Positions 1 through 64,000 of a stretch of 64,000 nt of DNA are shown piece after piece. The stretch is from Bacteroidales bacterium. Lineage in GTDB: Bacteria; Bacteroidota; Bacteroidia; Bacteroidales; UBA932. Made by a program: the position numbers and the translations under genes. Within the stretch, counting starts at the first letter, position 1, and every line of letters starts with the position of its first letter. Below the pieces are notes generated by a model. The model worked only from the letters and a program-made list of their open reading frames with translations. It did no database searches and was not told the DNA's origin. Where the stretch lies: contig SUYO01000001.1 of the NCBI GenBank assembly GCA_015060385.1, forward strand, positions 124,001 through 188,000, read 5' to 3'.

Positions 1-1313
1 AGCCGATACCAGGTCTCGCACTTGATTACAGCACAGGATATCAGGCATTCCTGAAATCCATTCTGGACGGAGTTGCCAAGCATGACGACATCAACCACGA
101 TGACGGTGCATACAGCAACAAGTTCCGTACTGAATATTATACGCAAATCATAAGCAACGCACCTGACACCAAGGCTGTAGGTCAGGAGACGAAGGGAAAC
201 GGTTTCTTCCTGCTCAAAGCGACAGACATCGGAGCAGCTGTGGGAATACTTGTCGACACCGTTATCCCTGACGGTCCTGCTGACAAGCTTGGAGTAAAGA
301 GAGGACACTTCATCACTGCCGTCAACGGAGTGGACATCACCAGAGACAACTACAAGAGCGTCATAACCAAGATCTATACAGATCCTCTTTCCATCAAGAT
401 AAACACAGTGGAGTGGGAAGGAGAGAATCGTGACAAGGCGGTCCTCACTTCTGCCGGTACAATAGATCTGGTTCCGGAGACATACGTAGAACCGGCGATC
501 TATAAGGCTGAGACTGTAGAGCTGAGCAACGGAAAGAAGGTAGGTTATCTGCTTTACATGGGCTTCCACGCCGACTTTGACGAACAGCTGATGGAAGTAT
601 TCGACAAGTTCAAGGCCGACGGCATAGAAGACCTTGTACTCGACCTAAGATACAACAACGGCGGAGAGATTCTGTCAAGCGCCGTTCTTGCTACATTGAT
701 TGCAGGTCCTGAACATAAAGGTGAAACCCTTGCAAAGCTTACTTTCAACAAGACAAGAACAGAAGCAGGAGAAAAGGCCGAATACAAGATAGGAATAAAG
801 GAGACCATCGAGTATCCGGACGGTTATCTTCCTATTGAAGATGCTCTCGATCATTCTCTCGGGCTGGACAGGGTATTCGTAATCGCGACCAAAGCCACAG
901 CTTCTGCCAGCGAGATCATAATCAACGGTCTGCGCGGTCTTGACATAGAAGTCAACATAGTGGGTACCAGGACAAGCGGAAAGAATGTGGGAATGGAAGG
1001 ATTCAGCAGGAGGTTCAGGAACTATGACTTCCTTCTTTATCCGGTTTCATTCTATATAGAGAACGCCAAGGGATTCAGAGACTACCCTGAAGGATTCGAG
1101 CCGGACTTCAAGCTTGACGACTCATCCTTCTATCCGGGAGGAGATTTCGGATCAAACAGCGACTTCCTCTGCAATGCAGTATACGGATGGATAAGGACAG
1201 GCAACAAGCCTTCATTCAAATCATCAAAGGCAAACGTCCTGAACTTCGTCGAACCTGTCGCAGACATTACCAGAGTCGATCTGGGAGGTAGCAGGGTCAT
1301 CTACAGAGACTGA
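1..1313 (+). CDS. S41-family (C-terminal processing) peptidase with PDZ domain, 5' partial
   Basis: The frame is open from base 3 with no stop, so the start lies left of the window; a GTG at 240 is internal. A PDZ-like domain (about 240-420, with the VIPDGPADKLGVKRGH stretch) precedes an S41 protease core. The SASE motif places the likely nucleophile Ser at 903-905 and the general-base Lys in TSGKN at 981-983, the family's Ser/Lys dyad. S41 enzymes of this kind in Bacteroidota are usually exported lipoproteins acting in the periplasm or at the cell surface; the signal sequence is outside the window. Substrate unknown. A hairpin follows the TGA stop. Family assignment is firm; role is not. Confidence 0.9.
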   Translation, partial: PIPGLALDYSTGYQAFLKSILDGVAKHDDINHDDGAYSNKFRTEYYTQIISNAPDTKAVGQETKGNGFFLLKATDIGAAVGILVDTVIPDGPADKLGVKRGHFITAVNGVDITRDNYKSVITKIYTDPLSIKINTVEWEGENRDKAVLTSAGTIDLVPETYVEPAIYKAETVELSNGKKVGYLLYMGFHADFDEQLMEVFDKFKADGIEDLVLDLRYNNGGEILSSAVLATLIAGPEHKGETLAKLTFNKTRTEAGEKAEYKIGIKETIEYPDGYLPIEDALDHSLGLDRVFVIATKATASASEIIINGLRGLDIEVNIVGTRTSGKNVGMEGFSRRFRNYDFLLYPVSFYIENAKGFRDYPEGFEPDFKLDDSSFYPGGDFGSNSDFLCNAVYGWIRTGNKPSFKSSKANVLNFVEPVADITRVDLGGSRVIYRD

Positions 1314-1358
1314 GGAACTTATTGAAAGAAAGCCTGTAAACGACAGGCACGAAAAAAG

Positions 1359-1405
1359 GGACTGACTAAAAAGTCAATATGACTGATTAGTCAGTCTCCT
1401 GTTTT
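1359..1405 (+). terminator. Probable terminator of the S41 peptidase gene
   Basis: Arms at 1359-1369 and 1387-1397 pair over 10 bp plus a G-U, with a smaller hairpin in the loop. A T-rich stretch (1401-1405) follows and an A-run precedes, so it could work in both directions. A 6-bp stem at 1332-1348 lies just upstream. Confidence 0.6.
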
Positions 1406-1421
1406 ATAAATGGTTTCACCC

Positions 1422-1577
1422 GGAGGATGATAGTGATTACGGAGGACTCCGTTCGCTTCGCTCACTCCGGCCCCTCCCAACGTTTCCTGCGTGGTCTTCG
1501 ACCACTTGTCTCCGTCGGGCCCCTCCCCCTGCCCGTGTCCGGGGGTGGACACGCCTCCGCAATCACTACCATCCTCC
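1422..1577. repeat. Long inverted repeat, 24-bp arms (element 1 of the 1314-1902 gap)
   Basis: Arms 1422-1445 and 1554-1577 match at 22 of 24 positions. In minus-strand RNA both differences would be G-U wobbles, so the stem is continuous there. The 108-bp interior is GC-rich with small internal hairpins. No target-site duplication or coding signal is visible. The element lies in the 589-bp space between the S41 peptidase and the 939-aa lipoprotein gene. Function unknown. Confidence 0.7.
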
Positions 1578-1600
1578 CGCCTGAATATATGGCACAAAAT

Positions 1601-1635
1601 ATAGCTATTCTTTTGATAGTCAAAGGAATAGCTAT
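1601..1635. repeat. 16-bp stem hairpin (element 2 of the 1314-1902 gap)
   Basis: Arms 1601-1616 and 1620-1635 pair with one mismatch, which is a G-U in plus-strand RNA, around a 3-nt loop. The surrounding bases are AT-rich, unlike the GC-rich elements on either side. Confidence 0.6.
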
Positions 1636-1683
1636 TGTTAATATCAGAAAGATGATAGCAAAAGGCTATTGTGTATGCTCTGA

Positions 1684-1819
1684 AGTGGCGGTAGGGTAAG
1701 TTTGGATGGCGTGGCCGCCCGTGGCCTCGTGAACGGGAGGGACCCGCGACGGAGTCGTGGGAGGGATGGAGTCGGAACTTGTTCCGACGGAACCAAACCA
1801 AACTTACCCTACCGCCACT
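1684..1819. repeat. MITE-like inverted repeat with perfect 22-bp ends (element 3 of the 1314-1902 gap)
   Basis: The ends 1684-1705 and 1798-1819 are perfect 22-bp inverted copies bounding a 136-bp, GC-rich unit. An internal 8-bp stem (1771-1788, 2-nt loop) adds a second hairpin. No transposase and no clear flanking duplication are present. It may be a small non-autonomous element or a repeated intergenic palindrome. Confidence 0.7.
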
Positions 1820-1844
1820 GTCGTCATATCCATATAAATACGAA

Positions 1845-1878
1845 AGAAGGCGACTAAATCACTTTTTAGTCGCCTTCT
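1845..1878 (-). terminator. Terminator of the large minus-strand envelope operon
   Basis: A perfect 14-bp stem (1845-1858 with 1865-1878) and 6-nt loop lie 25 bp beyond the stop of the 939-aa lipoprotein gene. The stem is strong, but only a weak T-run follows on the minus strand. Confidence 0.7.
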
Positions 1879-1902
1879 GATTCGTTTCAAGGATTTACCG
1901 TG

Positions 1903-4722
1903 TTACACACCGAAACCGCCTGAAATGTCGAGCTTCTCGACATATGTCTCATAGTAGTTGCCTTCTGCATCCCAGATTACAGTATAGATATTGTAACCTT
2001 TGCTTGCATATGGCTGTGAATATGTCTCGCCTGCAACAATCTCCTTAGCACCTACATACTCATCTGTGAGGATGTACTGTACCTTTGACTTTGCTGAAGG
2101 ATAGTTAATAAGATAGTCCTCAGACATACATGTTGTAACGCCTGAGAAGCCTTCAGGAAGTTCTACGCTCCACTCTACAGTTGTAAAGTCACCTACCTGG
2201 CTGGTTGTATACTCAACAGTTGGCTTTGCAGCTACCCATGCAGCATTCTCTGCTCCGCTGTCATCCGTTGCGAATACGAACTCACCGAGATCCATTGATG
2301 GAGTGAACTCAAGCATGGTAGCCTTGGTGAATGTACCATCAGCAAGCTCTGCAGAAACGACGAAGATTGAAGGAGCACCTACTGTAAGATCTTCGATTTC
2401 AACACCCTCTGCAGGAACATCAGCAGCAGCTACCTTATCAAGAAGGTATGAGTTAGGTGTAAGAGCGATGAATGCGCTCGCTGTCTCTACAGAACCGCCA
2501 AGATATGACGGGCTGGTCCACTGGTAAGAATCTGCAGTACCTACCCAGTAGTAATACTTCACAACCTCAGCACCCTCGCAAGAAAGCTTTACCTTGCCTG
2601 TCTGAGCAGGAGTTCCCTGAAGTTCTGCCTTTACTACAGCTTCAGCATAAGTCATCTCCTTTGTTGTATAATCCTTCTGGAATACAGGACCATACTTACC
2701 GTCCTTATCAACTGCCATTGCAATGAGAGTCTTTGTCTGGCTTGGAGTGAGGCTTGCCTGCAATGCATTAGCAGGGCTTCCCTTAGAAACAGCACCATTC
2801 TCAAGGAGGTATTCAGCCTTGTCTTCAATTGTCGACACCATCTCAGGATCTACGAACTTATAGTAGATATAAACAGCACCTTCTGCATTAAGAGGAACTG
2901 TGATTCTCTTGTGCTCGAGGACAGCCTCGCCTGGAGTTACTTCGAGAGAACCGCCTGCTGCAAGAGCCGGAGTAGCCCACTCATAGAAGTATACATCAGC
3001 CATGGTATACTTGGTCTTGCCTTCCTCTACAGGAATCAGGTAGAGATAGTACTTCTCATCCGGTCCGATTTCCTGCCAGCCTTCTACGAGGTCGTTAGGA
3101 TTACCTGTATATACACCATCTGTTGTTACATCACTTACCATGAATGCCTGTGGAGCGCCCCATGAAGAAGTCAGACCTGAGTTGAACTCTGCAAGAATGC
3201 CTTCCTTATTGAGCTCGTCAGAATACAGCATTGAGAACGTACCGTAGAATGCCTCTACGCCTTTGAAGTCAGCAGTGATCTGGATATCATTGAAAGCAAG
3301 CTTAGTTGTCTCAAGGTTGATATTGGCATTGAGATATTTAACAGACTCCACATCACCTAAATAATAGCCTGACGTCCATGTCGCATCATCCATCCATGAC
3401 TCAAGACCGATTACCCATACGACATAATGCTCACCAGGTGTCATCTCGACTGAAGATGCAAGGTCAGCTATAGGATAATCCTGAAGAGATGAATCAAAAT
3501 AGTTATCATCAAGAGGGGTCTCATTCTCAAGGACATACCAAGGAGACCAACCGTAGTCCATCCAGTCATATGGATCCGGAACATACTCTACTACAGGCTT
3601 AAGCTCTGCAAGGATTGCCTCAGGGTCGAAATCATCTACAGTTGAAATACCCACAAGGTATCCTCCAAGACCATTGTTCATAGTGATATTGAGGTTACCC
3701 TTTCCGGCAGTGATTGACTTGAATGGCTTGGTAGTAACGAATACTGAAGCCGTTACGCTCTTGCCACCCTCAGCTACAGCGACAACCTTGATGTTACCCT
3801 CTGCGACAGCAGCTCCGGAAGCAATTGCCTCCGCACTTGGTGCTGTTACAAAGAACTCAGCCTGACCGTACTCCTTAAGATACTGGGTATCCTCCTTAAC
3901 CTGCCATCCTGCAGGAAGTTCCTTCACCCAATCAACGATATTTGCAGCAACAACAGGGATAGAAACTGTAGAACCGGTTGAAATGTACTGTGTCTTGATA
4001 GGACCGCCATAATTAGAAGCAAACATAAATGAAGAAGCACCGTCAACAGTTACAGTATATGTATTTCCGTCAGGAAGAGTTACTGTAACATACAACGGAG
4101 TCTCCTCATAATAACCAGTAGCTTCCTCTTCGTCAGTATAGTTGTCTGTATAAACAACTTCTGCACCTGAGAATACGCAGTAAGTATCAGTACCTACCTC
4201 GATCCAAGTCTTACCCTCATCGAATGAAAGTTCGATGACACCGGTCTCAGAATCAACCCTAACCTGAGGAACCACTGAAACCACAGGAACAGGCTTGCCG
4301 TCAGCGTCAGTTACGACAACTGGCTTACCATCCTCATAAACAGCCCAGCATACGACACCGTCAATCTTGGTAGTCGTTACAAGACCTGTGAGATCCTGCT
4401 CGTACTCAGGATAAACGACGAAAGACTTTCCGTCTGAGAGGGTGATCTCGAAAGAACCGTCAGTGTTCTCTGTGCATGCAGTAACGGTCACGAGCTTGTC
4501 AACCTCGCCCTGAAGTGCTGCGATCTGACCTTCGAGCAAAGACTTGAGGGCAGCGAGCTCAGTGTTGAGCTTTGTCTCAAGATCTGTAAGTTTCTGCTCG
4601 ACCTTGTCAAGTCTGTCAATAAGAGCAGAGTCATCGTAGCACGATGTGAAAACAGGAGCTGCGAGAGCCGCGAGAATCATCGATCCTCCGACCATCTTCT
4701 TGAAAAATTGTCCGATTTTCAT
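1903..4722 (-). CDS. Large surface lipoprotein with N-terminal coiled coil (DUF4988-like), 939 aa
   Basis: The N-terminus is a lipoprotein signal (hydrophobic 11-24, then PVFTSC with lipid Cys 28). Residues about 33-75 form a heptad-like coiled coil (DRLDKVEQKL...), the arrangement seen in Bacteroidota lipoproteins with DUF4988-type N-termini. The rest is beta-rich and looks like tandem immunoglobulin/Fn3-like sandwiches rich in Tyr, Trp and acidic residues. No enzyme motif is visible. It is the last gene of the TlpA-DUF6029-Omp28 operon, 50 bp after the preceding lipoprotein gene, and is followed by a strong hairpin. Probably outer-membrane anchored and surface exposed; function unknown. Confidence 0.8.
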   Translation of the reverse strand: MKIGQFFKKMVGGSMILAALAAPVFTSCYDDSALIDRLDKVEQKLTDLETKLNTELAALKSLLEGQIAALQGEVDKLVTVTACTENTDGSFEITLSDGKSFVVYPEYEQDLTGLVTTTKIDGVVCWAVYEDGKPVVVTDADGKPVPVVSVVPQVRVDSETGVIELSFDEGKTWIEVGTDTYCVFSGAEVVYTDNYTDEEEATGYYEETPLYVTVTLPDGNTYTVTVDGASSFMFASNYGGPIKTQYISTGSTVSIPVVAANIVDWVKELPAGWQVKEDTQYLKEYGQAEFFVTAPSAEAIASGAAVAEGNIKVVAVAEGGKSVTASVFVTTKPFKSITAGKGNLNITMNNGLGGYLVGISTVDDFDPEAILAELKPVVEYVPDPYDWMDYGWSPWYVLENETPLDDNYFDSSLQDYPIADLASSVEMTPGEHYVVWVIGLESWMDDATWTSGYYLGDVESVKYLNANINLETTKLAFNDIQITADFKGVEAFYGTFSMLYSDELNKEGILAEFNSGLTSSWGAPQAFMVSDVTTDGVYTGNPNDLVEGWQEIGPDEKYYLYLIPVEEGKTKYTMADVYFYEWATPALAAGGSLEVTPGEAVLEHKRITVPLNAEGAVYIYYKFVDPEMVSTIEDKAEYLLENGAVSKGSPANALQASLTPSQTKTLIAMAVDKDGKYGPVFQKDYTTKEMTYAEAVVKAELQGTPAQTGKVKLSCEGAEVVKYYYWVGTADSYQWTSPSYLGGSVETASAFIALTPNSYLLDKVAAADVPAEGVEIEDLTVGAPSIFVVSAELADGTFTKATMLEFTPSMDLGEFVFATDDSGAENAAWVAAKPTVEYTTSQVGDFTTVEWSVELPEGFSGVTTCMSEDYLINYPSAKSKVQYILTDEYVGAKEIVAGETYSQPYASKGYNIYTVIWDAEGNYYETYVEKLDISGGFGV

Positions 4723-4772
4723 AATTGAAAGAATTAATGTTAATAATAAAAAATAGTGTTATAGTAATAGTA

Positions 4773-6995
4773 TTACTTTTCTGTGTAATTCGGGAAGTAC
4801 CAGCTGAGCTTGCGAGGTTCCGAACCGTCAGCCGGAAGGATCCAGTAGAAGAGCTTGCTTATCGACTGGGTACCATCCTCATTCTGTCCGAAGGCCACGC
4901 AACCTGCAAGATGGGTCTTGCCCACATTCTCAAGATCCGTTACATACGGACTTCCGAGATATCCGCTGCTTGCAGTAAGACCGCCATAGTTAGGATCTCC
5001 TACCTTCTGGAACCAATGATCATAAAATTCGTAGGCACGCATCTCCGAGTCTCCACCCGGCTCCGATGGAAGTGCATGGAGGTATAATGCATTGTCGTCG
5101 TCGCACTGGACGAGATACTTGAATGTCTCCACATCCTTTACGGTATTGAACTGTACTGACCATGTTCCGTCCTCAGGATTGTAGGTCGGTACGATCTCCA
5201 CTGTAGGATCCGGTCCCGGTTCTGTTCCGCCTGTGGTATACTCGGCGAAGCCTACAGCACTTACGACACCATCAAGGTCTTCAGCCACATAAGCATACCT
5301 GTATGTAGAGCGTGGATCAAAACCCGAATATGCGAATGATTCCTCGCCTGACGGACTTCTCCACCACTGATTCATATACATCTGATGGTCTCCCATGCCG
5401 AAGAACCAGTCCATCCAGTCCTGACGCGATGCATCTGCAGCAGGAACCTCGTATGGAGGAAGCTGGTCATTCATTCCAATATTGATGAACCATACGTTGG
5501 CAGTATTTGCAGGGTCGTACTTCACGACAAACCTTGCTCCCGAAGGTGTCACATCGGTAAAGGTAAGTGTAGCGTCCGCCTTACAGTCCTCAGGACGGTC
5601 AGTGACTCTCGGTTTCGTTCTGAAAGGTTCAGAGAAGAAGACCTCCGTGTACTCCCTGAATGCGTTCATTCCGCAATATGCCACGACATACTCGGTATCA
5701 GGCATGACGTTGCCATACTCAGCCCAGACTGTCTTGAACTCAGATCCGTTAGGCTGCTGTGTGTTCTCATCGAAACTGAAGTTCTGGTTATGTATGCCAT
5801 AGCCGGCCTGGGCGATGGCATCACGCAGCTGAAGCTTCAAAGCCTCGTCACCGTCGATATACTCACGTGCAGGACGGTAATTTCCGTCATATGAAGAATA
5901 ATCCATCGGGAGGATCACATGGTAACCGTTACGGCACTCCTTTCCGAGGGTAACCGCGAGTTCAAGATATGAGGCGCCGCAGATATCGCCGATAGAATAA
6001 GTCATCACAGCCTCTGCGCGGTCCTCCGGCTTCTCTTCGAGCTGGAAGTCCTTACGGGCGAAAGAAGCGGAAGGAGTAAAGTTCGCATCGCACGCGAACG
6101 CGATCGATGTGAACCAATGGTTCGGATCGACGTTGGACCACGGACCCAACTGGTATGTAAGTCCCTCTACATTATCAGCAGATACAGGATCGTTAGGAAC
6201 ATAGCCGTGACGGATGAAGTCCCTGAGGAGTCTTCCACCGAAAGCTTCCTCATATGCGTCTATTGCAGTCTTGTCGGTACAATAGAAATACACGCCTGAG
6301 GCATCTTCGTTAGGAATCTGTGTGATCTCGGCACCTACATATGTCGTACGCACCGAAATGTCGACCCATGGGTTGCCGACAAGCTCCTTCTTTGGAGTCT
6401 CGACATAGACGAGCTTCAGGTCTGTAAGAGCAGACTCAGAAGCGCTGTTGTCGTAGCAGGCTCCGACTGCAATCACATACTGACATCCAGGAACTATGCT
6501 CTGCTGGGAATAAGATGTATTGGCCCAGTCATACTCCATCTCGAAATAGTCCTCTCCGACAGTAGCCTGGTCGATCTGGAAGCCGCCGGATCCGGAAGTA
6601 TTGAAAAGATGCGACACGATGATCTTCTCAACCTCCTGTGCAGTAGCTCCGAAGCCGCCCTCTTCAAGCATATAGTTGTAGAGGATTGCAAGAGGATATA
6701 CATCTATCCTGTAAGATGCCACATTGTCTCCAGGACGGCATACAAACTTGAAATTTGTCTCGGTAACCTCCATCACCTCCACAGACACTCCGTCCGGTGA
6801 AGACTTCACGTCCATATTGAAGATGGTCATAGGGATTTCCGGGTGCGGCACAGGATACTCGCCTGCTATCTCGATGACATCACCGACCGTATCATACAGT
6901 TCAGGCTGAGGTTCCTCCTTGCAAGCCCAGAAGATATTTAATGAGGCAGCTGCCGTCAGCGCCATCATGGAAATCTTTGCTAAAGCACTTTTCAT
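4773..6995 (-). CDS. Large Fn3-like lipoprotein, about 740 aa
   Basis: Two in-frame ATGs exist (7004 and 6995). I take 6995, which begins MKSALAKI directly before the hydrophobic signal; lipid Cys is residue 25 (FWACKEE). The mature part is beta-rich with repeated sandwich-like units: TDVTPSGARFVVKYDP (about residue 490) resembles EDVSPIDATISF in the 923-aa lipoprotein at 16386-19157, so the two share a repeat type. No catalytic motif is seen. It starts about 10 bp after an Omp28-like gene in the same operon. The partnership of such a lipoprotein with an Omp28-like gene recurs at 15267-19157. Function unknown; exported and lipidated by inference. Confidence 0.75.
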   Translation of the reverse strand: MKSALAKISMMALTAAASLNIFWACKEEPQPELYDTVGDVIEIAGEYPVPHPEIPMTIFNMDVKSSPDGVSVEVMEVTETNFKFVCRPGDNVASYRIDVYPLAILYNYMLEEGGFGATAQEVEKIIVSHLFNTSGSGGFQIDQATVGEDYFEMEYDWANTSYSQQSIVPGCQYVIAVGACYDNSASESALTDLKLVYVETPKKELVGNPWVDISVRTTYVGAEITQIPNEDASGVYFYCTDKTAIDAYEEAFGGRLLRDFIRHGYVPNDPVSADNVEGLTYQLGPWSNVDPNHWFTSIAFACDANFTPSASFARKDFQLEEKPEDRAEAVMTYSIGDICGASYLELAVTLGKECRNGYHVILPMDYSSYDGNYRPAREYIDGDEALKLQLRDAIAQAGYGIHNQNFSFDENTQQPNGSEFKTVWAEYGNVMPDTEYVVAYCGMNAFREYTEVFFSEPFRTKPRVTDRPEDCKADATLTFTDVTPSGARFVVKYDPANTANVWFINIGMNDQLPPYEVPAADASRQDWMDWFFGMGDHQMYMNQWWRSPSGEESFAYSGFDPRSTYRYAYVAEDLDGVVSAVGFAEYTTGGTEPGPDPTVEIVPTYNPEDGTWSVQFNTVKDVETFKYLVQCDDDNALYLHALPSEPGGDSEMRAYEFYDHWFQKVGDPNYGGLTASSGYLGSPYVTDLENVGKTHLAGCVAFGQNEDGTQSISKLFYWILPADGSEPRKLSWYFPNYTEK

Positions 6996-7005
6996 AGTAA
7001 TCATA

Positions 7006-8049
7006 TTATTTTAATCTGTAATCTTCATCACCTCCGTCCAGCAGACAGAAATTCATATTGTTTACTCTGCCGTCAGAACCGATCGCCAGAACATATACGT
7101 ATGTCTCTTCCAGGTTCCAGGCATCGTCAACAGCGATCTCATAAGTGGCTTCAACCTCCTTACCGGCCACCGCCATTCCACTTCCTATCCTGTCTCCCTT
7201 ATATGTCTCTGAAACTATCTGCCTTACAACGTGTCTGTGGGTGTACTGCTCGTGTTCCTTCATACCGTCCTTCTGATAGGCCTTCACCTTGTCCTCTACG
7301 ACATATACTGCTGTACGCCATGAACCTGACATCTCGGGAAAGAGCCTCACATTCACCGAAGCCCTGCCGGCGGCAAGTTCGGATGAAACGGCGACTCCGC
7401 AGCATGGACCGTTATCCTCGAAAGCCTCGTTAAGATGCTCCTTGATATTGACACTCTCGACAAGAGAGCCCCCGAGATACATATCCACCACATATGATGG
7501 GAAACCGAACGAGGCCACGTTCATGTCCATCATTATCTTGTCTGTCTGATCTATGGCAAGAGGGTCATCTCCGCTGGTATCGCTGTGGAAGGCCATCTCA
7601 TGGACACGCTCCTTGAAAAGAGAATTCGACTGAACGACAAAGTTCATGTTCGTATAACCCTGAGGGCAGTTTGCACACCATGCACCTGTAAATTCCCACA
7701 ATGCCACATGCTTCTCGAACTGCGATTCGCCTGTAAATTCAGACTCGACTGCCCTTACAGCAATCTCCTTTGACTCCTGACCCTCATATATTGCCTTGAA
7801 GCTGTAGACGCCAGGCTCGAGGGTTGAGAAAGTGTTTCCGGAAACCGGTGTGCCGGAACAGTATATGGTACTGAGCGAAGTGACATCCTTACCGTCAGAG
7901 GTGACGGTAAAGGTAACCGCATCGGCTCCGTCAGCCACAATCTCGACCTTGTCTGCCTGAAGTTCAGGAACAGCACTGACATCAGGAGTAACCTCTCCAC
8001 ATCCTGCCAGAGCCGACAAAGCTACGATCATCAAGTAAAATCTCTTCAT
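7006..8049 (-). CDS. Omp28-related outer-membrane lipoprotein with thioredoxin-like CxxC (paralogue 1)
   Basis: Lipoprotein signal ends LAGC (Cys 17). Residues about 30-100 form an Ig-like domain containing DGADAVTFTV, a pattern shared by all four paralogues in this window. The next part is thioredoxin-like, with EFTGAWCANCPQ placing the pair at Cys 125/Cys 128, and it continues through an Omp28-type C-terminal domain. The Omp28 family was named from a Porphyromonas outer-membrane protein; its biochemical role is not settled. WCANC resembles active thioredoxins, so redox competence is plausible. Middle gene of the operon, 8 bp after paralogue 2. Confidence 0.85.
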   Translation of the reverse strand: MKRFYLMIVALSALAGCGEVTPDVSAVPELQADKVEIVADGADAVTFTVTSDGKDVTSLSTIYCSGTPVSGNTFSTLEPGVYSFKAIYEGQESKEIAVRAVESEFTGESQFEKHVALWEFTGAWCANCPQGYTNMNFVVQSNSLFKERVHEMAFHSDTSGDDPLAIDQTDKIMMDMNVASFGFPSYVVDMYLGGSLVESVNIKEHLNEAFEDNGPCCGVAVSSELAAGRASVNVRLFPEMSGSWRTAVYVVEDKVKAYQKDGMKEHEQYTHRHVVRQIVSETYKGDRIGSGMAVAGKEVEATYEIAVDDAWNLEETYVYVLAIGSDGRVNNMNFCLLDGGDEDYRLK

Positions 8050-8057
8050 TGCTTATG

Positions 8058-9143
8058 TCACTTTATAAGATAATCCGCCTTCTCACCTATCCTGCACTCG
8101 TTCGCATTGTTGCAGTTGAAGGTAACTCCTCCGTCTGAAGTCGTCATCGCAATGACCACAACCTTCATGTTGTCCACATTCCAATCCTCAGGCAGAGCGG
8201 TGCTGTTCACGGCAGTGACCTCAACTCCCGGGGTGAACGGGTTCTTCTTGTTCATGTTGAGTCCCGTCACGTCTGTCGCAAACATCTTTCTGACGACATT
8301 GTCATGGATATATCCTGCATCGGCACCGGACTGTGCATACTCGATTCCACTCTCGACAAGGAAGACATGGTACTTGTAACGTGCCGCCACATTTGAAGTG
8401 ATCCTGGTTGTCACTGAAAGTTCGCGGGATGCGTCGTCATATTCAGTATCGACGGCAACACCACATGTGGCGGGATAAAGCTCAAGCTCTTCCTCAATGG
8501 CCTCCTTGATGGCCTCACGATCGACTCCTCCGTCCCTTTTTCTCATGTTGAGGTTGAAATACGGAAGTCCGGACATCCCGTATGCCTTATAGAACAGGCC
8601 GGTCGCCTCGACTGTCATGGGATCAGTCATGTTGTAGTCCATATGGAATGACAGAGGTATGAGCACCTGCGGCATCTGTGCCTGAACGTTCTTTATCTGA
8701 TAGCTGAGGGTCGGACAGTTGACGCAGCCTACAGATGTGAACTGCTCTCCTATGACCTTCTGGACATAGCTCTTCTGGCCTTCTACCGGAGAAGCGTTTA
8801 TCACGATTTCGTTCTCGGACCAGTTGTCGCCGCCGGAATAAAGATATGCCTTGAAAACATATTCTCCTGCTGCGGTTGTAGAAAAGACATTTGCACCTGC
8901 CGACATCTCGACCGTCTTTCCTCCTGAAGTCCAGACCAGCTTCATGGTCCTGTCGTTGCTTACATCCTGAGAACCGAACATCACACGGAAGGTGACGCAG
9001 TCGGCCCCGTCAGCGGCAATGGCCTGCTTGTCCGCAAATATCTTCAGGACGCCTTCCGGCACAACCTCCACGGGATCTCCACATGAGAGCAGGGAGGCGG
9101 CAGAAACGGCCACAGCCATAATATATCTGAAAAAAGTCTTCAT
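8058..9143 (-). CDS. Omp28-related outer-membrane lipoprotein with CxxC (paralogue 2)
   Basis: Lipoprotein signal with LLSC (Cys 21). The Ig-like domain (about 35-118) carries DGADCVTFRV, with an extra Cys. The thioredoxin-like part has FTSVGCVNCPT, giving Cys 140/Cys 143, but the usual Trp before the first Cys is Gly here. Length (361 aa) matches its neighbours, with which it shares the same order of parts. It is 6 bp from paralogue 3, so translation is probably coupled. Most likely an outer-membrane lipoprotein of the same system with altered redox potential or a different partner; that last point is inference. Confidence 0.82.
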   Translation of the reverse strand: MKTFFRYIMAVAVSAASLLSCGDPVEVVPEGVLKIFADKQAIAADGADCVTFRVMFGSQDVSNDRTMKLVWTSGGKTVEMSAGANVFSTTAAGEYVFKAYLYSGGDNWSENEIVINASPVEGQKSYVQKVIGEQFTSVGCVNCPTLSYQIKNVQAQMPQVLIPLSFHMDYNMTDPMTVEATGLFYKAYGMSGLPYFNLNMRKRDGGVDREAIKEAIEEELELYPATCGVAVDTEYDDASRELSVTTRITSNVAARYKYHVFLVESGIEYAQSGADAGYIHDNVVRKMFATDVTGLNMNKKNPFTPGVEVTAVNSTALPEDWNVDNMKVVVIAMTTSDGGVTFNCNNANECRIGEKADYLIK

Positions 9144-9149
9144 CGAAGT

Positions 9150-10244
9150 CTAGTTATATCTGTAATCCAGTGTCTCACCGTATCCGCACTCCGCACAATT
9201 GTTCACCTCGGATTTACCGTCAGCGTTCTTCCTGTGCACAAGGACGACAGCCCTCATGTTCTCAAGGATGCTTTCAGACGGAACTGACTCGAAGGCGAAT
9301 TCGAAGTCACGATCATATTCGGCATCTTTCGCAAGGTCAAAAGCAGAGGCAGCCCTGTAGGTAAGGAAATTGTCACCGCTGACCGCAAGAACGACGTTGC
9401 TGTAAAGGTTCTCGTCATTGTCCGTATATCCGCCCTCATATTTGAGATTGTCCGCTACAAGGACGCATACCATGTCATATGTACCGGCTGCACTTGCCTT
9501 TACGGATGCAGACACCTTGACCGAATTTCCCTCAAGTCCCACTGAAGATATCCTTACTCCCACATTTGCAGGGGAATTGACCCTGCGCTCCATGATCTCA
9601 TCCACGATGGTCACCGTGCTTGAAGAAGTGTTCAGACTCACCATGTCATAGCAATTGGTAGGATATGCGGCAGCGGTCTCTCCCATCTGAAGGAACACTG
9701 AAGATGCGAGGTCGGTTCCGTTATACGGGACATGGAAAGGGTGGCCCTTTTCTTCCGAATGACAGGCGAGGACAATTGAATGGTCCGCAGCATCACCCTC
9801 AAGAGAGTGAAGGGCGGCAGTCATCCTCGGGCAGTTGACGCACCATGTACCTGTAAGCTTGAAGATCGCCACATTCCTGTGGAACACCTCGTAGTCCGCA
9901 CGGTTCACAGACTTGATCTTGACCGAGTTCACTGTCTCTTCGCCGTTGTATATACCCACGAACTCATATTCGCCGTCGGCTATGGATGTGAACGACTTGG
10001 AATATCTCGGGAGGCGTGTGTCATCGGCTACGTTCTTGAAGAATACAGAGCCCATCTCGGCCTCCGTACTGACTTCAACATCCCCACGCATTATCCTGAA
10101 TGTGGCGGCATCCCTGCCGTCAGACTCGATCTGTACCTTGTCCACTACGATGGTGAGTCCACCTTCCTGACCACCTATCGGATCGCCGCATGATACGACT
10201 GCAAGAAGTACGGCTGAGAGCAGCGCTGAAAAACGTCTGATCAT
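9150..10244 (-). CDS. Omp28-related outer-membrane lipoprotein with CxxC (paralogue 3)
   Basis: Lipoprotein signal with VVSC (Cys 19). The Ig-like domain (about 30-112) has DGRDAATFRI. The thioredoxin-like region has KLTGTWCVNCPR (Cys 135/Cys 138), with Trp and Pro as in active thioredoxin folds. A stretch with SIVLACHSEEKGHPFH contains further His and Cys. It is the first of three consecutive Omp28-like genes, 7 bp after the DUF6029 barrel gene. The tandem arrangement with diverged sequences suggests old duplications with separate roles rather than a recent copy-number change. Confidence 0.84.
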   Translation of the reverse strand: MIRRFSALLSAVLLAVVSCGDPIGGQEGGLTIVVDKVQIESDGRDAATFRIMRGDVEVSTEAEMGSVFFKNVADDTRLPRYSKSFTSIADGEYEFVGIYNGEETVNSVKIKSVNRADYEVFHRNVAIFKLTGTWCVNCPRMTAALHSLEGDAADHSIVLACHSEEKGHPFHVPYNGTDLASSVFLQMGETAAAYPTNCYDMVSLNTSSSTVTIVDEIMERRVNSPANVGVRISSVGLEGNSVKVSASVKASAAGTYDMVCVLVADNLKYEGGYTDNDENLYSNVVLAVSGDNFLTYRAASAFDLAKDAEYDRDFEFAFESVPSESILENMRAVVLVHRKNADGKSEVNNCAECGYGETLDYRYN

Positions 10245-10251
10245 ATTCTGC

Positions 10252-11892
10252 TTAGAATGAAGTTGTTATTGTTACGCTTGCACCTGTGTATGCAGGAATC
10301 GTACGGCATACTCCGCCTGAGCAGATGAATCCTGCCTTGTAGCGTCCATAGCCGAGGGCGACTCTTGTACGTGACCTGGTATAGCTTACACCGGCATTGT
10401 AGTAATGCACTCCTGTGCTTCCGTGATTGTACATATCGCTTCCGTAAACGCTCCAGTGCGGTGCGAAGTTGACCTCGAGAAGGGCTGCCATCCAGTCCTT
10501 CTTGTCCTGTCTTGTATGAAGATACTGGAGCTCCAGCTTTGTGGACAGGGTCGGAGTCCACTTGTAGAGCAGGTCAGCCACGACGATGTTCTGGGTCATG
10601 TATTCCGGAGAAGCGCCATACGACTCGTTGTACTGCTGGAGAGAGTACAGGAGGATGGTCTTGAACTTCTTGGTCCACTGTCTCTCCACATCGAAACAGA
10701 AATCCCTGAAAAGAAGGTTGCCCGGGCTGAATGTTCCTTCCCTGGCGATCGCATAATAAGTCGAGAAGTTCGCATGCACCCTCATTCCCCTCTTTCCACC
10801 GATTCTGGTACCGCGACGGAAATTGTAGAATGCGTCGATCTGACCGCCCATCTCACCGCTGTTAGCGAAGTTCTGCTGGAGCAGACCTGTCTGAGGGCTG
10901 TACGGGTGGAAGTTCGTAAGCATGTAGGTATACTGCGTAGACATCGCAGGTACATAATTCATCATGTTGGATGTAGACACGTTACCTGAAATGATCTGTG
11001 ACTTCATCCACTCGAGACGACGGCCGGTCACGGTAAGACCGAGTCCGCGACCGTTATATCCGAATTCGATCAGCTGGGCATTTCCTTTCTTCTTGAGGTA
11101 CCACTCGTCTGAATTGATGTCCGGATTCTGGTAGTATTTCGTACCGGCACCCACATACTCGGCCTTCGCGAAGAAGCCGTTGCTTTCAAAATTGGCTCTT
11201 GCCGAATATCCGAGGGAATTAGGCTTGCCTCCTTCGTCGATCAGGTCAGCTGAAATCGGCTCATACCTGCTCAGAAGCGATCCCTCGACAGAAAGGTATA
11301 TTGAATTCCAGTCCAGAAGGTTGGAAACGACGAAAGAGAGATCGGCACCCCTCACCTGGGTCTCAAGATTGGTCGGCGTCTTCTCCTTGTTTACGTTATT
11401 GGTGAACACACCCATGCCGAAGCGTGGAAGTCCCCATAAAGCCTTGAATGCGACAATATCTTCAAAATTATAGGTGAACCTTGCGCCTGTGACGGCATTG
11501 TTCAGACCCAGAGATCTTTCCTCCCAGCTTCTGAAAAGAAGACCGCTTCCGAACTGGTCGTAGAAGGTACCAGCCGTAACGGAGAAATCCTCATCATTCC
11601 ATGTAGCGTAAATGTTGCTGAGGTTGATGCCGGAAAGTTCGGAAGGATAACCTACAGCAGCAGGGAGATAACCCTCTATCTGCATTCCTGCAGTAAACTT
11701 TCCGTTGTAGTAATCAAGCTTGAGATAATTGTTCGAGCCGAAACGGTCATCACCTGCTACAGCGCCTGAAGCCTTGTCATTGACATATGTATAGTCATTG
11801 CTTTCAAGACTACCTGTGACATATGCACCTTCCTGGGCTGAAAGAGAAAAAGATGCTGTCGAAAGCACGACAGCAAGTAACAGTTTTTTCAT
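10252..11892 (-). CDS. DUF6029-family outer-membrane beta-barrel protein, 546 aa
   Basis: The chosen start is ATG 11892, which begins MKKLLLAVV and a classical signal peptide ending SLSAQ; the upstream TTG at 11901 is unnecessary. The mature protein is full of alternating aromatic and hydrophobic strands and ends in SVTITTSF, a C-terminal Phe typical of outer-membrane barrels. Sequences such as DQFGSGLLFRSWEERSLG are typical of the DUF6029 family of Bacteroidota. It lies directly between the TlpA-like gene (15 bp upstream) and three Omp28-like lipoproteins (7 bp downstream), so I infer it works with them, perhaps as an outer-membrane platform or exporter. The biochemical role of the family is not known to me. 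Confidence 0.8.
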   Translation of the reverse strand: MKKLLLAVVLSTASFSLSAQEGAYVTGSLESNDYTYVNDKASGAVAGDDRFGSNNYLKLDYYNGKFTAGMQIEGYLPAAVGYPSELSGINLSNIYATWNDEDFSVTAGTFYDQFGSGLLFRSWEERSLGLNNAVTGARFTYNFEDIVAFKALWGLPRFGMGVFTNNVNKEKTPTNLETQVRGADLSFVVSNLLDWNSIYLSVEGSLLSRYEPISADLIDEGGKPNSLGYSARANFESNGFFAKAEYVGAGTKYYQNPDINSDEWYLKKKGNAQLIEFGYNGRGLGLTVTGRRLEWMKSQIISGNVSTSNMMNYVPAMSTQYTYMLTNFHPYSPQTGLLQQNFANSGEMGGQIDAFYNFRRGTRIGGKRGMRVHANFSTYYAIAREGTFSPGNLLFRDFCFDVERQWTKKFKTILLYSLQQYNESYGASPEYMTQNIVVADLLYKWTPTLSTKLELQYLHTRQDKKDWMAALLEVNFAPHWSVYGSDMYNHGSTGVHYYNAGVSYTRSRTRVALGYGRYKAGFICSGGVCRTIPAYTGASVTITTSF

Positions 11893-11907
11893 ATTGACCA
11901 AGCCATT

Positions 11908-12396
11908 TTACTTTGAACATTCCTTGATTGCCTTCAGAAGCTCAAGTTCGCTGCCCGGAGCATATGAAGTATGCGAGTATACGATCTTGCCCTTTCCGTC
12001 AACTACAAATACATGAGGGACAACTGAAACATTCATGGCTCTCATGAAGTCCTTGTTCTTGTCGAAGAGGAGGACGAAATCCTCTGACCATCCGCGTCCT
12101 TCCGCAAATGACTTTGCCTTTGCAAGCATTCTGCTGTCATCGGTAGCAACCGCCACAACACGGAAGTCAGCCTCCTCGGTCCAGTCAGGCATCGCGTCAT
12201 ATACGGCGTCAAGCTCCATGATGCATGGCTTGCATGTAGTCGACCAGAAAGAGATGATCATAGGAGTACCTTCATCAAGAAGGGTCTTTGTGTCGAAAGT
12301 TTCGCCTTTGGCAGTCTCAACCTTTACTGAAGGGACCTGAGCGGCTGCTACAAAAGAAACAAGGGCAGCTGCGAGAGATAAAATGATCTTTTTCAT
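11908..12396 (-). CDS. TlpA/ResA-like periplasmic thioredoxin
   Basis: A cleavable signal peptide (MKKIILSLAAALVSFVAAAQ) is followed by a compact 140-residue thioredoxin fold. The active site is SFWSTTCKPCIMEL, Cys 55/Cys 58, and the cis-Pro region is SVVPHVFV. Proteins of this type reduce or exchange disulfides in the periplasm. It is the first gene of a seven-gene operon whose next members are a barrel protein and CxxC lipoproteins, which suggests it supplies or removes electrons for those lipoproteins. A -7 box lies at 12456-12463, giving a leader of about 50 nt. Confidence 0.88.
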   Translation of the reverse strand: MKKIILSLAAALVSFVAAAQVPSVKVETAKGETFDTKTLLDEGTPMIISFWSTTCKPCIMELDAVYDAMPDWTEEADFRVVAVATDDSRMLAKAKSFAEGRGWSEDFVLLFDKNKDFMRAMNVSVVPHVFVVDGKGKIVYSHTSYAPGSELELLKAIKECSK

Positions 12397-12455
12397 ATAT
12401 GATTTCGGTTTTTTACAATATAAAATACCCCCACCCAGAAGGGCGAATATTTAGG

Positions 12456-12463
12456 CAAAAGTA
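12456..12463 (-). promoter_or_regulatory. -7 box (TACTTTTG) for the TlpA-DUF6029-Omp28 operon
   Basis: Minus-strand TACTTTTG fits the Bacteroidota TAnnTTTG consensus and sits about 60 bp before the TlpA-like start. No clear -33 TTG was assigned. Confidence 0.45.
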
Positions 12464-12493
12464 GTGATATTTATCTTTTTATAAAAATTTTTC

Positions 12494-13303
12494 TTACAAA
12501 TCAAGCAAATTATACAAGACTGCCGTCTGCCTTGCCTCCCTGACATCGTGTACACGAAGGATGTCGGCCCCCGCCATCAGGGCAGCCATATGTACGGCCT
12601 GGGTAGCTGGAAGAGCTTCATCGGGAGAAATTCCGAGAGGCTTGCATATCATGCTTTTGCGGGATACGCCGACCAGGATGCGAGGGGCGGGAGATACTTC
12701 CTTGAATAAGGAAAGGCGGGAAAGGAGTTCGTAGTTCTGTTCCACGGTCTTGGCGAATCCGAAACCCGGGTCCAGAATCCAGTTCCTTATGCCGAAACTG
12801 TCAGCCTTTGCAGCAAAAGCGGTAAAATACCGGCAGACTTCCTCCGTAACATCCTCATAATCAGTCATTGCCTGCATATCCACCGAAGTGCCACGCTTAT
12901 GCATCGCCACATATTCAAGGCCCAGACGCCCGACCAGCGGAAGCATCGACGGATCGTCTTCCCCTGCCGATATGTCATTGACCATGAAATCACCTATGGA
13001 GTCATAAGCCTTTGCGACCACGGAGGACCAGTATGTGTCGATGGAGAGCCGAAGGTCGGGAAACGCCTCCCTCAGAACCGGCAGGACAGGCGCGAGTCTC
13101 CGCCATTCCTCATCTGCTCCTACCGGAAGCGAACCGGGACGGGTCGAGCATGCACCAAGATCCACGATGTCCGCACCGTCCTCAACCATGCCGGCCACGC
13201 GCATAAGGACTGCGTCTGCATCGGCGCACCTGCTGTCCGCGAAATAGGAATCATCGGTCAGATTCACGATTCCCATGATGTCTATATGTCTGTCCGTTTT
13301 CAT
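12494..13303 (-). CDS. folP: Dihydropteroate synthase
   Basis: This folate-pathway enzyme joins p-aminobenzoate to the pterin diphosphate. Recognisable motifs are MGIVNLTDDSYF (10-21), DLGACSTRPG (48-57), LSIDTYW, VNDISAG, DPGFGFAKT and the GVSRKS loop near the C-terminus. The length (269 aa) is normal. NLTDDSY replaces the commoner NVTPDSF. The annotated ATG is at 13303, but a -7 box at 13308-13315 leaves no room for a leader, so translation may begin at Met 10 (13276) or the transcript may be leaderless. It diverges from tmk. Confidence 0.93.
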   Translation of the reverse strand: MKTDRHIDIMGIVNLTDDSYFADSRCADADAVLMRVAGMVEDGADIVDLGACSTRPGSLPVGADEEWRRLAPVLPVLREAFPDLRLSIDTYWSSVVAKAYDSIGDFMVNDISAGEDDPSMLPLVGRLGLEYVAMHKRGTSVDMQAMTDYEDVTEEVCRYFTAFAAKADSFGIRNWILDPGFGFAKTVEQNYELLSRLSLFKEVSPAPRILVGVSRKSMICKPLGISPDEALPATQAVHMAALMAGADILRVHDVREARQTAVLYNLLDL

Positions 13304-13307
13304 GCCG

Positions 13308-13315
13308 CAAAAATA
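13308..13315 (-). promoter_or_regulatory. -7 box (TATTTTTG) for folP
   Basis: It matches TAnnTTTG on the minus strand and ends only 5 nt before the annotated folP ATG, which implies a leaderless transcript or a downstream start. Confidence 0.4.
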
Positions 13316-13358
13316 GTAAAAAGATTGCCACGCCGCCCGACGTGAGAATCTTTTTGTT

Positions 13359-13366
13359 TATATTTG
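13359..13366 (+). promoter_or_regulatory. -7 box (TATATTTG) for tmk
   Basis: It fits TAnnTTTG and lies 27 bp before the tmk ATG. Confidence 0.5.
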
Positions 13367-13393
13367 TAAGTTGAATTTTTAAAGGAAAGAATC

Positions 13394-14074
13394 ATGCTTG
13401 TAGTACTGGAAGGTCTGGACGGCGCAGGAAAGTCCACTCAGGTCAAGAAACTCAGAGCCTATCTCGAAAGTGTTTTCGGGAATCTCGAATACATACATTT
13501 TCCAAGATACGACGCTCCCGTATATGGAGAGCTCATAAGCCGCTTCCTACGCGGGGACTTCGGTTCGAACGAAGCTGTACATCCTCAGCTTGTGGCCCTG
13601 CTTTTCGCAGAAGACAGACATGGCGCAGCACCAGACATGAAGAAGGTGCTGTCGTCGGGCGGCACGGTCCTTCTGGACCGCTATGTATATTCGAACATAG
13701 CCTACCAGTGCGCCAAGCTGAAGGACAGCGAAGAGGCGGCTGACCTTCGCGAATGGATATTCAACACCGAATACGGAGACTTCGACCTGCCTAGGCCTGA
13801 CCTCAACATCTTCCTCGATGTACCTATCGGCTTTGTGGAGTCGAAACTGAAGAGCCAGAGAGGCGGCGCCGACAGGGACTATCTTGAAGGCGGGCAGGAC
13901 ATCCACGAAGCGGACATCGAGTTCCAGAAGAAGGTAAGGGACATATACAGGAAGCAATGCGAGATCGACCCTAAGTTCATCCGGATAGACTGTTCGGACG
14001 AAAACGGAGAGATGCTTCCTCCGGGCGCAATCTTTGAAAAGGTCAGGGAAGTCGTTGATTCTGCAATACTTTAG
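13394..14074 (+). CDS. tmk: Thymidylate kinase
   Basis: dTMP kinase of dTTP synthesis. The P-loop is GLDGAGKST (7-15). The HFPRYDAPVYG segment and DRYVYSNIAYQ match substrate-binding motifs of the family, and a LID-like region follows (SQRGGADRDYLEGG). The length (226 aa) is slightly above the usual 205-215. The downstream DoxX/MauE-like gene starts 4 bp after the TAG, so the two are probably co-transcribed. Confidence 0.93.
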   Translation: MLVVLEGLDGAGKSTQVKKLRAYLESVFGNLEYIHFPRYDAPVYGELISRFLRGDFGSNEAVHPQLVALLFAEDRHGAAPDMKKVLSSGGTVLLDRYVYSNIAYQCAKLKDSEEAADLREWIFNTEYGDFDLPRPDLNIFLDVPIGFVESKLKSQRGGADRDYLEGGQDIHEADIEFQKKVRDIYRKQCEIDPKFIRIDCSDENGEMLPPGAIFEKVREVVDSAIL

Positions 14075-14078
14075 GCTT

Positions 14079-15260
14079 ATGAACTATCTTCTGCTGCGTC
14101 TGAAACGCTTCTGTGGCTTTGTCACAGGCTTTGTCTTCTTCATCGGAGGCATACTGAAACTGATGGATCCCGTCGGAGCCGGCCTGGTAATGGGAGAATA
14201 TCTGGACTTCATGCATCTCAGATTCCTGGGCTTCGCCTCCAAGCCTCTCGGCGTGGCTTTCGCCCTGGCTGAGACAGTGGTAGGAACGGCCCTCATAACG
14301 GGAGTTTGGAGGAAGGTCATGGGAATCGCAGCAATGGTCTTTCAGGCATTCTTCACGATCCTTACGCTTGCCCTTGTGATATTCAATCCGGAGATGGACT
14401 GCGGATGTTTCGGGGAGGCGATACACCTTACCCACATGCAGACCTTCCTCAAGAACATAGTGCTCTGCATTCTGCTCTGCATCTATTTCTTCCCTGCGAA
14501 GATGCTTGGTGTCAACCTGAAGAAGAAATATGTCTCATTTGCAATAGTGACGGCATCCGTCCTTGCATTCACGGTCTATTCATGGATGTACATCCCTCTG
14601 GTCGACTTCACCGACTACAAGCCAGCTGCGGCGCTGAAGGCAGGCCATGCCTTCAGCGAAGATGAAGACGACATGTATGAAGCCGTATTCATATATGAGA
14701 AGGATGGAAAGGAAGAGGAATTCGATCTCAGCCATCTGCCTGACTCGACATGGAACTTCGTAAGGACCGAGACAAAGGTGAAGGAAGGGTATGAGGAAGA
14801 CAAGAGGATCGACCTCTCGTTCCATGACGCGTCCGGGGATTACCATGACGAACTCGCAAGCGAGGGAAAGGTAATGGTCATTTCCGTCTATGACACTGAC
14901 ATCAAGGCCGGCAGGTGGCAGAGCATCAGCACATTCGCCCGTAATGCCGAAGAAGCCGGATTCAGGTCTCTTATCCTTGTTGCAGGGGAAATACCTCAGC
15001 ATATGCTCATGCAGGACAACGTATATACCGCAGACTACAAGACCCTCCTTTCACTTAACCGTTCCAACGGAGGTGCCACGTATTTCAGCAGGGGATATCT
15101 TGTCCGCAAGTGGTCTGCCAGATCCCTGCCGTCCCTGGAGAAGCTTATCGAGATCAGCGGCGAAGACGAGACGGAAACCATCATATATCATGATACAAAA
15201 GGAAGCCTCGGTTTCCAAGGCTTCCTTCTATATGTTTTCGCAGTGATGTTATTGCTTTAA
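14079..15260 (+). CDS. DoxX/MauE-like membrane protein with C-terminal extracytoplasmic domain
   Basis: Start chosen at ATG 14079 (MNYLLLRLKR); the longer frame from 14034 overlaps tmk. Four hydrophobic segments in the first 150 residues and the motif NPEMDCGCFGEAIHLTHMQT are typical of Bacteroidota DoxX/MauE-type proteins. A fifth segment (about 145-165) leads into a roughly 200-residue extracytoplasmic domain with a thioredoxin-like strand order (VMVISVYDTDI) but no CxxC of its own; the Cys pair is in DCGC. The C-terminus ends in a further hydrophobic stretch. MauE relatives take part in disulfide formation during methylamine dehydrogenase maturation. It is convergent with the fourth Omp28-like gene. 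Confidence 0.75.
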   Translation: MNYLLLRLKRFCGFVTGFVFFIGGILKLMDPVGAGLVMGEYLDFMHLRFLGFASKPLGVAFALAETVVGTALITGVWRKVMGIAAMVFQAFFTILTLALVIFNPEMDCGCFGEAIHLTHMQTFLKNIVLCILLCIYFFPAKMLGVNLKKKYVSFAIVTASVLAFTVYSWMYIPLVDFTDYKPAAALKAGHAFSEDEDDMYEAVFIYEKDGKEEEFDLSHLPDSTWNFVRTETKVKEGYEEDKRIDLSFHDASGDYHDELASEGKVMVISVYDTDIKAGRWQSISTFARNAEEAGFRSLILVAGEIPQHMLMQDNVYTADYKTLLSLNRSNGGATYFSRGYLVRKWSARSLPSLEKLIEISGEDETETIIYHDTKGSLGFQGFLLYVFAVMLLL

Positions 15261-15266
15261 GCCAAG

Positions 15267-16382
15267 CTATTCCGCATACTCGAACTGCTTGATGCCGTCG
15301 ATAGGGGCTGTGATCACATTGTTCACATAATAGCTCCTTCCGGCAGCGTCCGGAACGGATACAAACACGCAGATCTTGAGGTTCTCGACCTTCCAGTTTT
15401 CCTTCAATGTCCAGGTGAACATCTTTTCAGCAGTCTTGCCTTCATCGATCACACCGAGCTTTACGCCGGAATACATCGATCCCTGCTTTGAATCCGCAAT
15501 ACGGATGCAGTCATCGAACTCGTGATACCAGCTGTTCTCCTCACCGGCAGGAGCACCCTTCTGCTGTCCCTTGATGTTATCCTCGAGAAGCCATGCGCCT
15601 ACACGGAACTGGCCTGTCTCGGCAGCCTTCACGCTGACCTTGAGGGTGATAGCTCCGTCCGCATACTTTGAGTTGACCGCGATTCCGGCCTTTGCTTCTT
15701 CAGCCGAATATCTTTCATTTACAAGGGAAACAAGATTCTCATAGGAAACATCAGTCGACTGGACAGCCCAGTCAACGATCACTGTAGGGAATGCGCTTAC
15801 AGAATAGAAGCTTCCCGAGAAGTATGCCGGGTCATTCGAAGTAAACGTATGGGCCTCTGCCTTGACTGCATTGGCTGCAAGCTTATGCTCATCGAAGAAC
15901 TTGTGCAGAGCTGCTGTAGCATTAGGGCAGAACTGGCACTCCTGTCCGGTAAACTTGGTGATGAGGACTCTTCTGACGAAGGAAGTGCTCTCCGGCTTAG
16001 GGTCCTCAGGGGTCTCTGGGACATCAGTCATCACGGATGTGACTGTAACCGTATTGGAATTGAATGTCTTGTAGTTTGCCCAGAACGAGAACTCGCCTGC
16101 CTCTGTCACGGTAAACTTGAATGACGGGCCAAGGTCAACCGGCTTGTTGTCACTGCCGTAGAAGGTAACACCTTCAGTAAGTACCTTGTCACCGATCTTT
16201 ACGGTAAAGGTAGCCGCATCGACTCCGTCTCCACGGATGATCAGCTTGTCAACATCAAGTACGAGGTCACCTTCTTCAATGACCGGATCATCTCCTCCTT
16301 GTCCGGAATCCGGATCTCCGCAGGAAGCGAAGAGCATCACTGCTGCTGTGAGCAGTGATGCAAATCTGAAAACATTCTTCAT
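15267..16382 (-). CDS. Omp28-related outer-membrane lipoprotein with CxxC (paralogue 4)
   Basis: Lipoprotein signal with FASC (Cys 21), an acidic linker, then the shared Ig-like domain (about 42-118, with DGVDAATFTV). The thioredoxin-like part carries KFTGQECQFCPNA, Cys 149/Cys 152; here Trp is replaced by Glu and the CxxC contents differ (QF). It follows the 923-aa lipoprotein gene by 3 bp, so the two are surely co-transcribed. This pair echoes paralogue 1 plus the 740-aa lipoprotein in the main operon. Separation from that operon by folP, tmk and the DoxX-like gene suggests a split or duplicated locus. Confidence 0.83.
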   Translation of the reverse strand: MKNVFRFASLLTAAVMLFASCGDPDSGQGGDDPVIEEGDLVLDVDKLIIRGDGVDAATFTVKIGDKVLTEGVTFYGSDNKPVDLGPSFKFTVTEAGEFSFWANYKTFNSNTVTVTSVMTDVPETPEDPKPESTSFVRRVLITKFTGQECQFCPNATAALHKFFDEHKLAANAVKAEAHTFTSNDPAYFSGSFYSVSAFPTVIVDWAVQSTDVSYENLVSLVNERYSAEEAKAGIAVNSKYADGAITLKVSVKAAETGQFRVGAWLLEDNIKGQQKGAPAGEENSWYHEFDDCIRIADSKQGSMYSGVKLGVIDEGKTAEKMFTWTLKENWKVENLKICVFVSVPDAAGRSYYVNNVITAPIDGIKQFEYAE

Positions 16383-16385
16383 ATA

Positions 16386-19157
16386 TTACTTTCTGTAATT
16401 ACGGATTGACTCTTCAAACATCTCCTCAGTAAGAACATACATCTGCTTCTTCTCGAAAGAACGGACCTCGATGTTCTTGATAGGCGTAACCGACTTTACA
16501 ACTACCGGAGCAGCTGCCTCGCCTGAGACATTGATCTGCTCGACATAATTGCGACGGGCTGATCTTGCCGGAGTCTCCTCCTCAGGCTCATCCCATCCTC
16601 TGGTCAGGGTGATCTCAGCGACGATAGGTCTGATAAGGCTTGCATCAGCCTCGCCCCAGCCACCGATGGCATTAGGATAGTGAGGATAAGTCTCGGCACC
16701 GGCCTCGTCAGTTACAGAGGCCATTGCAGGCTTGATGATGATCTTGTCATTGTTGACTACAGTCACAGGGAATTCTGCAGGCATGATGACATCTCCGGCC
16801 TCATTGGCAACCTCAGACTTGTAGCCATGGTTTGTCTCTGAGTTGTATCCTGCCATGAAGAACACAGAACTCTGCCAGTTTACCATAGGAGGAGTCTCCC
16901 ACTGGTCAAACGGTACGAAGACGTTTCCTTCCTTGTCGATTTCAATATACCACTTAGGACCGAAGTCGTAGAAGATCTGTGCATTGTCGATCGAGCTGTA
17001 CTCGTTCCATGTAAAGAGATCGAACGGTGTCTTTGTCTCGAGACGGCCTGGAACGGCATACGGATCATAGTCATCCCATCCCATGCAGAGGAGTCTGTTA
17101 CGGTATGTAAGTCTGTACTTGTTGAAGATCTCCGCCTCACGCTTGAAGTCCTCGTAGAAGCCGTCAACCGCCTCCTTCGAGTGTCCCAGGTCTGCATAGA
17201 GGTCATAGATATCCTGGGTAAGTACCGGAGTTTCAATCGTATTTCTGATTTCCACCTTGAATGAAATATTCTGCTTGAACTCCTGGATCTCGTTGTTTGC
17301 ATCATACTCCCTTACCATCACGGTAGTGTTTGCAGTCCATACTCCAGGAAGGGTCTCGAAGAGCTTGTTGTCGATGGCAGGTACCAATGCAAGGAGCTTG
17401 GTGCTGCAGTCTGCGACGGATACGCATGGCTTGCCGGTCTTCTCAGGTGAATAAAGGTCATTTGATGTTTCCTCATCGTTGTATCCGAGAACAGCCATAC
17501 GCACGATCTGACCATCTGTAGAGTTTATCTGGATCTCAAGACCTTCGTCAGAGTTGATCTTCTCAAGTTCTTCTTCGCTGAAAGGATTCTGGCAAAGGTT
17601 CTTGTAATCTGTTCCTGAGTTTGCCTCAAGCATGAACTCCCTCTTGTAGTCAGCCGCATAGTAAGCCCTGATCACATCCTTGTTAGGAGCCTTGATGTTG
17701 AACTTCGCAAAATACTCGTTCTGACCATCCTCTACTGCAGTAACCTGGATGACAGGTGCTTCCTTGGTCTTTGCCACAGTCTCGAATGTCTCATGGATGA
17801 ACTTCTGTCTTGATCCCTGCTCATCACCTGTAACGGTTATAAGGACATGGTAAAGATTCTCCGCATCGAGAGGAATACCGTTGAAATCACGTGCGTTGAC
17901 CTGGGCATCTCCCTGAAGGGTAGGGAAATAAAGCTGACGCATTCCGTAGTATGAGCATACAAGCCACTGCATCCATTCCTCATGACCGAGAAGAAGGTCG
18001 TTCACGAGAGTCTGGTACATCGAGTCGCTGCAGATCACATATGAATAACAGTATGTGTTCTCATCGGTAAGGAAGCTGATAGTAGCATCGATAGGTGAAA
18101 CATCCTCGATCACAACCTGGAAGTCGGTCTCAAGAAGATCAGGTTCCTTGGTCTTGAAATAGAGGACCTGGAGAGTACCGTTCTCGCCGAACGAGTTGTC
18201 TTCCCAATACTTCTCCTCTCCGGTGATCACTGTACCTGCCTCAGAATCGAAGATGAGGTCAGACTTCTTAGGAGCATCGCCATACTCGGCAATCCATCCT
18301 GCCTCGTCCCAAAGAGGAATGTAATATCCCCAGTCCTTGGACTCCGCACCATATGACCAGCCCCAGCCGGTCTCGTCAAGGTGTCCGTACCTGTACTGTC
18401 CTGCGATGAAGATATAAGGCTCGCCCGGTGCGATAGGTGTATGAAGCATGAGCTCCTCACCGGTATCAGGATCGACATAGTATGAACCGTCAGGATTCTG
18501 TCTGTTCTGGTTCCATGGGTTGATATACACAGTAGTATCCCTCTGGGTCTCCTGCCAGCCCATGCAGCCGTGTCCGTTCTCCATAAGGCTGACAGCCCAC
18601 GTACGACCCATCTCGTACTTGGTCATGAACACATCAAGCAAAGAACCGAAGTTGTAACGGATTCCATATTTCTTAGGTTCCTTCCTCACCTCTTCAGGCA
18701 CAGTGACGCGGATCTTGTAACCCTGATACTCAGTGTCTACGAGAGTAAGCATCTTGTCGAACACATAGTCTGAAGTAGTGAAATCCACAGACACGACATT
18801 ATCATAATAGTCATCCTTGTTGATCTTCGCCGCAAAATACACCCAGTATTTCTTGTTAGCCTCAAGGTCGGTAATCTTAAGCGATACCGCTGAAGTATCT
18901 ACCGCCACACCTGTTGCAAAGACTACAGCCTGATTCGAATAATCTCCTTCCTCGGTAGCAAGTACGTATGCCACCTCTTCAAGTGCCGCGATATTGAGTC
19001 CGAGCTCGGCGGTAGTCTCGGTCACAGACTTCACGGTCACTTCCAGAACAGGGTCCGGTCCCTCCGGAATCGGATCCGGCTCGACACAGCTGCTGGTCAT
19101 GAGGGCAGTCATACCTGCCGACAGCAGCAAAAACATCTTAAGAATTGATTTTTTCAT
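16386..19157 (-). CDS. Large Fn3-like lipoprotein, 923 aa
   Basis: Lipoprotein signal ends TSSC (Cys 24), followed by an acidic, proline-rich linker (VEPDPIPEGPDP). Residues about 36-130 look like a fibronectin type III domain (SVTETTAELGLNI... KYWVYFAAKI). Further beta-sandwich units follow, including EDVSPIDATISF, which resembles a unit in the 740-aa lipoprotein. A basic patch (PARSARRNYVEQINVSG) lies near the C-terminus. No enzymatic motif is seen. First gene of a two-gene transcript with Omp28 paralogue 4, driven from the divergent promoter at 19203-19235. Probably surface exposed; function unknown. Confidence 0.75.
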   Translation of the reverse strand: MKKSILKMFLLLSAGMTALMTSSCVEPDPIPEGPDPVLEVTVKSVTETTAELGLNIAALEEVAYVLATEEGDYSNQAVVFATGVAVDTSAVSLKITDLEANKKYWVYFAAKINKDDYYDNVVSVDFTTSDYVFDKMLTLVDTEYQGYKIRVTVPEEVRKEPKKYGIRYNFGSLLDVFMTKYEMGRTWAVSLMENGHGCMGWQETQRDTTVYINPWNQNRQNPDGSYYVDPDTGEELMLHTPIAPGEPYIFIAGQYRYGHLDETGWGWSYGAESKDWGYYIPLWDEAGWIAEYGDAPKKSDLIFDSEAGTVITGEEKYWEDNSFGENGTLQVLYFKTKEPDLLETDFQVVIEDVSPIDATISFLTDENTYCYSYVICSDSMYQTLVNDLLLGHEEWMQWLVCSYYGMRQLYFPTLQGDAQVNARDFNGIPLDAENLYHVLITVTGDEQGSRQKFIHETFETVAKTKEAPVIQVTAVEDGQNEYFAKFNIKAPNKDVIRAYYAADYKREFMLEANSGTDYKNLCQNPFSEEELEKINSDEGLEIQINSTDGQIVRMAVLGYNDEETSNDLYSPEKTGKPCVSVADCSTKLLALVPAIDNKLFETLPGVWTANTTVMVREYDANNEIQEFKQNISFKVEIRNTIETPVLTQDIYDLYADLGHSKEAVDGFYEDFKREAEIFNKYRLTYRNRLLCMGWDDYDPYAVPGRLETKTPFDLFTWNEYSSIDNAQIFYDFGPKWYIEIDKEGNVFVPFDQWETPPMVNWQSSVFFMAGYNSETNHGYKSEVANEAGDVIMPAEFPVTVVNNDKIIIKPAMASVTDEAGAETYPHYPNAIGGWGEADASLIRPIVAEITLTRGWDEPEEETPARSARRNYVEQINVSGEAAAPVVVKSVTPIKNIEVRSFEKKQMYVLTEEMFEESIRNYRK

Positions 19158-19202
19158 TTAAAAGTATTATAGTTTAATGAATTACTCCATTATATATTTC
19201 GG

Positions 19203-19235
19203 GCGCAAAGATATATTTTTTTTTTATCTTTGCGC
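19203..19235. promoter_or_regulatory. Divergent palindromic promoter (923-aa lipoprotein / purB)
   Basis: A perfect 11-bp inverted repeat (19203-19213 and 19225-19235) encloses an AT-rich spacer. Each arm contains a TATCTTTG -7 box: minus at 19206-19213, plus at 19225-19232. Back-to-back promoters this close could not easily bind two polymerases at once. Confidence 0.55.
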
Positions 19236-19256
19236 GATGTTTAACAAAAAATCGAA

Positions 19257-20597
19257 ATGGACAATAATTCACTACTGGCAGTTTCGCCCATCGACGGACG
19301 CTACTTGCGTCAGACTGAACCTCTTAGAGAATACTTCAGCGAATACGCCCTGATAAGATACCGTGTAAGGGTAGAGATCGAATACTTCATAGCTCTCTGC
19401 CGGATTCCTCTTCCGCAGCTCGCAGATTTCGATGCTTCGAAGTTTGAAGCACTTAGGGACATCTACCGCAACATGACTCCGGAAGATGCGGCAAAGGTAA
19501 AGGAGATCGAAAAGGTAACGAACCATGACGTAAAGGCTGTGGAGTACTTCATCAAGGACCGTTTCAAGGAGATGGACATCATGAAGTGGGGCGAATTCGT
19601 CCACTTCGGACTTACTTCACAGGACATAAACAACACATCGGTTCCCCTTTCGTTCAAGGAAGCTGTAGAGGATTGCTTCATGCCTCTTCTCGAAGAAGTG
19701 CTCGGCACCATCAAGGGCATGGCGGAAGAATGGAAGGATGTCCCTATGCTTGCAAAGACCCACGGTCAGCCGGCTTCACCTACACGCCTGGGAAAGGAGT
19801 TCAATGTGTTCGCAGTACGACTCGAAGAGCAGATACGCCAGTTCAGGCAGCTGACCTATCCTGCAAAGTTCGGAGGTGCCACAGGAAACATGAACGCACA
19901 TAAGGTGGCATATCCCGGCATCGACTGGATCGGATTCGGAAATGAGTTCGTGGCATCACTCGGCCTGAAGAGATCGTTCCCGACGACTCAGATCGAGCAT
20001 TACGACAACCTCGCCTCCCTCTTCGACTGCCTCCGCCGCATCAACACGATCCTCATCGACTTTGCCCGCGACATATGGACATATATCTCAATGGAATACT
20101 TCCGTCAGAAGGTGAAGGCGGGAGAGGTCGGTTCATCGGCCATGCCGCACAAGGTGAACCCTATCGACTTCGAGAATGCTGAAGGAAACTTCGGCGTTGC
20201 GGATGCCCTCTACACCCATCTTTCGATGAAGCTTCCGATTTCAAGACTTCAGAGAGACCTGACGGATTCTACAGTTCTGCGTAACATCGGTATGCCGCTC
20301 GCCCATTCGATGATCTCCCTCAACTCTCTCAAGAAGGGACTCGGCAAGCTCATCCTGAACGAGGATGCCCTCCGCGCAGATCTGGAAAAGAACTGGGCAG
20401 TCGTGGCCGAGGCCATCCAGACCATCCTCCGCAGAGAAAATTACCCGAACCCTTACGAAACGCTCAAGGCGCTTACACGTACAGGTGCGGGCATCAATCA
20501 TGAAGTGATCGCAGAATTCATCGAGACTCTCGATGTAGCGGAATCAGTAAAGGAGGAGCTCAGGGCAATCACCCCTTGGACATACACCGGATTCTGA
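19257..20597 (+). CDS. purB: Adenylosuccinate lyase
   Basis: Cleaves SAICAR and adenylosuccinate in purine synthesis. It belongs to the fumarase/aspartase superfamily: the signature SSAMPHKVNP lies near residue 294, with the TSQDINNT and KTHGQPASPT motifs earlier. The length (446 aa) and N-terminus (LLAVSPIDGRY) match the longer PurB type found in E. coli. The plus -7 box at 19225-19232 gives a leader of roughly 20 nt. It is convergent with the FtsB-like gene across a short palindrome. Confidence 0.96.
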   Translation: MDNNSLLAVSPIDGRYLRQTEPLREYFSEYALIRYRVRVEIEYFIALCRIPLPQLADFDASKFEALRDIYRNMTPEDAAKVKEIEKVTNHDVKAVEYFIKDRFKEMDIMKWGEFVHFGLTSQDINNTSVPLSFKEAVEDCFMPLLEEVLGTIKGMAEEWKDVPMLAKTHGQPASPTRLGKEFNVFAVRLEEQIRQFRQLTYPAKFGGATGNMNAHKVAYPGIDWIGFGNEFVASLGLKRSFPTTQIEHYDNLASLFDCLRRINTILIDFARDIWTYISMEYFRQKVKAGEVGSSAMPHKVNPIDFENAEGNFGVADALYTHLSMKLPISRLQRDLTDSTVLRNIGMPLAHSMISLNSLKKGLGKLILNEDALRADLEKNWAVVAEAIQTILRRENYPNPYETLKALTRTGAGINHEVIAEFIETLDVAESVKEELRAITPWTYTGF

Positions 20598-20603
20598 TCC
20601 GTC

Positions 20604-20624
20604 ATCCCCGACCTGATCGGGGAT
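20604..20624. repeat. Short palindrome between convergent purB and ftsB-like genes
   Basis: ATCCCCGA and TCGGGGAT pair perfectly around a 5-nt loop. There is no T-run, so it may be a repeated intergenic palindrome or a simple 3'-end stabiliser. The ATCCCC/GGGGAT core recurs in the hairpins at 47361-47443 and 57888-57932. Confidence 0.6.
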
Positions 20625-20626
20625 CC

Positions 20627-20929
20627 TTATTCGACAATATACACATCTTCGCCAGGGACAGCAAAGTTGAACTGCTCTCTGGCGAATTTTTCTAATGTAT
20701 CCCTGTCGGTCTTGAGCATTTCTATACGGCGGTCCATTTCCGCATTCTGCTGTTCGTACTCACGGATAAGCCTTTCCTGGCGTCGGATCTCAGCACCTGC
20801 CTTCGCCCAATGGATGAAGGTGTTGCCTGAACCCACGAGCCACAAAAGCAGAAAGACAGCCGTGACGATTGTCACAAACCACGCAAAATGACGGTGTTCA
20901 CCGGTAAATATGTCCTTGATTTTTCCCAT
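20627..20929 (-). CDS. FtsB/DivIC-family septum formation protein
   Basis: Small bitopic division protein. The start is taken at ATG 20929 (MGKIKDIF); the upstream TTG at 20950 is less likely. A single membrane segment (about 16-34, WFVTIVTAVFLLLWLVGSG) is followed by a coiled coil (EIRRQERLIREYEQQNAEMD) and the short C-terminal block EKFAREQFNFAVPGEDVYIV, which matches the DivIC/FtsB family. It would link the divisome proteins FtsL and FtsQ on the periplasmic side. Length (100 aa) is normal. Confidence 0.88.
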   Translation of the reverse strand: MGKIKDIFTGEHRHFAWFVTIVTAVFLLLWLVGSGNTFIHWAKAGAEIRRQERLIREYEQQNAEMDRRIEMLKTDRDTLEKFAREQFNFAVPGEDVYIVE

Positions 20930-21011
20930 CTCATTTAGAATCTTCGACAAAAATAACTAATTTTGAGGATTATTTGCAAAATTCAACAATTTTGAGCGAA
21001 GCGAAAGCAAG

Positions 21012-21032
21012 TCCCTTTCCCGAGGAAAGGGA
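21012..21032. repeat. Hairpin in a repeat-like intergenic stretch
   Basis: A perfect 9-bp stem with a 3-nt loop (TCCCTTTCC CGA GGAAAGGGA) sits within about 40 bp of purine-rich sequence (TTTAGGGATAGGGT follows). It resembles dispersed intergenic repeats of Bacteroidota, but copy number cannot be judged here. Confidence 0.5.
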
Positions 21033-21133
21033 TTTAGGGATAGGGTAACGTGGATATGTTTCATATTCATGTACAACCTTGGAAAACGGGAATATACTCA
21101 CAAACAATAATTCAACGAATAACATTCATGAAT

Positions 21134-22069
21134 ATGAAACCTACTTTACTTGTATTGGCAGCAGGCATGGGAAGCCGTTACGGCGGACTCAAGCAGATGG
21201 ACGGCCTCGGTCCTAACGGAGAAACTATCATCGACTATTCGATCTATGACGCAGTGGAAGCCGGATTCGGCAAGGTAGTCTACATAGTACGCGAATACTT
21301 CAAGGAGCAGATGGAGCAGGTCGTGAAGGAGAAGTACAGCAACGTGAAATGCGTTGACGGATCGCCCCTCGAATTCCAGTTCGTCACTCAGGAACTCCAT
21401 AAGATACCTTCACAGTTCACCCTCAACCCTGAGCGTGAAAAGCCGTGGGGAACAGCCCACGCCGTACTTATGGCAGCTGACGTGATAAAGGAGCCGTTCG
21501 CAGTGATCAACGGAGACGACTATTATGGAAAGGAATCATTCAGGATCCTTGGAGACTGGCTCAGGGCACATGAAGGCAAGACAGGAGAATACTGCCTTGT
21601 AGGTTTCCAGCTCGAGAACACGCTTTCCGAGTCAGGTGCAGTATCACGAGGCATCTGTACATCAGATGCTGACGGAGTCCTTACGACTGTAGTGGAGCAC
21701 CATAAGATCGCACGTGAAGCTGACGGAAAGGTATATGGCGAGAACAGCAGCACAGGCGAGAAGGTGGAGCTTGACGGCAAGGCACCTTGTTCGATGAACA
21801 TGTGGGGATTCACCCCTGACTACTTCACCAAGAGTGCGGAAATCTTCGTGGGCTTCCTTGAGAAGAACATCAAGGAACTCAAGGCCGAGTACTATATCCC
21901 ATACGCAATCGACTGCATGATCAAGGATGGTACAGGAAAGACCGAAGTGCTTTCAACCCCTTCACGATGGTTCGGAGTCACCTTCAAGGAAGACAGACCG
22001 GGAGTAGTGGCAAAGTTCCAGGAACTTGCAGACCAGGGCGTTTATCCTACACCATTGTACAGGAAATAA
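21134..22069 (+). CDS. Sugar-phosphate nucleotidyltransferase family protein
   Basis: The start is ATG 21134 (MKPTLLVLAAGMGSRYGG); the frame to 21050 adds 28 residues before the conserved N-terminus. LAAGMGSRYGGLKQ is the nucleotide-binding and catalytic loop of NTP transferases, and INGDDYYG provides the metal-binding Asp pair. The protein is 311 aa, without a left-handed helix domain. The sugar is not determined; related Bacteroidota proteins are annotated only as nucleotidyltransferases. It is followed after 4 bp by a CPBP protease gene. Confidence 0.85.
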   Translation: MKPTLLVLAAGMGSRYGGLKQMDGLGPNGETIIDYSIYDAVEAGFGKVVYIVREYFKEQMEQVVKEKYSNVKCVDGSPLEFQFVTQELHKIPSQFTLNPEREKPWGTAHAVLMAADVIKEPFAVINGDDYYGKESFRILGDWLRAHEGKTGEYCLVGFQLENTLSESGAVSRGICTSDADGVLTTVVEHHKIAREADGKVYGENSSTGEKVELDGKAPCSMNMWGFTPDYFTKSAEIFVGFLEKNIKELKAEYYIPYAIDCMIKDGTGKTEVLSTPSRWFGVTFKEDRPGVVAKFQELADQGVYPTPLYRK

Positions 22070-22073
22070 GATC

Positions 22074-22976
22074 ATGGGATTCTTTAAAAGACACACGGGA
22101 AGAGCGTCATATGACCTCTTCTCGAACTACAGCCATTATGTTCCGGGGTACGGAGGAATGTTCATGCTCCTGCTCATGTTCCTGGTCGGAAACCTGCTGG
22201 GTTCCCTCCTGGTTATTGCCCTGACCTTGGTTTCACCTGAATTCGCCGAACTCTACGGAACGGTGATATCCTATCCGGTGATGTTCATCCCTGCCCTGCT
22301 CTATGCATCGGCCAACAGCCGCAGGAATGAATATTTCGATACCGGATATGCCCTTGACAGTTCGAACTTCGGTACCTTGGGAGGATTCAGGATGGCGGTC
22401 ATAGTATCCATAGCCACAATAGCAGCGGCATTTCTCGCCGACAGCCTCAACGGCATCATGCCGGAGGCACCGGCGTGGTTTGAAGATGCGATGGCAAAGA
22501 TAATGGACGCTCCCGTATGGATAACCCTGATTTCCGTATCGGTATTCGCTCCCCTCTTTGAAGAGTGGCTCTGCAGAGGACTCATACTCAGAGGCCTCCT
22601 CCAGAAGACCCACCCGATATCGGCTATCCTTGTATCGGCGGCTTTCTTTGCGATACTGCACATGAATCCATGGCAGGCGCTTCCTGCCTTCATCCTTGGC
22701 ATACTCTTCGGATATGTATATTACAGGACAGGTTCGCTCAAGCTGACCATGCTGATGCACTGCGTGAACAACACAATGGCGGTGGTATTCAGCAAGATCC
22801 CTTCTCTGGAAGAAGCGGAAAGTTTTGCTGAGATTCTCAGTCCGTGGGCTTATGCCGGCATCATGCTCTCCTGCGCGGCATTTCTCGCGGCAGCCTGTGC
22901 AGTTCTGAAGAACATTCCGTTTACTCGGGAAGATTCCAGAAGCAACTGCGACGAGATTCCTCCAATGAGCATATAG
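22074..22976 (+). CDS. CPBP-family intramembrane metalloprotease
   Basis: Polytopic membrane protein of 300 aa (ATG 22074, 4 bp after the previous stop). The family motifs are EExxxR in LFEEWLCRGLIL (Glu 163, Glu 164, Arg 168), FAILHMNPWQ (His) and the later HCVNNT (His). These form the putative metal site of the CPBP/Rce1 superfamily. Substrates of bacterial members are mostly unknown. The last 56 bp overlap the 3' end of the opposing MurU-like gene, so both C-termini are encoded by the same DNA. Confidence 0.88.
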   Translation: MGFFKRHTGRASYDLFSNYSHYVPGYGGMFMLLLMFLVGNLLGSLLVIALTLVSPEFAELYGTVISYPVMFIPALLYASANSRRNEYFDTGYALDSSNFGTLGGFRMAVIVSIATIAAAFLADSLNGIMPEAPAWFEDAMAKIMDAPVWITLISVSVFAPLFEEWLCRGLILRGLLQKTHPISAILVSAAFFAILHMNPWQALPAFILGILFGYVYYRTGSLKLTMLMHCVNNTMAVVFSKIPSLEEAESFAEILSPWAYAGIMLSCAAFLAAACAVLKNIPFTREDSRSNCDEIPPMSI

Positions 22977-23721
22977 CAGCCTCGGCCTGCTGAAGCGTAT
23001 CCATCTTTCCGACATCGATAAGATTCAGGTTCTCCGCATGTACTCCATATATGTTGAAGAGGTGGCAATTATCAAGGTAGAAATCCATCACCGGGAATCT
23101 CGGCGTATCGGAGACGGCATAGAGTCCATGAGTCCTGGCATAGTTATCCATCACGTCGAACACACTGTCGGACATTACATGGATACCTGAAAATGCCAGA
23201 CGCAGACATCGGTCAGGGTCCACATGAGGTCCAGCCAGACGCATCTCACCGGTCTTGACATTGACCCATCCTTCCAGTCGCATGTTCTGAGGATTGAAAA
23301 GAAGATATCTCGAAGACGTCCTGTCACTCACAAGAAGAGTCGCCAGGGCGTCTTCCCTTATCTGTGACATGAACCACCTGAGGTCGCAGTCGGACAAGAT
23401 ATCCACATTATGGATCAGAAAACTGCCGCAGCCTTCAAGATATCTGCGGGCATGGAGCACTGCTCCTCCGGTCTCGAGCAACATTTCCCTTTCGTCGCTT
23501 ATCTGAAGTTCCATGATATCCTGCCTTTCTGCCCACTCCTCTATCTGATCCGCAAGATGGTGAACATTGACCACCCCGCGAAATATACCTGAAGCCTTGA
23601 GTTTCCTGAGCACATGTTCGATAAGAGGCTTGCCGCCCACAGGCACCAGTGCCTTGGGCATCGTATCTGTAATTGGTTTCAGACGGGTTCCCATTCCCGC
23701 CGCAAAAATCATCGCGAGCAT
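22921..23721 (-). CDS. murU: MurU-like N-acetylmuramate-1-phosphate uridylyltransferase
   Basis: A small NTP transferase (266 aa) with FAAGMGTRLKPITDTMPKAL at the N-terminus (nucleotide loop and PK motif) and HNVDILSD for the metal site. The family includes mannose-1-phosphate guanylyltransferases; I prefer MurU because the gene directly upstream encodes an AmgK-like sugar kinase. AmgK and MurU together convert recycled MurNAc to UDP-MurNAc, bypassing de novo synthesis. The family is firm and the exact substrate is inferred from context. A perfect palindrome at 23743-23788 lies between the two genes. Confidence 0.78.
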   Translation of the reverse strand: MLAMIFAAGMGTRLKPITDTMPKALVPVGGKPLIEHVLRKLKASGIFRGVVNVHHLADQIEEWAERQDIMELQISDEREMLLETGGAVLHARRYLEGCGSFLIHNVDILSDCDLRWFMSQIREDALATLLVSDRTSSRYLLFNPQNMRLEGWVNVKTGEMRLAGPHVDPDRCLRLAFSGIHVMSDSVFDVMDNYARTHGLYAVSDTPRFPVMDFYLDNCHLFNIYGVHAENLNLIDVGKMDTLQQAEAAICSLEESRRSCFWNLPE

Positions 23722-23742
23722 AACTATTTATCAATCAACTAC

Positions 23743-23788
23743 TTAACCGATTAGCCTGCCGCCCCGGGGCGGCAGGCTAATCGGTTAA
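23743..23788. repeat. 46-bp perfect palindrome between amgK-like and murU-like genes
   Basis: Arms 23743-23765 and 23766-23788 are perfect reverse complements with no spacer. The right arm covers the last codons (Leu-Thr-Asp-stop) of the kinase gene. In the transcript it would form a very stable GC-rich hairpin before the murU start. It could partly terminate transcription, protect the upstream message, or be an inserted palindrome. Confidence 0.85.
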
Positions 23789-25183
23789 TTCCCTATGAAT
23801 CAGACGAATACGTAAATCCGGATATTTTGAAGAAAGGCGAGCGGCAAGATGCTCGGCACAATAGACCGAGCGATGCTGACCGCCTGTACAGCCGAAACTT
23901 ACCATCAGGCTGGTGAATCCTCGTCTTGAATATGTACAGACATGCGGTTCGACAACCCCGTACACATGTTCCAGGAAGGCGGTTATCTCACCGTCATCCT
24001 CGAGGAAGCGGATGACCTCTTCATCCCTACCCGTAAGTTTCTTATATCTTTCATATCTGCCGGGATTATGGATCGACCTGCAGTCAAAGACATAGCCTCC
24101 TCCGTTTCCTGAAGGATCCTCCGGTATGCCTTTCTTGAATGAAAAGCTTGATACGGTAACCGTCAGCACGCCTTCTTCCAACCCCCAGTCAGCAAGACGA
24201 GGCAGACGGGTCATACGCACAAGGGTCTCATACATGTATGGATATCTTCCGGCAATCTCGGAAAAATCTCCGCAGGATTCTCCTGAGAGCAGGTCAGCAA
24301 GAGCCTTTACTGCAGGAGCTATAGACACAACAAAATTGGCCTTATGCTCGGACCATCCTCTGAATCCGTAGGCTCCAAGGACCTGAAGGGTCCTGAAAAG
24401 CACGAAAAGTCTGATACGGGACATGAACTGCCCGCGGTCTACAGGTACATAAGCCTCCAATGCATCAACATATGAGTCCAGCATCTTTTCCCGAAGTCCG
24501 GCAGAAAAGCCGGAACGGGCATGCCACACGAAAGAAGCCACGTCATAATAGACCGGTCCTCTGCGACCTCCCTGGAAATCAATAAAATACGGTTTCCCAT
24601 CCCTGATCATGACATTGCGCGGCTGGAAGTCCCGGTACATGAAGGTCGGAACATCCACAGACCCGTCCGGAAGGTCCTGTGCGAAGCGTTCGAAGTCATC
24701 CTGAAGCAGGACCTCGTTGAATTCCAGACCCGAAGGCTTCAAAAAACAGTATTTGAAATAATTCAGGTCGAACATCACCATACGCAGGTCAAACTCCGGC
24801 TGAGGATAGCATACGGAAAAGTCAAGGCCGTCGGCTCCTTCGAACTGAAGCTTCGGGAGCATGGACATGGTCATGCACAGAAGTTCCTCCGAAGGCTTGT
24901 CAAAGAGGATGTCGGAGCCAAGATCTTCCTGGAGGTAGCACATCTCGTCCTCGCTGACCGCAAGGACGGAAGGGACATTCAGTCCCTTGGAACGGAAATG
25001 TCCCGCCAAGGTAAGGAAGGCATGGTTCTCCGCTCTGTCAAGACCGATGACACCGATGCATGCGCCAGCGTCGGAGGAAGACAGACGGTAATACCGTCGG
25101 TTGCTTGCCGAACCTTTTATGGGGCATATTTCTTCCGGAGACACTCCGAAACATGACTCAAACAGTTCAATCAGTTCTTTCAT
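23777..25183 (-). CDS. AmgK-like aminosugar kinase fused to RapZ C-terminal domain
   Basis: Residues 1-330 form an aminoglycoside-phosphotransferase-type kinase: catalytic FMYRDFQPRN (Asp 185, Asn 190) and metal-binding FIDFQGG (Asp 202), resembling AmgK, the anomeric MurNAc/GlcNAc kinase. Residues about 338-468 match the C-terminal domain of RapZ (YVFDCRSIHNPG, LTGRDEEV, SFGCTGGQHRSVYCAEHL at 429-446). In E. coli that domain binds glucosamine-6-phosphate and small RNA. The N-terminal P-loop domain of RapZ is absent. The fusion next to a MurU-like gene points to cell-wall sugar recycling with possible built-in sensing. The domain calls are strong; the sensing role is inference. Confidence 0.85.
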   Translation of the reverse strand: MKELIELFESCFGVSPEEICPIKGSASNRRYYRLSSSDAGACIGVIGLDRAENHAFLTLAGHFRSKGLNVPSVLAVSEDEMCYLQEDLGSDILFDKPSEELLCMTMSMLPKLQFEGADGLDFSVCYPQPEFDLRMVMFDLNYFKYCFLKPSGLEFNEVLLQDDFERFAQDLPDGSVDVPTFMYRDFQPRNVMIRDGKPYFIDFQGGRRGPVYYDVASFVWHARSGFSAGLREKMLDSYVDALEAYVPVDRGQFMSRIRLFVLFRTLQVLGAYGFRGWSEHKANFVVSIAPAVKALADLLSGESCGDFSEIAGRYPYMYETLVRMTRLPRLADWGLEEGVLTVTVSSFSFKKGIPEDPSGNGGGYVFDCRSIHNPGRYERYKKLTGRDEEVIRFLEDDGEITAFLEHVYGVVEPHVCTYSRRGFTSLMVSFGCTGGQHRSVYCAEHLAARLSSKYPDLRIRLIHRELTD

Positions 25184-25249
25184 GAGTATATTCTCGTATA
25201 AGTCGTATCAATTTTTTGCGAATTTACTAAATAGTTAAGACAAAAAGGT

Positions 25250-25257
25250 TAAATTTG
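25250..25257 (+). promoter_or_regulatory. -7 box (TAAATTTG) for pncB-pncA
   Basis: Fits TAnnTTTG and lies 24 bp before the pncB ATG. Confidence 0.5.
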
Positions 25258-25281
25258 TGTGATTTCTAAACCACAACAGAG

Positions 25282-26766
25282 ATGCTTAACAATGCATATT
25301 GCTCGGACAAGTACCAGTACACAATGGGAAAATCCTTTTATGACAGCGGTATGGAAGATCAGAAGGCTGTCTTCAACCTGTTCTATAGAAAAGCGCCTGA
25401 AAACAACAACTGGGCTGTGGTCAGCGGAACTGACGAGGTGATAGAGATGGTGCAGAACCTCGGAAACATGGACCCGTCGTTCTTCGAGAAGTTCATGCCG
25501 GGAGAAGAATATGCCGAGTTCAGAGGTTACCTGTCGGCAATGAAATTCACCGGCAACGTATATGCGATGCGTGAAGGAGAGATCGCATTCCCGAACCAGC
25601 CGATAATAATCGTGGAAGGTCCCCTGATCGAAGCTCAGGTGCTCGAGACCCCGATGCTGTGCATAATGAACCATCAGATGGCGGTGGCGACCAAGGCGTC
25701 AAGGGTCTGCAGGGCCACTAACCGTCCGGTGAGCGAATTCGGTTCGAGAAGGGCCCATGGTCCATGGGCGGCGACATACGGTGCAAAGGCCGCGATCATC
25801 GCCGGATGTGCAAGCACATCCAACATTCTCGCGGGAGTCATGTTCGACTACGGTTCGACCGGCACCATGGCCCACAGTTTCGTAACGGCCTTCGGAAGCA
25901 GCGTGGCAGGAGAATTCAAGGCCTTCGACACATACATAAAGACACATAAGGATGAGAGCATCATCCTTCTCATCGATACATACGACACCCTCAAATGCGG
26001 AATACTCAATGCGATAAAGGCATTCAGGGAAAACGGCATCGACGACAGCTACGGTCCCGGATACGGAGTAAGGCTTGACAGCGGTGACCTCGCCTACCTG
26101 TCGGCAGAGTGCCGCAGGATTCTTGACGAACATGGATTATCGAAATGCCGGATCTTCGCGACGAACTCTCTTGACGAATACCTCATCACCGATCTGGAAC
26201 GTCAGGGAGCCTGCATCGACTGTTATGGAGTAGGAGATGCGATAGCGACATCGAAGGCGGCCCCATGCTTCGGAAACGTGTACAAGCTGGTACAGATTGA
26301 CGGCGAGGCAGTCATCAAGCGCTCGGAAGACAAGATCAAGCTCATCAACCCCGGCAGCCAGATCACATACAGGATAATGATCGACGATCCTTCAAAGGGC
26401 AGGATATTCAAGGTCGACGTAACCTGCCTGAAGGGAGATACTCTTAGCCGGAAGATCGAGGCAGGAGAGACATTCACGGTGTGTGACGAATATGACAGAT
26501 ACAAGTCCAAGACCTTCGAAGCCGGAGAGTACATCGCTCTGACAATGCAGCACAAGGTAATCGAAAACGGCATAAGGTGCGCTCCCGTACATACCCTTGC
26601 CGAAAAGAAGGCATATTACAACGAGACGCTGATGCATTTCAGCCCGAGCGAGCGCAGACTGATAAACCCGCATTATTATAAGGTAGATATCTCGGACGAC
26701 CTGTACAACCTGAAGATGGGAATAATAAACAGGATCGTGGATGAAATAAGAAACTTCAAGTTATGA
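25282..26766 (+). CDS. pncB: Nicotinate phosphoribosyltransferase
   Basis: Makes nicotinate mononucleotide in NAD salvage (Preiss-Handler pathway). The long (494 aa) form is recognised by FGSRRAHGP around His 159 (the phosphorylated His region), YGVRLDSGDLAYLS, FATNSLDE and YGVGDAIATS. The stop overlaps the start of pncA by ATGA, so the two are translationally coupled. The -7 box at 25250 fits this start. Confidence 0.94.
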   Translation: MLNNAYCSDKYQYTMGKSFYDSGMEDQKAVFNLFYRKAPENNNWAVVSGTDEVIEMVQNLGNMDPSFFEKFMPGEEYAEFRGYLSAMKFTGNVYAMREGEIAFPNQPIIIVEGPLIEAQVLETPMLCIMNHQMAVATKASRVCRATNRPVSEFGSRRAHGPWAATYGAKAAIIAGCASTSNILAGVMFDYGSTGTMAHSFVTAFGSSVAGEFKAFDTYIKTHKDESIILLIDTYDTLKCGILNAIKAFRENGIDDSYGPGYGVRLDSGDLAYLSAECRRILDEHGLSKCRIFATNSLDEYLITDLERQGACIDCYGVGDAIATSKAAPCFGNVYKLVQIDGEAVIKRSEDKIKLINPGSQITYRIMIDDPSKGRIFKVDVTCLKGDTLSRKIEAGETFTVCDEYDRYKSKTFEAGEYIALTMQHKVIENGIRCAPVHTLAEKKAYYNETLMHFSPSERRLINPHYYKVDISDDLYNLKMGIINRIVDEIRNFKL

Positions 26767-27350
26767 CAAACAAGGCACTGGTAGTAGTGGACATGCTCTA
26801 CGACTTCATCGACGGAAGTCTTGCATGCCTTAATTCGGAGGATGCGGTAAGACATACTCTGAAATTCATCGACTCGCAGACAAAGGGACAGGGAGGAGAG
26901 GATCACGAGATCCTGGACATGTTCCCTATCCTGTTCATCAGGGACCATCACCCGGCAGACCACTCGTCCTTCAAGGAGCAGGGCGGCATCTGGCCGTCCC
27001 ACTGCGTTGCCGGCACCCACGGCGGAGATATCCATGACGATCTTCTTCCATATGTTTCGGAAGAACTGACTTTCGACAAAGGATGCGACAAGGCCGTCGA
27101 GCAGTATTCGGGATTCGAAGGAGTAAACTGCGCAGGACAGTCTATGGGAGAAGTTCTTGAACTTCTGGACACTACCGATGTATATGTCTGCGGAATAGCC
27201 ACGGAGTACTGCGTACGCAATACCTGTGAAGACCTCCTGAAGGCCGGGTTCAAGGTTCATCTTCTTAAAGACTGTATAGCATACGTGGAGCATGACGGCC
27301 ATCTCAAGGCTCTCGAGGAGATGGCGCAGGAGGGCATAAGTATTGAATAA
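26763..27350 (+). CDS. pncA: Nicotinamidase
   Basis: Hydrolyses nicotinamide to nicotinate, the substrate of the preceding gene. An isochorismatase-fold protein with the catalytic triad Asp 10 (VVVDML), Lys 106 (FDKGCD) and Cys 150 (GIATEYCV), and metal ligands Asp 61, His 63 and His 80 (RDHHPAD, WPSHCVAGT). Its 4-bp overlap with pncB makes a two-step nicotinamide salvage unit. Confidence 0.94.
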   Translation: MTNKALVVVDMLYDFIDGSLACLNSEDAVRHTLKFIDSQTKGQGGEDHEILDMFPILFIRDHHPADHSSFKEQGGIWPSHCVAGTHGGDIHDDLLPYVSEELTFDKGCDKAVEQYSGFEGVNCAGQSMGEVLELLDTTDVYVCGIATEYCVRNTCEDLLKAGFKVHLLKDCIAYVEHDGHLKALEEMAQEGISIE

Positions 27351-27364
27351 TAAATAATTATTCG

Positions 27365-27372
27365 TACCTTTG
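27365..27372 (+). promoter_or_regulatory. -7 box (TACCTTTG) for the Porin_10 gene
   Basis: Fits TAnnTTTG and ends only 10 nt before the ATG, so the transcript would have almost no leader. Confidence 0.5.
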
Positions 27373-27382
27373 CCGTCTTGTT

Positions 27383-30010
27383 ATGAAGAATGTACTGGCA
27401 AAAATATGGGTTCCGCTGGTGCTTGTTGCCTTGGCAGCAGCACAGTCTTTCGGAATCGATGCTGGCAGAGCTGCAGGCCTGAGAAGGCTTGCAGACTCTC
27501 TCGTATTTACCCAGACGCCGGACACTTCAGCCATATCCGACAGCATTCTTCCCGACAGGATCCTTTCAGCCAGGGACACTATCCAGGTCCCTGATTCCCT
27601 CAAGTATACGGACACTCTGAAGTACAGATACTACATCGCCCTCAGGGATTCGGTCACAAGGGTGCAGGTCAGGGATTCCCTGATTGCAGCCGGAGATACC
27701 GTCGAGCTGATGAGGCTGGATTCGTTGTATATCAAGGATTCCCTGGATATGGCAAAGGCGGAATACGATGCATGGTATGCGTCGCTTACAAGAAAGGAAC
27801 GGAAGAAGGAAGACGCAAGGATTGCACTCCCGGGCCTTATAGCCGCAGCCAACAGGAAGATCGAGATCAAGGACAGCATCAAGGCCCACAGGGACAGCGT
27901 CAAGGAAGCAAGGATCCGCGTATTGGAGACCTATGCGGTTCCTGACTCTCTCCACTTCAAGAGGATCATCACCTGGAAGCATGAAAGGGACTTCAACAAT
28001 CTTGTGGAAGTCCGAGACATGGATCCTGACACATCATACAGGCGCAGCTTCAACGACTACCTCTTCTTCAACGAAGACATCAACGCATCATGGCTCGGAG
28101 TCAGCGGTTCTCCTGTCCAGTTCTATGACTGGTTCAAGAGAGAAGAGGAAGAGAACGCCATATTCTACACACCTTACAGCGTCTGGAGCTACTCTGTGGA
28201 GGATCTTCCGCAATACAACACGAAGACGCCATACACCGAACTTGCCTATTACGGCACCTTGTTCGCCAACAAGGAAAAGGAAGAAGCAAATGTAAGGGTA
28301 CTCACGACGCAGAACATCTCACCTCAGATGAACCTGACCATCGACTTCAGAAGGTTCGGAGGAAACGGTATACTCAAAAGGGAGGATACGGCCAACAAGA
28401 CCTTCGTGGCCTCTACCAACTATCTCGGCAAAAAGTACCTGATGCATGCAGGTTTCATATACAACAAGATTGCAAGGAGTGAGAATGGAGGAATAGTGGA
28501 CGAAGCATGGATCCGTGATACTGTTGTAGACGCACGAGAAATCGACGTATACCTCAGAGATGCATCCAGCCAGCTTAAGAAGAGGACTCTCTTCCTTGAT
28601 CAGACCTACAGGATCCCGTTCTCCTTCCTCAAGAATCTGAGGGGAAGGAAGGATAAGGATTCCTCAGACTCTACCCTGGCTGCTGCGCCACTGCCGCAGC
28701 AGATCGATACCGCAGCCGGTATCGACACTGACGTGATGACGGCATTCATAGGCCACAGCAGCGAATACTCGGTATTCAGCAAGAGTTATTCGGACAGGAT
28801 ATCTGACCCTGCCGGAAAGGAATTCTACGGTGACCGTTTCTATATCAATCCGACCACCAGCATGGACTCGCTGAGAGTCATGCGACTGGACAACAAGGTC
28901 TTCCTCAGGCTTCAGCCTTGGAAGGACGACGGCATCGTTTCCAAGCTTGACGTCGGCATCGGAGACAAGCTTGCAAACTACTACAGCTTCAGCCCGACAG
29001 ACTACATACGGGGCTCCAACCATGTGATCCAGAACTCCGTCTACCTGTATGCCGGAGCAAACGGCCAGTACAGGAAGTACCTGACATGGAATGCCGGAGG
29101 AAAATACAATTTCCTGGGATATGAGATCAACGACTTCGACATTGAAGCGGACATGGCGATCAACGTCTACCCTTTCAGAAGAGCAAGGACGAGCCCTCTG
29201 ACAGTAGGAGTAAGCTTCGAGACAAGCCTCAAGGAGCCTGACTACTATCAGCAGCACCTCTTCACCAACCATTTCAGATGGGATAACGACTTCAGCAAGA
29301 TCTCCACGACCAAGGTGGAAGCGTCCGTTTCGATTCCAAGATGGGAAATGGCCGCATCCTTCGGTTACGGTCTGCTGACGGGAAACATCTATTATGACAA
29401 CATGGGAACGGTCAGCCAGAACACCGCACCTATGAGCGTCATGACGGCTGCATTGAAGAAGAACTTCATCATATGGAAGTTCCATCTGGACCACCATGCG
29501 ATGCTCCAGCTGTCCTCCAACGAGGATGTGCTGCCGCTTCCGCTGGTAGCCCTCAACTTCCGATACTACATCCAGTTTGACGTAGTGCCGAGAGTCATGC
29601 AGATGCAGATCGGAGCAAACGGAACATACACGACAAGATGGCATGCGCCCGCATACAACCCGGTTCTCGGTGTGTTCCACAACCAGAATGAAAGCCTGTA
29701 CGGAAACTGCCCATACATAGACGCCTTCGTGAACATACAATGGAAGAAGGCAAGCATATTCATCAAGGCAGTCAATGTCAATATGGGATGGCCGAACAAG
29801 TCGGCGGACTATTTCACTGCAGCGGGATACATAGGACCGCAGAGAGCGATAAAGTTCGGCATCACCTGGCCTTTCTGGGTAAGACCGGGTAAGACATCAA
29901 CAACAGGCCCAAGCGGTCCTGCAGCCGGTGGCAGAGCCAATTCAGGCGGTATCGGAAGCGGACCGGGTGCGGGTGGAAACGGCTCGAGAAGAGTAGTTTC
30001 CAACCGATAG
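27383..30010 (+). CDS. Putative outer-membrane porin (Porin_10 family), 875 aa
   Basis: An N-terminal signal peptide (WVPLVLVALAAAQSFG) is followed by a 150-residue, charged, helical region rich in DS pairs. A long beta-rich barrel then starts around YRRSFNDYLFFNEDINASWLG, typical of the putative porin family of Bacteroidota. The barrel ends near FGITWPFWVRPG, and a Gly/Ser/Pro-rich low-complexity tail of about 35 residues follows, ending RRVVSNR. Such a tail after the barrel is unusual. Substrate unknown. The next gene starts 9 bp later. Confidence 0.8.
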   Translation: MKNVLAKIWVPLVLVALAAAQSFGIDAGRAAGLRRLADSLVFTQTPDTSAISDSILPDRILSARDTIQVPDSLKYTDTLKYRYYIALRDSVTRVQVRDSLIAAGDTVELMRLDSLYIKDSLDMAKAEYDAWYASLTRKERKKEDARIALPGLIAAANRKIEIKDSIKAHRDSVKEARIRVLETYAVPDSLHFKRIITWKHERDFNNLVEVRDMDPDTSYRRSFNDYLFFNEDINASWLGVSGSPVQFYDWFKREEEENAIFYTPYSVWSYSVEDLPQYNTKTPYTELAYYGTLFANKEKEEANVRVLTTQNISPQMNLTIDFRRFGGNGILKREDTANKTFVASTNYLGKKYLMHAGFIYNKIARSENGGIVDEAWIRDTVVDAREIDVYLRDASSQLKKRTLFLDQTYRIPFSFLKNLRGRKDKDSSDSTLAAAPLPQQIDTAAGIDTDVMTAFIGHSSEYSVFSKSYSDRISDPAGKEFYGDRFYINPTTSMDSLRVMRLDNKVFLRLQPWKDDGIVSKLDVGIGDKLANYYSFSPTDYIRGSNHVIQNSVYLYAGANGQYRKYLTWNAGGKYNFLGYEINDFDIEADMAINVYPFRRARTSPLTVGVSFETSLKEPDYYQQHLFTNHFRWDNDFSKISTTKVEASVSIPRWEMAASFGYGLLTGNIYYDNMGTVSQNTAPMSVMTAALKKNFIIWKFHLDHHAMLQLSSNEDVLPLPLVALNFRYYIQFDVVPRVMQMQIGANGTYTTRWHAPAYNPVLGVFHNQNESLYGNCPYIDAFVNIQWKKASIFIKAVNVNMGWPNKSADYFTAAGYIGPQRAIKFGITWPFWVRPGKTSTTGPSGPAAGGRANSGGIGSGPGAGGNGSRRVVSNR

Positions 30011-30019
30011 CCTGTAAAA

Positions 30020-31111
30020 ATGAGAATTATGAAAGTTATTAGTGGTAAGACAGAAAGAAGATTAAGAAATGTACTCATCGCCCTTACGATAGTCTGCCTC
30101 ACTCCGCTTTGCGAGAGAGGAAGGATATTGAACGGAGCCCATACGGCAAATGTGTTTGCCGGAGAAGAAATCACATGCGTGATTGACCTGGGGGATGAGA
30201 TGTACACGAAACATGGTCTGGAGACAGGCATGAGTTACGAACTTGTCAGCAGGTTCGCAAAGGACAACATGTGTAATGTAAACATCAGGACCTCGGTCAA
30301 AGGGGAAAACTATATAGATTCCCTGATGAACGGTTCGGTAGATATAGTGATAACCCATGCCCACGATCTTGGTCAGGAAGCAGACAGCATCAGACTCTCA
30401 AGAATGTTGAATTCATGTTCAGCATGGGCGGTATCCAGAGATTCGGAGGCAGAACTCCGCCAGATCAACCTATGGATCAGCCATATGACCGAATCCCCTG
30501 AATACAGTATGATTGAAAGAAGGTATTCTCCATACTGCAACCCTATAAGAAAAGCTGAGAAAGGCATAACTACAAGGACAATAAGTCCATATGACGACAT
30601 GCTTAAGAAGTTCTCGGCTGAGCTGGGATGGGACTGGCGCATGCTGGCTGCTGTAGTATATCAGGAATCACGGTTCTCCATAAACTCAAGATCTCATCGT
30701 GGAGCACAGGGACTCATGCAGGTGATGCCGTCGACGGCCGAGTACTACGGAATCGACGATCTCCTTAATCCGGAAAAGAATCTGAAGGCAGGTACGAAGC
30801 ATCTTAAAAGGCTCCAGCGTATGTTTGAGGATTCAGGAATGGAGCAGACGGAGATCATCAAGTTCACTCTTGCGGCGTATAACGCAGGAGAAGGAAGGAT
30901 TGCTGACTGCAGAAGGTTTGCCGAATCAAGGAACGTGGACAGCAACAGCTGGGACGAGATAGTGAACCTTATTCCTCTCATGAGGGAAGACTCCATTCTT
31001 GAAGAGGAGTCTGTCAAGCTTGGAAAATTCAAAGGACACGAGACCATCGCATATGTAGAGAACATCATGGACCTCTACGACGCAATCTGCACCATCTGTC
31101 CTTCTATCTGA
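30020..31111 (+). CDS. MltF-like lytic transglycosylase
   Basis: Residues about 200-320 form a lysozyme-like SLT domain: catalytic Glu 216 in VVYQESRFSINSRS, GLMQVMPSTA (231-240) and LAAYNAGEGRI. Before it is a short solute-binding-like domain (about 50-190, DLGDEMYTKHGL, GSVDIVITHAHD), the MltF arrangement but well below MltF's usual size of near 500 aa. It would cleave peptidoglycan strands with 1,6-anhydro-MurNAc release, a source for the recycling genes at 22921-25183. ATG 30029 is an alternative start. The last 8 bp overlap the opposing permease gene. Confidence 0.85.
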   Translation: MRIMKVISGKTERRLRNVLIALTIVCLTPLCERGRILNGAHTANVFAGEEITCVIDLGDEMYTKHGLETGMSYELVSRFAKDNMCNVNIRTSVKGENYIDSLMNGSVDIVITHAHDLGQEADSIRLSRMLNSCSAWAVSRDSEAELRQINLWISHMTESPEYSMIERRYSPYCNPIRKAEKGITTRTISPYDDMLKKFSAELGWDWRMLAAVVYQESRFSINSRSHRGAQGLMQVMPSTAEYYGIDDLLNPEKNLKAGTKHLKRLQRMFEDSGMEQTEIIKFTLAAYNAGEGRIADCRRFAESRNVDSNSWDEIVNLIPLMREDSILEEESVKLGKFKGHETIAYVENIMDLYDAICTICPSI

Positions 31112-32273
31112 CACGGACGGTCTGGGCCGGATCCACCCTTGATATGAATATGCAAGGAATAAGCAGAAGCAGCATGATCACGACAAAGGAGACAGCATCT
31201 GCAGCAAGGACCGAAACGACATCGACATTTACAGGAACATACGACACATAATAATTCTCCGGATTGAGACTTATCATATGTGTCGTTTTCTGTATGAGAC
31301 AGAACAGCAGAGCAAGTGTGTTTCCAATTGCCATACCCTTGCCTACAAGAATGGCGGAGCTTGATAGAAAGACTTTTGCTATCGCACTGTCCGTCATTCC
31401 CAGGGACTTGAGAAGGCCTATCGTGGATATGTTCTCAAAAAGCATTATAAGAAGGCCTGAAATCATATTGAAACCCGCCACTATGGTCATCAGAAGCAGG
31501 ATGAAACCTACATTGAAATCTATGAGAGACAGCCAGTTGAAAAGTTGAGGATAACGTGAGACAGAAGATGTCGCAACAAGGTTTTCATCAGGGTCATAAA
31601 GATTGACAAGAGAGCCTATCTCCTGCGTGGCATTGCGTATGTCTTCATCAGAATCCAGGTTTTCATCAAGGCGGATCTCGATTGCAGAAACCTGATCAGC
31701 TTCCCAACCGTTGAGTCTCTGCATATCTGAAAGAGAGGCATAGACCACATGTCTGTCATCGGTTTCCGCTATGGCATCATGCACCTCAGCCACAGTGAAG
31801 CTGCGTAGATTGATATCATCACCCACGAAGTATGCGAGCATCTTGTCGCCAGGCCTCAGTCCGGAAACCTGAGAGAATCGTCGTGGTATGGATACGGCCA
31901 GAGAAAGAGTGTCAGCAGCAAATGAAGGCGAAGAAATACCCTTAAGGACGACTCCGTGCATACCTTCACTGCTCTTGACGATTCCAGCCCTCCATACTGA
32001 AGGGACAGTCTCTGCCACGGAGCCGGATGCTTCCAGATAGGACAGGAACGGAGAGGAAAGACTTATCGGATCGCTCTCTCTCATCATGTTCATGTCCGGT
32101 CTTGTAATCAGGACATCACCGGAGAGTTCAGTCAGACTGGATCGCAATTCCCTGCGGAAACCGGAAGATATGGACACGGCAACGATCATCACAAGGAAAC
32201 TTGTCGCGATGCAGATCATCGCAACCCTTCCCTTGAAACGAAGTCTTGAAGCTATGAACCATGATGCATCCAT
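31104..32273 (-). CDS. LolC/LolE-like (FtsX-type) ABC transporter permease
   Basis: One N-terminal membrane segment (about 17-40), a large periplasmic domain (about 45-255), then three segments near the C-terminus (FILLLMTIVAGFNMISGLLI; VFLSSSAILVGKGMAIGN; VVIMLLLLIPCIFISR) give the 1+3 MacB/FtsX topology. The start MDASWFIASRLRFKG and the ENISTIGLLKSLGM coupling motif match lipoprotein-releasing permeases. No ATPase gene is adjacent, so it must pair with a LolD-like protein elsewhere. Such a system would release the many lipoproteins encoded here, but the link is only thematic. Confidence 0.82.
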   Translation of the reverse strand: MDASWFIASRLRFKGRVAMICIATSFLVMIVAVSISSGFRRELRSSLTELSGDVLITRPDMNMMRESDPISLSSPFLSYLEASGSVAETVPSVWRAGIVKSSEGMHGVVLKGISSPSFAADTLSLAVSIPRRFSQVSGLRPGDKMLAYFVGDDINLRSFTVAEVHDAIAETDDRHVVYASLSDMQRLNGWEADQVSAIEIRLDENLDSDEDIRNATQEIGSLVNLYDPDENLVATSSVSRYPQLFNWLSLIDFNVGFILLLMTIVAGFNMISGLLIMLFENISTIGLLKSLGMTDSAIAKVFLSSSAILVGKGMAIGNTLALLFCLIQKTTHMISLNPENYYVSYVPVNVDVVSVLAADAVSFVVIMLLLLIPCIFISRVDPAQTVRVR

Positions 32274-32279
32274 CCCTGT

Positions 32280-33200
32280 CTACTTCTTCAAAGATTCAAG
32301 ACGGCCCTTTGCCTGGAGTTTCTCAGACTCCTGACCATATTTGAGCATCATCTCGAGATATTTCTTCTCAACCTTTACATTCTTCTGCTTCCTCGCTGCG
32401 ATGATACCGTTCTTTATGGCAGTATAATCATCAGGATATGCCTTCAACACCTTATTGTAGTACTTGTATGCCGTCTTGTAATCCTCCTTTGCAATCAGAT
32501 GGTAGGTTCCAAGGTTATTGATGAATCCCGGATTGTCTGGAAACAGGGACATCATCCTCTCTGACAAGACCCGGAAGGCCTCATACCCGCTCTGGGTACC
32601 TAATGCATAGAAGCTGAAACAGTATTCCTGGACTGCATTCTGGAAGAAATCCTGACCTACTTTCTGACCTTCATACTCCCATGAAGATATCCTTGCCTGA
32701 TTTTCATCTATCAGGGACATGAGGCATGAAAGAGCCATATCCGGACTTTCCTTTTCATAGGCAATATAAGCATTTGCCTTCATGAAACGGAAGTCCAGCC
32801 TGTCAGGCCAGTATGTAATGGCCTTGTCAACAGCCTTTATCGCATCTGAATACAGATTGTCGTCAAAGACATTTATCTGGAAATAGTTGACATCGTTTCC
32901 CAGACTGTCCTGAAGGGTCAGCACAGGGTCCATTCCGAGATACTTCTTACCAGGACGCACCTCTACCTGAGTGCTCTGAGCCTTTGTGAGCAGATATGCA
33001 AAACGTCCTTGAAGCATCTTCGCATTCGTGGAATCCACCTTGGCCCAGTTGTTCAGCACGGTCTCTACTCCTACTCCGGCAGGACCGAACTGCGATACCA
33101 GCAGGTCATATCTCTGCTCGAATCTTGAAGAAGTCTGCGCCTGAAGAGACGCGGCTGCAAGAACAGCCAGAACTGTAAACAATATTTTCCTTATCATCAT
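32280..33200 (-). CDS. TPR-repeat exported protein
   Basis: Start placed at ATG 33200 (MMIRKILFTVLAVLAAASLQAQ), which overlaps the stop of the RsmF-like gene; the upstream frame is not needed. After the signal peptide the protein is helical with tetratricopeptide units, clearest at DNPGFINNLGTYHLIAKEDY and KAYKYYNKVLKAYPDDYTAI near the C-terminus. Probably a periplasmic scaffold. It ends 6 bp before the permease start, so the two are likely co-transcribed. No specific function. Confidence 0.78.
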   Translation of the reverse strand: MMIRKILFTVLAVLAAASLQAQTSSRFEQRYDLLVSQFGPAGVGVETVLNNWAKVDSTNAKMLQGRFAYLLTKAQSTQVEVRPGKKYLGMDPVLTLQDSLGNDVNYFQINVFDDNLYSDAIKAVDKAITYWPDRLDFRFMKANAYIAYEKESPDMALSCLMSLIDENQARISSWEYEGQKVGQDFFQNAVQEYCFSFYALGTQSGYEAFRVLSERMMSLFPDNPGFINNLGTYHLIAKEDYKTAYKYYNKVLKAYPDDYTAIKNGIIAARKQKNVKVEKKYLEMMLKYGQESEKLQAKGRLESLKK

Positions 33201-34561
33201 ATATCCATTCTGATGCGTCTGCCCTGCGGATGCAGGTTGTTGCATCTGTTTCCTAAATTCTTTACAAAGCCCAGCGGAAGTCCTTCATACCTCACGAGCA
33301 CATAGCCTTTTTCGCTTTCGGGAAGTGCTATGGCATCCTTATGCAGGAATGAAAGAGCAGTATGCAGGTCTACGTCAGCTACCGGATAGGAACTCTCATC
33401 ATAGGCCGTGGAGAGAGCCAGATCGGCATCCGGGACAAGGGTCTGTCCCTTGAGCACCCCGACCGCACATCCGGCGGAGAGGACATGAAGCATCGACTCA
33501 AGGACCGCCACATCAGGCGCTATGGCCGAAGGCACGGCTGTTATGGTCTCCCCCTTCTGACGAAGGGCGACATCCGTTTTGAAAAGCTTCTTCAACCCTT
33601 CAGGAAGAGCTGCGGCAGGCTTCTTTCCAGGTTTTGGAGCCCTGCGGCTCTGCGCATATCCATCTGAAGACACTTCGTCTGAAGTCCTGACAAGAGCCGC
33701 ACAATACTGGCCTTCCCCCTCCACATGACCTGGAACCAGACTGAAGCCATGGCGTGTCCTTATAACCCCGGGCAGGTCCTCCTGCAAAGGTTCAAGCACA
33801 TCTGCTCCGAGTTCATCTGCGATCCAGCTCACATTTCCGTCATTCTCATATCTGTTGAACGTACATGTCGAATAAATCAGCACGCCGCCCTTCTTCAGGC
33901 ACGGCCACATGTCGGCGATTATGCGTCTCTGACGCGCCTCGCACAAGGCGACATTATCTTCCGACCACTGTCTCTGTGCCTCCTCATCCTTTCGGAACAT
34001 GCCCTCGCCCGAACACGGGACATCAGCCACCACCATATCGAAGAATTCCGGCAATGCCGCAAACGCATGAGGGTCGTCGGAGGTCACGACCACATTGGAA
34101 TCGCCCCACAGTGCGACATTGTCCGCAAGCACCCCCGCCCTCTGCTTCATTACTTCGTTCGACACAAGGATGAACCTGTCGCCGAAGGCCTCCCGCAGCG
34201 AGGCCGCAAGGTCTGTAGTCTTGCCACCAGGCGCAGCGCAGAGGTCCAGCACCCTTACATATCCTTTCTCCAAGATAGTCTCAAGAAGCCTGCGGAACAC
34301 ATGTCCGACAAACATGGACGAAGAATCCTGAACATAATATGCTCCCCCATGAAGATAGGGATCCAGAGTGAAGCACGGCCTTTCGGGGAGAAGGCACCCA
34401 TGGACATTCCAAGGCACCCGACTCCCCTCGAATTCTCTGCCTTTCTTGAAGGGGTTCATCCTCACCGATATCCTTGCCGGCCGGTCAAACGCAGAAAAAG
34501 CGACAAGGGCATTTTCGCTCCCTATCGCCTCTTCCAGATATTTTCTGAATGATTCGTTCAC
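33197..34561 (-). CDS. RsmF/NOL1-NOP2-Sun-type rRNA m5C methyltransferase
   Basis: Methylates a cytosine C5 in rRNA using S-adenosylmethionine. From a GTG start at 34561 (454 aa; an ATG at 34651 would overlap the SRPBCC gene) the motifs are LDLCAAPGGKT (106-115), the Cys in DVPCSGEG (Cys 183) and the second Cys in YSTCTFN (Cys 233), the two-cysteine pattern of RsmB/RsmF/NSUN enzymes. A C-terminal PUA-like part (KGYVLVRYEGLPLGFVKN) binds RNA, as in RsmF. Exact target site unproven. It lies 7 bp after the SRPBCC gene in a pyrE-led operon. Confidence 0.88.
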   Translation of the reverse strand: MNESFRKYLEEAIGSENALVAFSAFDRPARISVRMNPFKKGREFEGSRVPWNVHGCLLPERPCFTLDPYLHGGAYYVQDSSSMFVGHVFRRLLETILEKGYVRVLDLCAAPGGKTTDLAASLREAFGDRFILVSNEVMKQRAGVLADNVALWGDSNVVVTSDDPHAFAALPEFFDMVVADVPCSGEGMFRKDEEAQRQWSEDNVALCEARQRRIIADMWPCLKKGGVLIYSTCTFNRYENDGNVSWIADELGADVLEPLQEDLPGVIRTRHGFSLVPGHVEGEGQYCAALVRTSDEVSSDGYAQSRRAPKPGKKPAAALPEGLKKLFKTDVALRQKGETITAVPSAIAPDVAVLESMLHVLSAGCAVGVLKGQTLVPDADLALSTAYDESSYPVADVDLHTALSFLHKDAIALPESEKGYVLVRYEGLPLGFVKNLGNRCNNLHPQGRRIRMDI

Positions 34562-34568
34562 CCTATTT

Positions 34569-35033
34569 CTATTGTTTCGATGGATTGAATCCTTCCGGAT
34601 ACATGGAAGGGTCGATTCCTTCAGGCATCCTGCCTTCTGAAACGGCCACAAGCCCGTCCACTACCTTGTCAAGCGCATCCTTCAGCTTTCCTCCAAGCAG
34701 AGTCTTCATCATGAAGTTCAGTTCCGCATCCAGCACTATCTGGAAATCCGTCCTGTAAGGGTCTGAAGATGCCGCATCGAAGTGCATGGTCAGGCGGAAC
34801 TGGAAAGGAGCGCCGTCGTCAGCGAACTCTATACGCGAATACGGAACTCTCTGAACTACCTTGACACCTACATTGAAGCCCTGAACGACAGCGTGTATCG
34901 TATCAAAGTCCGCCGTCACATCACCCCTCTTTTCTTCAGGGATGAACTGCACGAAGTTACGCATGTCCACAAACGCCATATACAGTTCATATGGCGCCTT
35001 GGACACAATGGCTCTCTTACTCTTTATCTCCAT
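34569..35033 (-). CDS. SRPBCC (START-like) family protein
   Basis: 154 residues from ATG 35033 (MEIKSKRAIVSKAPYEL), 2 bp after pyrE; the longer frame overlaps pyrE. The sequence fits a START-like fold with one long C-terminal helix (LNFMMKTLLGGKLKDALDKV), as in polyketide cyclase/SRPBCC proteins that bind hydrophobic ligands. There is no catalytic motif. Conserved position between pyrE and an rRNA methylase does not reveal function. Confidence 0.75.
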   Translation of the reverse strand: MEIKSKRAIVSKAPYELYMAFVDMRNFVQFIPEEKRGDVTADFDTIHAVVQGFNVGVKVVQRVPYSRIEFADDGAPFQFRLTMHFDAASSDPYRTDFQIVLDAELNFMMKTLLGGKLKDALDKVVDGLVAVSEGRMPEGIDPSMYPEGFNPSKQ

Positions 35034-35035
35034 GT

Positions 35036-35674
35036 CTACTCGTTCTTTCCCCATGTAGAAGGAGAGAATCTCCATTCCTTGAGCACATCGATATCCTCCG
35101 GTCTGATGTATCCTGTCTCAGAAGCCACATCTATGAGGGCATCATAGTTGGAAAGGGTCGTAAGCTCCACGTTGGCATCCTCGAATGCCTTTCGCGCCTG
35201 ATTGAAGCCATATGAGAAGACAGCCACCATTCCAAGCACGTCGGCACCTGCATTTACAAGGGCGTTCTTTGCCGCAAGGCTGCTCATACCGGTAGAAATA
35301 AGGTCTTCTACTACAACGACCTTGGCACCGCTCTCAAGTATGCCCTCGATCTGAGATCCCGTTCCGTGATCCTTCGGTTTAGGTCTCACGTAGCAGAACG
35401 GCTTTCCGAGCATATGAGCCACAAGATAGCCATGAGCGATGGCTCCTGTAGCCACTCCTGCTATCACCTGCACATCCGGGTACTGCTTTCTGATGATGTC
35501 CGCCATCCATTTGCAGATATTTTCACGGATCTCGGGGAATGACAGGATCTTTCTGTTATCACAATAAATAGGCGAATGCCATCCTGAAGCCCATACAAAA
35601 GGCTGGTCCGGCCTCAACATGACGGCCTTGATGTCCATAAGGGACTTGGCAACAGCTTTCTCTACTGATTCCAT
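35036..35674 (-). CDS. pyrE: Orotate phosphoribosyltransferase
   Basis: Converts orotate and PRPP to OMP in pyrimidine synthesis. The PRPP-binding motif is VVVVEDLISTGMSS; the YVRPKPKDHGTGSQIEG loop and SGWHSPIYCDNR N-terminal block are also typical. Length (212 aa) is normal. First gene of a minus-strand operon running through SRPBCC, the RNA methylase, the TPR protein and the permease. The minus -7 box at 35752-35759 gives a leader of about 70 nt. Confidence 0.95.
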   Translation of the reverse strand: MESVEKAVAKSLMDIKAVMLRPDQPFVWASGWHSPIYCDNRKILSFPEIRENICKWMADIIRKQYPDVQVIAGVATGAIAHGYLVAHMLGKPFCYVRPKPKDHGTGSQIEGILESGAKVVVVEDLISTGMSSLAAKNALVNAGADVLGMVAVFSYGFNQARKAFEDANVELTTLSNYDALIDVASETGYIRPEDIDVLKEWRFSPSTWGKNE

Positions 35675-35710
35675 ATTATTCTGTTTTTGATTGTTTTTCG
35701 GTTCTTCTGC

Positions 35711-35760
35711 CTATATTTGCAGCGACTTTGCGCTTTGAGGCACATATCGTGCAAATATAG
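35711..35760. promoter_or_regulatory. Face-to-face promoter pair (pyrE operon / Nudix gene)
   Basis: An 11-bp perfect inverted repeat (35711-35721 and 35750-35760) puts a TATATTTG -7 box on each strand: plus at 35712-35719, minus at 35752-35759. The predicted start sites lie between the boxes and point past each other, so the two transcripts would overlap by about 20 nt. Confidence 0.5.
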
Positions 35761-35776
35761 TCAATTTTAGGAACAT

Positions 35777-36388
35777 ATGCACAGAATTTACTTTGAAAAA
35801 AGATGCATAATGATATGCAGTCCTGACGACCAGGTGCTGTCGGACCCTAACATCATCAGGTTCAGCATGGGCAAAAACCCGGATATACACTCACTGGTAG
35901 GCATGATGGAAGTTTCGGAATCCCTGCAGAGGGTATGCATACCTGCCGAAGATGTCGAAGGGACCTACAGGATGGTCTGTCAGGAATTCCTGGAAGTGAA
36001 CGCAGGAGGCGGACTCGTGTCCAACAGACGCGGAGACTATCTTCTGATAAGCAGGAACGGGCTGTGGGATCTTCCCAAGGGCCATCAGGATCCCGGGGAA
36101 GACATCGAAGTCACCGCCCTCCGCGAAGTGGAGGAGGAGACAGGCATCTCTGACCTGATGCTCCGTGGACTGATATGCATCACCGACCACTGCTACAGGC
36201 GCAACGGGATATGGCATCTCAAGCACACATGGTGGTACGACATGCTGTACACCGACCCTACTGACCTTACCCCGCAGACAGAGGAGGATATCGCGAAGGC
36301 TGCCTGGGTCGCAAAATCCAGCCTACCGCCTTATCTGCAGAACACCTATCCGTCCATCCAGGAGGTATTCAGAGAGGCAAAGATCTGA
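35777..36388 (+). CDS. Nudix hydrolase
   Basis: The Nudix box spans 102-124 (GHQDPGED... REVEEETGI) and has every consensus residue (G-x5-E-x7-REVxEExG). An N-terminal domain of about 75 residues precedes it, making the protein longer (203 aa) than minimal Nudix enzymes. The substrate (a nucleoside diphosphate derivative) cannot be predicted. The plus -7 box at 35712 would give a leader near 50 nt. Confidence 0.9.
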   Translation: MHRIYFEKRCIMICSPDDQVLSDPNIIRFSMGKNPDIHSLVGMMEVSESLQRVCIPAEDVEGTYRMVCQEFLEVNAGGGLVSNRRGDYLLISRNGLWDLPKGHQDPGEDIEVTALREVEEETGISDLMLRGLICITDHCYRRNGIWHLKHTWWYDMLYTDPTDLTPQTEEDIAKAAWVAKSSLPPYLQNTYPSIQEVFREAKI

Positions 36389-36476
36389 TTTATCGGGATT
36401 TTTTATCAAAAGATGAAACAAAACATGCAAAATTCCGTATAATATTGTGTATTTTGCAGTAATTTTCAAAAACAAT

Positions 36477-37526
36477 ATGAAACTTTCACAATTCCAGTTC
36501 AATCTTCCTGCAGAAAAGATTGCCAAAGAACCGCCTAGGTGGCGCGATGAATGCAAGCTCATGGTACTTGACAGAAAGACCGGAGAAATCGAGCACAAAC
36601 TCTTCAAGAACATCATAGACTACTTCGGAAAGGGAGATACCTTCGTCCTCAATGACACCAAGGTATTCCCGGCAAGGCTTTACGGCAACAAGGAGAAGAC
36701 CGGAGCTGACATCGAGGTGTTCCTCCTGCGCGAACTCAACCGTGAGCAGAGGCTCTGGGATGTGATCGTGGACCCTGCAAGAAAGATCCGAATCGGAAAC
36801 AAGCTCTACTTCGGAGAAGACGAAAGCCTCGTCGCCGAGGTGATCGACAACACGACTTCACGTGGCCGTACCCTCCGCTTCCTCTATGACGGAAGCTATG
36901 AGGACTTCAAGGAGACACTTTTCGGACTCGGACAGACCCCTATCCCGGACTGGGTGAAGAAGGAGGTCACAGAAGAGGATGCCGAGAATTTCCAGACCAT
37001 CTTCGCAAGGAACGAAGGTGCCGTATCCGCACCAGCAGCTGGTCTCCACTTCAGCAGAGAGCTCTTCAACAGGATGATCCTCAAGGATATAAACAAGGCA
37101 TTCATCACTCTTCACATGGGCATCGGCCACTTCAGGGAAGTGGACGTGGAAGACCTTTCGAAGCATAAGATGGATTCCGAAAGGCTCATCATCCCGGAAG
37201 AAGCTGCCGAACTCATAAACAAGACCAAGAAGTCAGGCCACAAGGTTCTTGCCGTAGGCATCACAGTGATCCGTGGTCTTGAAACCTATACGACCACCAA
37301 CGACGAGGTGAATCCATATGACGGATGGACAAACAAGTTCATCTTCCCTCCATACAGGTTCGCGATTCCTGACGCGATCGTATCCAACTTCCATCGTCCG
37401 GGTTCTACAATGCTTATGTCGGTAGCAGCTTTCGGAGGCTATGAGAACGTAATGAAGGCGTATAAGACCGCTCTTGAAATGGACTATAGCTTCGGTCCGT
37501 ACGGCGACGCCCTCCTCATCATCTGA
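36477..37526 (+). CDS. queA: S-adenosylmethionine:tRNA ribosyltransferase-isomerase
   Basis: Adds the epoxycyclopentane ring in queuosine synthesis on tRNA. Start [11 protein letters not shown] at 36477 gives 349 aa, the family length. Motifs: ERxx-type N-terminus ([11 protein letters not shown]), [33 protein letters not shown] and [16 protein letters not shown] strong terminator follows at 37591. Confidence 0.95.
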
Positions 37527-37590
37527 CGCTGATCATAAGAAAAGTGCAAAGACACTAAAAAACGGAAAAACTTTTTTTAATATTGATATT

Positions 37591-37630
37591 AAATCGGCCT
37601 TCGGACTTTCCTGAAGGCCGATTTTCATTT
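37591..37630 (+). terminator. Rho-independent terminator of queA
   Basis: A 12-bp stem (37591-37602 with 37613-37624), 10-nt loop and T-rich tail (TTTTCATTTT). Confidence 0.8.
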
Positions 37631-37642
37631 TACTTTGTACTC

Positions 37643-38812
37643 ATGAATACGAATGAAGAAAAATACAGTCTGTGCGCCCTGAACCGTATCTTCGGCTTCG
37701 AGCCCAAGATAGGACACTCCCTCATATCTCACCTGGGATGCGCCACCGAAGCCTTCAGACTTAGCGAAAAGGAAGTCAGCCTGCTGCTGGGACCATATTC
37801 CAAATATAAAGGTAAGCTGAACCGTCGGGCCCTTGAGAACGCCGCGGAGGAGCTGGAATCTCTTTCCCGTCAAGACATAAGGTTCACTGGTTATACGGAA
37901 AAGGACTATCCTGAGCTGCTGGCTGACTGCGAAGATGCACCGTTGGGGCTGTATGTAAGAAGCCGCACGCCAGCCGACAGGCTGTTCGCTCCCCGCAGGA
38001 AGATAGCTGTCGTCGGTACCCGTGACATTTCTCCGTACGGTCAGGAATGGTGCAGGAGGATAGTCCATGGATTGGGTACGTCGTCCGAGAGGCCAGCCGT
38101 CATCAGCGGTCTGGCTCTCGGCACGGACATCTCTGCCCACAGGCAGGCTGTCGAATCCGGATTACCGACGATAGCCGTCATGGCTACCGGTCCGGAATCA
38201 GTGTATCCGCACCGTCACAGGGACTTCGCCGAGCAACTGGCGTCAACAGAAGGATGCGGTCTGGTAACGGACTACCCTCCCGGCACGGCGCCTCTTGCCA
38301 TCCATTTCCTCAGAAGGAACAGGATCATAGCCGGACTCAGCGAAGCGACGGTTCTTATAGAATCCCGGGTAAAAGGAGGTGGGATGATGACAGCGCGGCT
38401 GGCCTTTTCATATAACAGGGATGTATATGCTCTCCCGGGAAGGGTAGATGACCCAAGATCCCAGGGATGCAACCACCTCATCAAGGAGAAGGTGGCTGAG
38501 CCTGTAGACTCTGTGGAAGGGCTTCTGGACAGTCTCGGTATGACTGCAGGCAGGAGTACGGCACGGAACTCCGACCTGGAGCTTATAATGGAAGCCTTCG
38601 GTCCTGCCACCGATACGGAGACTCTGACAGACCTGAAAAGGATGCTTGAGACTATCCGGAAGAACAGGGGAATGAACCTTGACGATCTGTCCGCCAGCAC
38701 CGGATCAGGATACAGCCGCACCATGACTCTTACCGGCATGCTGGAGATGAAAGGCCTGATCTCGATCGATCTGCTGCAGAGATGTACGATTAATATAAGG
38801 AAATCCCGATAA
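37643..38812 (+). CDS. dprA: DNA-processing protein DprA
   Basis: Binds incoming single-stranded DNA and loads RecA during natural transformation. Start MNTNEEKYSL at 37643; the frame to 37583 would run through the queA terminator. The Rossmann-fold core has VVGTRDISPYG, ISGLALGTDISAH, FLRRNRIIAGLS and ESRVKGGGMMTA. An N-terminal SAM-like part and C-terminal winged-helix-like domain (about 320-389) complete a full-length protein (389 aa). Its presence does not prove competence, since dprA is widespread. Confidence 0.93.
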   Translation: MNTNEEKYSLCALNRIFGFEPKIGHSLISHLGCATEAFRLSEKEVSLLLGPYSKYKGKLNRRALENAAEELESLSRQDIRFTGYTEKDYPELLADCEDAPLGLYVRSRTPADRLFAPRRKIAVVGTRDISPYGQEWCRRIVHGLGTSSERPAVISGLALGTDISAHRQAVESGLPTIAVMATGPESVYPHRHRDFAEQLASTEGCGLVTDYPPGTAPLAIHFLRRNRIIAGLSEATVLIESRVKGGGMMTARLAFSYNRDVYALPGRVDDPRSQGCNHLIKEKVAEPVDSVEGLLDSLGMTAGRSTARNSDLELIMEAFGPATDTETLTDLKRMLETIRKNRGMNLDDLSASTGSGYSRTMTLTGMLEMKGLISIDLLQRCTINIRKSR

Positions 38813-38818
38813 TTTGTC

Positions 38819-38826
38819 TAAATTTG
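38819..38826 (+). promoter_or_regulatory. -7 box (TAAATTTG) for tatD-ansA
   Basis: It fits TAnnTTTG and ends 1 bp before an in-frame ATG at 38828, so transcription should begin beyond that codon. This supports ATG 38849 as the tatD start. Confidence 0.5.
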
Positions 38827-38848
38827 CATGATACGGATAAACCGAGTC

Positions 38849-39616
38849 ATGCTATTCACAGATACTCATGCACATCTATACGACGAGGCATTCAAGGATG
38901 AAGATGACCTCGCGATTGTCCGCGCCGTTGAATCCGGTGTCACAAAGATGATGTTTCCCGACATAGACTCCCAGACAAGGGAGCATATGTTTGACATCGC
39001 GCTCAGGCATGAAGGAACAGTATTTCCCTGCCTGGGGCTCCATCCCACATCCATCAATGCCTCCTGGGAGAGCGAGATGGAACAGGTCCATGAGAACCTG
39101 TCGCGGAAGATATGGGCCATAGGCGAGATCGGAATCGACTGCTACTGGTCAAAGGAATTCCTCACGCAGCAGCAGACAGCCTTCAGGATGCAACTGGAAC
39201 TGGCACACAAGATGTCCCTTCCCGTAATAATCCATTCACGAGAATCCACAGAACTGATAATCAACATATTGAAGGAGTGCCGACACCTTGATCTGCGGGG
39301 AGTGTTCCATGCCTACAGCGGCAGCTGCGAAACCTTCCGCGAACTCCAGAAGCTGGGAGACTGGTACGTCGGTATAGGCGGAGTGCTTACCTACAGGAAG
39401 GCTTCCATCGCGGAGACCGTCAAGAGCATCCCTCTTGACAGGATACTTCTGGAGACAGACTCCCCTTATCTTACCCCTGTTCCGTTCAGGGGGAAAAGAA
39501 ATGAAAGCAGCTATATCCCGCACATAGCCGCAAAGCTGTCTGAGAAGCTGGAACTTCCGGTAGAAGAAATAGCCGCAGCAACAACAGAAAACGCACATAA
39601 ACTTTTCGGAATATGA
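38849..39616 (+). CDS. tatD: TatD-family metal-dependent DNase/hydrolase
   Basis: TIM-barrel amidohydrolase-like enzyme of 255 aa. Motifs: FTDTHAHLYD (metal His pair) at the N-terminus, GEIGIDCYW (Glu), PVIIHSRES (His), GVFHAYSG (His) and LLETDSPYL (Asp), all five metal-site blocks of TatD. Start 38849 is favoured by the promoter position. It ends with a 4-bp ATGA overlap with ansA. Known members act as 3' exonucleases or D-aminoacyl-tRNA deacylases, so the exact activity is open. Confidence 0.9.
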   Translation: MLFTDTHAHLYDEAFKDEDDLAIVRAVESGVTKMMFPDIDSQTREHMFDIALRHEGTVFPCLGLHPTSINASWESEMEQVHENLSRKIWAIGEIGIDCYWSKEFLTQQQTAFRMQLELAHKMSLPVIIHSRESTELIINILKECRHLDLRGVFHAYSGSCETFRELQKLGDWYVGIGGVLTYRKASIAETVKSIPLDRILLETDSPYLTPVPFRGKRNESSYIPHIAAKLSEKLELPVEEIAAATTENAHKLFGI

Positions 39617-40668
39617 TTTCTGACAGATTCCACGGCCCCAAAGCCTCCATACTCCTGATATACACCGGAGGCACCATAGGAATGAAGGAGGATCCTGTAC
39701 TCCAGGCGCTTATCCCGTTTGACTTCAGTCAGATACTGGAAGAGGTACCTGAACTGGCGAAATTCGCCTACAAGATCGATTCATACACCTTCGACCCTCT
39801 TATAGACTCGTCTGACGTAGAACCATCACTCTGGGTCTCGCTAGTACGCCTCATAGAAGAAAGGTATGACGAATACGACGGATTCGTGATTCTCCACGGA
39901 ACCGATACGATGGCATACTCCGCTTCCACCCTGAGTTTCATGATCGAGGGTCTGACCAAGCCTGTCATCTTCACTGGAAGCCAGCTGCCTATCGGAACAC
40001 CCAGGACTGACGGAAAGGAAAACCTTATTTCATCTGTAGAGATCGCAGCCGCCAAGGATGAGGAAGGGCATCCCCTGGTTCCGGAAGTCTGCATATGCTT
40101 CGACAATGTCCTCATCAGGGGAAACAGGAGCAGGAAGTTCAACTCCGACAATTTCAGGGCTTTCAGGTCGGAAGACTATCCGCCGCTTGCAGAAGCCGGA
40201 ATCAGCATACGCTACAACAGCAGCCTTATCAGAAAACCGGAATCATGGGAGGCAAGGCCATTGTTCCACACAAAGCTCGACACAAGGGTCTCGATCCTCA
40301 AGATCCACCCCGGCATCACACCGGGAGTGGTCCGTGACATCCTGCTGGGAAAGGAAACCAGGGCAGTCATAATGGAAACGTACGGAGCAGGTAACGCCCC
40401 GTCCAAGGAATGGTTCCTATCCCTGGTCAAGGAGGCGGCTGAAAGCGGCAAGATAATACTCAATGTAACCCAATGTGTTGCAGGCTCCGTGAATATGGAT
40501 ATATATGCGACTGGGAAGAACCTCAAGGCGGCGGGAGTCATGAACGGCTACGACAGCACCACTGAAAGCGCGCTGGGAAAACTATTCTATCTCCTCGGAG
40601 TATTCGAGACGAACGAGCATGTGAAAGCCGGCCTCGAAATGAATTTGCGTGGCGAAATATCAAAATAA
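39613..40668 (+). CDS. ansA: Type I (cytoplasmic) L-asparaginase
   Basis: Hydrolyses asparagine to aspartate and ammonia. The N-terminal catalytic loop is YTGGTIGM (first catalytic Thr at 18), and FVILHGTDTMAYSAS holds the second Thr-Asp pair. No signal peptide, 351 aa, which fits the cytoplasmic type. It starts within the tatD stop (ATGA), so it is translationally coupled to tatD. Confidence 0.93.
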   Translation: MISDRFHGPKASILLIYTGGTIGMKEDPVLQALIPFDFSQILEEVPELAKFAYKIDSYTFDPLIDSSDVEPSLWVSLVRLIEERYDEYDGFVILHGTDTMAYSASTLSFMIEGLTKPVIFTGSQLPIGTPRTDGKENLISSVEIAAAKDEEGHPLVPEVCICFDNVLIRGNRSRKFNSDNFRAFRSEDYPPLAEAGISIRYNSSLIRKPESWEARPLFHTKLDTRVSILKIHPGITPGVVRDILLGKETRAVIMETYGAGNAPSKEWFLSLVKEAAESGKIILNVTQCVAGSVNMDIYATGKNLKAAGVMNGYDSTTESALGKLFYLLGVFETNEHVKAGLEMNLRGEISK

Positions 40669-40804
40669 ATATTGTCAATTGGAAATTATTTGCTAAATTG
40701 CACCGAATTTTAAGGCTGGGTATATAGCGCCAAGTCGTAAAAGGCAGAATATTAACTAATAACAATTCAATAACTTTAAATTAATCAAACACACAAAAAC
40801 AATT

Positions 40805-41587
40805 ATGAAAAAAATTTTCATGTTTTTGGCAGTAATGGGCGTTATGGCCTTTTCTGCACAGAACGCAGCAGCTCAGGACGAGCAGGCTGCTGAGCCAACA
40901 GCAACTGAGGTAGCTGCTCCAGCTGAAAACCTTGACGGACCTGAGGAAGTTCCTATGCACCAGGCCCTCAAGTCCAAGTTCATCGAAGGTGGTGCAGGCT
41001 TCATGGCCCTCGTTATCGCCTGCCTTATCCTCGGTCTCGCACTCTGTATCGAGCGTATCCTTTACCTCGGATTCTCTAAGACAAACACCAAGAAGCTCCT
41101 TGCTAAGATCGAGGATGCCCTCCAGAACGGTGGCGTAGAGGCTGCAACTGACGTTTGCCGCAACAGCCGTGGTCCAGTCGCATCTATCTTCACACAGGCA
41201 TTCCTCCGTCTCGCTGACGGTCAGTCTCTTGAGGAAATAGAGAAGTCTGTCGTTTCTTACGGTGGCGTAGAGGCAAGCAAGATGGAGCAGAACCTTTCAT
41301 GGATATCTCTCTTCATCGCTATCGCTCCATCACTCGGATTCTTGGGAACCGTTATCGGTATGATTGCGGCGTTCGACGCGATCATGATTGTAGGTGACAT
41401 GTCTCCAGCAGTCGTTGCAGGTGGTATGAAGATAGCCCTCATCACTACTGTCGGTGGTTTGATCGTTGCCGTTATCCTTCAGATCTTCTTCAACTATATC
41501 CTTTCACAGGTTGAGTCCCTCACTATCGACATGGAGGATGCTTCAATCTCTCTCATGGATATCCTGGTTAAGTATCAGAGCAAATAA
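40805..41587 (+). CDS. exbB: ExbB/TolQ/MotA-family proton channel protein
   Basis: Energises TonB-dependent outer-membrane transport with ExbD. After an apparent cleavable signal peptide (MKKIFMFLAVMGVMAFSAQNAAAQ) and an acidic linker come three membrane segments (about 65-85, 168-190, 205-230). The proton-channel block is APSLGFLGTVIGMIAAFDAI. Signal-bearing ExbB proteins are common in Bacteroidota. First gene of a four-gene operon; the 136-bp leader contains a degenerate -7 box (TAAATTGC) near 40693. Confidence 0.92.
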   Translation: MKKIFMFLAVMGVMAFSAQNAAAQDEQAAEPTATEVAAPAENLDGPEEVPMHQALKSKFIEGGAGFMALVIACLILGLALCIERILYLGFSKTNTKKLLAKIEDALQNGGVEAATDVCRNSRGPVASIFTQAFLRLADGQSLEEIEKSVVSYGGVEASKMEQNLSWISLFIAIAPSLGFLGTVIGMIAAFDAIMIVGDMSPAVVAGGMKIALITTVGGLIVAVILQIFFNYILSQVESLTIDMEDASISLMDILVKYQSK

Positions 41588-41606
41588 CAATTGAATTTCC
41601 TATAAG

Positions 41607-42059
41607 ATGAAATACGAAAAAATAATCAAATGGGTACTTGCAATATTATTCTTCGTGGGAATAGCAGTTTCCGTGTATGGATTTATTGTAGGTTGGCCAA
41701 CTGACGAGCAGAAGTGGGATACAAGTCTTCATTTTCCTGTAGACCTGATTCTCTTCGGTGCCTATACATTCGTAGGAATCACAATTCTTGCGGTTGTCCT
41801 TGGTGTGTTCGTCATTGGTGGTCTCAACAACCCCAAGACTCTGCTCAAGCTTCTCGTCGGAGTCGTTGCTATAGCAGTAATCGTAGGAGGTGCATGGATG
41901 CTTGCCCCAGGAAGCCTGCCAATCGGCTACATGGGTGATCCTGCTACCGACTTCGAGCTCAAGTTAACAGACACAATGTTAAGTCTTACTTATCTAACCC
42001 TTGGAGCCGCATTCATCTCACTTATCGTAGGATGGGTTGTCGGTGCGACACGTAAATAA
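41607..42059 (+). CDS. Four-helix membrane protein of the exb operon, function unknown
   Basis: 150 aa with four predicted membrane segments (7-27, 47-72, 80-100, 125-146) and short polar links. I recognise no catalytic motif. It sits 19 bp after exbB and 8 bp before exbD, an arrangement common in Bacteroidota exb operons, so I infer a structural or assembly role in the ExbB-ExbD motor. Confidence 0.75.
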   Translation: MKYEKIIKWVLAILFFVGIAVSVYGFIVGWPTDEQKWDTSLHFPVDLILFGAYTFVGITILAVVLGVFVIGGLNNPKTLLKLLVGVVAIAVIVGGAWMLAPGSLPIGYMGDPATDFELKLTDTMLSLTYLTLGAAFISLIVGWVVGATRK

Positions 42060-42067
42060 ATTACACC

Positions 42068-42643
42068 ATGGCAAGGAAAACACCAGAAATCAATTCAAGT
42101 TCTACGGCGGATATGGCATTCATCCTGCTCTGCTTCTTCTTGATGACTACAACCATGGATCAGGACAAGGGTCTCCAGCGTCGTCTGCCACCTATGCCTG
42201 ACCCAAATCAGAAAGTAGAGGACCAGAAGGTAAATCGCCGCAACATCATCGTTGTAAAGATCAACTCTGCCGACAGACTTCTTGCTGGTAACGAGCCTAT
42301 GGATGTCAGCCAACTTAAGGATAAGATCAAGGAATTCCTCACAAACCCTTACAATGATGCAAATCTTCCTGAGAAGGAGGAGATCGAAATCGAAGACTTC
42401 GGTCCATGCATGGTGTCTAAGGGCGTCATCTCACTCCAGAACGACCGTGGTACCAGCTACCAGGCTTACATGGCGGTGCAGAACGAGCTTGTAAAGGCCG
42501 TTAACGAGCTTCGCGACGACTTCGCTATGGCGAACTTCGCAAAGACATATGCGAAGTGTAACGAAGACGAACAGGCCATTGTGAGAAAGGCAATTCCTCA
42601 GAACATATCCGAGGCAGAGCCTAAGGATGTATCCAAGAAATAA
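42068..42643 (+). CDS. exbD: ExbD-family biopolymer transport protein (copy 1)
   Basis: One N-terminal membrane segment (about 14-29) holds the essential Asp in SSTADMAFILLCFFLMTTT (Asp 15), the proton-carrying residue of ExbD/TolR. The periplasmic part is longer than in E. coli ExbD (191 versus about 140 aa) and ends in a charged tail. It pairs with the next gene as the second ExbD of the operon. Confidence 0.88.
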   Translation: MARKTPEINSSSTADMAFILLCFFLMTTTMDQDKGLQRRLPPMPDPNQKVEDQKVNRRNIIVVKINSADRLLAGNEPMDVSQLKDKIKEFLTNPYNDANLPEKEEIEIEDFGPCMVSKGVISLQNDRGTSYQAYMAVQNELVKAVNELRDDFAMANFAKTYAKCNEDEQAIVRKAIPQNISEAEPKDVSKK

Positions 42644-42660
42644 TAAAGGAGAATAACGAT

Positions 42661-43131
42661 ATGTCAAAATTTAAACAGAAAGAAAAAAGGACAGTGCCAA
42701 ATCCTCCATCGGGATCACTTTCCGACATCGTGTTCATGCTGTTGTTCTTCTTTATGGTGACCACTACCATGAGAACAGAGGAATCAAAGGTACAGGTTGT
42801 ACTTCCTGAGGCATCTGAAATCGCGAAACTTGAAAGGAAGGACCTGACATCGTACATCAACATCGGTACTCCGATTCGTTCCCTTCAGGCTCAGTACGGT
42901 AATGACTCACGTATCCAGCTGAACGATTCTTTCAAGACTGTTGATGAGATCCGTGACTTCATCGCTGCAGAGCGTGACGCACTTTCAGAGGCAGACAGAT
43001 CGTTCATGACAGTTGCCATCAAGGCTGACGAGAACACACGTATGGGTATCGTTACTGATGTTAAGCAGGAGCTCCGTAAGTGTTCAGCGCTTAAGATCAT
43101 GTATACCGCAAGAAAACCAGCTGAGAAATAA
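42661..43131 (+). CDS. exbD: ExbD-family biopolymer transport protein (copy 2)
   Basis: 156 aa with the membrane Asp in SGSLSDIVFMLLFFFMVTTT and a periplasmic domain ending ALKIMYTARK, the typical ExbD strand. It is 17 bp after copy 1. Two different ExbDs per operon is usual in Bacteroidota and suggests a heterodimeric rotor. A terminator follows at 43152. Confidence 0.9.
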   Translation: MSKFKQKEKRTVPNPPSGSLSDIVFMLLFFFMVTTTMRTEESKVQVVLPEASEIAKLERKDLTSYINIGTPIRSLQAQYGNDSRIQLNDSFKTVDEIRDFIAAERDALSEADRSFMTVAIKADENTRMGIVTDVKQELRKCSALKIMYTARKPAEK

Positions 43132-43151
43132 ATCTCGGTTCAAATAGTTTT

Positions 43152-43195
43152 AAAAACGCAGCACATTGAAAAAATGAGCTGCGTTTTTATTTTAT
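43152..43195 (+). terminator. Rho-independent terminator of the exb operon
   Basis: An 11-bp stem (43152-43162 with 43178-43188) followed by a T-rich tail. Confidence 0.85.
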
Positions 43196-43223
43196 TGGTG
43201 TATCATAACAAAGGGAATTTTAT

Positions 43224-43231
43224 TAAATTTG
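43224..43231 (+). promoter_or_regulatory. -7 box (TAAATTTG) for the alkaline phosphatase gene
   Basis: Fits TAnnTTTG. It overlaps an alternative upstream start at 43229, which it rules out, and leaves a leader of about 30 nt to ATG 43268. Confidence 0.5.
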
Positions 43232-43267
43232 TTGATTATAAATATGTATAACTCAACCAAAGACAAA

Positions 43268-44473
43268 ATGAAATCTTCAAGAATCCTCTCAGTGATCAGT
43301 GCAATTTTCGCTACACTGATAATTTCAGGCTGTGCAAACTCAGATGCACCTGCAAAATACGTATTCCTCTTCATCGGCGACGGTATGGGAACATCCCATG
43401 TAGATGTAACGGAATCATATCTTTCATACAAGGCTGGCGTACTTGGCGGAGAGCAGCTCCTTATGACTACATTCCCTGTATTCGGAACAGCCACCAACTA
43501 TTCGGCAAACAGCAGAGTTACCGACTCTTCAGCTGCAGGAACAGCAATCGCATGCGGAGAGAAGACAAACAACAGCTGGCTTGGAGTCGATCCGAACGAG
43601 GTGCCGCTTGAAAGCGTTGCATCAGTACTCAAGAAGGAATATGATTACAAGGTTGCTGTCATTTCAAATGTTCCGGTAAACCATGCCACACCGGCTTCAT
43701 TCTACGGACACAACAGAAGCAGACATGCAAACTACGAGATCCTCAAGGAGATTCCTGAAAGCGGATTCGAGTATTTCGCAGGAGCAGGCATGATGAGCTT
43801 TGCAGGCAGCAGATGGAAGCCGGAGAGAAACATTTCCGAGTATCTCGAGGAGAACGGCTACAACGTAGTATGGGGCAAGGAAGAACTTGCAGAGGCTATC
43901 GCCAACAATGACAAGATCGTATTCGGACAGATCTATAACAAGGACGTGGAGCCTAAGAATTATGATAACACCGGAGTGAAGCCGGAAGGCGATGCAAACC
44001 TCGCGGAGATGGTTCAGGGTGCTCTTGACCTCTTCGGAGACAAGGATCCTTTCTTCATGGCCATCGAGGGCGGTGAGATCGACTGGGCAGGACACTCGAA
44101 CAAGGTGATGCCTACAGTAATGGGCGTGATCGACATGGATAATGCAATCAGGAAGGCATATGATTTCTACCTTGCTCATCCGGATGAAACCCTCATCATT
44201 GTAACAGCAGACCACGAGACAGGAGGTATCGCTCTTGGTGATAAGTACAATGTGAAGTGGGAAGTATTCGAGCAGTCATGGAATGAGAACGGCCAGAGCA
44301 ACAATCTCAGCGGTGAGGAGAATGCAGCACTCAACAAGGCTGGTCTCATCGGCTGGACGACAGGTGACCACACAGGTGGTGCAGTTCCTGTATATGCTGT
44401 CGGCAAGGGCGCAGAGAAATTCGGTGGACGCATTGACAATACAGATATTAAGAATAAAATCTTAGGTAGATAA
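43268..44473 (+). CDS. Alkaline phosphatase (PhoA family), lipoprotein
   Basis: 401 aa from ATG 43268. The signal ends LIISGC (Cys 22), so it is probably an outer-membrane or periplasmic lipoprotein. PhoA-family motifs: FIGDGMG (metal Asp), RVTDSSAAGTA (nucleophile Ser 87), EGGEIDWAGHSN and TADHETGG (metal His/Asp), TTGDHTGG. It would release phosphate from organic esters. I see no PhoB-type box upstream, so phosphate control is not shown. The gene stands alone between a terminator and asnS. Confidence 0.92.
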   Translation: MKSSRILSVISAIFATLIISGCANSDAPAKYVFLFIGDGMGTSHVDVTESYLSYKAGVLGGEQLLMTTFPVFGTATNYSANSRVTDSSAAGTAIACGEKTNNSWLGVDPNEVPLESVASVLKKEYDYKVAVISNVPVNHATPASFYGHNRSRHANYEILKEIPESGFEYFAGAGMMSFAGSRWKPERNISEYLEENGYNVVWGKEELAEAIANNDKIVFGQIYNKDVEPKNYDNTGVKPEGDANLAEMVQGALDLFGDKDPFFMAIEGGEIDWAGHSNKVMPTVMGVIDMDNAIRKAYDFYLAHPDETLIIVTADHETGGIALGDKYNVKWEVFEQSWNENGQSNNLSGEENAALNKAGLIGWTTGDHTGGAVPVYAVGKGAEKFGGRIDNTDIKNKILGR

Positions 44474-44485
44474 TCATAAAAGGGT

Positions 44486-44493
44486 TATCTTTG
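44486..44493 (+). promoter_or_regulatory. -7 box (TATCTTTG) for asnS
   Basis: Fits TAnnTTTG and lies 27 bp before the asnS ATG. Confidence 0.55.
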
Positions 44494-44520
44494 CAAAGTT
44501 TTTAAAATCAGTAATACAGA

Positions 44521-45915
44521 ATGGAAAACATAATCAGAACCAAGGTGAAGGACCTGCTCAGATCAGAGGCAGGAAAAGAGGTTCTTGCCAAAGGATGGGT
44601 AAGGACCAAGAGAGGAAACAAGAACGTGGCGTTCATCGCTCTCAATGACGGTTCGACAATCAATAATATCCAGATCGTAGTAGACAAGACAGAGGCGAAC
44701 GAAGCTGTACTTGCAAAGATAACCACAGGAGCCTGCATCGCTGTAAAGGGCATGCTGGTGGAGTCTGTAGGAGGTGGACAGGCCACTGAAATCCAGGCTA
44801 CGGAGATAGAGGTATATGGAGAATGTGATCCTATGCGCTATCCGCTCCAGAAGAAAGACACTTCATTCGAGTTCCTCAGGACGGTGGCTCACCTCCGTCC
44901 TAGGACAAATACCTTCGGAGCGATCTACCGCGTAAGAAGCAAGATGGCATATGCCATCCACCAGTTCTTCAATGAAAAGGGCTTCGTATATGTACATACT
45001 CCGCTTATCACTGCATCTGACTGCGAGGGAGCAGGACAGATGTTTCGTGTGACCACCCTCGACATGGAGAACCTGCCGCGCAACAAGAAGGGCGGCATCG
45101 ACTATACGAAGGACTTCTTCGGAAAGGAGACAAGCCTCACTGTAAGCGGTCAGCTCGAGGGAGAGCTCGGAGCCATGGCCCTCGGAGACATCTACACCTT
45201 CGGTCCTACCTTCCGTGCGGAGAACTCGAACACTCCTCGCCACCTCGCAGAGTTCTGGATGATCGAGCCCGAAATGGCGTTCTACGACATCAAGGACAAT
45301 ATGGATCTCGCAGAAGAGTTCATCAAGTATCTCGTGAAGTATGCTCTTGACAACTGCTACGACGACATCAAGTTCCTGAATGACAGATATGACAACGAGC
45401 TTCTCGAGCGTCTCGAGGGCGTTGCAGACACTGAGTTCGTACGTCTTACATATACAGAGGGTATCAAGATTCTTGAGGCTGCCGGTGTAGAGTGGGAGTA
45501 TCCGGTAAGCTGGGGTACAGACCTCCAGAGCGAGCATGAGAGGTATCTCGTGGAAAAGCATTTCAAGAAGCCTGTGATCCTTACAGATTATCCTAAGGAC
45601 ATCAAGGCCTTCTATATGAAGCAGAACGAGGACGGAAAGACAGTACGCGCGATGGACGTGCTCTTCCCTAAGATCGGAGAGATCATCGGAGGTTCAGAGC
45701 GTGAGTCCTCGCTCCAGAAGCTTGAAGCACGTATCGACGAGCTTCAGATGAGCAGAAAGGGTCTCGAGTGGTATCTTGATACCAGACGTTTCGGCTCAGC
45801 GCCTCACAGCGGTTTCGGTCTCGGTTTCGAGCGTCTTCTCCTGTTCGTTACAGGTATGAGCAACATCCGTGACGTGATTCCGTTCCCAAGGACTCCGAAG
45901 AACGCAGAATATTAA
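44521..45915 (+). CDS. asnS: Asparaginyl-tRNA synthetase
   Basis: A class IIb synthetase: N-terminal OB-fold anticodon domain (about 15-105, [16 protein letters not shown]), then the catalytic domain with [22 protein letters not shown] (motif 2 region) and [10 protein letters not shown] (motif 3, near the C-terminus). Length (464 aa) matches AsnS. The -7 box at 44486 serves it. Confidence 0.96.
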
Positions 45916-45923
45916 AAACACTC

Positions 45924-45955
45924 ATCCCGAGGAGTCCGAAGGACTACGTGGGGAT
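45924..45955. repeat. Two-tier hairpin in a repeat-like intergenic stretch
   Basis: Outer ATCCC/GGGAT and inner AGTCC/GGACT stems surround a 3-nt loop between asnS and udk. The CTCATCCCGAGGAGTCCGAA opening looks like a common dispersed intergenic repeat. A role as terminator is possible but there is no T-run. Confidence 0.5.
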
Positions 45956-45970
45956 CTTATACCGACAGAT

Positions 45971-46591
45971 ATGCTTATAATAGGAATAGCCGGAGGTTCC
46001 GGTTCAGGAAAGACGACTGTGGTCAGAGCCATCACAGAGCAGCTTCAGGAAAACGTGGTGGTGATACCTCAGGATTCATACTACAAGGACTTGAGCCACT
46101 TCACTGAAGAGCAGAAAAGGGTCCACAATTTCGACCACCCTGATTCGATAGACTTTGACCTCCTCAGAGCTCAACTCAAGGATCTGCGTGAAGGTAAGGA
46201 AGTCGAGCAGCCGGTTTACTCCTACATCACATGCGGACGTTCGAAGAATGAGACTGTCCATGTGAAGCCGGCAGATGTGATCATCGTGGAGGGTATCCTG
46301 ATCTTTACCGACCCTAAGCTCCGCAAGCTTATGGACATCAAGATCTTCGTAGATGCCGACGATGATGACAGGCTGATGAGGGTGATGGCACGCGATATCG
46401 TGGAAAGAGGCAAGACGGTGGAATGGGTCATCGAAAGATATTCTCAGACAGTAAAGCCGATGTACCTGCAGTTCATCGAGCCAAGCAAGCGTTATGCCGA
46501 CATAATCATTCCTCAGGGAGGACATAACAAGGTTGCCATCGACGTGATTTCAGCTACAATAGAAAAGTCGTTGGCCGGCTGCAGGAAATAG
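45971..46591 (+). CDS. udk: Uridine kinase
   Basis: Phosphorylates uridine and cytidine in pyrimidine salvage. The P-loop is GGSGSGKTT (8-16), and QDSYYKD, NFDHPDSIDF and IVEGILIF are typical. 206 aa, the usual length. Confidence 0.95.
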   Translation: MLIIGIAGGSGSGKTTVVRAITEQLQENVVVIPQDSYYKDLSHFTEEQKRVHNFDHPDSIDFDLLRAQLKDLREGKEVEQPVYSYITCGRSKNETVHVKPADVIIVEGILIFTDPKLRKLMDIKIFVDADDDDRLMRVMARDIVERGKTVEWVIERYSQTVKPMYLQFIEPSKRYADIIIPQGGHNKVAIDVISATIEKSLAGCRK

Positions 46592-46593
46592 CA

Positions 46594-46619
46594 TTGTCAT
46601 TCAGAACGAAGTGAAGAAT
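46594..46619. repeat. Fragment resembling a dispersed GTCATTC...GAAGAAT intergenic repeat
   Basis: TTGTCATTCAGAACGAAGTG and the next six bases match the pattern of a repeat I know from many bacterial genomes (GTCATTC-type, with GCGAAGAAT). It supplies the GTG start codon and first codons of the following TonB-like gene. Recognition is from memory of the pattern, not a search. Confidence 0.45.
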
Positions 46620-47351
46620 ATAAAGGACATCTTCAAGAAAGAGGACCGTGCAGGTTTATACATCACCGTGATATTCCATCTCACGGTGATTATTGTCTTG
46701 CTTGCATATCAGATAGATTCGACGATACGCAAGGAGGAGAGCTTCGTTCTTGATTTCTCAAAGCAGGAGGAGATCGAGCGCCGTCAGCAGGAAGAAATTT
46801 TCAAGGAGGATATCAGCAAAAAGCTTGACGAGCTGATCTCAGCAGCACAGAGTTCGAGTCAGCAGGTAAGAAACATCGCTACGGATGCCTCCAGAGCTCA
46901 GCTCAGGGATGATAGAGGTACTGATGCGGAAGAACTGTACAAGGATGCGGAGAGACTCGCTAAGGACCTCAGGAACGGTCAGAAAGACGCAATCGAGGAG
47001 AATGCGGTTGACGAGACTGTCGAGATGCAGCATCAGCAGAAGAAGTCCCAGGAGAACCAGAAGGAGTACAGCGGTCCGTCAGTACTGTCATATACTCTTG
47101 ACGGCAGGAAGGCCAGTCACCTTCCTATTCCAGCTTACCGCTGCTACGGGGCGGGAGATGTGACTGTCATCATAACAGTAGACAACTCCGGAAGAGTCGT
47201 GCGGGCCAAGGTGATGGATGAGATATCTTCTTCCGACAACTGCCTTCGAAGCTTTGCAGTGCGTGCGGCCCGCCTGTCCCGCTTCAGCGCATCCTCTGAT
47301 GCCCCAGCCAATCAGACAGGCGAAATCGTCTACCGCTTCATCGCTCAGTAA
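46611..47351 (+). CDS. TonB-like energy-transducing protein
   Basis: The GTG start at 46611 gives MKNIKDIFKKEDRAG, then one membrane segment (about 16-34, LYITVIFHLTVIIVLLAYQ). A long charged, Gln-rich helical periplasmic region (about 45-155) leads to a TonB-like C-terminal domain (about 165-246, PIPAYRCYGAGDVTVIITV, AARLSRF). It lacks a Pro-rich spacer; the helical linker takes its place. It could work with the ExbB-ExbD complex encoded 3.5 kb upstream. No ATG is available in this frame near the start. Confidence 0.8.
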   Translation: MKNIKDIFKKEDRAGLYITVIFHLTVIIVLLAYQIDSTIRKEESFVLDFSKQEEIERRQQEEIFKEDISKKLDELISAAQSSSQQVRNIATDASRAQLRDDRGTDAEELYKDAERLAKDLRNGQKDAIEENAVDETVEMQHQQKKSQENQKEYSGPSVLSYTLDGRKASHLPIPAYRCYGAGDVTVIITVDNSGRVVRAKVMDEISSSDNCLRSFAVRAARLSRFSASSDAPANQTGEIVYRFIAQ

Positions 47352-47360
47352 CATCACCGC

Positions 47361-47443
47361 ATATACGGACCATCCCCCGGCAGTCGGAAAGCAGAAAATC
47401 AAGGGAAAATGCTTTCCTCCATGCCGGGGGATGGTCCGTATAT
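47361..47443. repeat. 83-bp double-stem inverted repeat between convergent genes
   Basis: Outer arms 47361-47382 and 47422-47443 are perfect 22-bp reverse complements. Inner arms GGAAAGCA (47386-47393) and TGCTTTCC (47410-47417) add a second stem. It lies between the TonB-like gene (plus) and the S41 protease gene (minus) without T-runs; a bidirectional 3'-end structure or a small mobile palindrome are both possible. Confidence 0.8.
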
Positions 47444-47454
47444 CACTGTCTCTG

Positions 47455-49041
47455 TCAGAAGACCGTACTAGGATTGTTAAGTGCGGCCTGGATCGTATCG
47501 TCTATCGGGATATAGAATCTGTAGAAAGCCTCGTCACCAAGCTTTGAGAAGCGGCCTACCAGAGCCTTGAGCTGAGGTACAAGGTATGGAGCCGATTCCT
47601 TCCACTCCCCTTTCTTCAGCCTTATTCCATCCTTATTTTCTGCGTAGGCAATGAACTGATCGTTCAGACTGATCTCCTCAAAGAAGTCTTCGAGTCTGCC
47701 GAAATCGTCAATCTGAGCCAGTTCGCTGCGATATTTGTCGAACATGCTCTGGGCGAAACGCATCTGAGTTGCTTTCCTGTTGCATTCTATATAGAAATTG
47801 GTAGCCTTTGTAGTATCCATAGGCACGAACACGTCTGGAATGATTCCGCCACCACCATAGACCCTGCGGCCCTTGACAGTATAATATACGGCAGTCGTAT
47901 CCACCTTCATGCTGTCAGCGGAAGTCATCTCGCCATGGACATATCTCTCATATATGTCATAATCATAGTCTCCGTCATACGGCTTCTGGATGCATCTTCC
48001 TGAAGGAGTATGGAAGCGTGCCACAGTGAGCCTCAGACCTGAACCGTCAGTAAAGTTTATCGGTTCCTGAACAAGACCTTTTCCGAAAGAACGCCTTCCG
48101 ACAATGACTCCCCTGTCGTTGTCCTGAATGGCTCCTGAGAAGATTTCGCTGGACGAGGCGGTACCCTCATCTATGAGTACGGATATCCCGATGTCCTTTA
48201 GCTTTCCCCTTCCGTCTGCATCATAGTCCTGACGAGGTCGGTGCATACCTTCCATGTATACGATCCCGTCACCTCTCTGAAGGAATTCGTTGGAGAGGCG
48301 GAGAGCCTGGTCGAAATAGCCTCCGGTATTGTCTCTGAGATCGAAGATCAGTCGCTTCATACCCATCGAGAGCAGCTTTGTCGTGGCATCAGTGAACTCC
48401 TTGTAAGTCGTCCTCGTAAACTTCGAAAGCTTTATATATCCTGTGACATCATCGATCATGAAGGCTGCATCGACGCAGTTAACGGGTATCTTGTCACGGA
48501 TGATCTCGAACGGAATCAAGGTTCCGTCACGATTGACGGTAACCTTTACCTTTGTACCCTTAGGTCCCTTCATGAGCCTTATCATGCTGTCCTGAGGCAT
48601 CTTTACGCCGGCAACCACCTTGTCATCAACCTTGACGATCCTGTCACCCTGCATCAGGCCTGCCTTTGCCGAAGGACCTCCTGTCAACGGATTAAGAACT
48701 ATTGCAGTATCGTTAGGGACATTGAAGGTTATGCCTATTCCTTCGAAATTGCCGGAAAGCTCCGTCTCCGATTCTTCGAGCTCGAGAGGAGGAAGATAGA
48801 TGGAATGCGGATCCAGCTCGGCAAGAGCAGCCACAACTGCGGCATCTGTCATTCCCTCCATATCGATGGTATCGACGTAATGCTTCTGAACTTCCTGAAG
48901 TATCAGATTAAGCTTACGCCATCTGTTGTAATCACCATCAAATTCCTTCTTTTCGAATACCTTACCGGAAACCATGGTAAGAAGCACTCCCAGAACAACG
49001 CCCAGGAGTGCTACGATTACAGTATTATCTATCTTCTTCAT
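47455..49041 (-). CDS. Carboxyl-terminal processing protease (S41)
   Basis: A membrane-anchored periplasmic protease of 528 aa: uncleaved N-terminal segment (7-26), PDZ domain (about 95-172), then the S41 core. The nucleophile is Ser 296 in DEGTASSSEI and the general base is Lys 321 in RRSFGKGLV, with the family's 25-residue spacing. The C-terminal 150 residues are helical. It trims C-termini of exported proteins. The minus-strand dCMP deaminase gene lies 16 bp upstream. Confidence 0.93.
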   Translation of the reverse strand: MKKIDNTVIVALLGVVLGVLLTMVSGKVFEKKEFDGDYNRWRKLNLILQEVQKHYVDTIDMEGMTDAAVVAALAELDPHSIYLPPLELEESETELSGNFEGIGITFNVPNDTAIVLNPLTGGPSAKAGLMQGDRIVKVDDKVVAGVKMPQDSMIRLMKGPKGTKVKVTVNRDGTLIPFEIIRDKIPVNCVDAAFMIDDVTGYIKLSKFTRTTYKEFTDATTKLLSMGMKRLIFDLRDNTGGYFDQALRLSNEFLQRGDGIVYMEGMHRPRQDYDADGRGKLKDIGISVLIDEGTASSSEIFSGAIQDNDRGVIVGRRSFGKGLVQEPINFTDGSGLRLTVARFHTPSGRCIQKPYDGDYDYDIYERYVHGEMTSADSMKVDTTAVYYTVKGRRVYGGGGIIPDVFVPMDTTKATNFYIECNRKATQMRFAQSMFDKYRSELAQIDDFGRLEDFFEEISLNDQFIAYAENKDGIRLKKGEWKESAPYLVPQLKALVGRFSKLGDEAFYRFYIPIDDTIQAALNNPSTVF

Positions 49042-49057
49042 ATGACTTCATTAAATG

Positions 49058-49462
49058 TCAGTCGACCTGCTCGACTTCGATACCGGCCCGTTTCAAAAGA
49101 TCTATACCGTCGGTGAGACGATATGAGTCTCTGTAGACCACTCTCCTGATTCCAGCCTGAATGATCAGCTTTGCACATTCCATGCATGGAGAGGCTGTTA
49201 CATAAAGGGTTGCATCCTTGCTGCTGTTGCCCGATTGGGCAACCTTTGATATGGCGTTGGCCTCAGCGTGAAGGACATAAGGCTTGGTGACCCCGGACTC
49301 ATCTTCGCAGATGTTCTCAAAACCCGACGGAGTACCGTTGTAGCCGTCTGAAATTATCATTCTGTCCTTTACGAGAAGGGCGCCGACCTGGCGGCGCTTG
49401 CAGTACGAGTTACGTGCCCATACTCCAGCCATCTCGATATAGCTGTGGTCAAACTTTTCCAT
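49058..49462 (-). CDS. dCMP deaminase-family zinc enzyme
   Basis: 134 aa with the zinc site HAEANAI (His, catalytic Glu) and SPCMECAK (two Cys), the pattern of dCMP/cytidine deaminases. WARNSYCKRRQVGALLV and GYNGTPSGFENI are typical of the ComEB/dCMP type, which makes dUMP for thymidylate synthesis. It follows the acyl-CoA ligase gene by 1 bp, so translation is coupled. Confidence 0.92.
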   Translation of the reverse strand: MEKFDHSYIEMAGVWARNSYCKRRQVGALLVKDRMIISDGYNGTPSGFENICEDESGVTKPYVLHAEANAISKVAQSGNSSKDATLYVTASPCMECAKLIIQAGIRRVVYRDSYRLTDGIDLLKRAGIEVEQVD

Positions 49463-49463
49463 A

Positions 49464-51119
49464 TTATCTCTGATATAGATATCTCTTGATGCTCTTCTTA
49501 GGTGTACGCTCGAAATCTTCCGACATCACCTCTATCTTCTTGAGCTTAGCATAGTTAGGAAGTTCCTTGTTAAGTTCCGGAAGCGTATCTTCCATGAATT
49601 TCACAAAGGCGTCCTGACTCATGCCGTCCTTTGCTCCCTGAGCGAAATCCGGATAGATGAGGGCAGTCAGGCCTCCGCCGTCCTCGATCACGAGCGAATC
49701 GACCACATACGGCTGGCTGTTGATCACCGTCTCGACTTCCTCAGGATAGATGTTCTGTCCGCTAGGACCAAGGATCATACACTTGGTACGTCCCTTTATG
49801 AACAGGCATCCATCTTCATCGAGAACACCCATGTCTCCGGTACGGAACCATCCGTCCTCTGTAAATACTTCTGCAGTAGCCTCCTCGTTCTTGTAGTAGC
49901 CTAGGAAGACATTCGCGCCCTTGATCTGGATCTCACCAGGAACATTGACAGGATCCTTTGATGCTATACGGATCTCCATGTTTGGAGCTGCCTTTCCGCA
50001 TGAGTAAAGCTTCTCTTCCTTCCAGTCATCATAGGTAATGATAGGAGCACACTCCGTCATACCGTAACCGACAGTGAACGGGAAGTTCATCTTCTTGAAG
50101 AAGGCTTCGACCTCCTTGTTGAAGGCTGCACCTCCGATGATCACTTCATAGAACTCGCCGCCAAAGGCATTGACAAGTTCCTCCCTTACCTTGTTGAGAA
50201 CGACCTGATTCAGGCCCGGAACCTTCATGAGGAACTTGATTCCTTCCTTCTCAAGCACCGGCTTTACCTTGCTCTTATATATCTTCTCGATCACGAGAGG
50301 CACGGCGATGACCACTGAAGGCTTGACCTCCGAGAGAGCCTTCATGATGATCTTAGGGCTCGGGAGCCTTGAAAGGAAATGTACATGACAACCTACAGAC
50401 AGCTCATACAGAACCTCGAACATGAGTCCGTACATATGGGCGCAAGGAAGCATCGAAACCACTCTTGAAGTGCTGTCAAGCTGAGGCAGAGCCTTCTTTG
50501 CAAACTGAATGTTAGAAAAGATCGCACGGTACGGAATCATCACTCCCTTTGAGAAACCGGATGTTCCCGAAGTATAGTTGATCACAGCAAGTTCATCTGC
50601 AGAGTCCTCATAGTAGTCAAGCATGTCGGCCTCGAAAGCCTCAGGATACTTGCGTCCGAAAAGTTCGTTCAGATGCTCCTTCGCTTCATATATCTTTTCA
50701 TCAACCGCATAAAGGATCTTGAAGGTATTTACCTGGATGATAGCATGCAGGTCAGGCATCTCGCTTTCCGAAAGTCCTTCCCAGATCACCTCGTCAACGA
50801 AAAGGATCTTGGCCTCCGAATGGTTTACAAGATGGTGGATGTTTGCAGACTTGAACTCATGAAGAAGCGGAACAGGAACGGCACCGTAGGTCATTGTGGC
50901 CAGAAAGGCTACAGCCCAGTTGGCCTGGTTTCTTGAGCATATCGCCACCTTGTGGCCTTTCTCAAGTCCGCACTCCTCGAACATGATGTGAAGCTTTTCC
51001 ATTCTGCGGGCGACATCCCTGAAGCAGAGTGTCTCTCCCTGGTAGTTAGAAATCGCCGGGCGTACCCAGTTCTTCTTGAAGGCAGCTTCAAATACCTTGT
51101 TTACTGATGTGAATTCCAT
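49464..51119 (-). CDS. AMP-forming acyl-CoA synthetase (FadD-like)
   Basis: Activates a carboxylic acid, probably a long-chain fatty acid, to its CoA ester by way of an acyl-adenylate. The AMP-binding motif is INYTSGTSGFSKGV, GYGMTECAPIITYD is the second, and GWFRTGDMG the third, with the terminal Lys in RTPKKSIKRYL. 551 aa is normal. The chain-length preference cannot be read from sequence. It is in a minus-strand operon behind the 696-aa protein. Confidence 0.9.
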   Translation of the reverse strand: MEFTSVNKVFEAAFKKNWVRPAISNYQGETLCFRDVARRMEKLHIMFEECGLEKGHKVAICSRNQANWAVAFLATMTYGAVPVPLLHEFKSANIHHLVNHSEAKILFVDEVIWEGLSESEMPDLHAIIQVNTFKILYAVDEKIYEAKEHLNELFGRKYPEAFEADMLDYYEDSADELAVINYTSGTSGFSKGVMIPYRAIFSNIQFAKKALPQLDSTSRVVSMLPCAHMYGLMFEVLYELSVGCHVHFLSRLPSPKIIMKALSEVKPSVVIAVPLVIEKIYKSKVKPVLEKEGIKFLMKVPGLNQVVLNKVREELVNAFGGEFYEVIIGGAAFNKEVEAFFKKMNFPFTVGYGMTECAPIITYDDWKEEKLYSCGKAAPNMEIRIASKDPVNVPGEIQIKGANVFLGYYKNEEATAEVFTEDGWFRTGDMGVLDEDGCLFIKGRTKCMILGPSGQNIYPEEVETVINSQPYVVDSLVIEDGGGLTALIYPDFAQGAKDGMSQDAFVKFMEDTLPELNKELPNYAKLKKIEVMSEDFERTPKKSIKRYLYQR

Positions 51120-51142
51120 TTTATTCTAAGTTAAAGTACGTT

Positions 51143-53233
51143 CTATTTAAGTTTCACGGTCCTGCGCTTGCCGTCATAACATACGGCCTCGACCGTCGTG
51201 CCGTCAACAGCCTTCACTTCGCTGTCCGGTCTTATCATCTGGTCCCCCTCGAAAGTTGTCAGAGGGTCTCCTCCATAGAAAGGATAGACCAGAGTCTGGA
51301 GAGATGTCCTGACCACCCAGAACGAGCTTCCTCCTACCGTAATCTTTTCAGGAAGCGACTTGATGGTCTCCGAGGCCTTTATTCCCTTCCATGACGAAGG
51401 CTTCTGCCCCTTGAGGTTGTACATCTCGACAGTATTGTCCTTATGAAGGACCATGATATTGTATTTCTTCGTTCCATTGAAGTCATAGACATCCGGACCG
51501 AGAAGTATATCCTTCTTCAGATCGATAGGGAATCCGCTTACGAAACGGCCCAGTCTGTCAAGGATATAGATACGGCTTCCAGCTCCGAAGATGATCTGGA
51601 GCTTGCCGTTCGCATAGTAATCGATATTTGACGCCCTGCCGCAGAGAGGTTCCTTGAAAGGAATTCCCCAAAGGTCCTTTCCGTCTTCGCTGAGACAGAG
51701 TGAGAGATGGGAGTTCTGATAGAAACGGTTCATCTTTCCGGTGCCGGAATTCTTCACCTCGAACGGTCCCTTTGGAACAACGACCGTAGTATCCCTTTCG
51801 AAGGCAGGAGCCTTGGTCTTCTGAAGCTGAAGCTTCATCATGTCCATAGAAAGCGACGGAGCATTCTTGCCCGGAGCGACTGAGAATACCATCGGAGCAT
51901 ATTCAGCTCCTTCATAGAGCGGAGCGGTCATCTTCAGGAAAGCTGTCTTGAACACATTGTCCAGCACCTTGTAATCTTCTGAAAATGAAAGATATGCGAC
52001 AAATGATGACTTGCGCTCTGAAAGAAGATCCGGCTGGGAAGCATCTGCCATATACTGCTTCAATGTATATCCCATGGCTCTTCCGCTGACATATTCCTCG
52101 ACTGCCTTTTCGCTTCCTGAGATGATCCATCCGTCCATCCATGTGAAGCATGACTCATCCTCAAGTGCGAACAGGTTTCCGAACACGGAAGAAGCAAAAC
52201 CTGCATAAGTCCACTCCTTATCCTTTCCCTCCAGAAGTTCCGGCATCTTCTTTCCTGTCTTGAGGAGATTGATCTTCTCAAGCTTTCCTGCCACCATGAA
52301 GGATGCCGTAGCGACCTCCTTGACACCTGCGTTGACCATGAAGTCGTACGGAGACATACCGGCCTTGTCTTCAAGGACCTTCTGTGCTGAAAGGCTCTTC
52401 TGCAGAGCATTGCGTGAGTCAAGGAAAGACTTGTATGCATCCGTATAGGTATCAAGATCACCGACAGGAACAGACGCGGCAAAGACCGTATAGGAAGGAA
52501 GTATCTCAGCTACTGAAGATGAGGCTGGCATCGACTTCTGGAGAACGGTCATGAACTCGGAAGCATCCTTGTCATAGACCACCGAACCAATCAAGGAGAA
52601 CTCGTCATCCGACTCTGAGACATCAAAGACAGTCCAGTCGGACAGGCGGGAAACGAATCCCGAATATGAGGTATATTTCTTAGTGAATACGGCCGGCATC
52701 AGGTAAGAGGCATGTACGTTGGAAAGAAAGATCACATCATCTCCCGAAACCGTTCCGGCCGCCTCTGCAAAACCAGGAGCATCCATGACAGACATGGACT
52801 TGCCTATATGACGCAGAGCAGACTGGACAAGGACTTCAGACTCAGATGCCACCACCATCGAACGGTCGGAAACAGCATACTCCGCTGCAAAACCCTTGCT
52901 CTTCAGGCTATCAACAAGCGACTGAACATCCTCTGCAGGGGCATCCGAAGGCTTGCCTGCATCATAGACATAAAGAGGAAGCAGCTTTCCCGAGTAATGA
53001 AGAGATACCGCCATATCACTGCGAAGCGGTCCTCTATCTGAAAAACATGCTACGAGAACCGCATCAGATGGTACAGCGGCCAGGAGCCTGTAGCCGTCAT
53101 GGCCGTCCACCTTTACCGTGGACGTCTTTCCGACGGGGCCTGCATCCTTGTAAAGGAGAGCTACTGCAATACCGGTCCCTACGATAAGGAACGCAAGGAC
53201 CGAAAGACAAAGTATGAGGGATTTCCTGCTCAT
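51143..53233 (-). CDS. Large membrane-anchored exported protein of unknown function, 696 aa
   Basis: One N-terminal membrane segment (about 5-28) is followed by a large extracytoplasmic part. The first 430 residues are alpha/beta with no motif I recognise. Residues about 500-690 contain beta-rich units of propeller type (YYANGKLQIIFGAGSRIYILD, GFPIDLKKDILLGPDVYDF, KYNIMVLHKDNTVEMYNLKG), as in WD/PQQ-like blades. Its start shares one base with the ridA stop. No known role; a scaffold or envelope quality-control function is conceivable only. Confidence 0.7.
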   Translation of the reverse strand: MSRKSLILCLSVLAFLIVGTGIAVALLYKDAGPVGKTSTVKVDGHDGYRLLAAVPSDAVLVACFSDRGPLRSDMAVSLHYSGKLLPLYVYDAGKPSDAPAEDVQSLVDSLKSKGFAAEYAVSDRSMVVASESEVLVQSALRHIGKSMSVMDAPGFAEAAGTVSGDDVIFLSNVHASYLMPAVFTKKYTSYSGFVSRLSDWTVFDVSESDDEFSLIGSVVYDKDASEFMTVLQKSMPASSSVAEILPSYTVFAASVPVGDLDTYTDAYKSFLDSRNALQKSLSAQKVLEDKAGMSPYDFMVNAGVKEVATASFMVAGKLEKINLLKTGKKMPELLEGKDKEWTYAGFASSVFGNLFALEDESCFTWMDGWIISGSEKAVEEYVSGRAMGYTLKQYMADASQPDLLSERKSSFVAYLSFSEDYKVLDNVFKTAFLKMTAPLYEGAEYAPMVFSVAPGKNAPSLSMDMMKLQLQKTKAPAFERDTTVVVPKGPFEVKNSGTGKMNRFYQNSHLSLCLSEDGKDLWGIPFKEPLCGRASNIDYYANGKLQIIFGAGSRIYILDRLGRFVSGFPIDLKKDILLGPDVYDFNGTKKYNIMVLHKDNTVEMYNLKGQKPSSWKGIKASETIKSLPEKITVGGSSFWVVRTSLQTLVYPFYGGDPLTTFEGDQMIRPDSEVKAVDGTTVEAVCYDGKRRTVKLK

Positions 53234-53607
53234 TATTTAACTGCTATCGCCTCAATCTCAACCTTTACGCCAAGAGGGAGGGCGGCAGCCTGATAACATG
53301 CCCTTGCAGGCTTGTCTCCTGTAAAATACTCTGCATAAACCTCATTCACAGCCTTGAAGTCAGCTATGTCGGCGAGGAGTACAGTAGTCTTCACTACATT
53401 GTCATAATCCATTCCGGCCTCCTTGAGGATTGCACCGATATTCTTGAGAGACTGATGTGCAGCCGCAACGATGTCTTCCTGAACCTTTCCGTCAGCCGGA
53501 TTCACAGGAATCTGACCTGAGATATAGAGAGTTCCGTTAACTTCAATTGCCTGTGAATATGGACCTACTGCCTTAGGCGCGTCCGGTGTAGCTATTACCC
53601 TTTTCAT
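53233..53607 (-). CDS. ridA: RidA-family enamine/imine deaminase
   Basis: Hydrolyses reactive 2-aminoacrylate-type intermediates. Start MKRVIATPDAPKAVGPYSQA at 53607 (124 aa); an upstream in-frame ATG at 53637 lies at the predicted transcription start. GTLYISGQIPVNP, ARACYQAAALPLG and VEIEAIAV are family motifs, with the catalytic Arg in PARACYQ. First gene of a five-gene minus operon. Confidence 0.93.
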   Translation of the reverse strand: MKRVIATPDAPKAVGPYSQAIEVNGTLYISGQIPVNPADGKVQEDIVAAAHQSLKNIGAILKEAGMDYDNVVKTTVLLADIADFKAVNEVYAEYFTGDKPARACYQAAALPLGVKVEIEAIAVK

Positions 53608-53638
53608 TTTTCTGTCGATTTTAATTTGGTTAAACATA

Positions 53639-53646
53639 CAAAGATA
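53639..53646 (-). promoter_or_regulatory. -7 box (TATCTTTG) for the ridA operon
   Basis: Fits TAnnTTTG on the minus strand, about 31 bp before the ridA ATG at 53607. Confidence 0.5.
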
Positions 53647-53701
53647 ATCATTATTTGCTTATTACCAAAGGTAATAAAACCAGCCGGAGAGGGCATACGA
53701 A

Positions 53702-53731
53702 AGAAGCCAGGCTTCTCAGCCTGGCTTCTTC
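53702..53731 (-). terminator. Terminator after tRNA-Arg
   Basis: A perfect 13-bp stem (53702-53714 with 53719-53731) and 4-nt loop, just beyond the tRNA 3' end on the minus strand, followed by TTTCG. Confidence 0.75.
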
Positions 53732-53733
53732 GT

Positions 53734-53805
53734 AGCCCCGAGCAGAATCGAACTGCTATCTAAGGTTTAGGAAACCTCCATTCTATCCGTTGAACTACAG
53801 GGCCA
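53734..53805 (-). tRNA. tRNA-Arg (anticodon CCU)
   Basis: 72 nt fold as a cloverleaf: 7-bp acceptor stem with two G-U pairs, anticodon loop TTCCTAA with CCT anticodon and stem GAGGT/ACCTT, and T-arm AGCAG-TTCGATT-CTGCT. The 3' CCA is not encoded. It lies 14 bp downstream of rpmF on the same strand and could be released from the same transcript. Confidence 0.92.
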
Positions 53806-53819
53806 TTAAGAAGATGCGA

Positions 53820-54002
53820 TTACTCTGCCTTCTTCTCGATGATCTGACGACCCCTGTAGTAGCCGCACTCAGGGCATACTCTGTGGTACATGATTGTTGC
53901 ACCGCAGTTTGAACATGTAGCGAGCGTAGGAACTACAGCCACGTCGTGTGTTCTTCTCTTGTCACGTCTCTGCTTAGAGACTTTGTGTTTTGGATGTGCC
54001 AT
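53820..54002 (-). CDS. rpmF: 50S ribosomal protein L32
   Basis: 60 aa, beginning MAHPKHKVSKQRRDKRRTHD and carrying the zinc-type CxxC pairs CSNCG and CPECG. It follows the YceD-family gene by 27 bp, the yceD-rpmF order found in many bacteria. Confidence 0.97.
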   Translation of the reverse strand: MAHPKHKVSKQRRDKRRTHDVAVVPTLATCSNCGATIMYHRVCPECGYYRGRQIIEKKAE

Positions 54003-54029
54003 TGTTCTATATTTTTAAATTATTAATAA

Positions 54030-54554
54030 TCATTTAAACATATCCTTCAAAGCTGAGAACGGATTGTTTTCCGTATCCTCGTCACCAGTTTCCGGAGCCG
54101 GACCGGACGAAAGCCGTTTCATGGCTTCCGGATTGCATCCGCCGTCCTCATGAACCCTCTGCATCGGAAGATCCAGACATACATAGTCGTATATTATCTG
54201 ACTCATGTCGAACTCCGCATCAGTCTCTGGTATGAATACAACTTCACGCTCCCCCTCATGATGCTCGTCCGAAGACTCCTCTTCGCCGTACTTGACACTT
54301 AGTCTGATCTCGACCTCTACAGGCATTTCAAGTTCGTCAAGACACCTGTCGCATTCCACGGTCACCACCCCCTCAACATCGCAATCGATGCCCAGATAAC
54401 GTCCTGATTTCTCCGCCACGGCAGATATATTCAGCTCTGCATCAAGTATTTCAGAGTTTTCAAAGCTTTCGAAGAACTCTTTGCCGACCTTCCAGCGATA
54501 CTCATGCTGTCCTGTCGTCAATCCATTTAAAGGTATGATAAATCCGTCATTCAT
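54030..54554 (-). CDS. YceD/DUF177-family protein
   Basis: 174 aa from ATG 54554 (MNDGFIIPLNGL); a longer frame to 54593 extends upstream of the -7 box and is rejected. The VTVECDRCLDELEMPVE segment with a CxxC is the family core, and an acidic tail follows. In E. coli and plants the family is linked to 23S rRNA processing or accumulation; its place before rpmF agrees. Confidence 0.88.
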   Translation of the reverse strand: MNDGFIIPLNGLTTGQHEYRWKVGKEFFESFENSEILDAELNISAVAEKSGRYLGIDCDVEGVVTVECDRCLDELEMPVEVEIRLSVKYGEEESSDEHHEGEREVVFIPETDAEFDMSQIIYDYVCLDLPMQRVHEDGGCNPEAMKRLSSGPAPETGDEDTENNPFSALKDMFK

Positions 54555-54581
54555 TCCGACCCGTAAATAGATTTGAGCCCG

Positions 54582-54589
54582 CAAAGGTA
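54582..54589 (-). promoter_or_regulatory. -7 box (TACCTTTG) for the yceD-rpmF-tRNA unit
   Basis: Fits TAnnTTTG on the minus strand, 27 bp before ATG 54554. Confidence 0.5.
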
Positions 54590-54605
54590 GCAAAAACTTT
54601 TGTTA

Positions 54606-56414
54606 TTAGCAATTTATATCCGAACTTTTTCTCTTTCTCTCAAGTTCGTTAAGGATAATCTTCCTAAGCCTCATTGATTTCGGAGTAACCTCGACAAGCT
54701 CGTCCTCCTGGATATACTCCAGAGCCTCTTCAAGAGAGAAGACCACAGGAGGAGGAAGCATTACCTTGTCGTCGCTTCCTGAAGCACGCATGTTGGTCAG
54801 CTTCTTGGTCTTGCAGACATTGATGGTGAGGTCGCGGTCGCGGGTATGCTCACCCACTACCTGACCTTCATATATCTCGACTCCAGGCTCGATGAAGAAA
54901 CGGCCTCTGTCCTGAAGCTTGTCCATCGAATATGCCACTGAGAGTCCTGTTTCCAGGGACACAAGCGAACCGTTTGTACGTCGCTCGATGTCACCTTTGT
55001 ACGGTTCATAGCCCTTGAGACGGTGAGCGACCACGGCTTCGCCCTGCGTTGCCGTAAGCAGGTTGCTTCTGAGTCCCATGAGTCCGCGTGAAGGAATGTC
55101 GAATTCAAGATGGGTCCTGTCTCCCCTGCCTTCCATCTGGATGAGGGCTCCCTTTCTGCGGGTCACCATCTCGATCGACCTGCCCACAAACTCTTCAGGG
55201 ACATCGATCGTAAGCATCTCTATAGGCTCGCAGCGCTGTCCTCCGATGACCTTGTCGAGGACCTTAGGCTGACCTACCTGAAGCTCGAATCCCTCGCGGC
55301 GCATGGTTTCGATGAGTACGGAAAGATGGAGGACTCCACGACCGTACACGATGAATGAATCCGCATTCGGACCCGGCTTCACCCTGAGGGCAAGGTTCTT
55401 TTCGAGTTCCTTCTCAAGACGCTCCTTGAGATGGCGCGATGTCACGAACTTTCCTTCCTTTCCGAAGAACGGAGAATTGTTGATACAGAAGAGCATGCTC
55501 ATCGTAGGCTCGTCCACCTCGATAGGCGGAAGCGCCTCCGGATTCTCGAAATCGGCCACGGTATCGCCGATTTCGAAGCCCTCGAGACCAACAACTGCAC
55601 AGATGTCTCCGCACTGTACCTCCTCGACCTTGGATTTTCCAAGTCCGTCGAATATCATGAGCTCCTTGATCTTCTGCTTCTGCATTATGTCGTACCTCTT
55701 GCAGAGGGTTATGTTCATGCCGGCCTGGAGGGTTCCTCTTGTGACCCTTCCGACAGCGATACGTCCCACATATGGAGAATATTCAAGTGAGGAAATCAGC
55801 ATCTGAGGGGTACCCTCGTTGATTTCCGGAGCAGGAATCTCCTCAAGGATGGTATCAAGAAGGGCAGTGATGTCGTTCGTAGGCTGCTTCCAGTCATAAG
55901 ACATCCACCCCTGCTTTGCACTACCGTAGATGGTACGGAAATCCAGCTGATCCTCGGTCGCGCCAAGAGAGAACATCAGATCGAAGACCTCCTCCTGCAC
56001 CTCGTCAGGACGGCAGTTGAGCTTGTCGACCTTATTGATGACAAGCACCGGTTTCTTCCTCATCTCTATGGCCTTCTGGAGGACGAAACGTGTCTGTGGC
56101 ATACAGCCCTCGAATGCATCCACGAGAAGGATCACACCGTCCGCCATGTTGAGCACACGCTCGACCTCACCTCCGAAGTCGCTATGGCCCGGAGTATCGA
56201 TCACATTGATCTTGACACCTTTATATACTACCGATACATTCTTTGCAAGAATAGTGATGCCTCTTTCTCTCTCAAGATCATTATTGTCAAGGATGAGTTC
56301 TCCCAACTTCTCCTGTTCGCGCGCCTGACGCGCCTGATATATCATCCTGTCGACAATAGTCGTCTTTCCATGGTCTACATGGGCGATGATGGCGATGTTT
56401 CTTATATCCTGCAT
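54606..56414 (-). CDS. typA: Ribosome-associated GTPase TypA/BipA
   Basis: Translational GTPase of 602 aa. G motifs: AHVDHGKTT (11-19), the switch region ERERGITILAKN, DTPGHSDF and NKVD. Domain II, EF-G-like and TypA-specific C-terminal domains follow in order. It acts on 50S assembly and stress growth in known bacteria. The 5' leader (about 64 nt) includes a hairpin (56455-56473). Confidence 0.96.
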   Translation of the reverse strand: MQDIRNIAIIAHVDHGKTTIVDRMIYQARQAREQEKLGELILDNNDLERERGITILAKNVSVVYKGVKINVIDTPGHSDFGGEVERVLNMADGVILLVDAFEGCMPQTRFVLQKAIEMRKKPVLVINKVDKLNCRPDEVQEEVFDLMFSLGATEDQLDFRTIYGSAKQGWMSYDWKQPTNDITALLDTILEEIPAPEINEGTPQMLISSLEYSPYVGRIAVGRVTRGTLQAGMNITLCKRYDIMQKQKIKELMIFDGLGKSKVEEVQCGDICAVVGLEGFEIGDTVADFENPEALPPIEVDEPTMSMLFCINNSPFFGKEGKFVTSRHLKERLEKELEKNLALRVKPGPNADSFIVYGRGVLHLSVLIETMRREGFELQVGQPKVLDKVIGGQRCEPIEMLTIDVPEEFVGRSIEMVTRRKGALIQMEGRGDRTHLEFDIPSRGLMGLRSNLLTATQGEAVVAHRLKGYEPYKGDIERRTNGSLVSLETGLSVAYSMDKLQDRGRFFIEPGVEIYEGQVVGEHTRDRDLTINVCKTKKLTNMRASGSDDKVMLPPPVVFSLEEALEYIQEDELVEVTPKSMRLRKIILNELERKRKSSDINC

Positions 56415-56454
56415 AATCTGCTAATAATTAACCAATTGACGGCATAAAGCCCTA

Positions 56455-56473
56455 CGACCGGAAAAACCGGTCG
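56455..56473 (-). promoter_or_regulatory. Leader hairpin of typA
   Basis: A perfect 7-bp stem (CGACCGG/CCGGTCG) with a 5-nt loop in the predicted typA leader. On the minus strand the loop is TTTTT. A regulatory role is possible but not shown. Confidence 0.4.
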
Positions 56474-56484
56474 AAAAAGATTTG

Positions 56485-56492
56485 CAAAAGTA
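56485..56492 (-). promoter_or_regulatory. -7 box (TACTTTTG) for typA
   Basis: Fits TAnnTTTG on the minus strand, about 70 bp before the typA ATG. It is 2 bp from a plus-strand box for guaA. Confidence 0.45.
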
Positions 56493-56494
56493 GA

Positions 56495-56533
56495 TATTTT
56501 TGCAAAATATTTGAAACACTTTTTTTATTTTTG
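56495..56533 (+). promoter_or_regulatory. Two tandem -7 boxes (TATTTTTG) for guaA
   Basis: TATTTTTG occurs at 56495-56502 and 56526-56533. The nearer one leaves a leader of about 20 nt to ATG 56559. Confidence 0.5.
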
Positions 56534-56558
56534 CGCCCGAAATAAAACGAAAGAAAAG

Positions 56559-57866
56559 ATGAAACAGGACATGATCGTAATTCTTGACCTCGGAAGCCAC
56601 GAAAACACAGTGGTAGCCAGGGCTATCCGTGCATTGGGTGTATACAGCGAAATCCACCCGCACGACATCACAGCAGAAGGGCTCAAGGCTCTTCCCAACG
56701 TAAAGGGTATCATCATCAACGGTGGTCCGAACAACGTCATCGACGGAGTTGCGATCGATGTTCTCCCTGAAATCTACGAGACCGGAATCCCTGTGATGGC
56801 AGCCGGTCATGACAAGGCACTCTGCGAAGTGAAGCTCGCTAAGTTCGGCAACGATGAAGAGTTCATCAAGAATGCAGTCAGGAGCTTCGTATTCGACACA
56901 TGCAAGGCTGAGGCAAACTGGAACATGAAGAACTTCGTGGCTGACCAGATTGAACTCATCCGTCAGCAGGTAGGTGACAAGAAGGTCCTCCTCGCGCTCT
57001 CAGGCGGAGTGGACAGCTCCGTTCTTGCAGCCCTCCTTCTCAAGGCGATCGGCGACAAGCTCTACTGCGTTCACGTGAACCACGGTCTTATGCGTAAGGG
57101 CGAGTCTGAGAATGTGATCGAAGTATTCCGCAACCAGCTTAGCGCCAACCTCATATATGTTGACGCAACCGACCGCTTCCTCGGTCTTCTTGAGGGAGTA
57201 GCCGATCCTGAGCAGAAGAGAAAGATCATCGGCGGAGAGTTCATCCGCGTATTCGAGGAAGAGGCACGCAAGCTTGACGGCATTGACTTCCTCGGTCAGG
57301 GAACAATCTATCCTGACATCGCAGAGAGCGGTACCAAGACAGCAAAGGTCGTGAAGTCACACCACAACGTAGGAGGTCTTCCTGAAGACCTCCAGTTCGA
57401 GCTCGTGGAGCCGCTGAAGCAGCTCTTCAAGGACGAGGTACGCGCATGCGGCGTGGAACTCGGACTTCCATACGAGATGGTATACCGCCAGCCGTTCCCT
57501 GGACCGGGACTCGGAGTGCGCTGCCTCGGCGCGATCACACGCGACCGTCTCCACTCTCTCCGCGAGGCAGACGCAATCCTTCGCGAGGAGTTCGCAAAGG
57601 AAGGTCTGGACAAGAAGGTGTGGCAGTACTTCACTGTCGTTCCTGACTTCAAGTCTGTGGGAGTGCGTGATAACGCCCGTTCATATGACTGGCCTGTCAT
57701 CATCCGCGCCGTCAACACCATCGACGCGATGACAGCAAGCATCGAGCAGATCGAGTGGCCTGTGCTCCTCAGGATCACCGACCGTATCCTCGCAGAGGTT
57801 CCTAACGTGAACCGCGTATGCTACGACCTCTCTCCGAAGCCATCCGCAACCATCGAGTGGGAGTAA
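56559..57866 (+). CDS. guaA: GMP synthase with degenerate glutaminase domain
   Basis: Makes GMP from XMP. Start MKQDMIVILDLGSHE at 56559; 435 aa, about 75 short of a normal GuaA (near 510). The ATP-pyrophosphatase domain is complete (LSGGVDSS at 147-154, KSHHNVGGLP, PFPGPGLGVR, C-terminal KPSATIEWE). The N-terminal amidotransferase keeps only its first half: GIPVMAAGHDKA stands where GIPVxGxCYGMQ is expected (the nucleophile Cys position is Gly 83), and the part with the catalytic His and Glu is missing. It should not hydrolyse glutamine itself; ammonia or a separate glutaminase would be needed. The enzyme name is firm. Confidence 0.9.
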   Translation: MKQDMIVILDLGSHENTVVARAIRALGVYSEIHPHDITAEGLKALPNVKGIIINGGPNNVIDGVAIDVLPEIYETGIPVMAAGHDKALCEVKLAKFGNDEEFIKNAVRSFVFDTCKAEANWNMKNFVADQIELIRQQVGDKKVLLALSGGVDSSVLAALLLKAIGDKLYCVHVNHGLMRKGESENVIEVFRNQLSANLIYVDATDRFLGLLEGVADPEQKRKIIGGEFIRVFEEEARKLDGIDFLGQGTIYPDIAESGTKTAKVVKSHHNVGGLPEDLQFELVEPLKQLFKDEVRACGVELGLPYEMVYRQPFPGPGLGVRCLGAITRDRLHSLREADAILREEFAKEGLDKKVWQYFTVVPDFKSVGVRDNARSYDWPVIIRAVNTIDAMTASIEQIEWPVLLRITDRILAEVPNVNRVCYDLSPKPSATIEWE

Positions 57867-57887
57867 TTCTCTGATACACATACATGC

Positions 57888-57932
57888 AACGATTATCCCC
57901 CGACAGTCATTCCTCGTCGGGGGATAATCGTT
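57888..57932. terminator. Bidirectional hairpin between guaA and the ORF6N gene
   Basis: A perfect 17-bp stem (57888-57904 with 57916-57932) and 11-nt loop between convergent genes. The TATCCCCCGAC core resembles the hairpin at 47361-47443. Confidence 0.7.
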
Positions 57933-57934
57933 TA

Positions 57935-58522
57935 TCATTTAAAACCTATTCTCCTGGGCTCGGTCTTAGGCTCGTGACTCTCAGCATACATCTCGGCCAA
58001 CGATTCATTTATAAGTTGCAATTGGAGCATGGTTTCTTCATTTATATCATTCTGATCCCTAAGTACATTTTCCAAATAATGATTAAGTTCTGAAACACGA
58101 GACTTCAAGCATTCAACATCCATAGATATTCTATCAATAGCCGCCAAAGATGTGCGCAAATGTACAAACGCACGCATAATGTGTATATTGGCATGAACAG
58201 CCACCTCACTTCTCAATAAGCCGGATAACATGGCGACCCCTTCTTGTGTGAAAGCATAAGGCATATAGCGAGTACCTCCCCGACCATTTGAGGTGAAATT
58301 TCTGCACCTCAAAGAATCAAATTCTTCCTTTGTCAATTCAAACATGAAGTCTGAGGGGAACCGGTTCATATTTGCCTTCACTGCCCTCTTGAGATTTTTC
58401 GTCTCCACTCCATAAAGAACAGCCAACTGATAATCCAATATGACTTTCCTCCCACGTAACTCTACAATCCAATCCGATAAATCATATCCCTCTAAACCAT
58501 CTTGTAAAACAACATTCCCCAT
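57935..58522 (-). CDS. ORF6N-domain protein (phage antirepressor-like)
   Basis: 195 aa from ATG 58522. Residues about 18-100 form an ORF6N domain (VILDYQLAVLYGVETKNLKRAV, NRFPSDFMFELTKEEF, RYMPYAFTQEGVAMLSGLL), a DNA-binding domain common in phage antirepressors and Bacteroidota chromosomes. The C-terminal half is coiled coil. The gene and its upstream 157 bp are visibly richer in A and T than the neighbours, which suggests acquisition by transfer. No other phage genes are near. Confidence 0.88.
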   Translation of the reverse strand: MGNVVLQDGLEGYDLSDWIVELRGRKVILDYQLAVLYGVETKNLKRAVKANMNRFPSDFMFELTKEEFDSLRCRNFTSNGRGGTRYMPYAFTQEGVAMLSGLLRSEVAVHANIHIMRAFVHLRTSLAAIDRISMDVECLKSRVSELNHYLENVLRDQNDINEETMLQLQLINESLAEMYAESHEPKTEPRRIGFK

Positions 58523-58679
58523 ATGTCTGACTTTTTTCCTCAAAGTTCAGCATATGGGAAATATCAAGCAAACGAAACTGACGATTTTCAACCGATCATA
58601 AAAAAGATTTTTCTGTTTTTTATAATCATCTCACTTTTCTTAGTATAATCGGGATATCTGCAGGTGACAGAACAGACGA

Positions 58680-59222
58680 TTAACAGGACCAGATCAGCTG
58701 GCAGCCGCAATTGGGCATGGTGAAGGTGATGAACTCTTCGTTCTCCATGTCTCGGAAATAGCTTGAGATTACGCGGCAGATTCCTCCGTGGGAAACTATC
58801 AGGACATTCTTGTCCTGCAGCGAAGGATCTTCAATCAGAGACTTTATGAAAGGATATACCCTGGCAGCAACATCCAGAAAGGATTCGCCGCCGGGGTATC
58901 TTTTAAAACACTTTCGCTTCTCGGCCTGGTATTCTTCCGAATCTCTGTCCTGACCTTCGAAGACGCCGAAATCGTTTTCATTGAGGCACTCAAGGTGGAA
59001 CACCTCGCAGCCGCTCTGAAGGGCAGCCACTGCCAGACCTGTCTCCATGGCACGGCTCAGCTGCGAGGTATAGATGACATCAAAGTGTGTATCCTTGAGT
59101 TCTTCTGCAGCGACACGGGCCTGCTCCCTTCCCTTTTCATTGAGGGGAATATCAGTACTGCCCAGAATGCGGTTTTCCGCATTCCAGGCAGTTTCCCCAT
59201 GTCTCATCATGTATAGTTTCAT
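58680..59222 (-). CDS. Histidine phosphatase (phosphoglycerate mutase-like)
   Basis: 180 aa with the RHG phosphohistidine motif (MMRHGETAWN) at the N-terminus and the second His in IVSHGGICR. The branch includes cofactor-dependent phosphoglycerate mutases, alpha-ribazole phosphatase and small-molecule phosphatases; substrate not predictable. It follows the GH2 gene by 5 bp and is probably co-transcribed. Confidence 0.88.
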   Translation of the reverse strand: MKLYMMRHGETAWNAENRILGSTDIPLNEKGREQARVAAEELKDTHFDVIYTSQLSRAMETGLAVAALQSGCEVFHLECLNENDFGVFEGQDRDSEEYQAEKRKCFKRYPGGESFLDVAARVYPFIKSLIEDPSLQDKNVLIVSHGGICRVISSYFRDMENEEFITFTMPNCGCQLIWSC

Positions 59223-59227
59223 GAAGT

Positions 59228-62416
<3,189 letters not shown>

Positions 62417-64000
62417 TTAAATGACTTCAATATCATCGGAAGGAAGCCATCCCTGACGTCCGTCAGCCAGCTCTATGTTCTTCCATCTTCCCACCTCGTC
62501 AAGGATACGCACCTTGGCTCCCTCATGAAGGATGAAAAGGTCTGTGGATGCCTCAGCAGAAGGCGAGCTCTTGACGGAAGCAACAGGACGCATCACTATC
62601 GCTTCGTCGGCACTCATGTAATCGTTCTTCTGCCAGAGAGAGAATCCAAGCGAGGAAGCAGCAAGCATCAGCATTACTATTCCGGTAAAGAATCCCGTCC
62701 TTCTCCCACCTGCCGTAGGTGCAAGCAGGAAGAGCAGAACCATTGCGAAGGTAAGGGCAAGGAACACCAGGAAACATACCGCCCATGCATCCGAATCCAT
62801 GATATAGCACACCTCGCGGGCCCAGACCTTCAGGATGAACTCCGGAACGGGGTCGATCCTGTCCTGGATTGCAGCATTCATAAGGTCGAGATTGTATCTT
62901 GCATCTTCATATGAAGGATCCAGCTTAAGGGCTCTTTCATAATAAAGTATTGCCATAGGAACATTGCCGTCCTTGAAGAAGGAATCTCCGGTGTTGCAGT
63001 ACAGGGAGGCAGATTCAAGTCCCATGTCTGAAATCATGGTGTAATCCTTGACGGCATCGGCCCATCTGCCTTCAGCATATGCGCCATTTGCCGCATTCCA
63101 TAATGAATCCACATATGAATCTTCATTTGCATAGGATGCGGCCGGAAGCAGCATCAGGAGCATGAGCACGACTGCAGGTGCCTTGACTCCGCCTTTCTTT
63201 CCCTTCATGTTCGAATCTATTGACGAGATCACATCCACGGCCGAATCATAATGAGCCGCCATGGCCTCGTGGCCGGCATCCGGTGCATATCGGGCGAACT
63301 CGCATGCATCAAGGATACCGATGAATGTCTCTATATATCTTTCATCTACCTTCTCTGACTTCAGCATCTCTGTAATCCTCTCCTTCGAGAGCTCTGCCAC
63401 AGGAATGTTGAGCTTGTCCGAAATGAAGCCCAGCAATGCCTTGTGGAGTTCCTCATAGAATGCCGTATAAAGGTTCTGCTTGAGGAAGGTACCTGCAAGG
63501 TGGAGACGCTTCAAGGCCATCTTCGTGGCCTTCCTGTTCCTTGTTCCCACGACATCAGCCCTTCTTGCGGCCACCTTCCTGAAGACAAGCCATGAGGCTG
63601 CCGCCAGAACCGCAATCAGTGCGGTCAGTATCCAGAACAACGCAGACCCTACAAGGAAACTGCCTTCAGGCACAAGGCCCGGAGACTTTATGTTTATGAA
63701 ACGGATGTCGCTGCCAAGAGTCCTCACATCCTTCTGGGAAGGTCCTGCAATGACTACTCCGCCTGCATCGGTTTCAGTTCCTCTGGCAACGCTGACAGGT
63801 ATAGGCTCGGTAGTAAGGGTGACATATTTACCCTGGTTCACATCATAATATGAATATGATATAGGATCGATCACGAAATCACCGTGACTGCGCGGAATGA
63901 AAGGAAATTCGTAGAACTTGCTTCCCGAGAGTCCTCCCTGGTCCACCTTGTCCGAAATCTTCGTATCATACACCTCCATGTCAGGCGGGAACTTCACCTT
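62417..64000 (-). CDS. BatD-BatE fusion protein, 5' partial
   Basis: The frame is open to the right edge, so the N-terminal BatD part lies beyond it. Seen here: a BatD-type domain end, a membrane segment (FWILTALIAVLAAASWLVF), a cytoplasmic helical part, then, without a stop, a second hydrophobic segment (APAVVLMLLMLLPAASYA) that looks like the signal peptide of BatE, with its own Met at 63206-63208. TPR repeats, two membrane segments and a C-terminal SH3-like domain (VRILDEVGRWKNIELADGRQ) follow. Bat proteins are membrane complexes of Bacteroidota with a proposed role in envelope stress or aerotolerance. Confidence 0.8.
   Translation of the reverse strand, partial: KVKFPPDMEVYDTKISDKVDQGGLSGSKFYEFPFIPRSHGDFVIDPISYSYYDVNQGKYVTLTTEPIPVSVARGTETDAGGVVIAGPSQKDVRTLGSDIRFINIKSPGLVPEGSFLVGSALFWILTALIAVLAAASWLVFRKVAARRADVVGTRNRKATKMALKRLHLAGTFLKQNLYTAFYEELHKALLGFISDKLNIPVAELSKERITEMLKSEKVDERYIETFIGILDACEFARYAPDAGHEAMAAHYDSAVDVISSIDSNMKGKKGGVKAPAVVLMLLMLLPAASYANEDSYVDSLWNAANGAYAEGRWADAVKDYTMISDMGLESASLYCNTGDSFFKDGNVPMAILYYERALKLDPSYEDARYNLDLMNAAIQDRIDPVPEFILKVWAREVCYIMDSDAWAVCFLVFLALTFAMVLLFLLAPTAGGRRTGFFTGIVMLMLAASSLGFSLWQKNDYMSADEAIVMRPVASVKSSPSAEASTDLFILHEGAKVRILDEVGRWKNIELADGRQGWLPSDDIEVI

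What the first reader, a model, noticed from the sequence alone, without database searches (positions are those of the whole stretch)
1903..19157. A 17-kb envelope thiol system: TlpA, DUF6029 barrel, four Omp28-like lipoproteins and three giant lipoproteins
Two minus-strand units carry one periplasmic thioredoxin (Cys 55/58), one outer-membrane barrel, four CxxC lipoproteins and three 740-939-aa lipoproteins. A DoxX/MauE-like protein with a DCGC pair sits on the opposite strand between them. Everything recognisable is exported and most members carry a thiol pair. I infer an electron route from the inner membrane through the periplasm to outer-membrane lipoproteins, or a chaperone/export path for the giant lipoproteins. 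The clustering is seen; the mechanism is inference.
Basis: partly seen in the sequence, partly recalled or inferred. Interest (0 to 1): 0.75.

Follow-up and report, generated by a model that had tools for sequence, protein, structure and literature searches.

The report
Thiol relay across the outer membrane
Across one large bacterial phylum, a predicted outer-membrane barrel with one nearly invariant cysteine pair is usually encoded next to a thioredoxin predicted to work in the periplasm and to thioredoxin-like proteins predicted to sit on the cell surface, and the set likely passes thiol electrons across the outer membrane, a job for which I found no described system.

Summary

The core is phylum-wide. 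In 58 loci a CxxC thioredoxin lies within 400 bp of DUF6029 in 49, and Pfam's Omp28 domain within 1.5 kb in 41 (52 with a broader profile). Omp28 occurs in 49 of 69 DUF6029-positive genomes and 4 of 178 negative ones. In the window's family the same 17 of 79 genomes hold both. Where Pfam finds no Omp28, another thioredoxin with an apparent surface signal takes its place (19 of 19 genomes). The giants and the MauE neighbour were not found in the 58 loci.

The predicted 24-strand barrel carries the pair in its last hairpin, on the outer side by topology. Omp28b has the fold of HBP35, a surface thioredoxin. One genome encodes DsbD beside TlpA and DUF6029.

Best reading: a thiol-disulfide relay from periplasm to surface. 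The module is shown by comparison; electron passage, direction and protein locations are inference.

The parts
11908..12396 (-). tlpA: thioredoxin predicted to be soluble in the periplasm, CKPC (Cys55/58; codons 12232-12234 and 12223-12225)
   Evidence: AhpC-TSA/Redoxin over Pfam cut-offs; CKPC cysteines kept in the window and 6 of 6 close relatives
10252..11892 (-). DUF6029: predicted 24-strand outer-membrane barrel
10306..10323 (-). C-x4-C hairpin of the barrel (C524-S-G-G-V-C529), between the last two barrel strands
   Evidence: 124 of 124 rows; 90 of 92 copies in fetched loci; hairpin strands 521-525/528-532 in the model; codons checked
9150..10244 (-). Omp28-like lipoprotein c: lipobox Cys19, C135/C138-P, plus C350/C353
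   Evidence: PF11551 at 33.4 bits, just under cut-off 34.9; 35.9 with its neighbours in the frame
8058..9143 (-). Omp28-like lipoprotein b: lipobox Cys21, C140/C143-P
7006..8049 (-). Omp28-like lipoprotein a: lipobox Cys17, C125/C128-P
   Evidence: PF11551 71.1 bits
4773..7004 (-). 743-aa giant lipoprotein (lipB), accessory of this clade
   Evidence: no Pfam/NCBIfam match at E 0.01; relative in 6 of 6 named loci, cut by the end of the fetched stretch in L101 and L102; none in 58 phylum loci
1903..4722 (-). 939-aa giant lipoprotein (lipA) with N-terminal DUF4988, accessory of this clade
   Evidence: PF16378 55.2 bits; orthologue at the same place in 4 of 6 named loci, weaker matches (21-26 % identity) in the other two
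1845..1878 (-). terminator-like 14-pair stem after unit 1
   Evidence: pattern match only
15267..16382 (-). Omp28-like lipoprotein d: lipobox Cys21, C149/C152-P
   Evidence: PF11551 94 bits
16386..19157 (-). 923-aa giant lipoprotein (lipC), accessory of this clade
   Evidence: no family match at E 0.01; orthologue in L097, L098, L100 and a relative in L110
12494..13303 (-). folP (dihydropteroate synthase), cytoplasmic; neighbour, not part
   Evidence: sequence, name recalled; terminator-like site between it and tlpA at 12430-12447
13394..14074 (+). tmk (thymidylate kinase), cytoplasmic; neighbour, not part
   Evidence: sequence, name recalled
14079..15260 (+). MauE/BT_3928-like membrane protein with C108-G-C110; probably a passenger
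   Evidence: PF07291 52.8 bits; NF045576 237.4 bits, under its cut-off of 250; no relative in the 58 phylum loci

Best explanation
TlpA, the DUF6029 barrel and the Omp28 lipoproteins form one conserved gene module that likely carries thiol-disulfide electrons across the outer membrane. Inferred path: the inner-membrane reductase DsbD would reduce periplasmic TlpA; TlpA would dock at or in the wide barrel and pass the electrons to the barrel's conserved cysteine pair, which lies in the last hairpin on the predicted outer face; the pair would then reduce the CxxC of thioredoxin-fold Omp28 proteins, predicted to be held on the surface by a lipid anchor (here) or a type IX sorting tail (in other lineages). 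The surface thioredoxins would then reduce disulfides, peroxides or bound metal and haem outside the cell. Shown here: gene neighbourhood, joint presence and absence, conserved cysteines, predicted folds, and the swap of one thioredoxin with a surface signal for another. Not shown: location, redox state, contact, direction and substrate. The outward, reductive direction is the weakest step. The three giant lipoproteins are an addition of this clade, perhaps surface clients or adhesins.
Against: No location, redox or interaction data. TlpA is missing beside DUF6029 in six of 58 loci that are not cut there (L049, L054, L061, L063, L065, L071), and L061 has neither partner nearby. In five positive genomes (G212, G043, G017, G216, G208) the Pfam Omp28s lie on other contigs or over 100 kb away. 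Four of 52 nearest profile neighbours lack CxxC and may match only through the type IX tail. DsbD is found in every genome searched, positive or negative, and linked to the locus only once. One genome without DUF6029, G156, has strong Omp28 matches, though one is cut by a contig end. A purely structural C-x4-C disulfide in a hairpin would be conserved too. Genes kept side by side are gained and lost together even without joint work.
Confidence: 0.48

Rival explanations
1. Redox-assisted channel: DUF6029 moves a small ligand (metal, haem or a thiol compound) through the outer membrane, and the thioredoxins on each side reduce the ligand or open and close the channel through the C-x4-C hairpin.
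For: The nearest folds are pores, many of them channels such as OccK and AlgE. The structural relative HBP35 binds haem and its deletion slows growth without haem (PMC2907840, abstract and Discussion read). A wide barrel is more than two thiols need.
Against: In my clustering no third gene family recurs in more than 10 of the 58 loci, although the clusters were not annotated, so a ligand-specific partner is not excluded. The barrel has no other column with 10 or more cysteines in 59 rows. It does not by itself explain several thioredoxin-like surface proteins in one locus.
Confidence: 0.25
2. Assembly or export platform: DUF6029 carries Omp28 lipoproteins (and here the giants) to the surface, with TlpA as a folding helper.
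For: Linkage and joint presence; the best fold match is the FimD/PapC usher pore, which passes folded subunits (recalled); the giants flank the barrel in close relatives.
Against: In many lineages thioredoxins of the locus carry a type IX sorting tail (10 of 10 confirmed among proteins chosen because a tail was seen), so their way out is already supplied. An export channel does not need a conserved cysteine pair. The giants have no match in the 58 phylum loci.
Confidence: 0.13
3. Barrel biogenesis: TlpA and Omp28 only form or repair the C524-C529 disulfide so that the barrel folds.
For: The pair is invariant in 124 aligned sequences and sits in a tight hairpin next to the last strand.
Against: One disulfide does not need four thioredoxins with surface signals, as in this window, nor their replacement by other thioredoxins elsewhere.
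Confidence: 0.08
4. Polysaccharide secretion porin, as suggested for DUF6029-like barrels.
For: HHpred similarity of some Wzi-like barrels near OPX genes to DUF6029 (PMC9603273, passages); AlgE among the fold matches.
Against: The recurring neighbours are thioredoxins. No Pfam match of that class among the ten window proteins scanned; the loci were not searched for such genes.
Confidence: 0.05

Closest known systems
HBP35 of Porphyromonas gingivalis (PDB 5y1a; PMC2907840)
   Different: HBP35 has a C-terminal domain of the Por (type IX) route; the window's Omp28s have lipoboxes. The physiological role of HBP35's thioredoxin domain is described as unknown (Discussion).
DsbD-TlpA/ResA/CcmG periplasmic thiol relays (recalled)
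   Same: TlpA-class carrier; DsbD present, and adjacent in G210.
   Different: Known relays are recalled to end in the periplasm; here the chain would continue through an outer-membrane barrel to the surface.
MtrCAB trans-outer-membrane electron conduit (recalled)
   Same: Same plan: periplasmic carrier, barrel, surface redox lipoprotein. A chain of the Mtr complex is a Foldseek match of the barrel (rank 7, TM 0.38, generic).
   Different: No CxxCH haem motif among the CxxC motifs of the parts; the chemistry would be thiols.
FimD/PapC usher pores
   Different: About 10-12 % identity; no chaperone or pilus family among the ten window proteins scanned; DUF6029 has the conserved cysteine hairpin.
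Omp28 domain of P. gingivalis (PDB 2r2c)
   Different: Only a domain was solved; I saw no function attached to it.

Membership tests
DUF6029 (PF19494) | score over the family cut-off across the whole profile | tested here: met
   562.6 bits against 27, profile 1-538 of 538
Omp28 domain (PF11551) | score over the family cut-off | tested here: met
   a 71.1, b 87.6, d 94 bits against 34.9; c 33.4, just under, 35.9 with frame neighbours
Omp28 family outer membrane lipoprotein (NF033782) | score over the subfamily cut-off of 150 | tested here: not met
   45.6, 66.7, 19.4 and 53.9 bits
TlpA/ResA-like thioredoxins | AhpC-TSA/Redoxin domain with CxxC and signal peptide | tested here: met
   60 and 54.9 bits over cut-offs, CKPC; signal peptide by eye; NCBIfam ResA, DsbE and TlpA cut-offs not reached
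HBP35-like surface thioredoxins | shared fold over thioredoxin domain and following beta domain | tested here: met
HBP35-like surface thioredoxins | type IX sorting tail | tested here: not met
   no tail match for the window's four Omp28s; lipobox instead. Proteins at other DUF6029 loci have the tail
HBP35-like surface thioredoxins | disulfide-reducing activity | not testable with these tools
   needs a protein assay
MtrCAB-type conduit | multihaem CxxCH cytochromes | tested here: not met
   CxxC motifs of tlpA and the four Omp28s are CKPCI, CANCP, CVNCP, CVNCP, CAECG and CQFCP
BT_3928 family (NF045576), for the MauE-like gene | score over cut-off 250 | tested here: not met
   237.4 bits
OPX-linked polysaccharide porins | an OPX gene nearby | not tested
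   no OPX search was run over the loci
Trans-outer-membrane thiol relay (proposed) | thiol exchange between TlpA, barrel pair and surface thioredoxin | not testable with these tools
   needs trapping and redox-state experiments

The most novel reading that the evidence does not exclude
A phylum-wide thiol wire through the outer membrane: a periplasmic thioredoxin feeds electrons to a cysteine hairpin of a 24-strand barrel, which keeps a coat of surface thioredoxins reduced. It would be a haem-free counterpart of MtrCAB and the missing electron supply for surface thioredoxins such as HBP35 and Omp28.
Probability: 0.4. Interest if true: 0.92.

Novelty: categorically new. Interest (0 to 1): 0.8.

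Why it matters
To my knowledge the outside of a Gram-negative cell is thought to have no dedicated supply of reducing thiols. Some Bacteroidota show proteins of thioredoxin fold on the surface, and the paper that characterised HBP35 left the physiological role of its thioredoxin domain open (PMC2907840, Discussion). A dedicated barrel with thioredoxins on both faces would answer where the electrons come from. It would give DUF6029, a family that one paper in the library mentions, a testable function, and open a route to surface redox chemistry in gut and rumen bacteria. Even if electrons do not pass, a barrel inherited together with thioredoxins of both compartments matches no kind of system that I know of.

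Tried and rejected
Giants as core parts: rejected, because none of the three finds a relative in the 58 phylum loci. In the window's family only L110 of 16 loci shows a lipC relative, and none a lipA or lipB relative at E 1e-6. They are kept in synteny in the named relatives. Their cysteines are poorly kept apart from the lipobox and one Cys each in two of them (C865 of lipA, 5 of 5 rows; C691 of lipC, 4 of 4 rows).

MauE as the inner-membrane donor: not supported. No relative lies in the 58 loci. In named relatives it lies beside tmk, and its strand relative to unit 1 changes in L098.

DsbD presence as evidence: dropped, since 32 of 32 positive (of 69 available) and 40 of 40 negative genomes (of 178) have it. 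Only the single linkage is used.

The solved-structure sequence search gave nothing firm for Omp28b (2axo, E 0.23) or DUF6029. A Fur-regulon paper came up through locus tags that belong to potassium transport genes. The PG53 and thioredoxin hits in two type IX papers were reference-list entries. Prior description: library searches for Omp28 or DUF6029 (20 of 123 papers listed), DUF6029, Omp28 with Bacteroid and lipoprotein, Omp28 with TlpA and thiol/electron-conduit terms showed no paper on this module in what was listed; most subscription journals are not held.

Counting caveats. The Omp28 profile that I grew also takes in other thioredoxins and type IX tails: 7 of its 52 neighbours are in family f24, where Pfam finds no Omp28. 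Counted by Pfam places alone, 41 of 58 loci have Omp28 within 1.5 kb (coordinates typed; two of the 41 frames have an internal stop and some matches are under the cut-off). G227 (E 7.6e-4, under the cut-off) has no DUF6029-like frame on inspection, so 69 is really 68. The automatic lipobox and tail classifier (34 of 58 with both kinds) is crude: it missed lipoboxes visible by eye (for example L062, L070, L071) and misread some TlpA signal peptides; it is not used as a count.

Full report
WHAT IS THERE. The window is positions 124001-188000 of contig C9 of a 75 % complete genome. The nearest named relatives found are six Bacteroidales/Bacteroidia metagenome genomes, three of them from cow, water-deer rectum and yak caecum by title. 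Unit 1 on the minus strand runs tlpA, DUF6029, omp28c, omp28b, omp28a, lipB (743 aa), lipA (939 aa), with gaps of at most 50 bases. It ends at a strong terminator-like stem, and a weaker one separates tlpA from folP. Unit 2 is omp28d and lipC (923 aa). Between the units lie folP, tmk and a MauE-like gene. DUF6029 scores 562.6 bits against a cut-off of 27; three Omp28s pass the Pfam cut-off and the fourth is just under. Each Omp28 has one CxxC followed by proline, and omp28c has a second CxxC near its end.

THE MISSED FEATURE. DUF6029 has three cysteines here; two of them, C524 and C529, form a C-S-G-G-V-C motif that ends 17 residues before the C-terminus. In 59 aligned DUF6029 rows no other column has 10 or more cysteines, while these two have 58 and 57. 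They are invariant in 124 sequences (the window's and 123 from two searches, down to 29 % identity). Over the fetched loci 90 of 92 copies have the pair; of the two without, one is frame-broken, its last part lying in the next frame, and one is truncated at 372 aa.

NEIGHBOURHOOD ACROSS THE PHYLUM. DUF6029 was found in 69 of 247 genomes, the window's included; one of these, G227, is spurious. I fetched 58 loci from 57 of the other positive genomes and searched them with profiles grown from the window's proteins. A TlpA-like protein lies within 400 bp in 49 of 58. Pfam's Omp28 domain lies within 1.5 kb in 41 of 58. My broader profile, which also takes in other thioredoxins and type IX tails, finds a neighbour within 1.5 kb in 52 and both partners in 45; in 33 of those 45 the order is TlpA, DUF6029, partner on one strand. 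In two more loci TlpA is one gene further (L038, L084). L039 is cut by a contig end. L049, L054, L061, L063, L065 and L071 have no TlpA nearby. More than 3 kb from DUF6029 the same loci hold 7 TlpA-like and 16 Omp28-profile genes in 614 kb, predicting about 1.2 and 7.6 loci by chance. Ten further positive genomes show TlpA next to DUF6029 in 10 of 10 and a second CxxC thioredoxin with a type IX-like tail or a lipobox in 10 of 10, signals read by eye. In the window's family 16 of 16 other loci have TlpA next to DUF6029 on the same strand. By profile 15 of 16 have an Omp28-like gene in the fetched stretch, one of them about 6 kb off, and in the sixteenth (L115) the Pfam search places a fragment beside the barrel.

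JOINT PRESENCE. Omp28 was found in 49 of 69 DUF6029-positive genomes and in 1 of 80, 3 of 80 and 0 of 18 of the 178 negative ones; of these four only G156 is over the cut-off, and one of its matches is cut by a contig end. Fisher's p is 1.3e-30 by genome; by family, 21 of 23 against 1 of 21, p 5e-9 (counts typed from the tables; related genomes are not independent). The cleanest test is the window's own family: 17 of 79 genomes have DUF6029 and exactly the same 17 have Omp28; 62 have neither. Genera g1, g127, g131, g132 and g135 contain both states, so the pair has probably come or gone together several times. Linked genes do so anyway, which limits what this shows.

WHAT REPLACES OMP28. In many lineages the thioredoxin of the locus is not a lipoprotein but ends in a type IX sorting domain: 10 of 10 proteins that I chose for their visible tails carry TIGR04183. 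In family f24, where Pfam finds no Omp28, 14 of 16 fetched loci have a Redoxin-type protein with CPHC (CSHC in one) and such a tail (three confirmed by Pfam), usually with an extra lipoprotein thioredoxin; two (L124, L128) show only the latter. In L088 it is a lipoprotein of TlpA type with CPSC. In all, the 19 real positive genomes without a Pfam Omp28 each have such a protein. So the recurring plan is a thioredoxin without anchor, a barrel with a cysteine pair, and a thioredoxin with a surface signal, whatever its subfamily. That acidic residues behind the lipobox mark surface lipoproteins in this phylum is recalled knowledge; the window's proteins have such residues (CGDP, CGEV, CYDD, CKEE, CVEP).

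SOURCE OF ELECTRONS. DsbD was found in 32 of 32 positive genomes searched (of 69) and in 40 of 40 negative ones (of 178), including one copy in the window's genome. In G210 one of two DsbD genes lies directly after tlpA and DUF6029 on the same strand (L057 6961-9114, 9053-10705, 10708-11193). This single linkage is the best hint for an outward, reductive direction.

THE GIANTS. lipA, lipB and lipC stay with the module in the named relatives as far as the fetched stretches reach; L101 and L102 carry a second DUF6029 copy with two lipA-like giants between the copies. They have no relative in the 58 phylum loci and no CxxC. Identity to close relatives is 74-86 % for TlpA, 62-84 % for the orthologous barrel, 35-72 % for Omp28s and 30-78 % for giants, a gradient that would fit a conserved inside and a varying outside.

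VERDICT. The relay mechanism is my best reading at about one in two, with a redox-assisted channel as the main rival. In the literature held here DUF6029 appears in one paper, as a possible polysaccharide porin (PMC9603273, passages). Omp28 of P. gingivalis is named PG2173, a reportedly immunoreactive lipoprotein (PMC9722745, passage). A 2026 preprint links thioredoxins, one of them HBP35-like and predicted to be on the surface, to Muribaculaceae on a high-fat diet (PMC13404670, passages); I saw no barrel or relay proposed in the passages read.

Noticed in passing
L095 7461-9782 and 9884-11557 (contig C9 91461-93782 and 93884-95557, left of the window): Two more Omp28 lipoproteins (773 and 557 aa) with WCGFCP/WCGYCP and N-terminal repeats with a C-x4-C (FCGNGTC and similar), beside a 1064-aa lipoprotein-like frame.
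   Followed up: partly
L101 2580-4256 and 9965-11596; L102 2295-4001 and 9911-11581: A second, diverged DUF6029 copy directly after tlpA, with two lipA-like giant proteins between the two copies.
   Followed up: partly
L057 6961-9114: DsbD gene directly after TlpA and DUF6029 on the same strand; the genome has a second DsbD elsewhere.
   Followed up: partly
L077 9214-10833; L078 9128-10246; G279:C61:48353-50124; G261:C36:21973-22347: Frame-broken or truncated DUF6029 and Omp28 copies in some genomes, which may be decay or assembly error.
   Followed up: no
L037 10698-11432, L040 7546-8274, L085 11432-12142 and similar: A small protein of about 240 aa with a type IX-like tail and no CxxC recurs next to TlpA in families f17 and f35; it matches my Omp28 profile, perhaps only through the tail.
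   Followed up: no
window 240-1313: S41-type peptidase-like frame (name recalled) before the cluster on the + strand.
   Followed up: no
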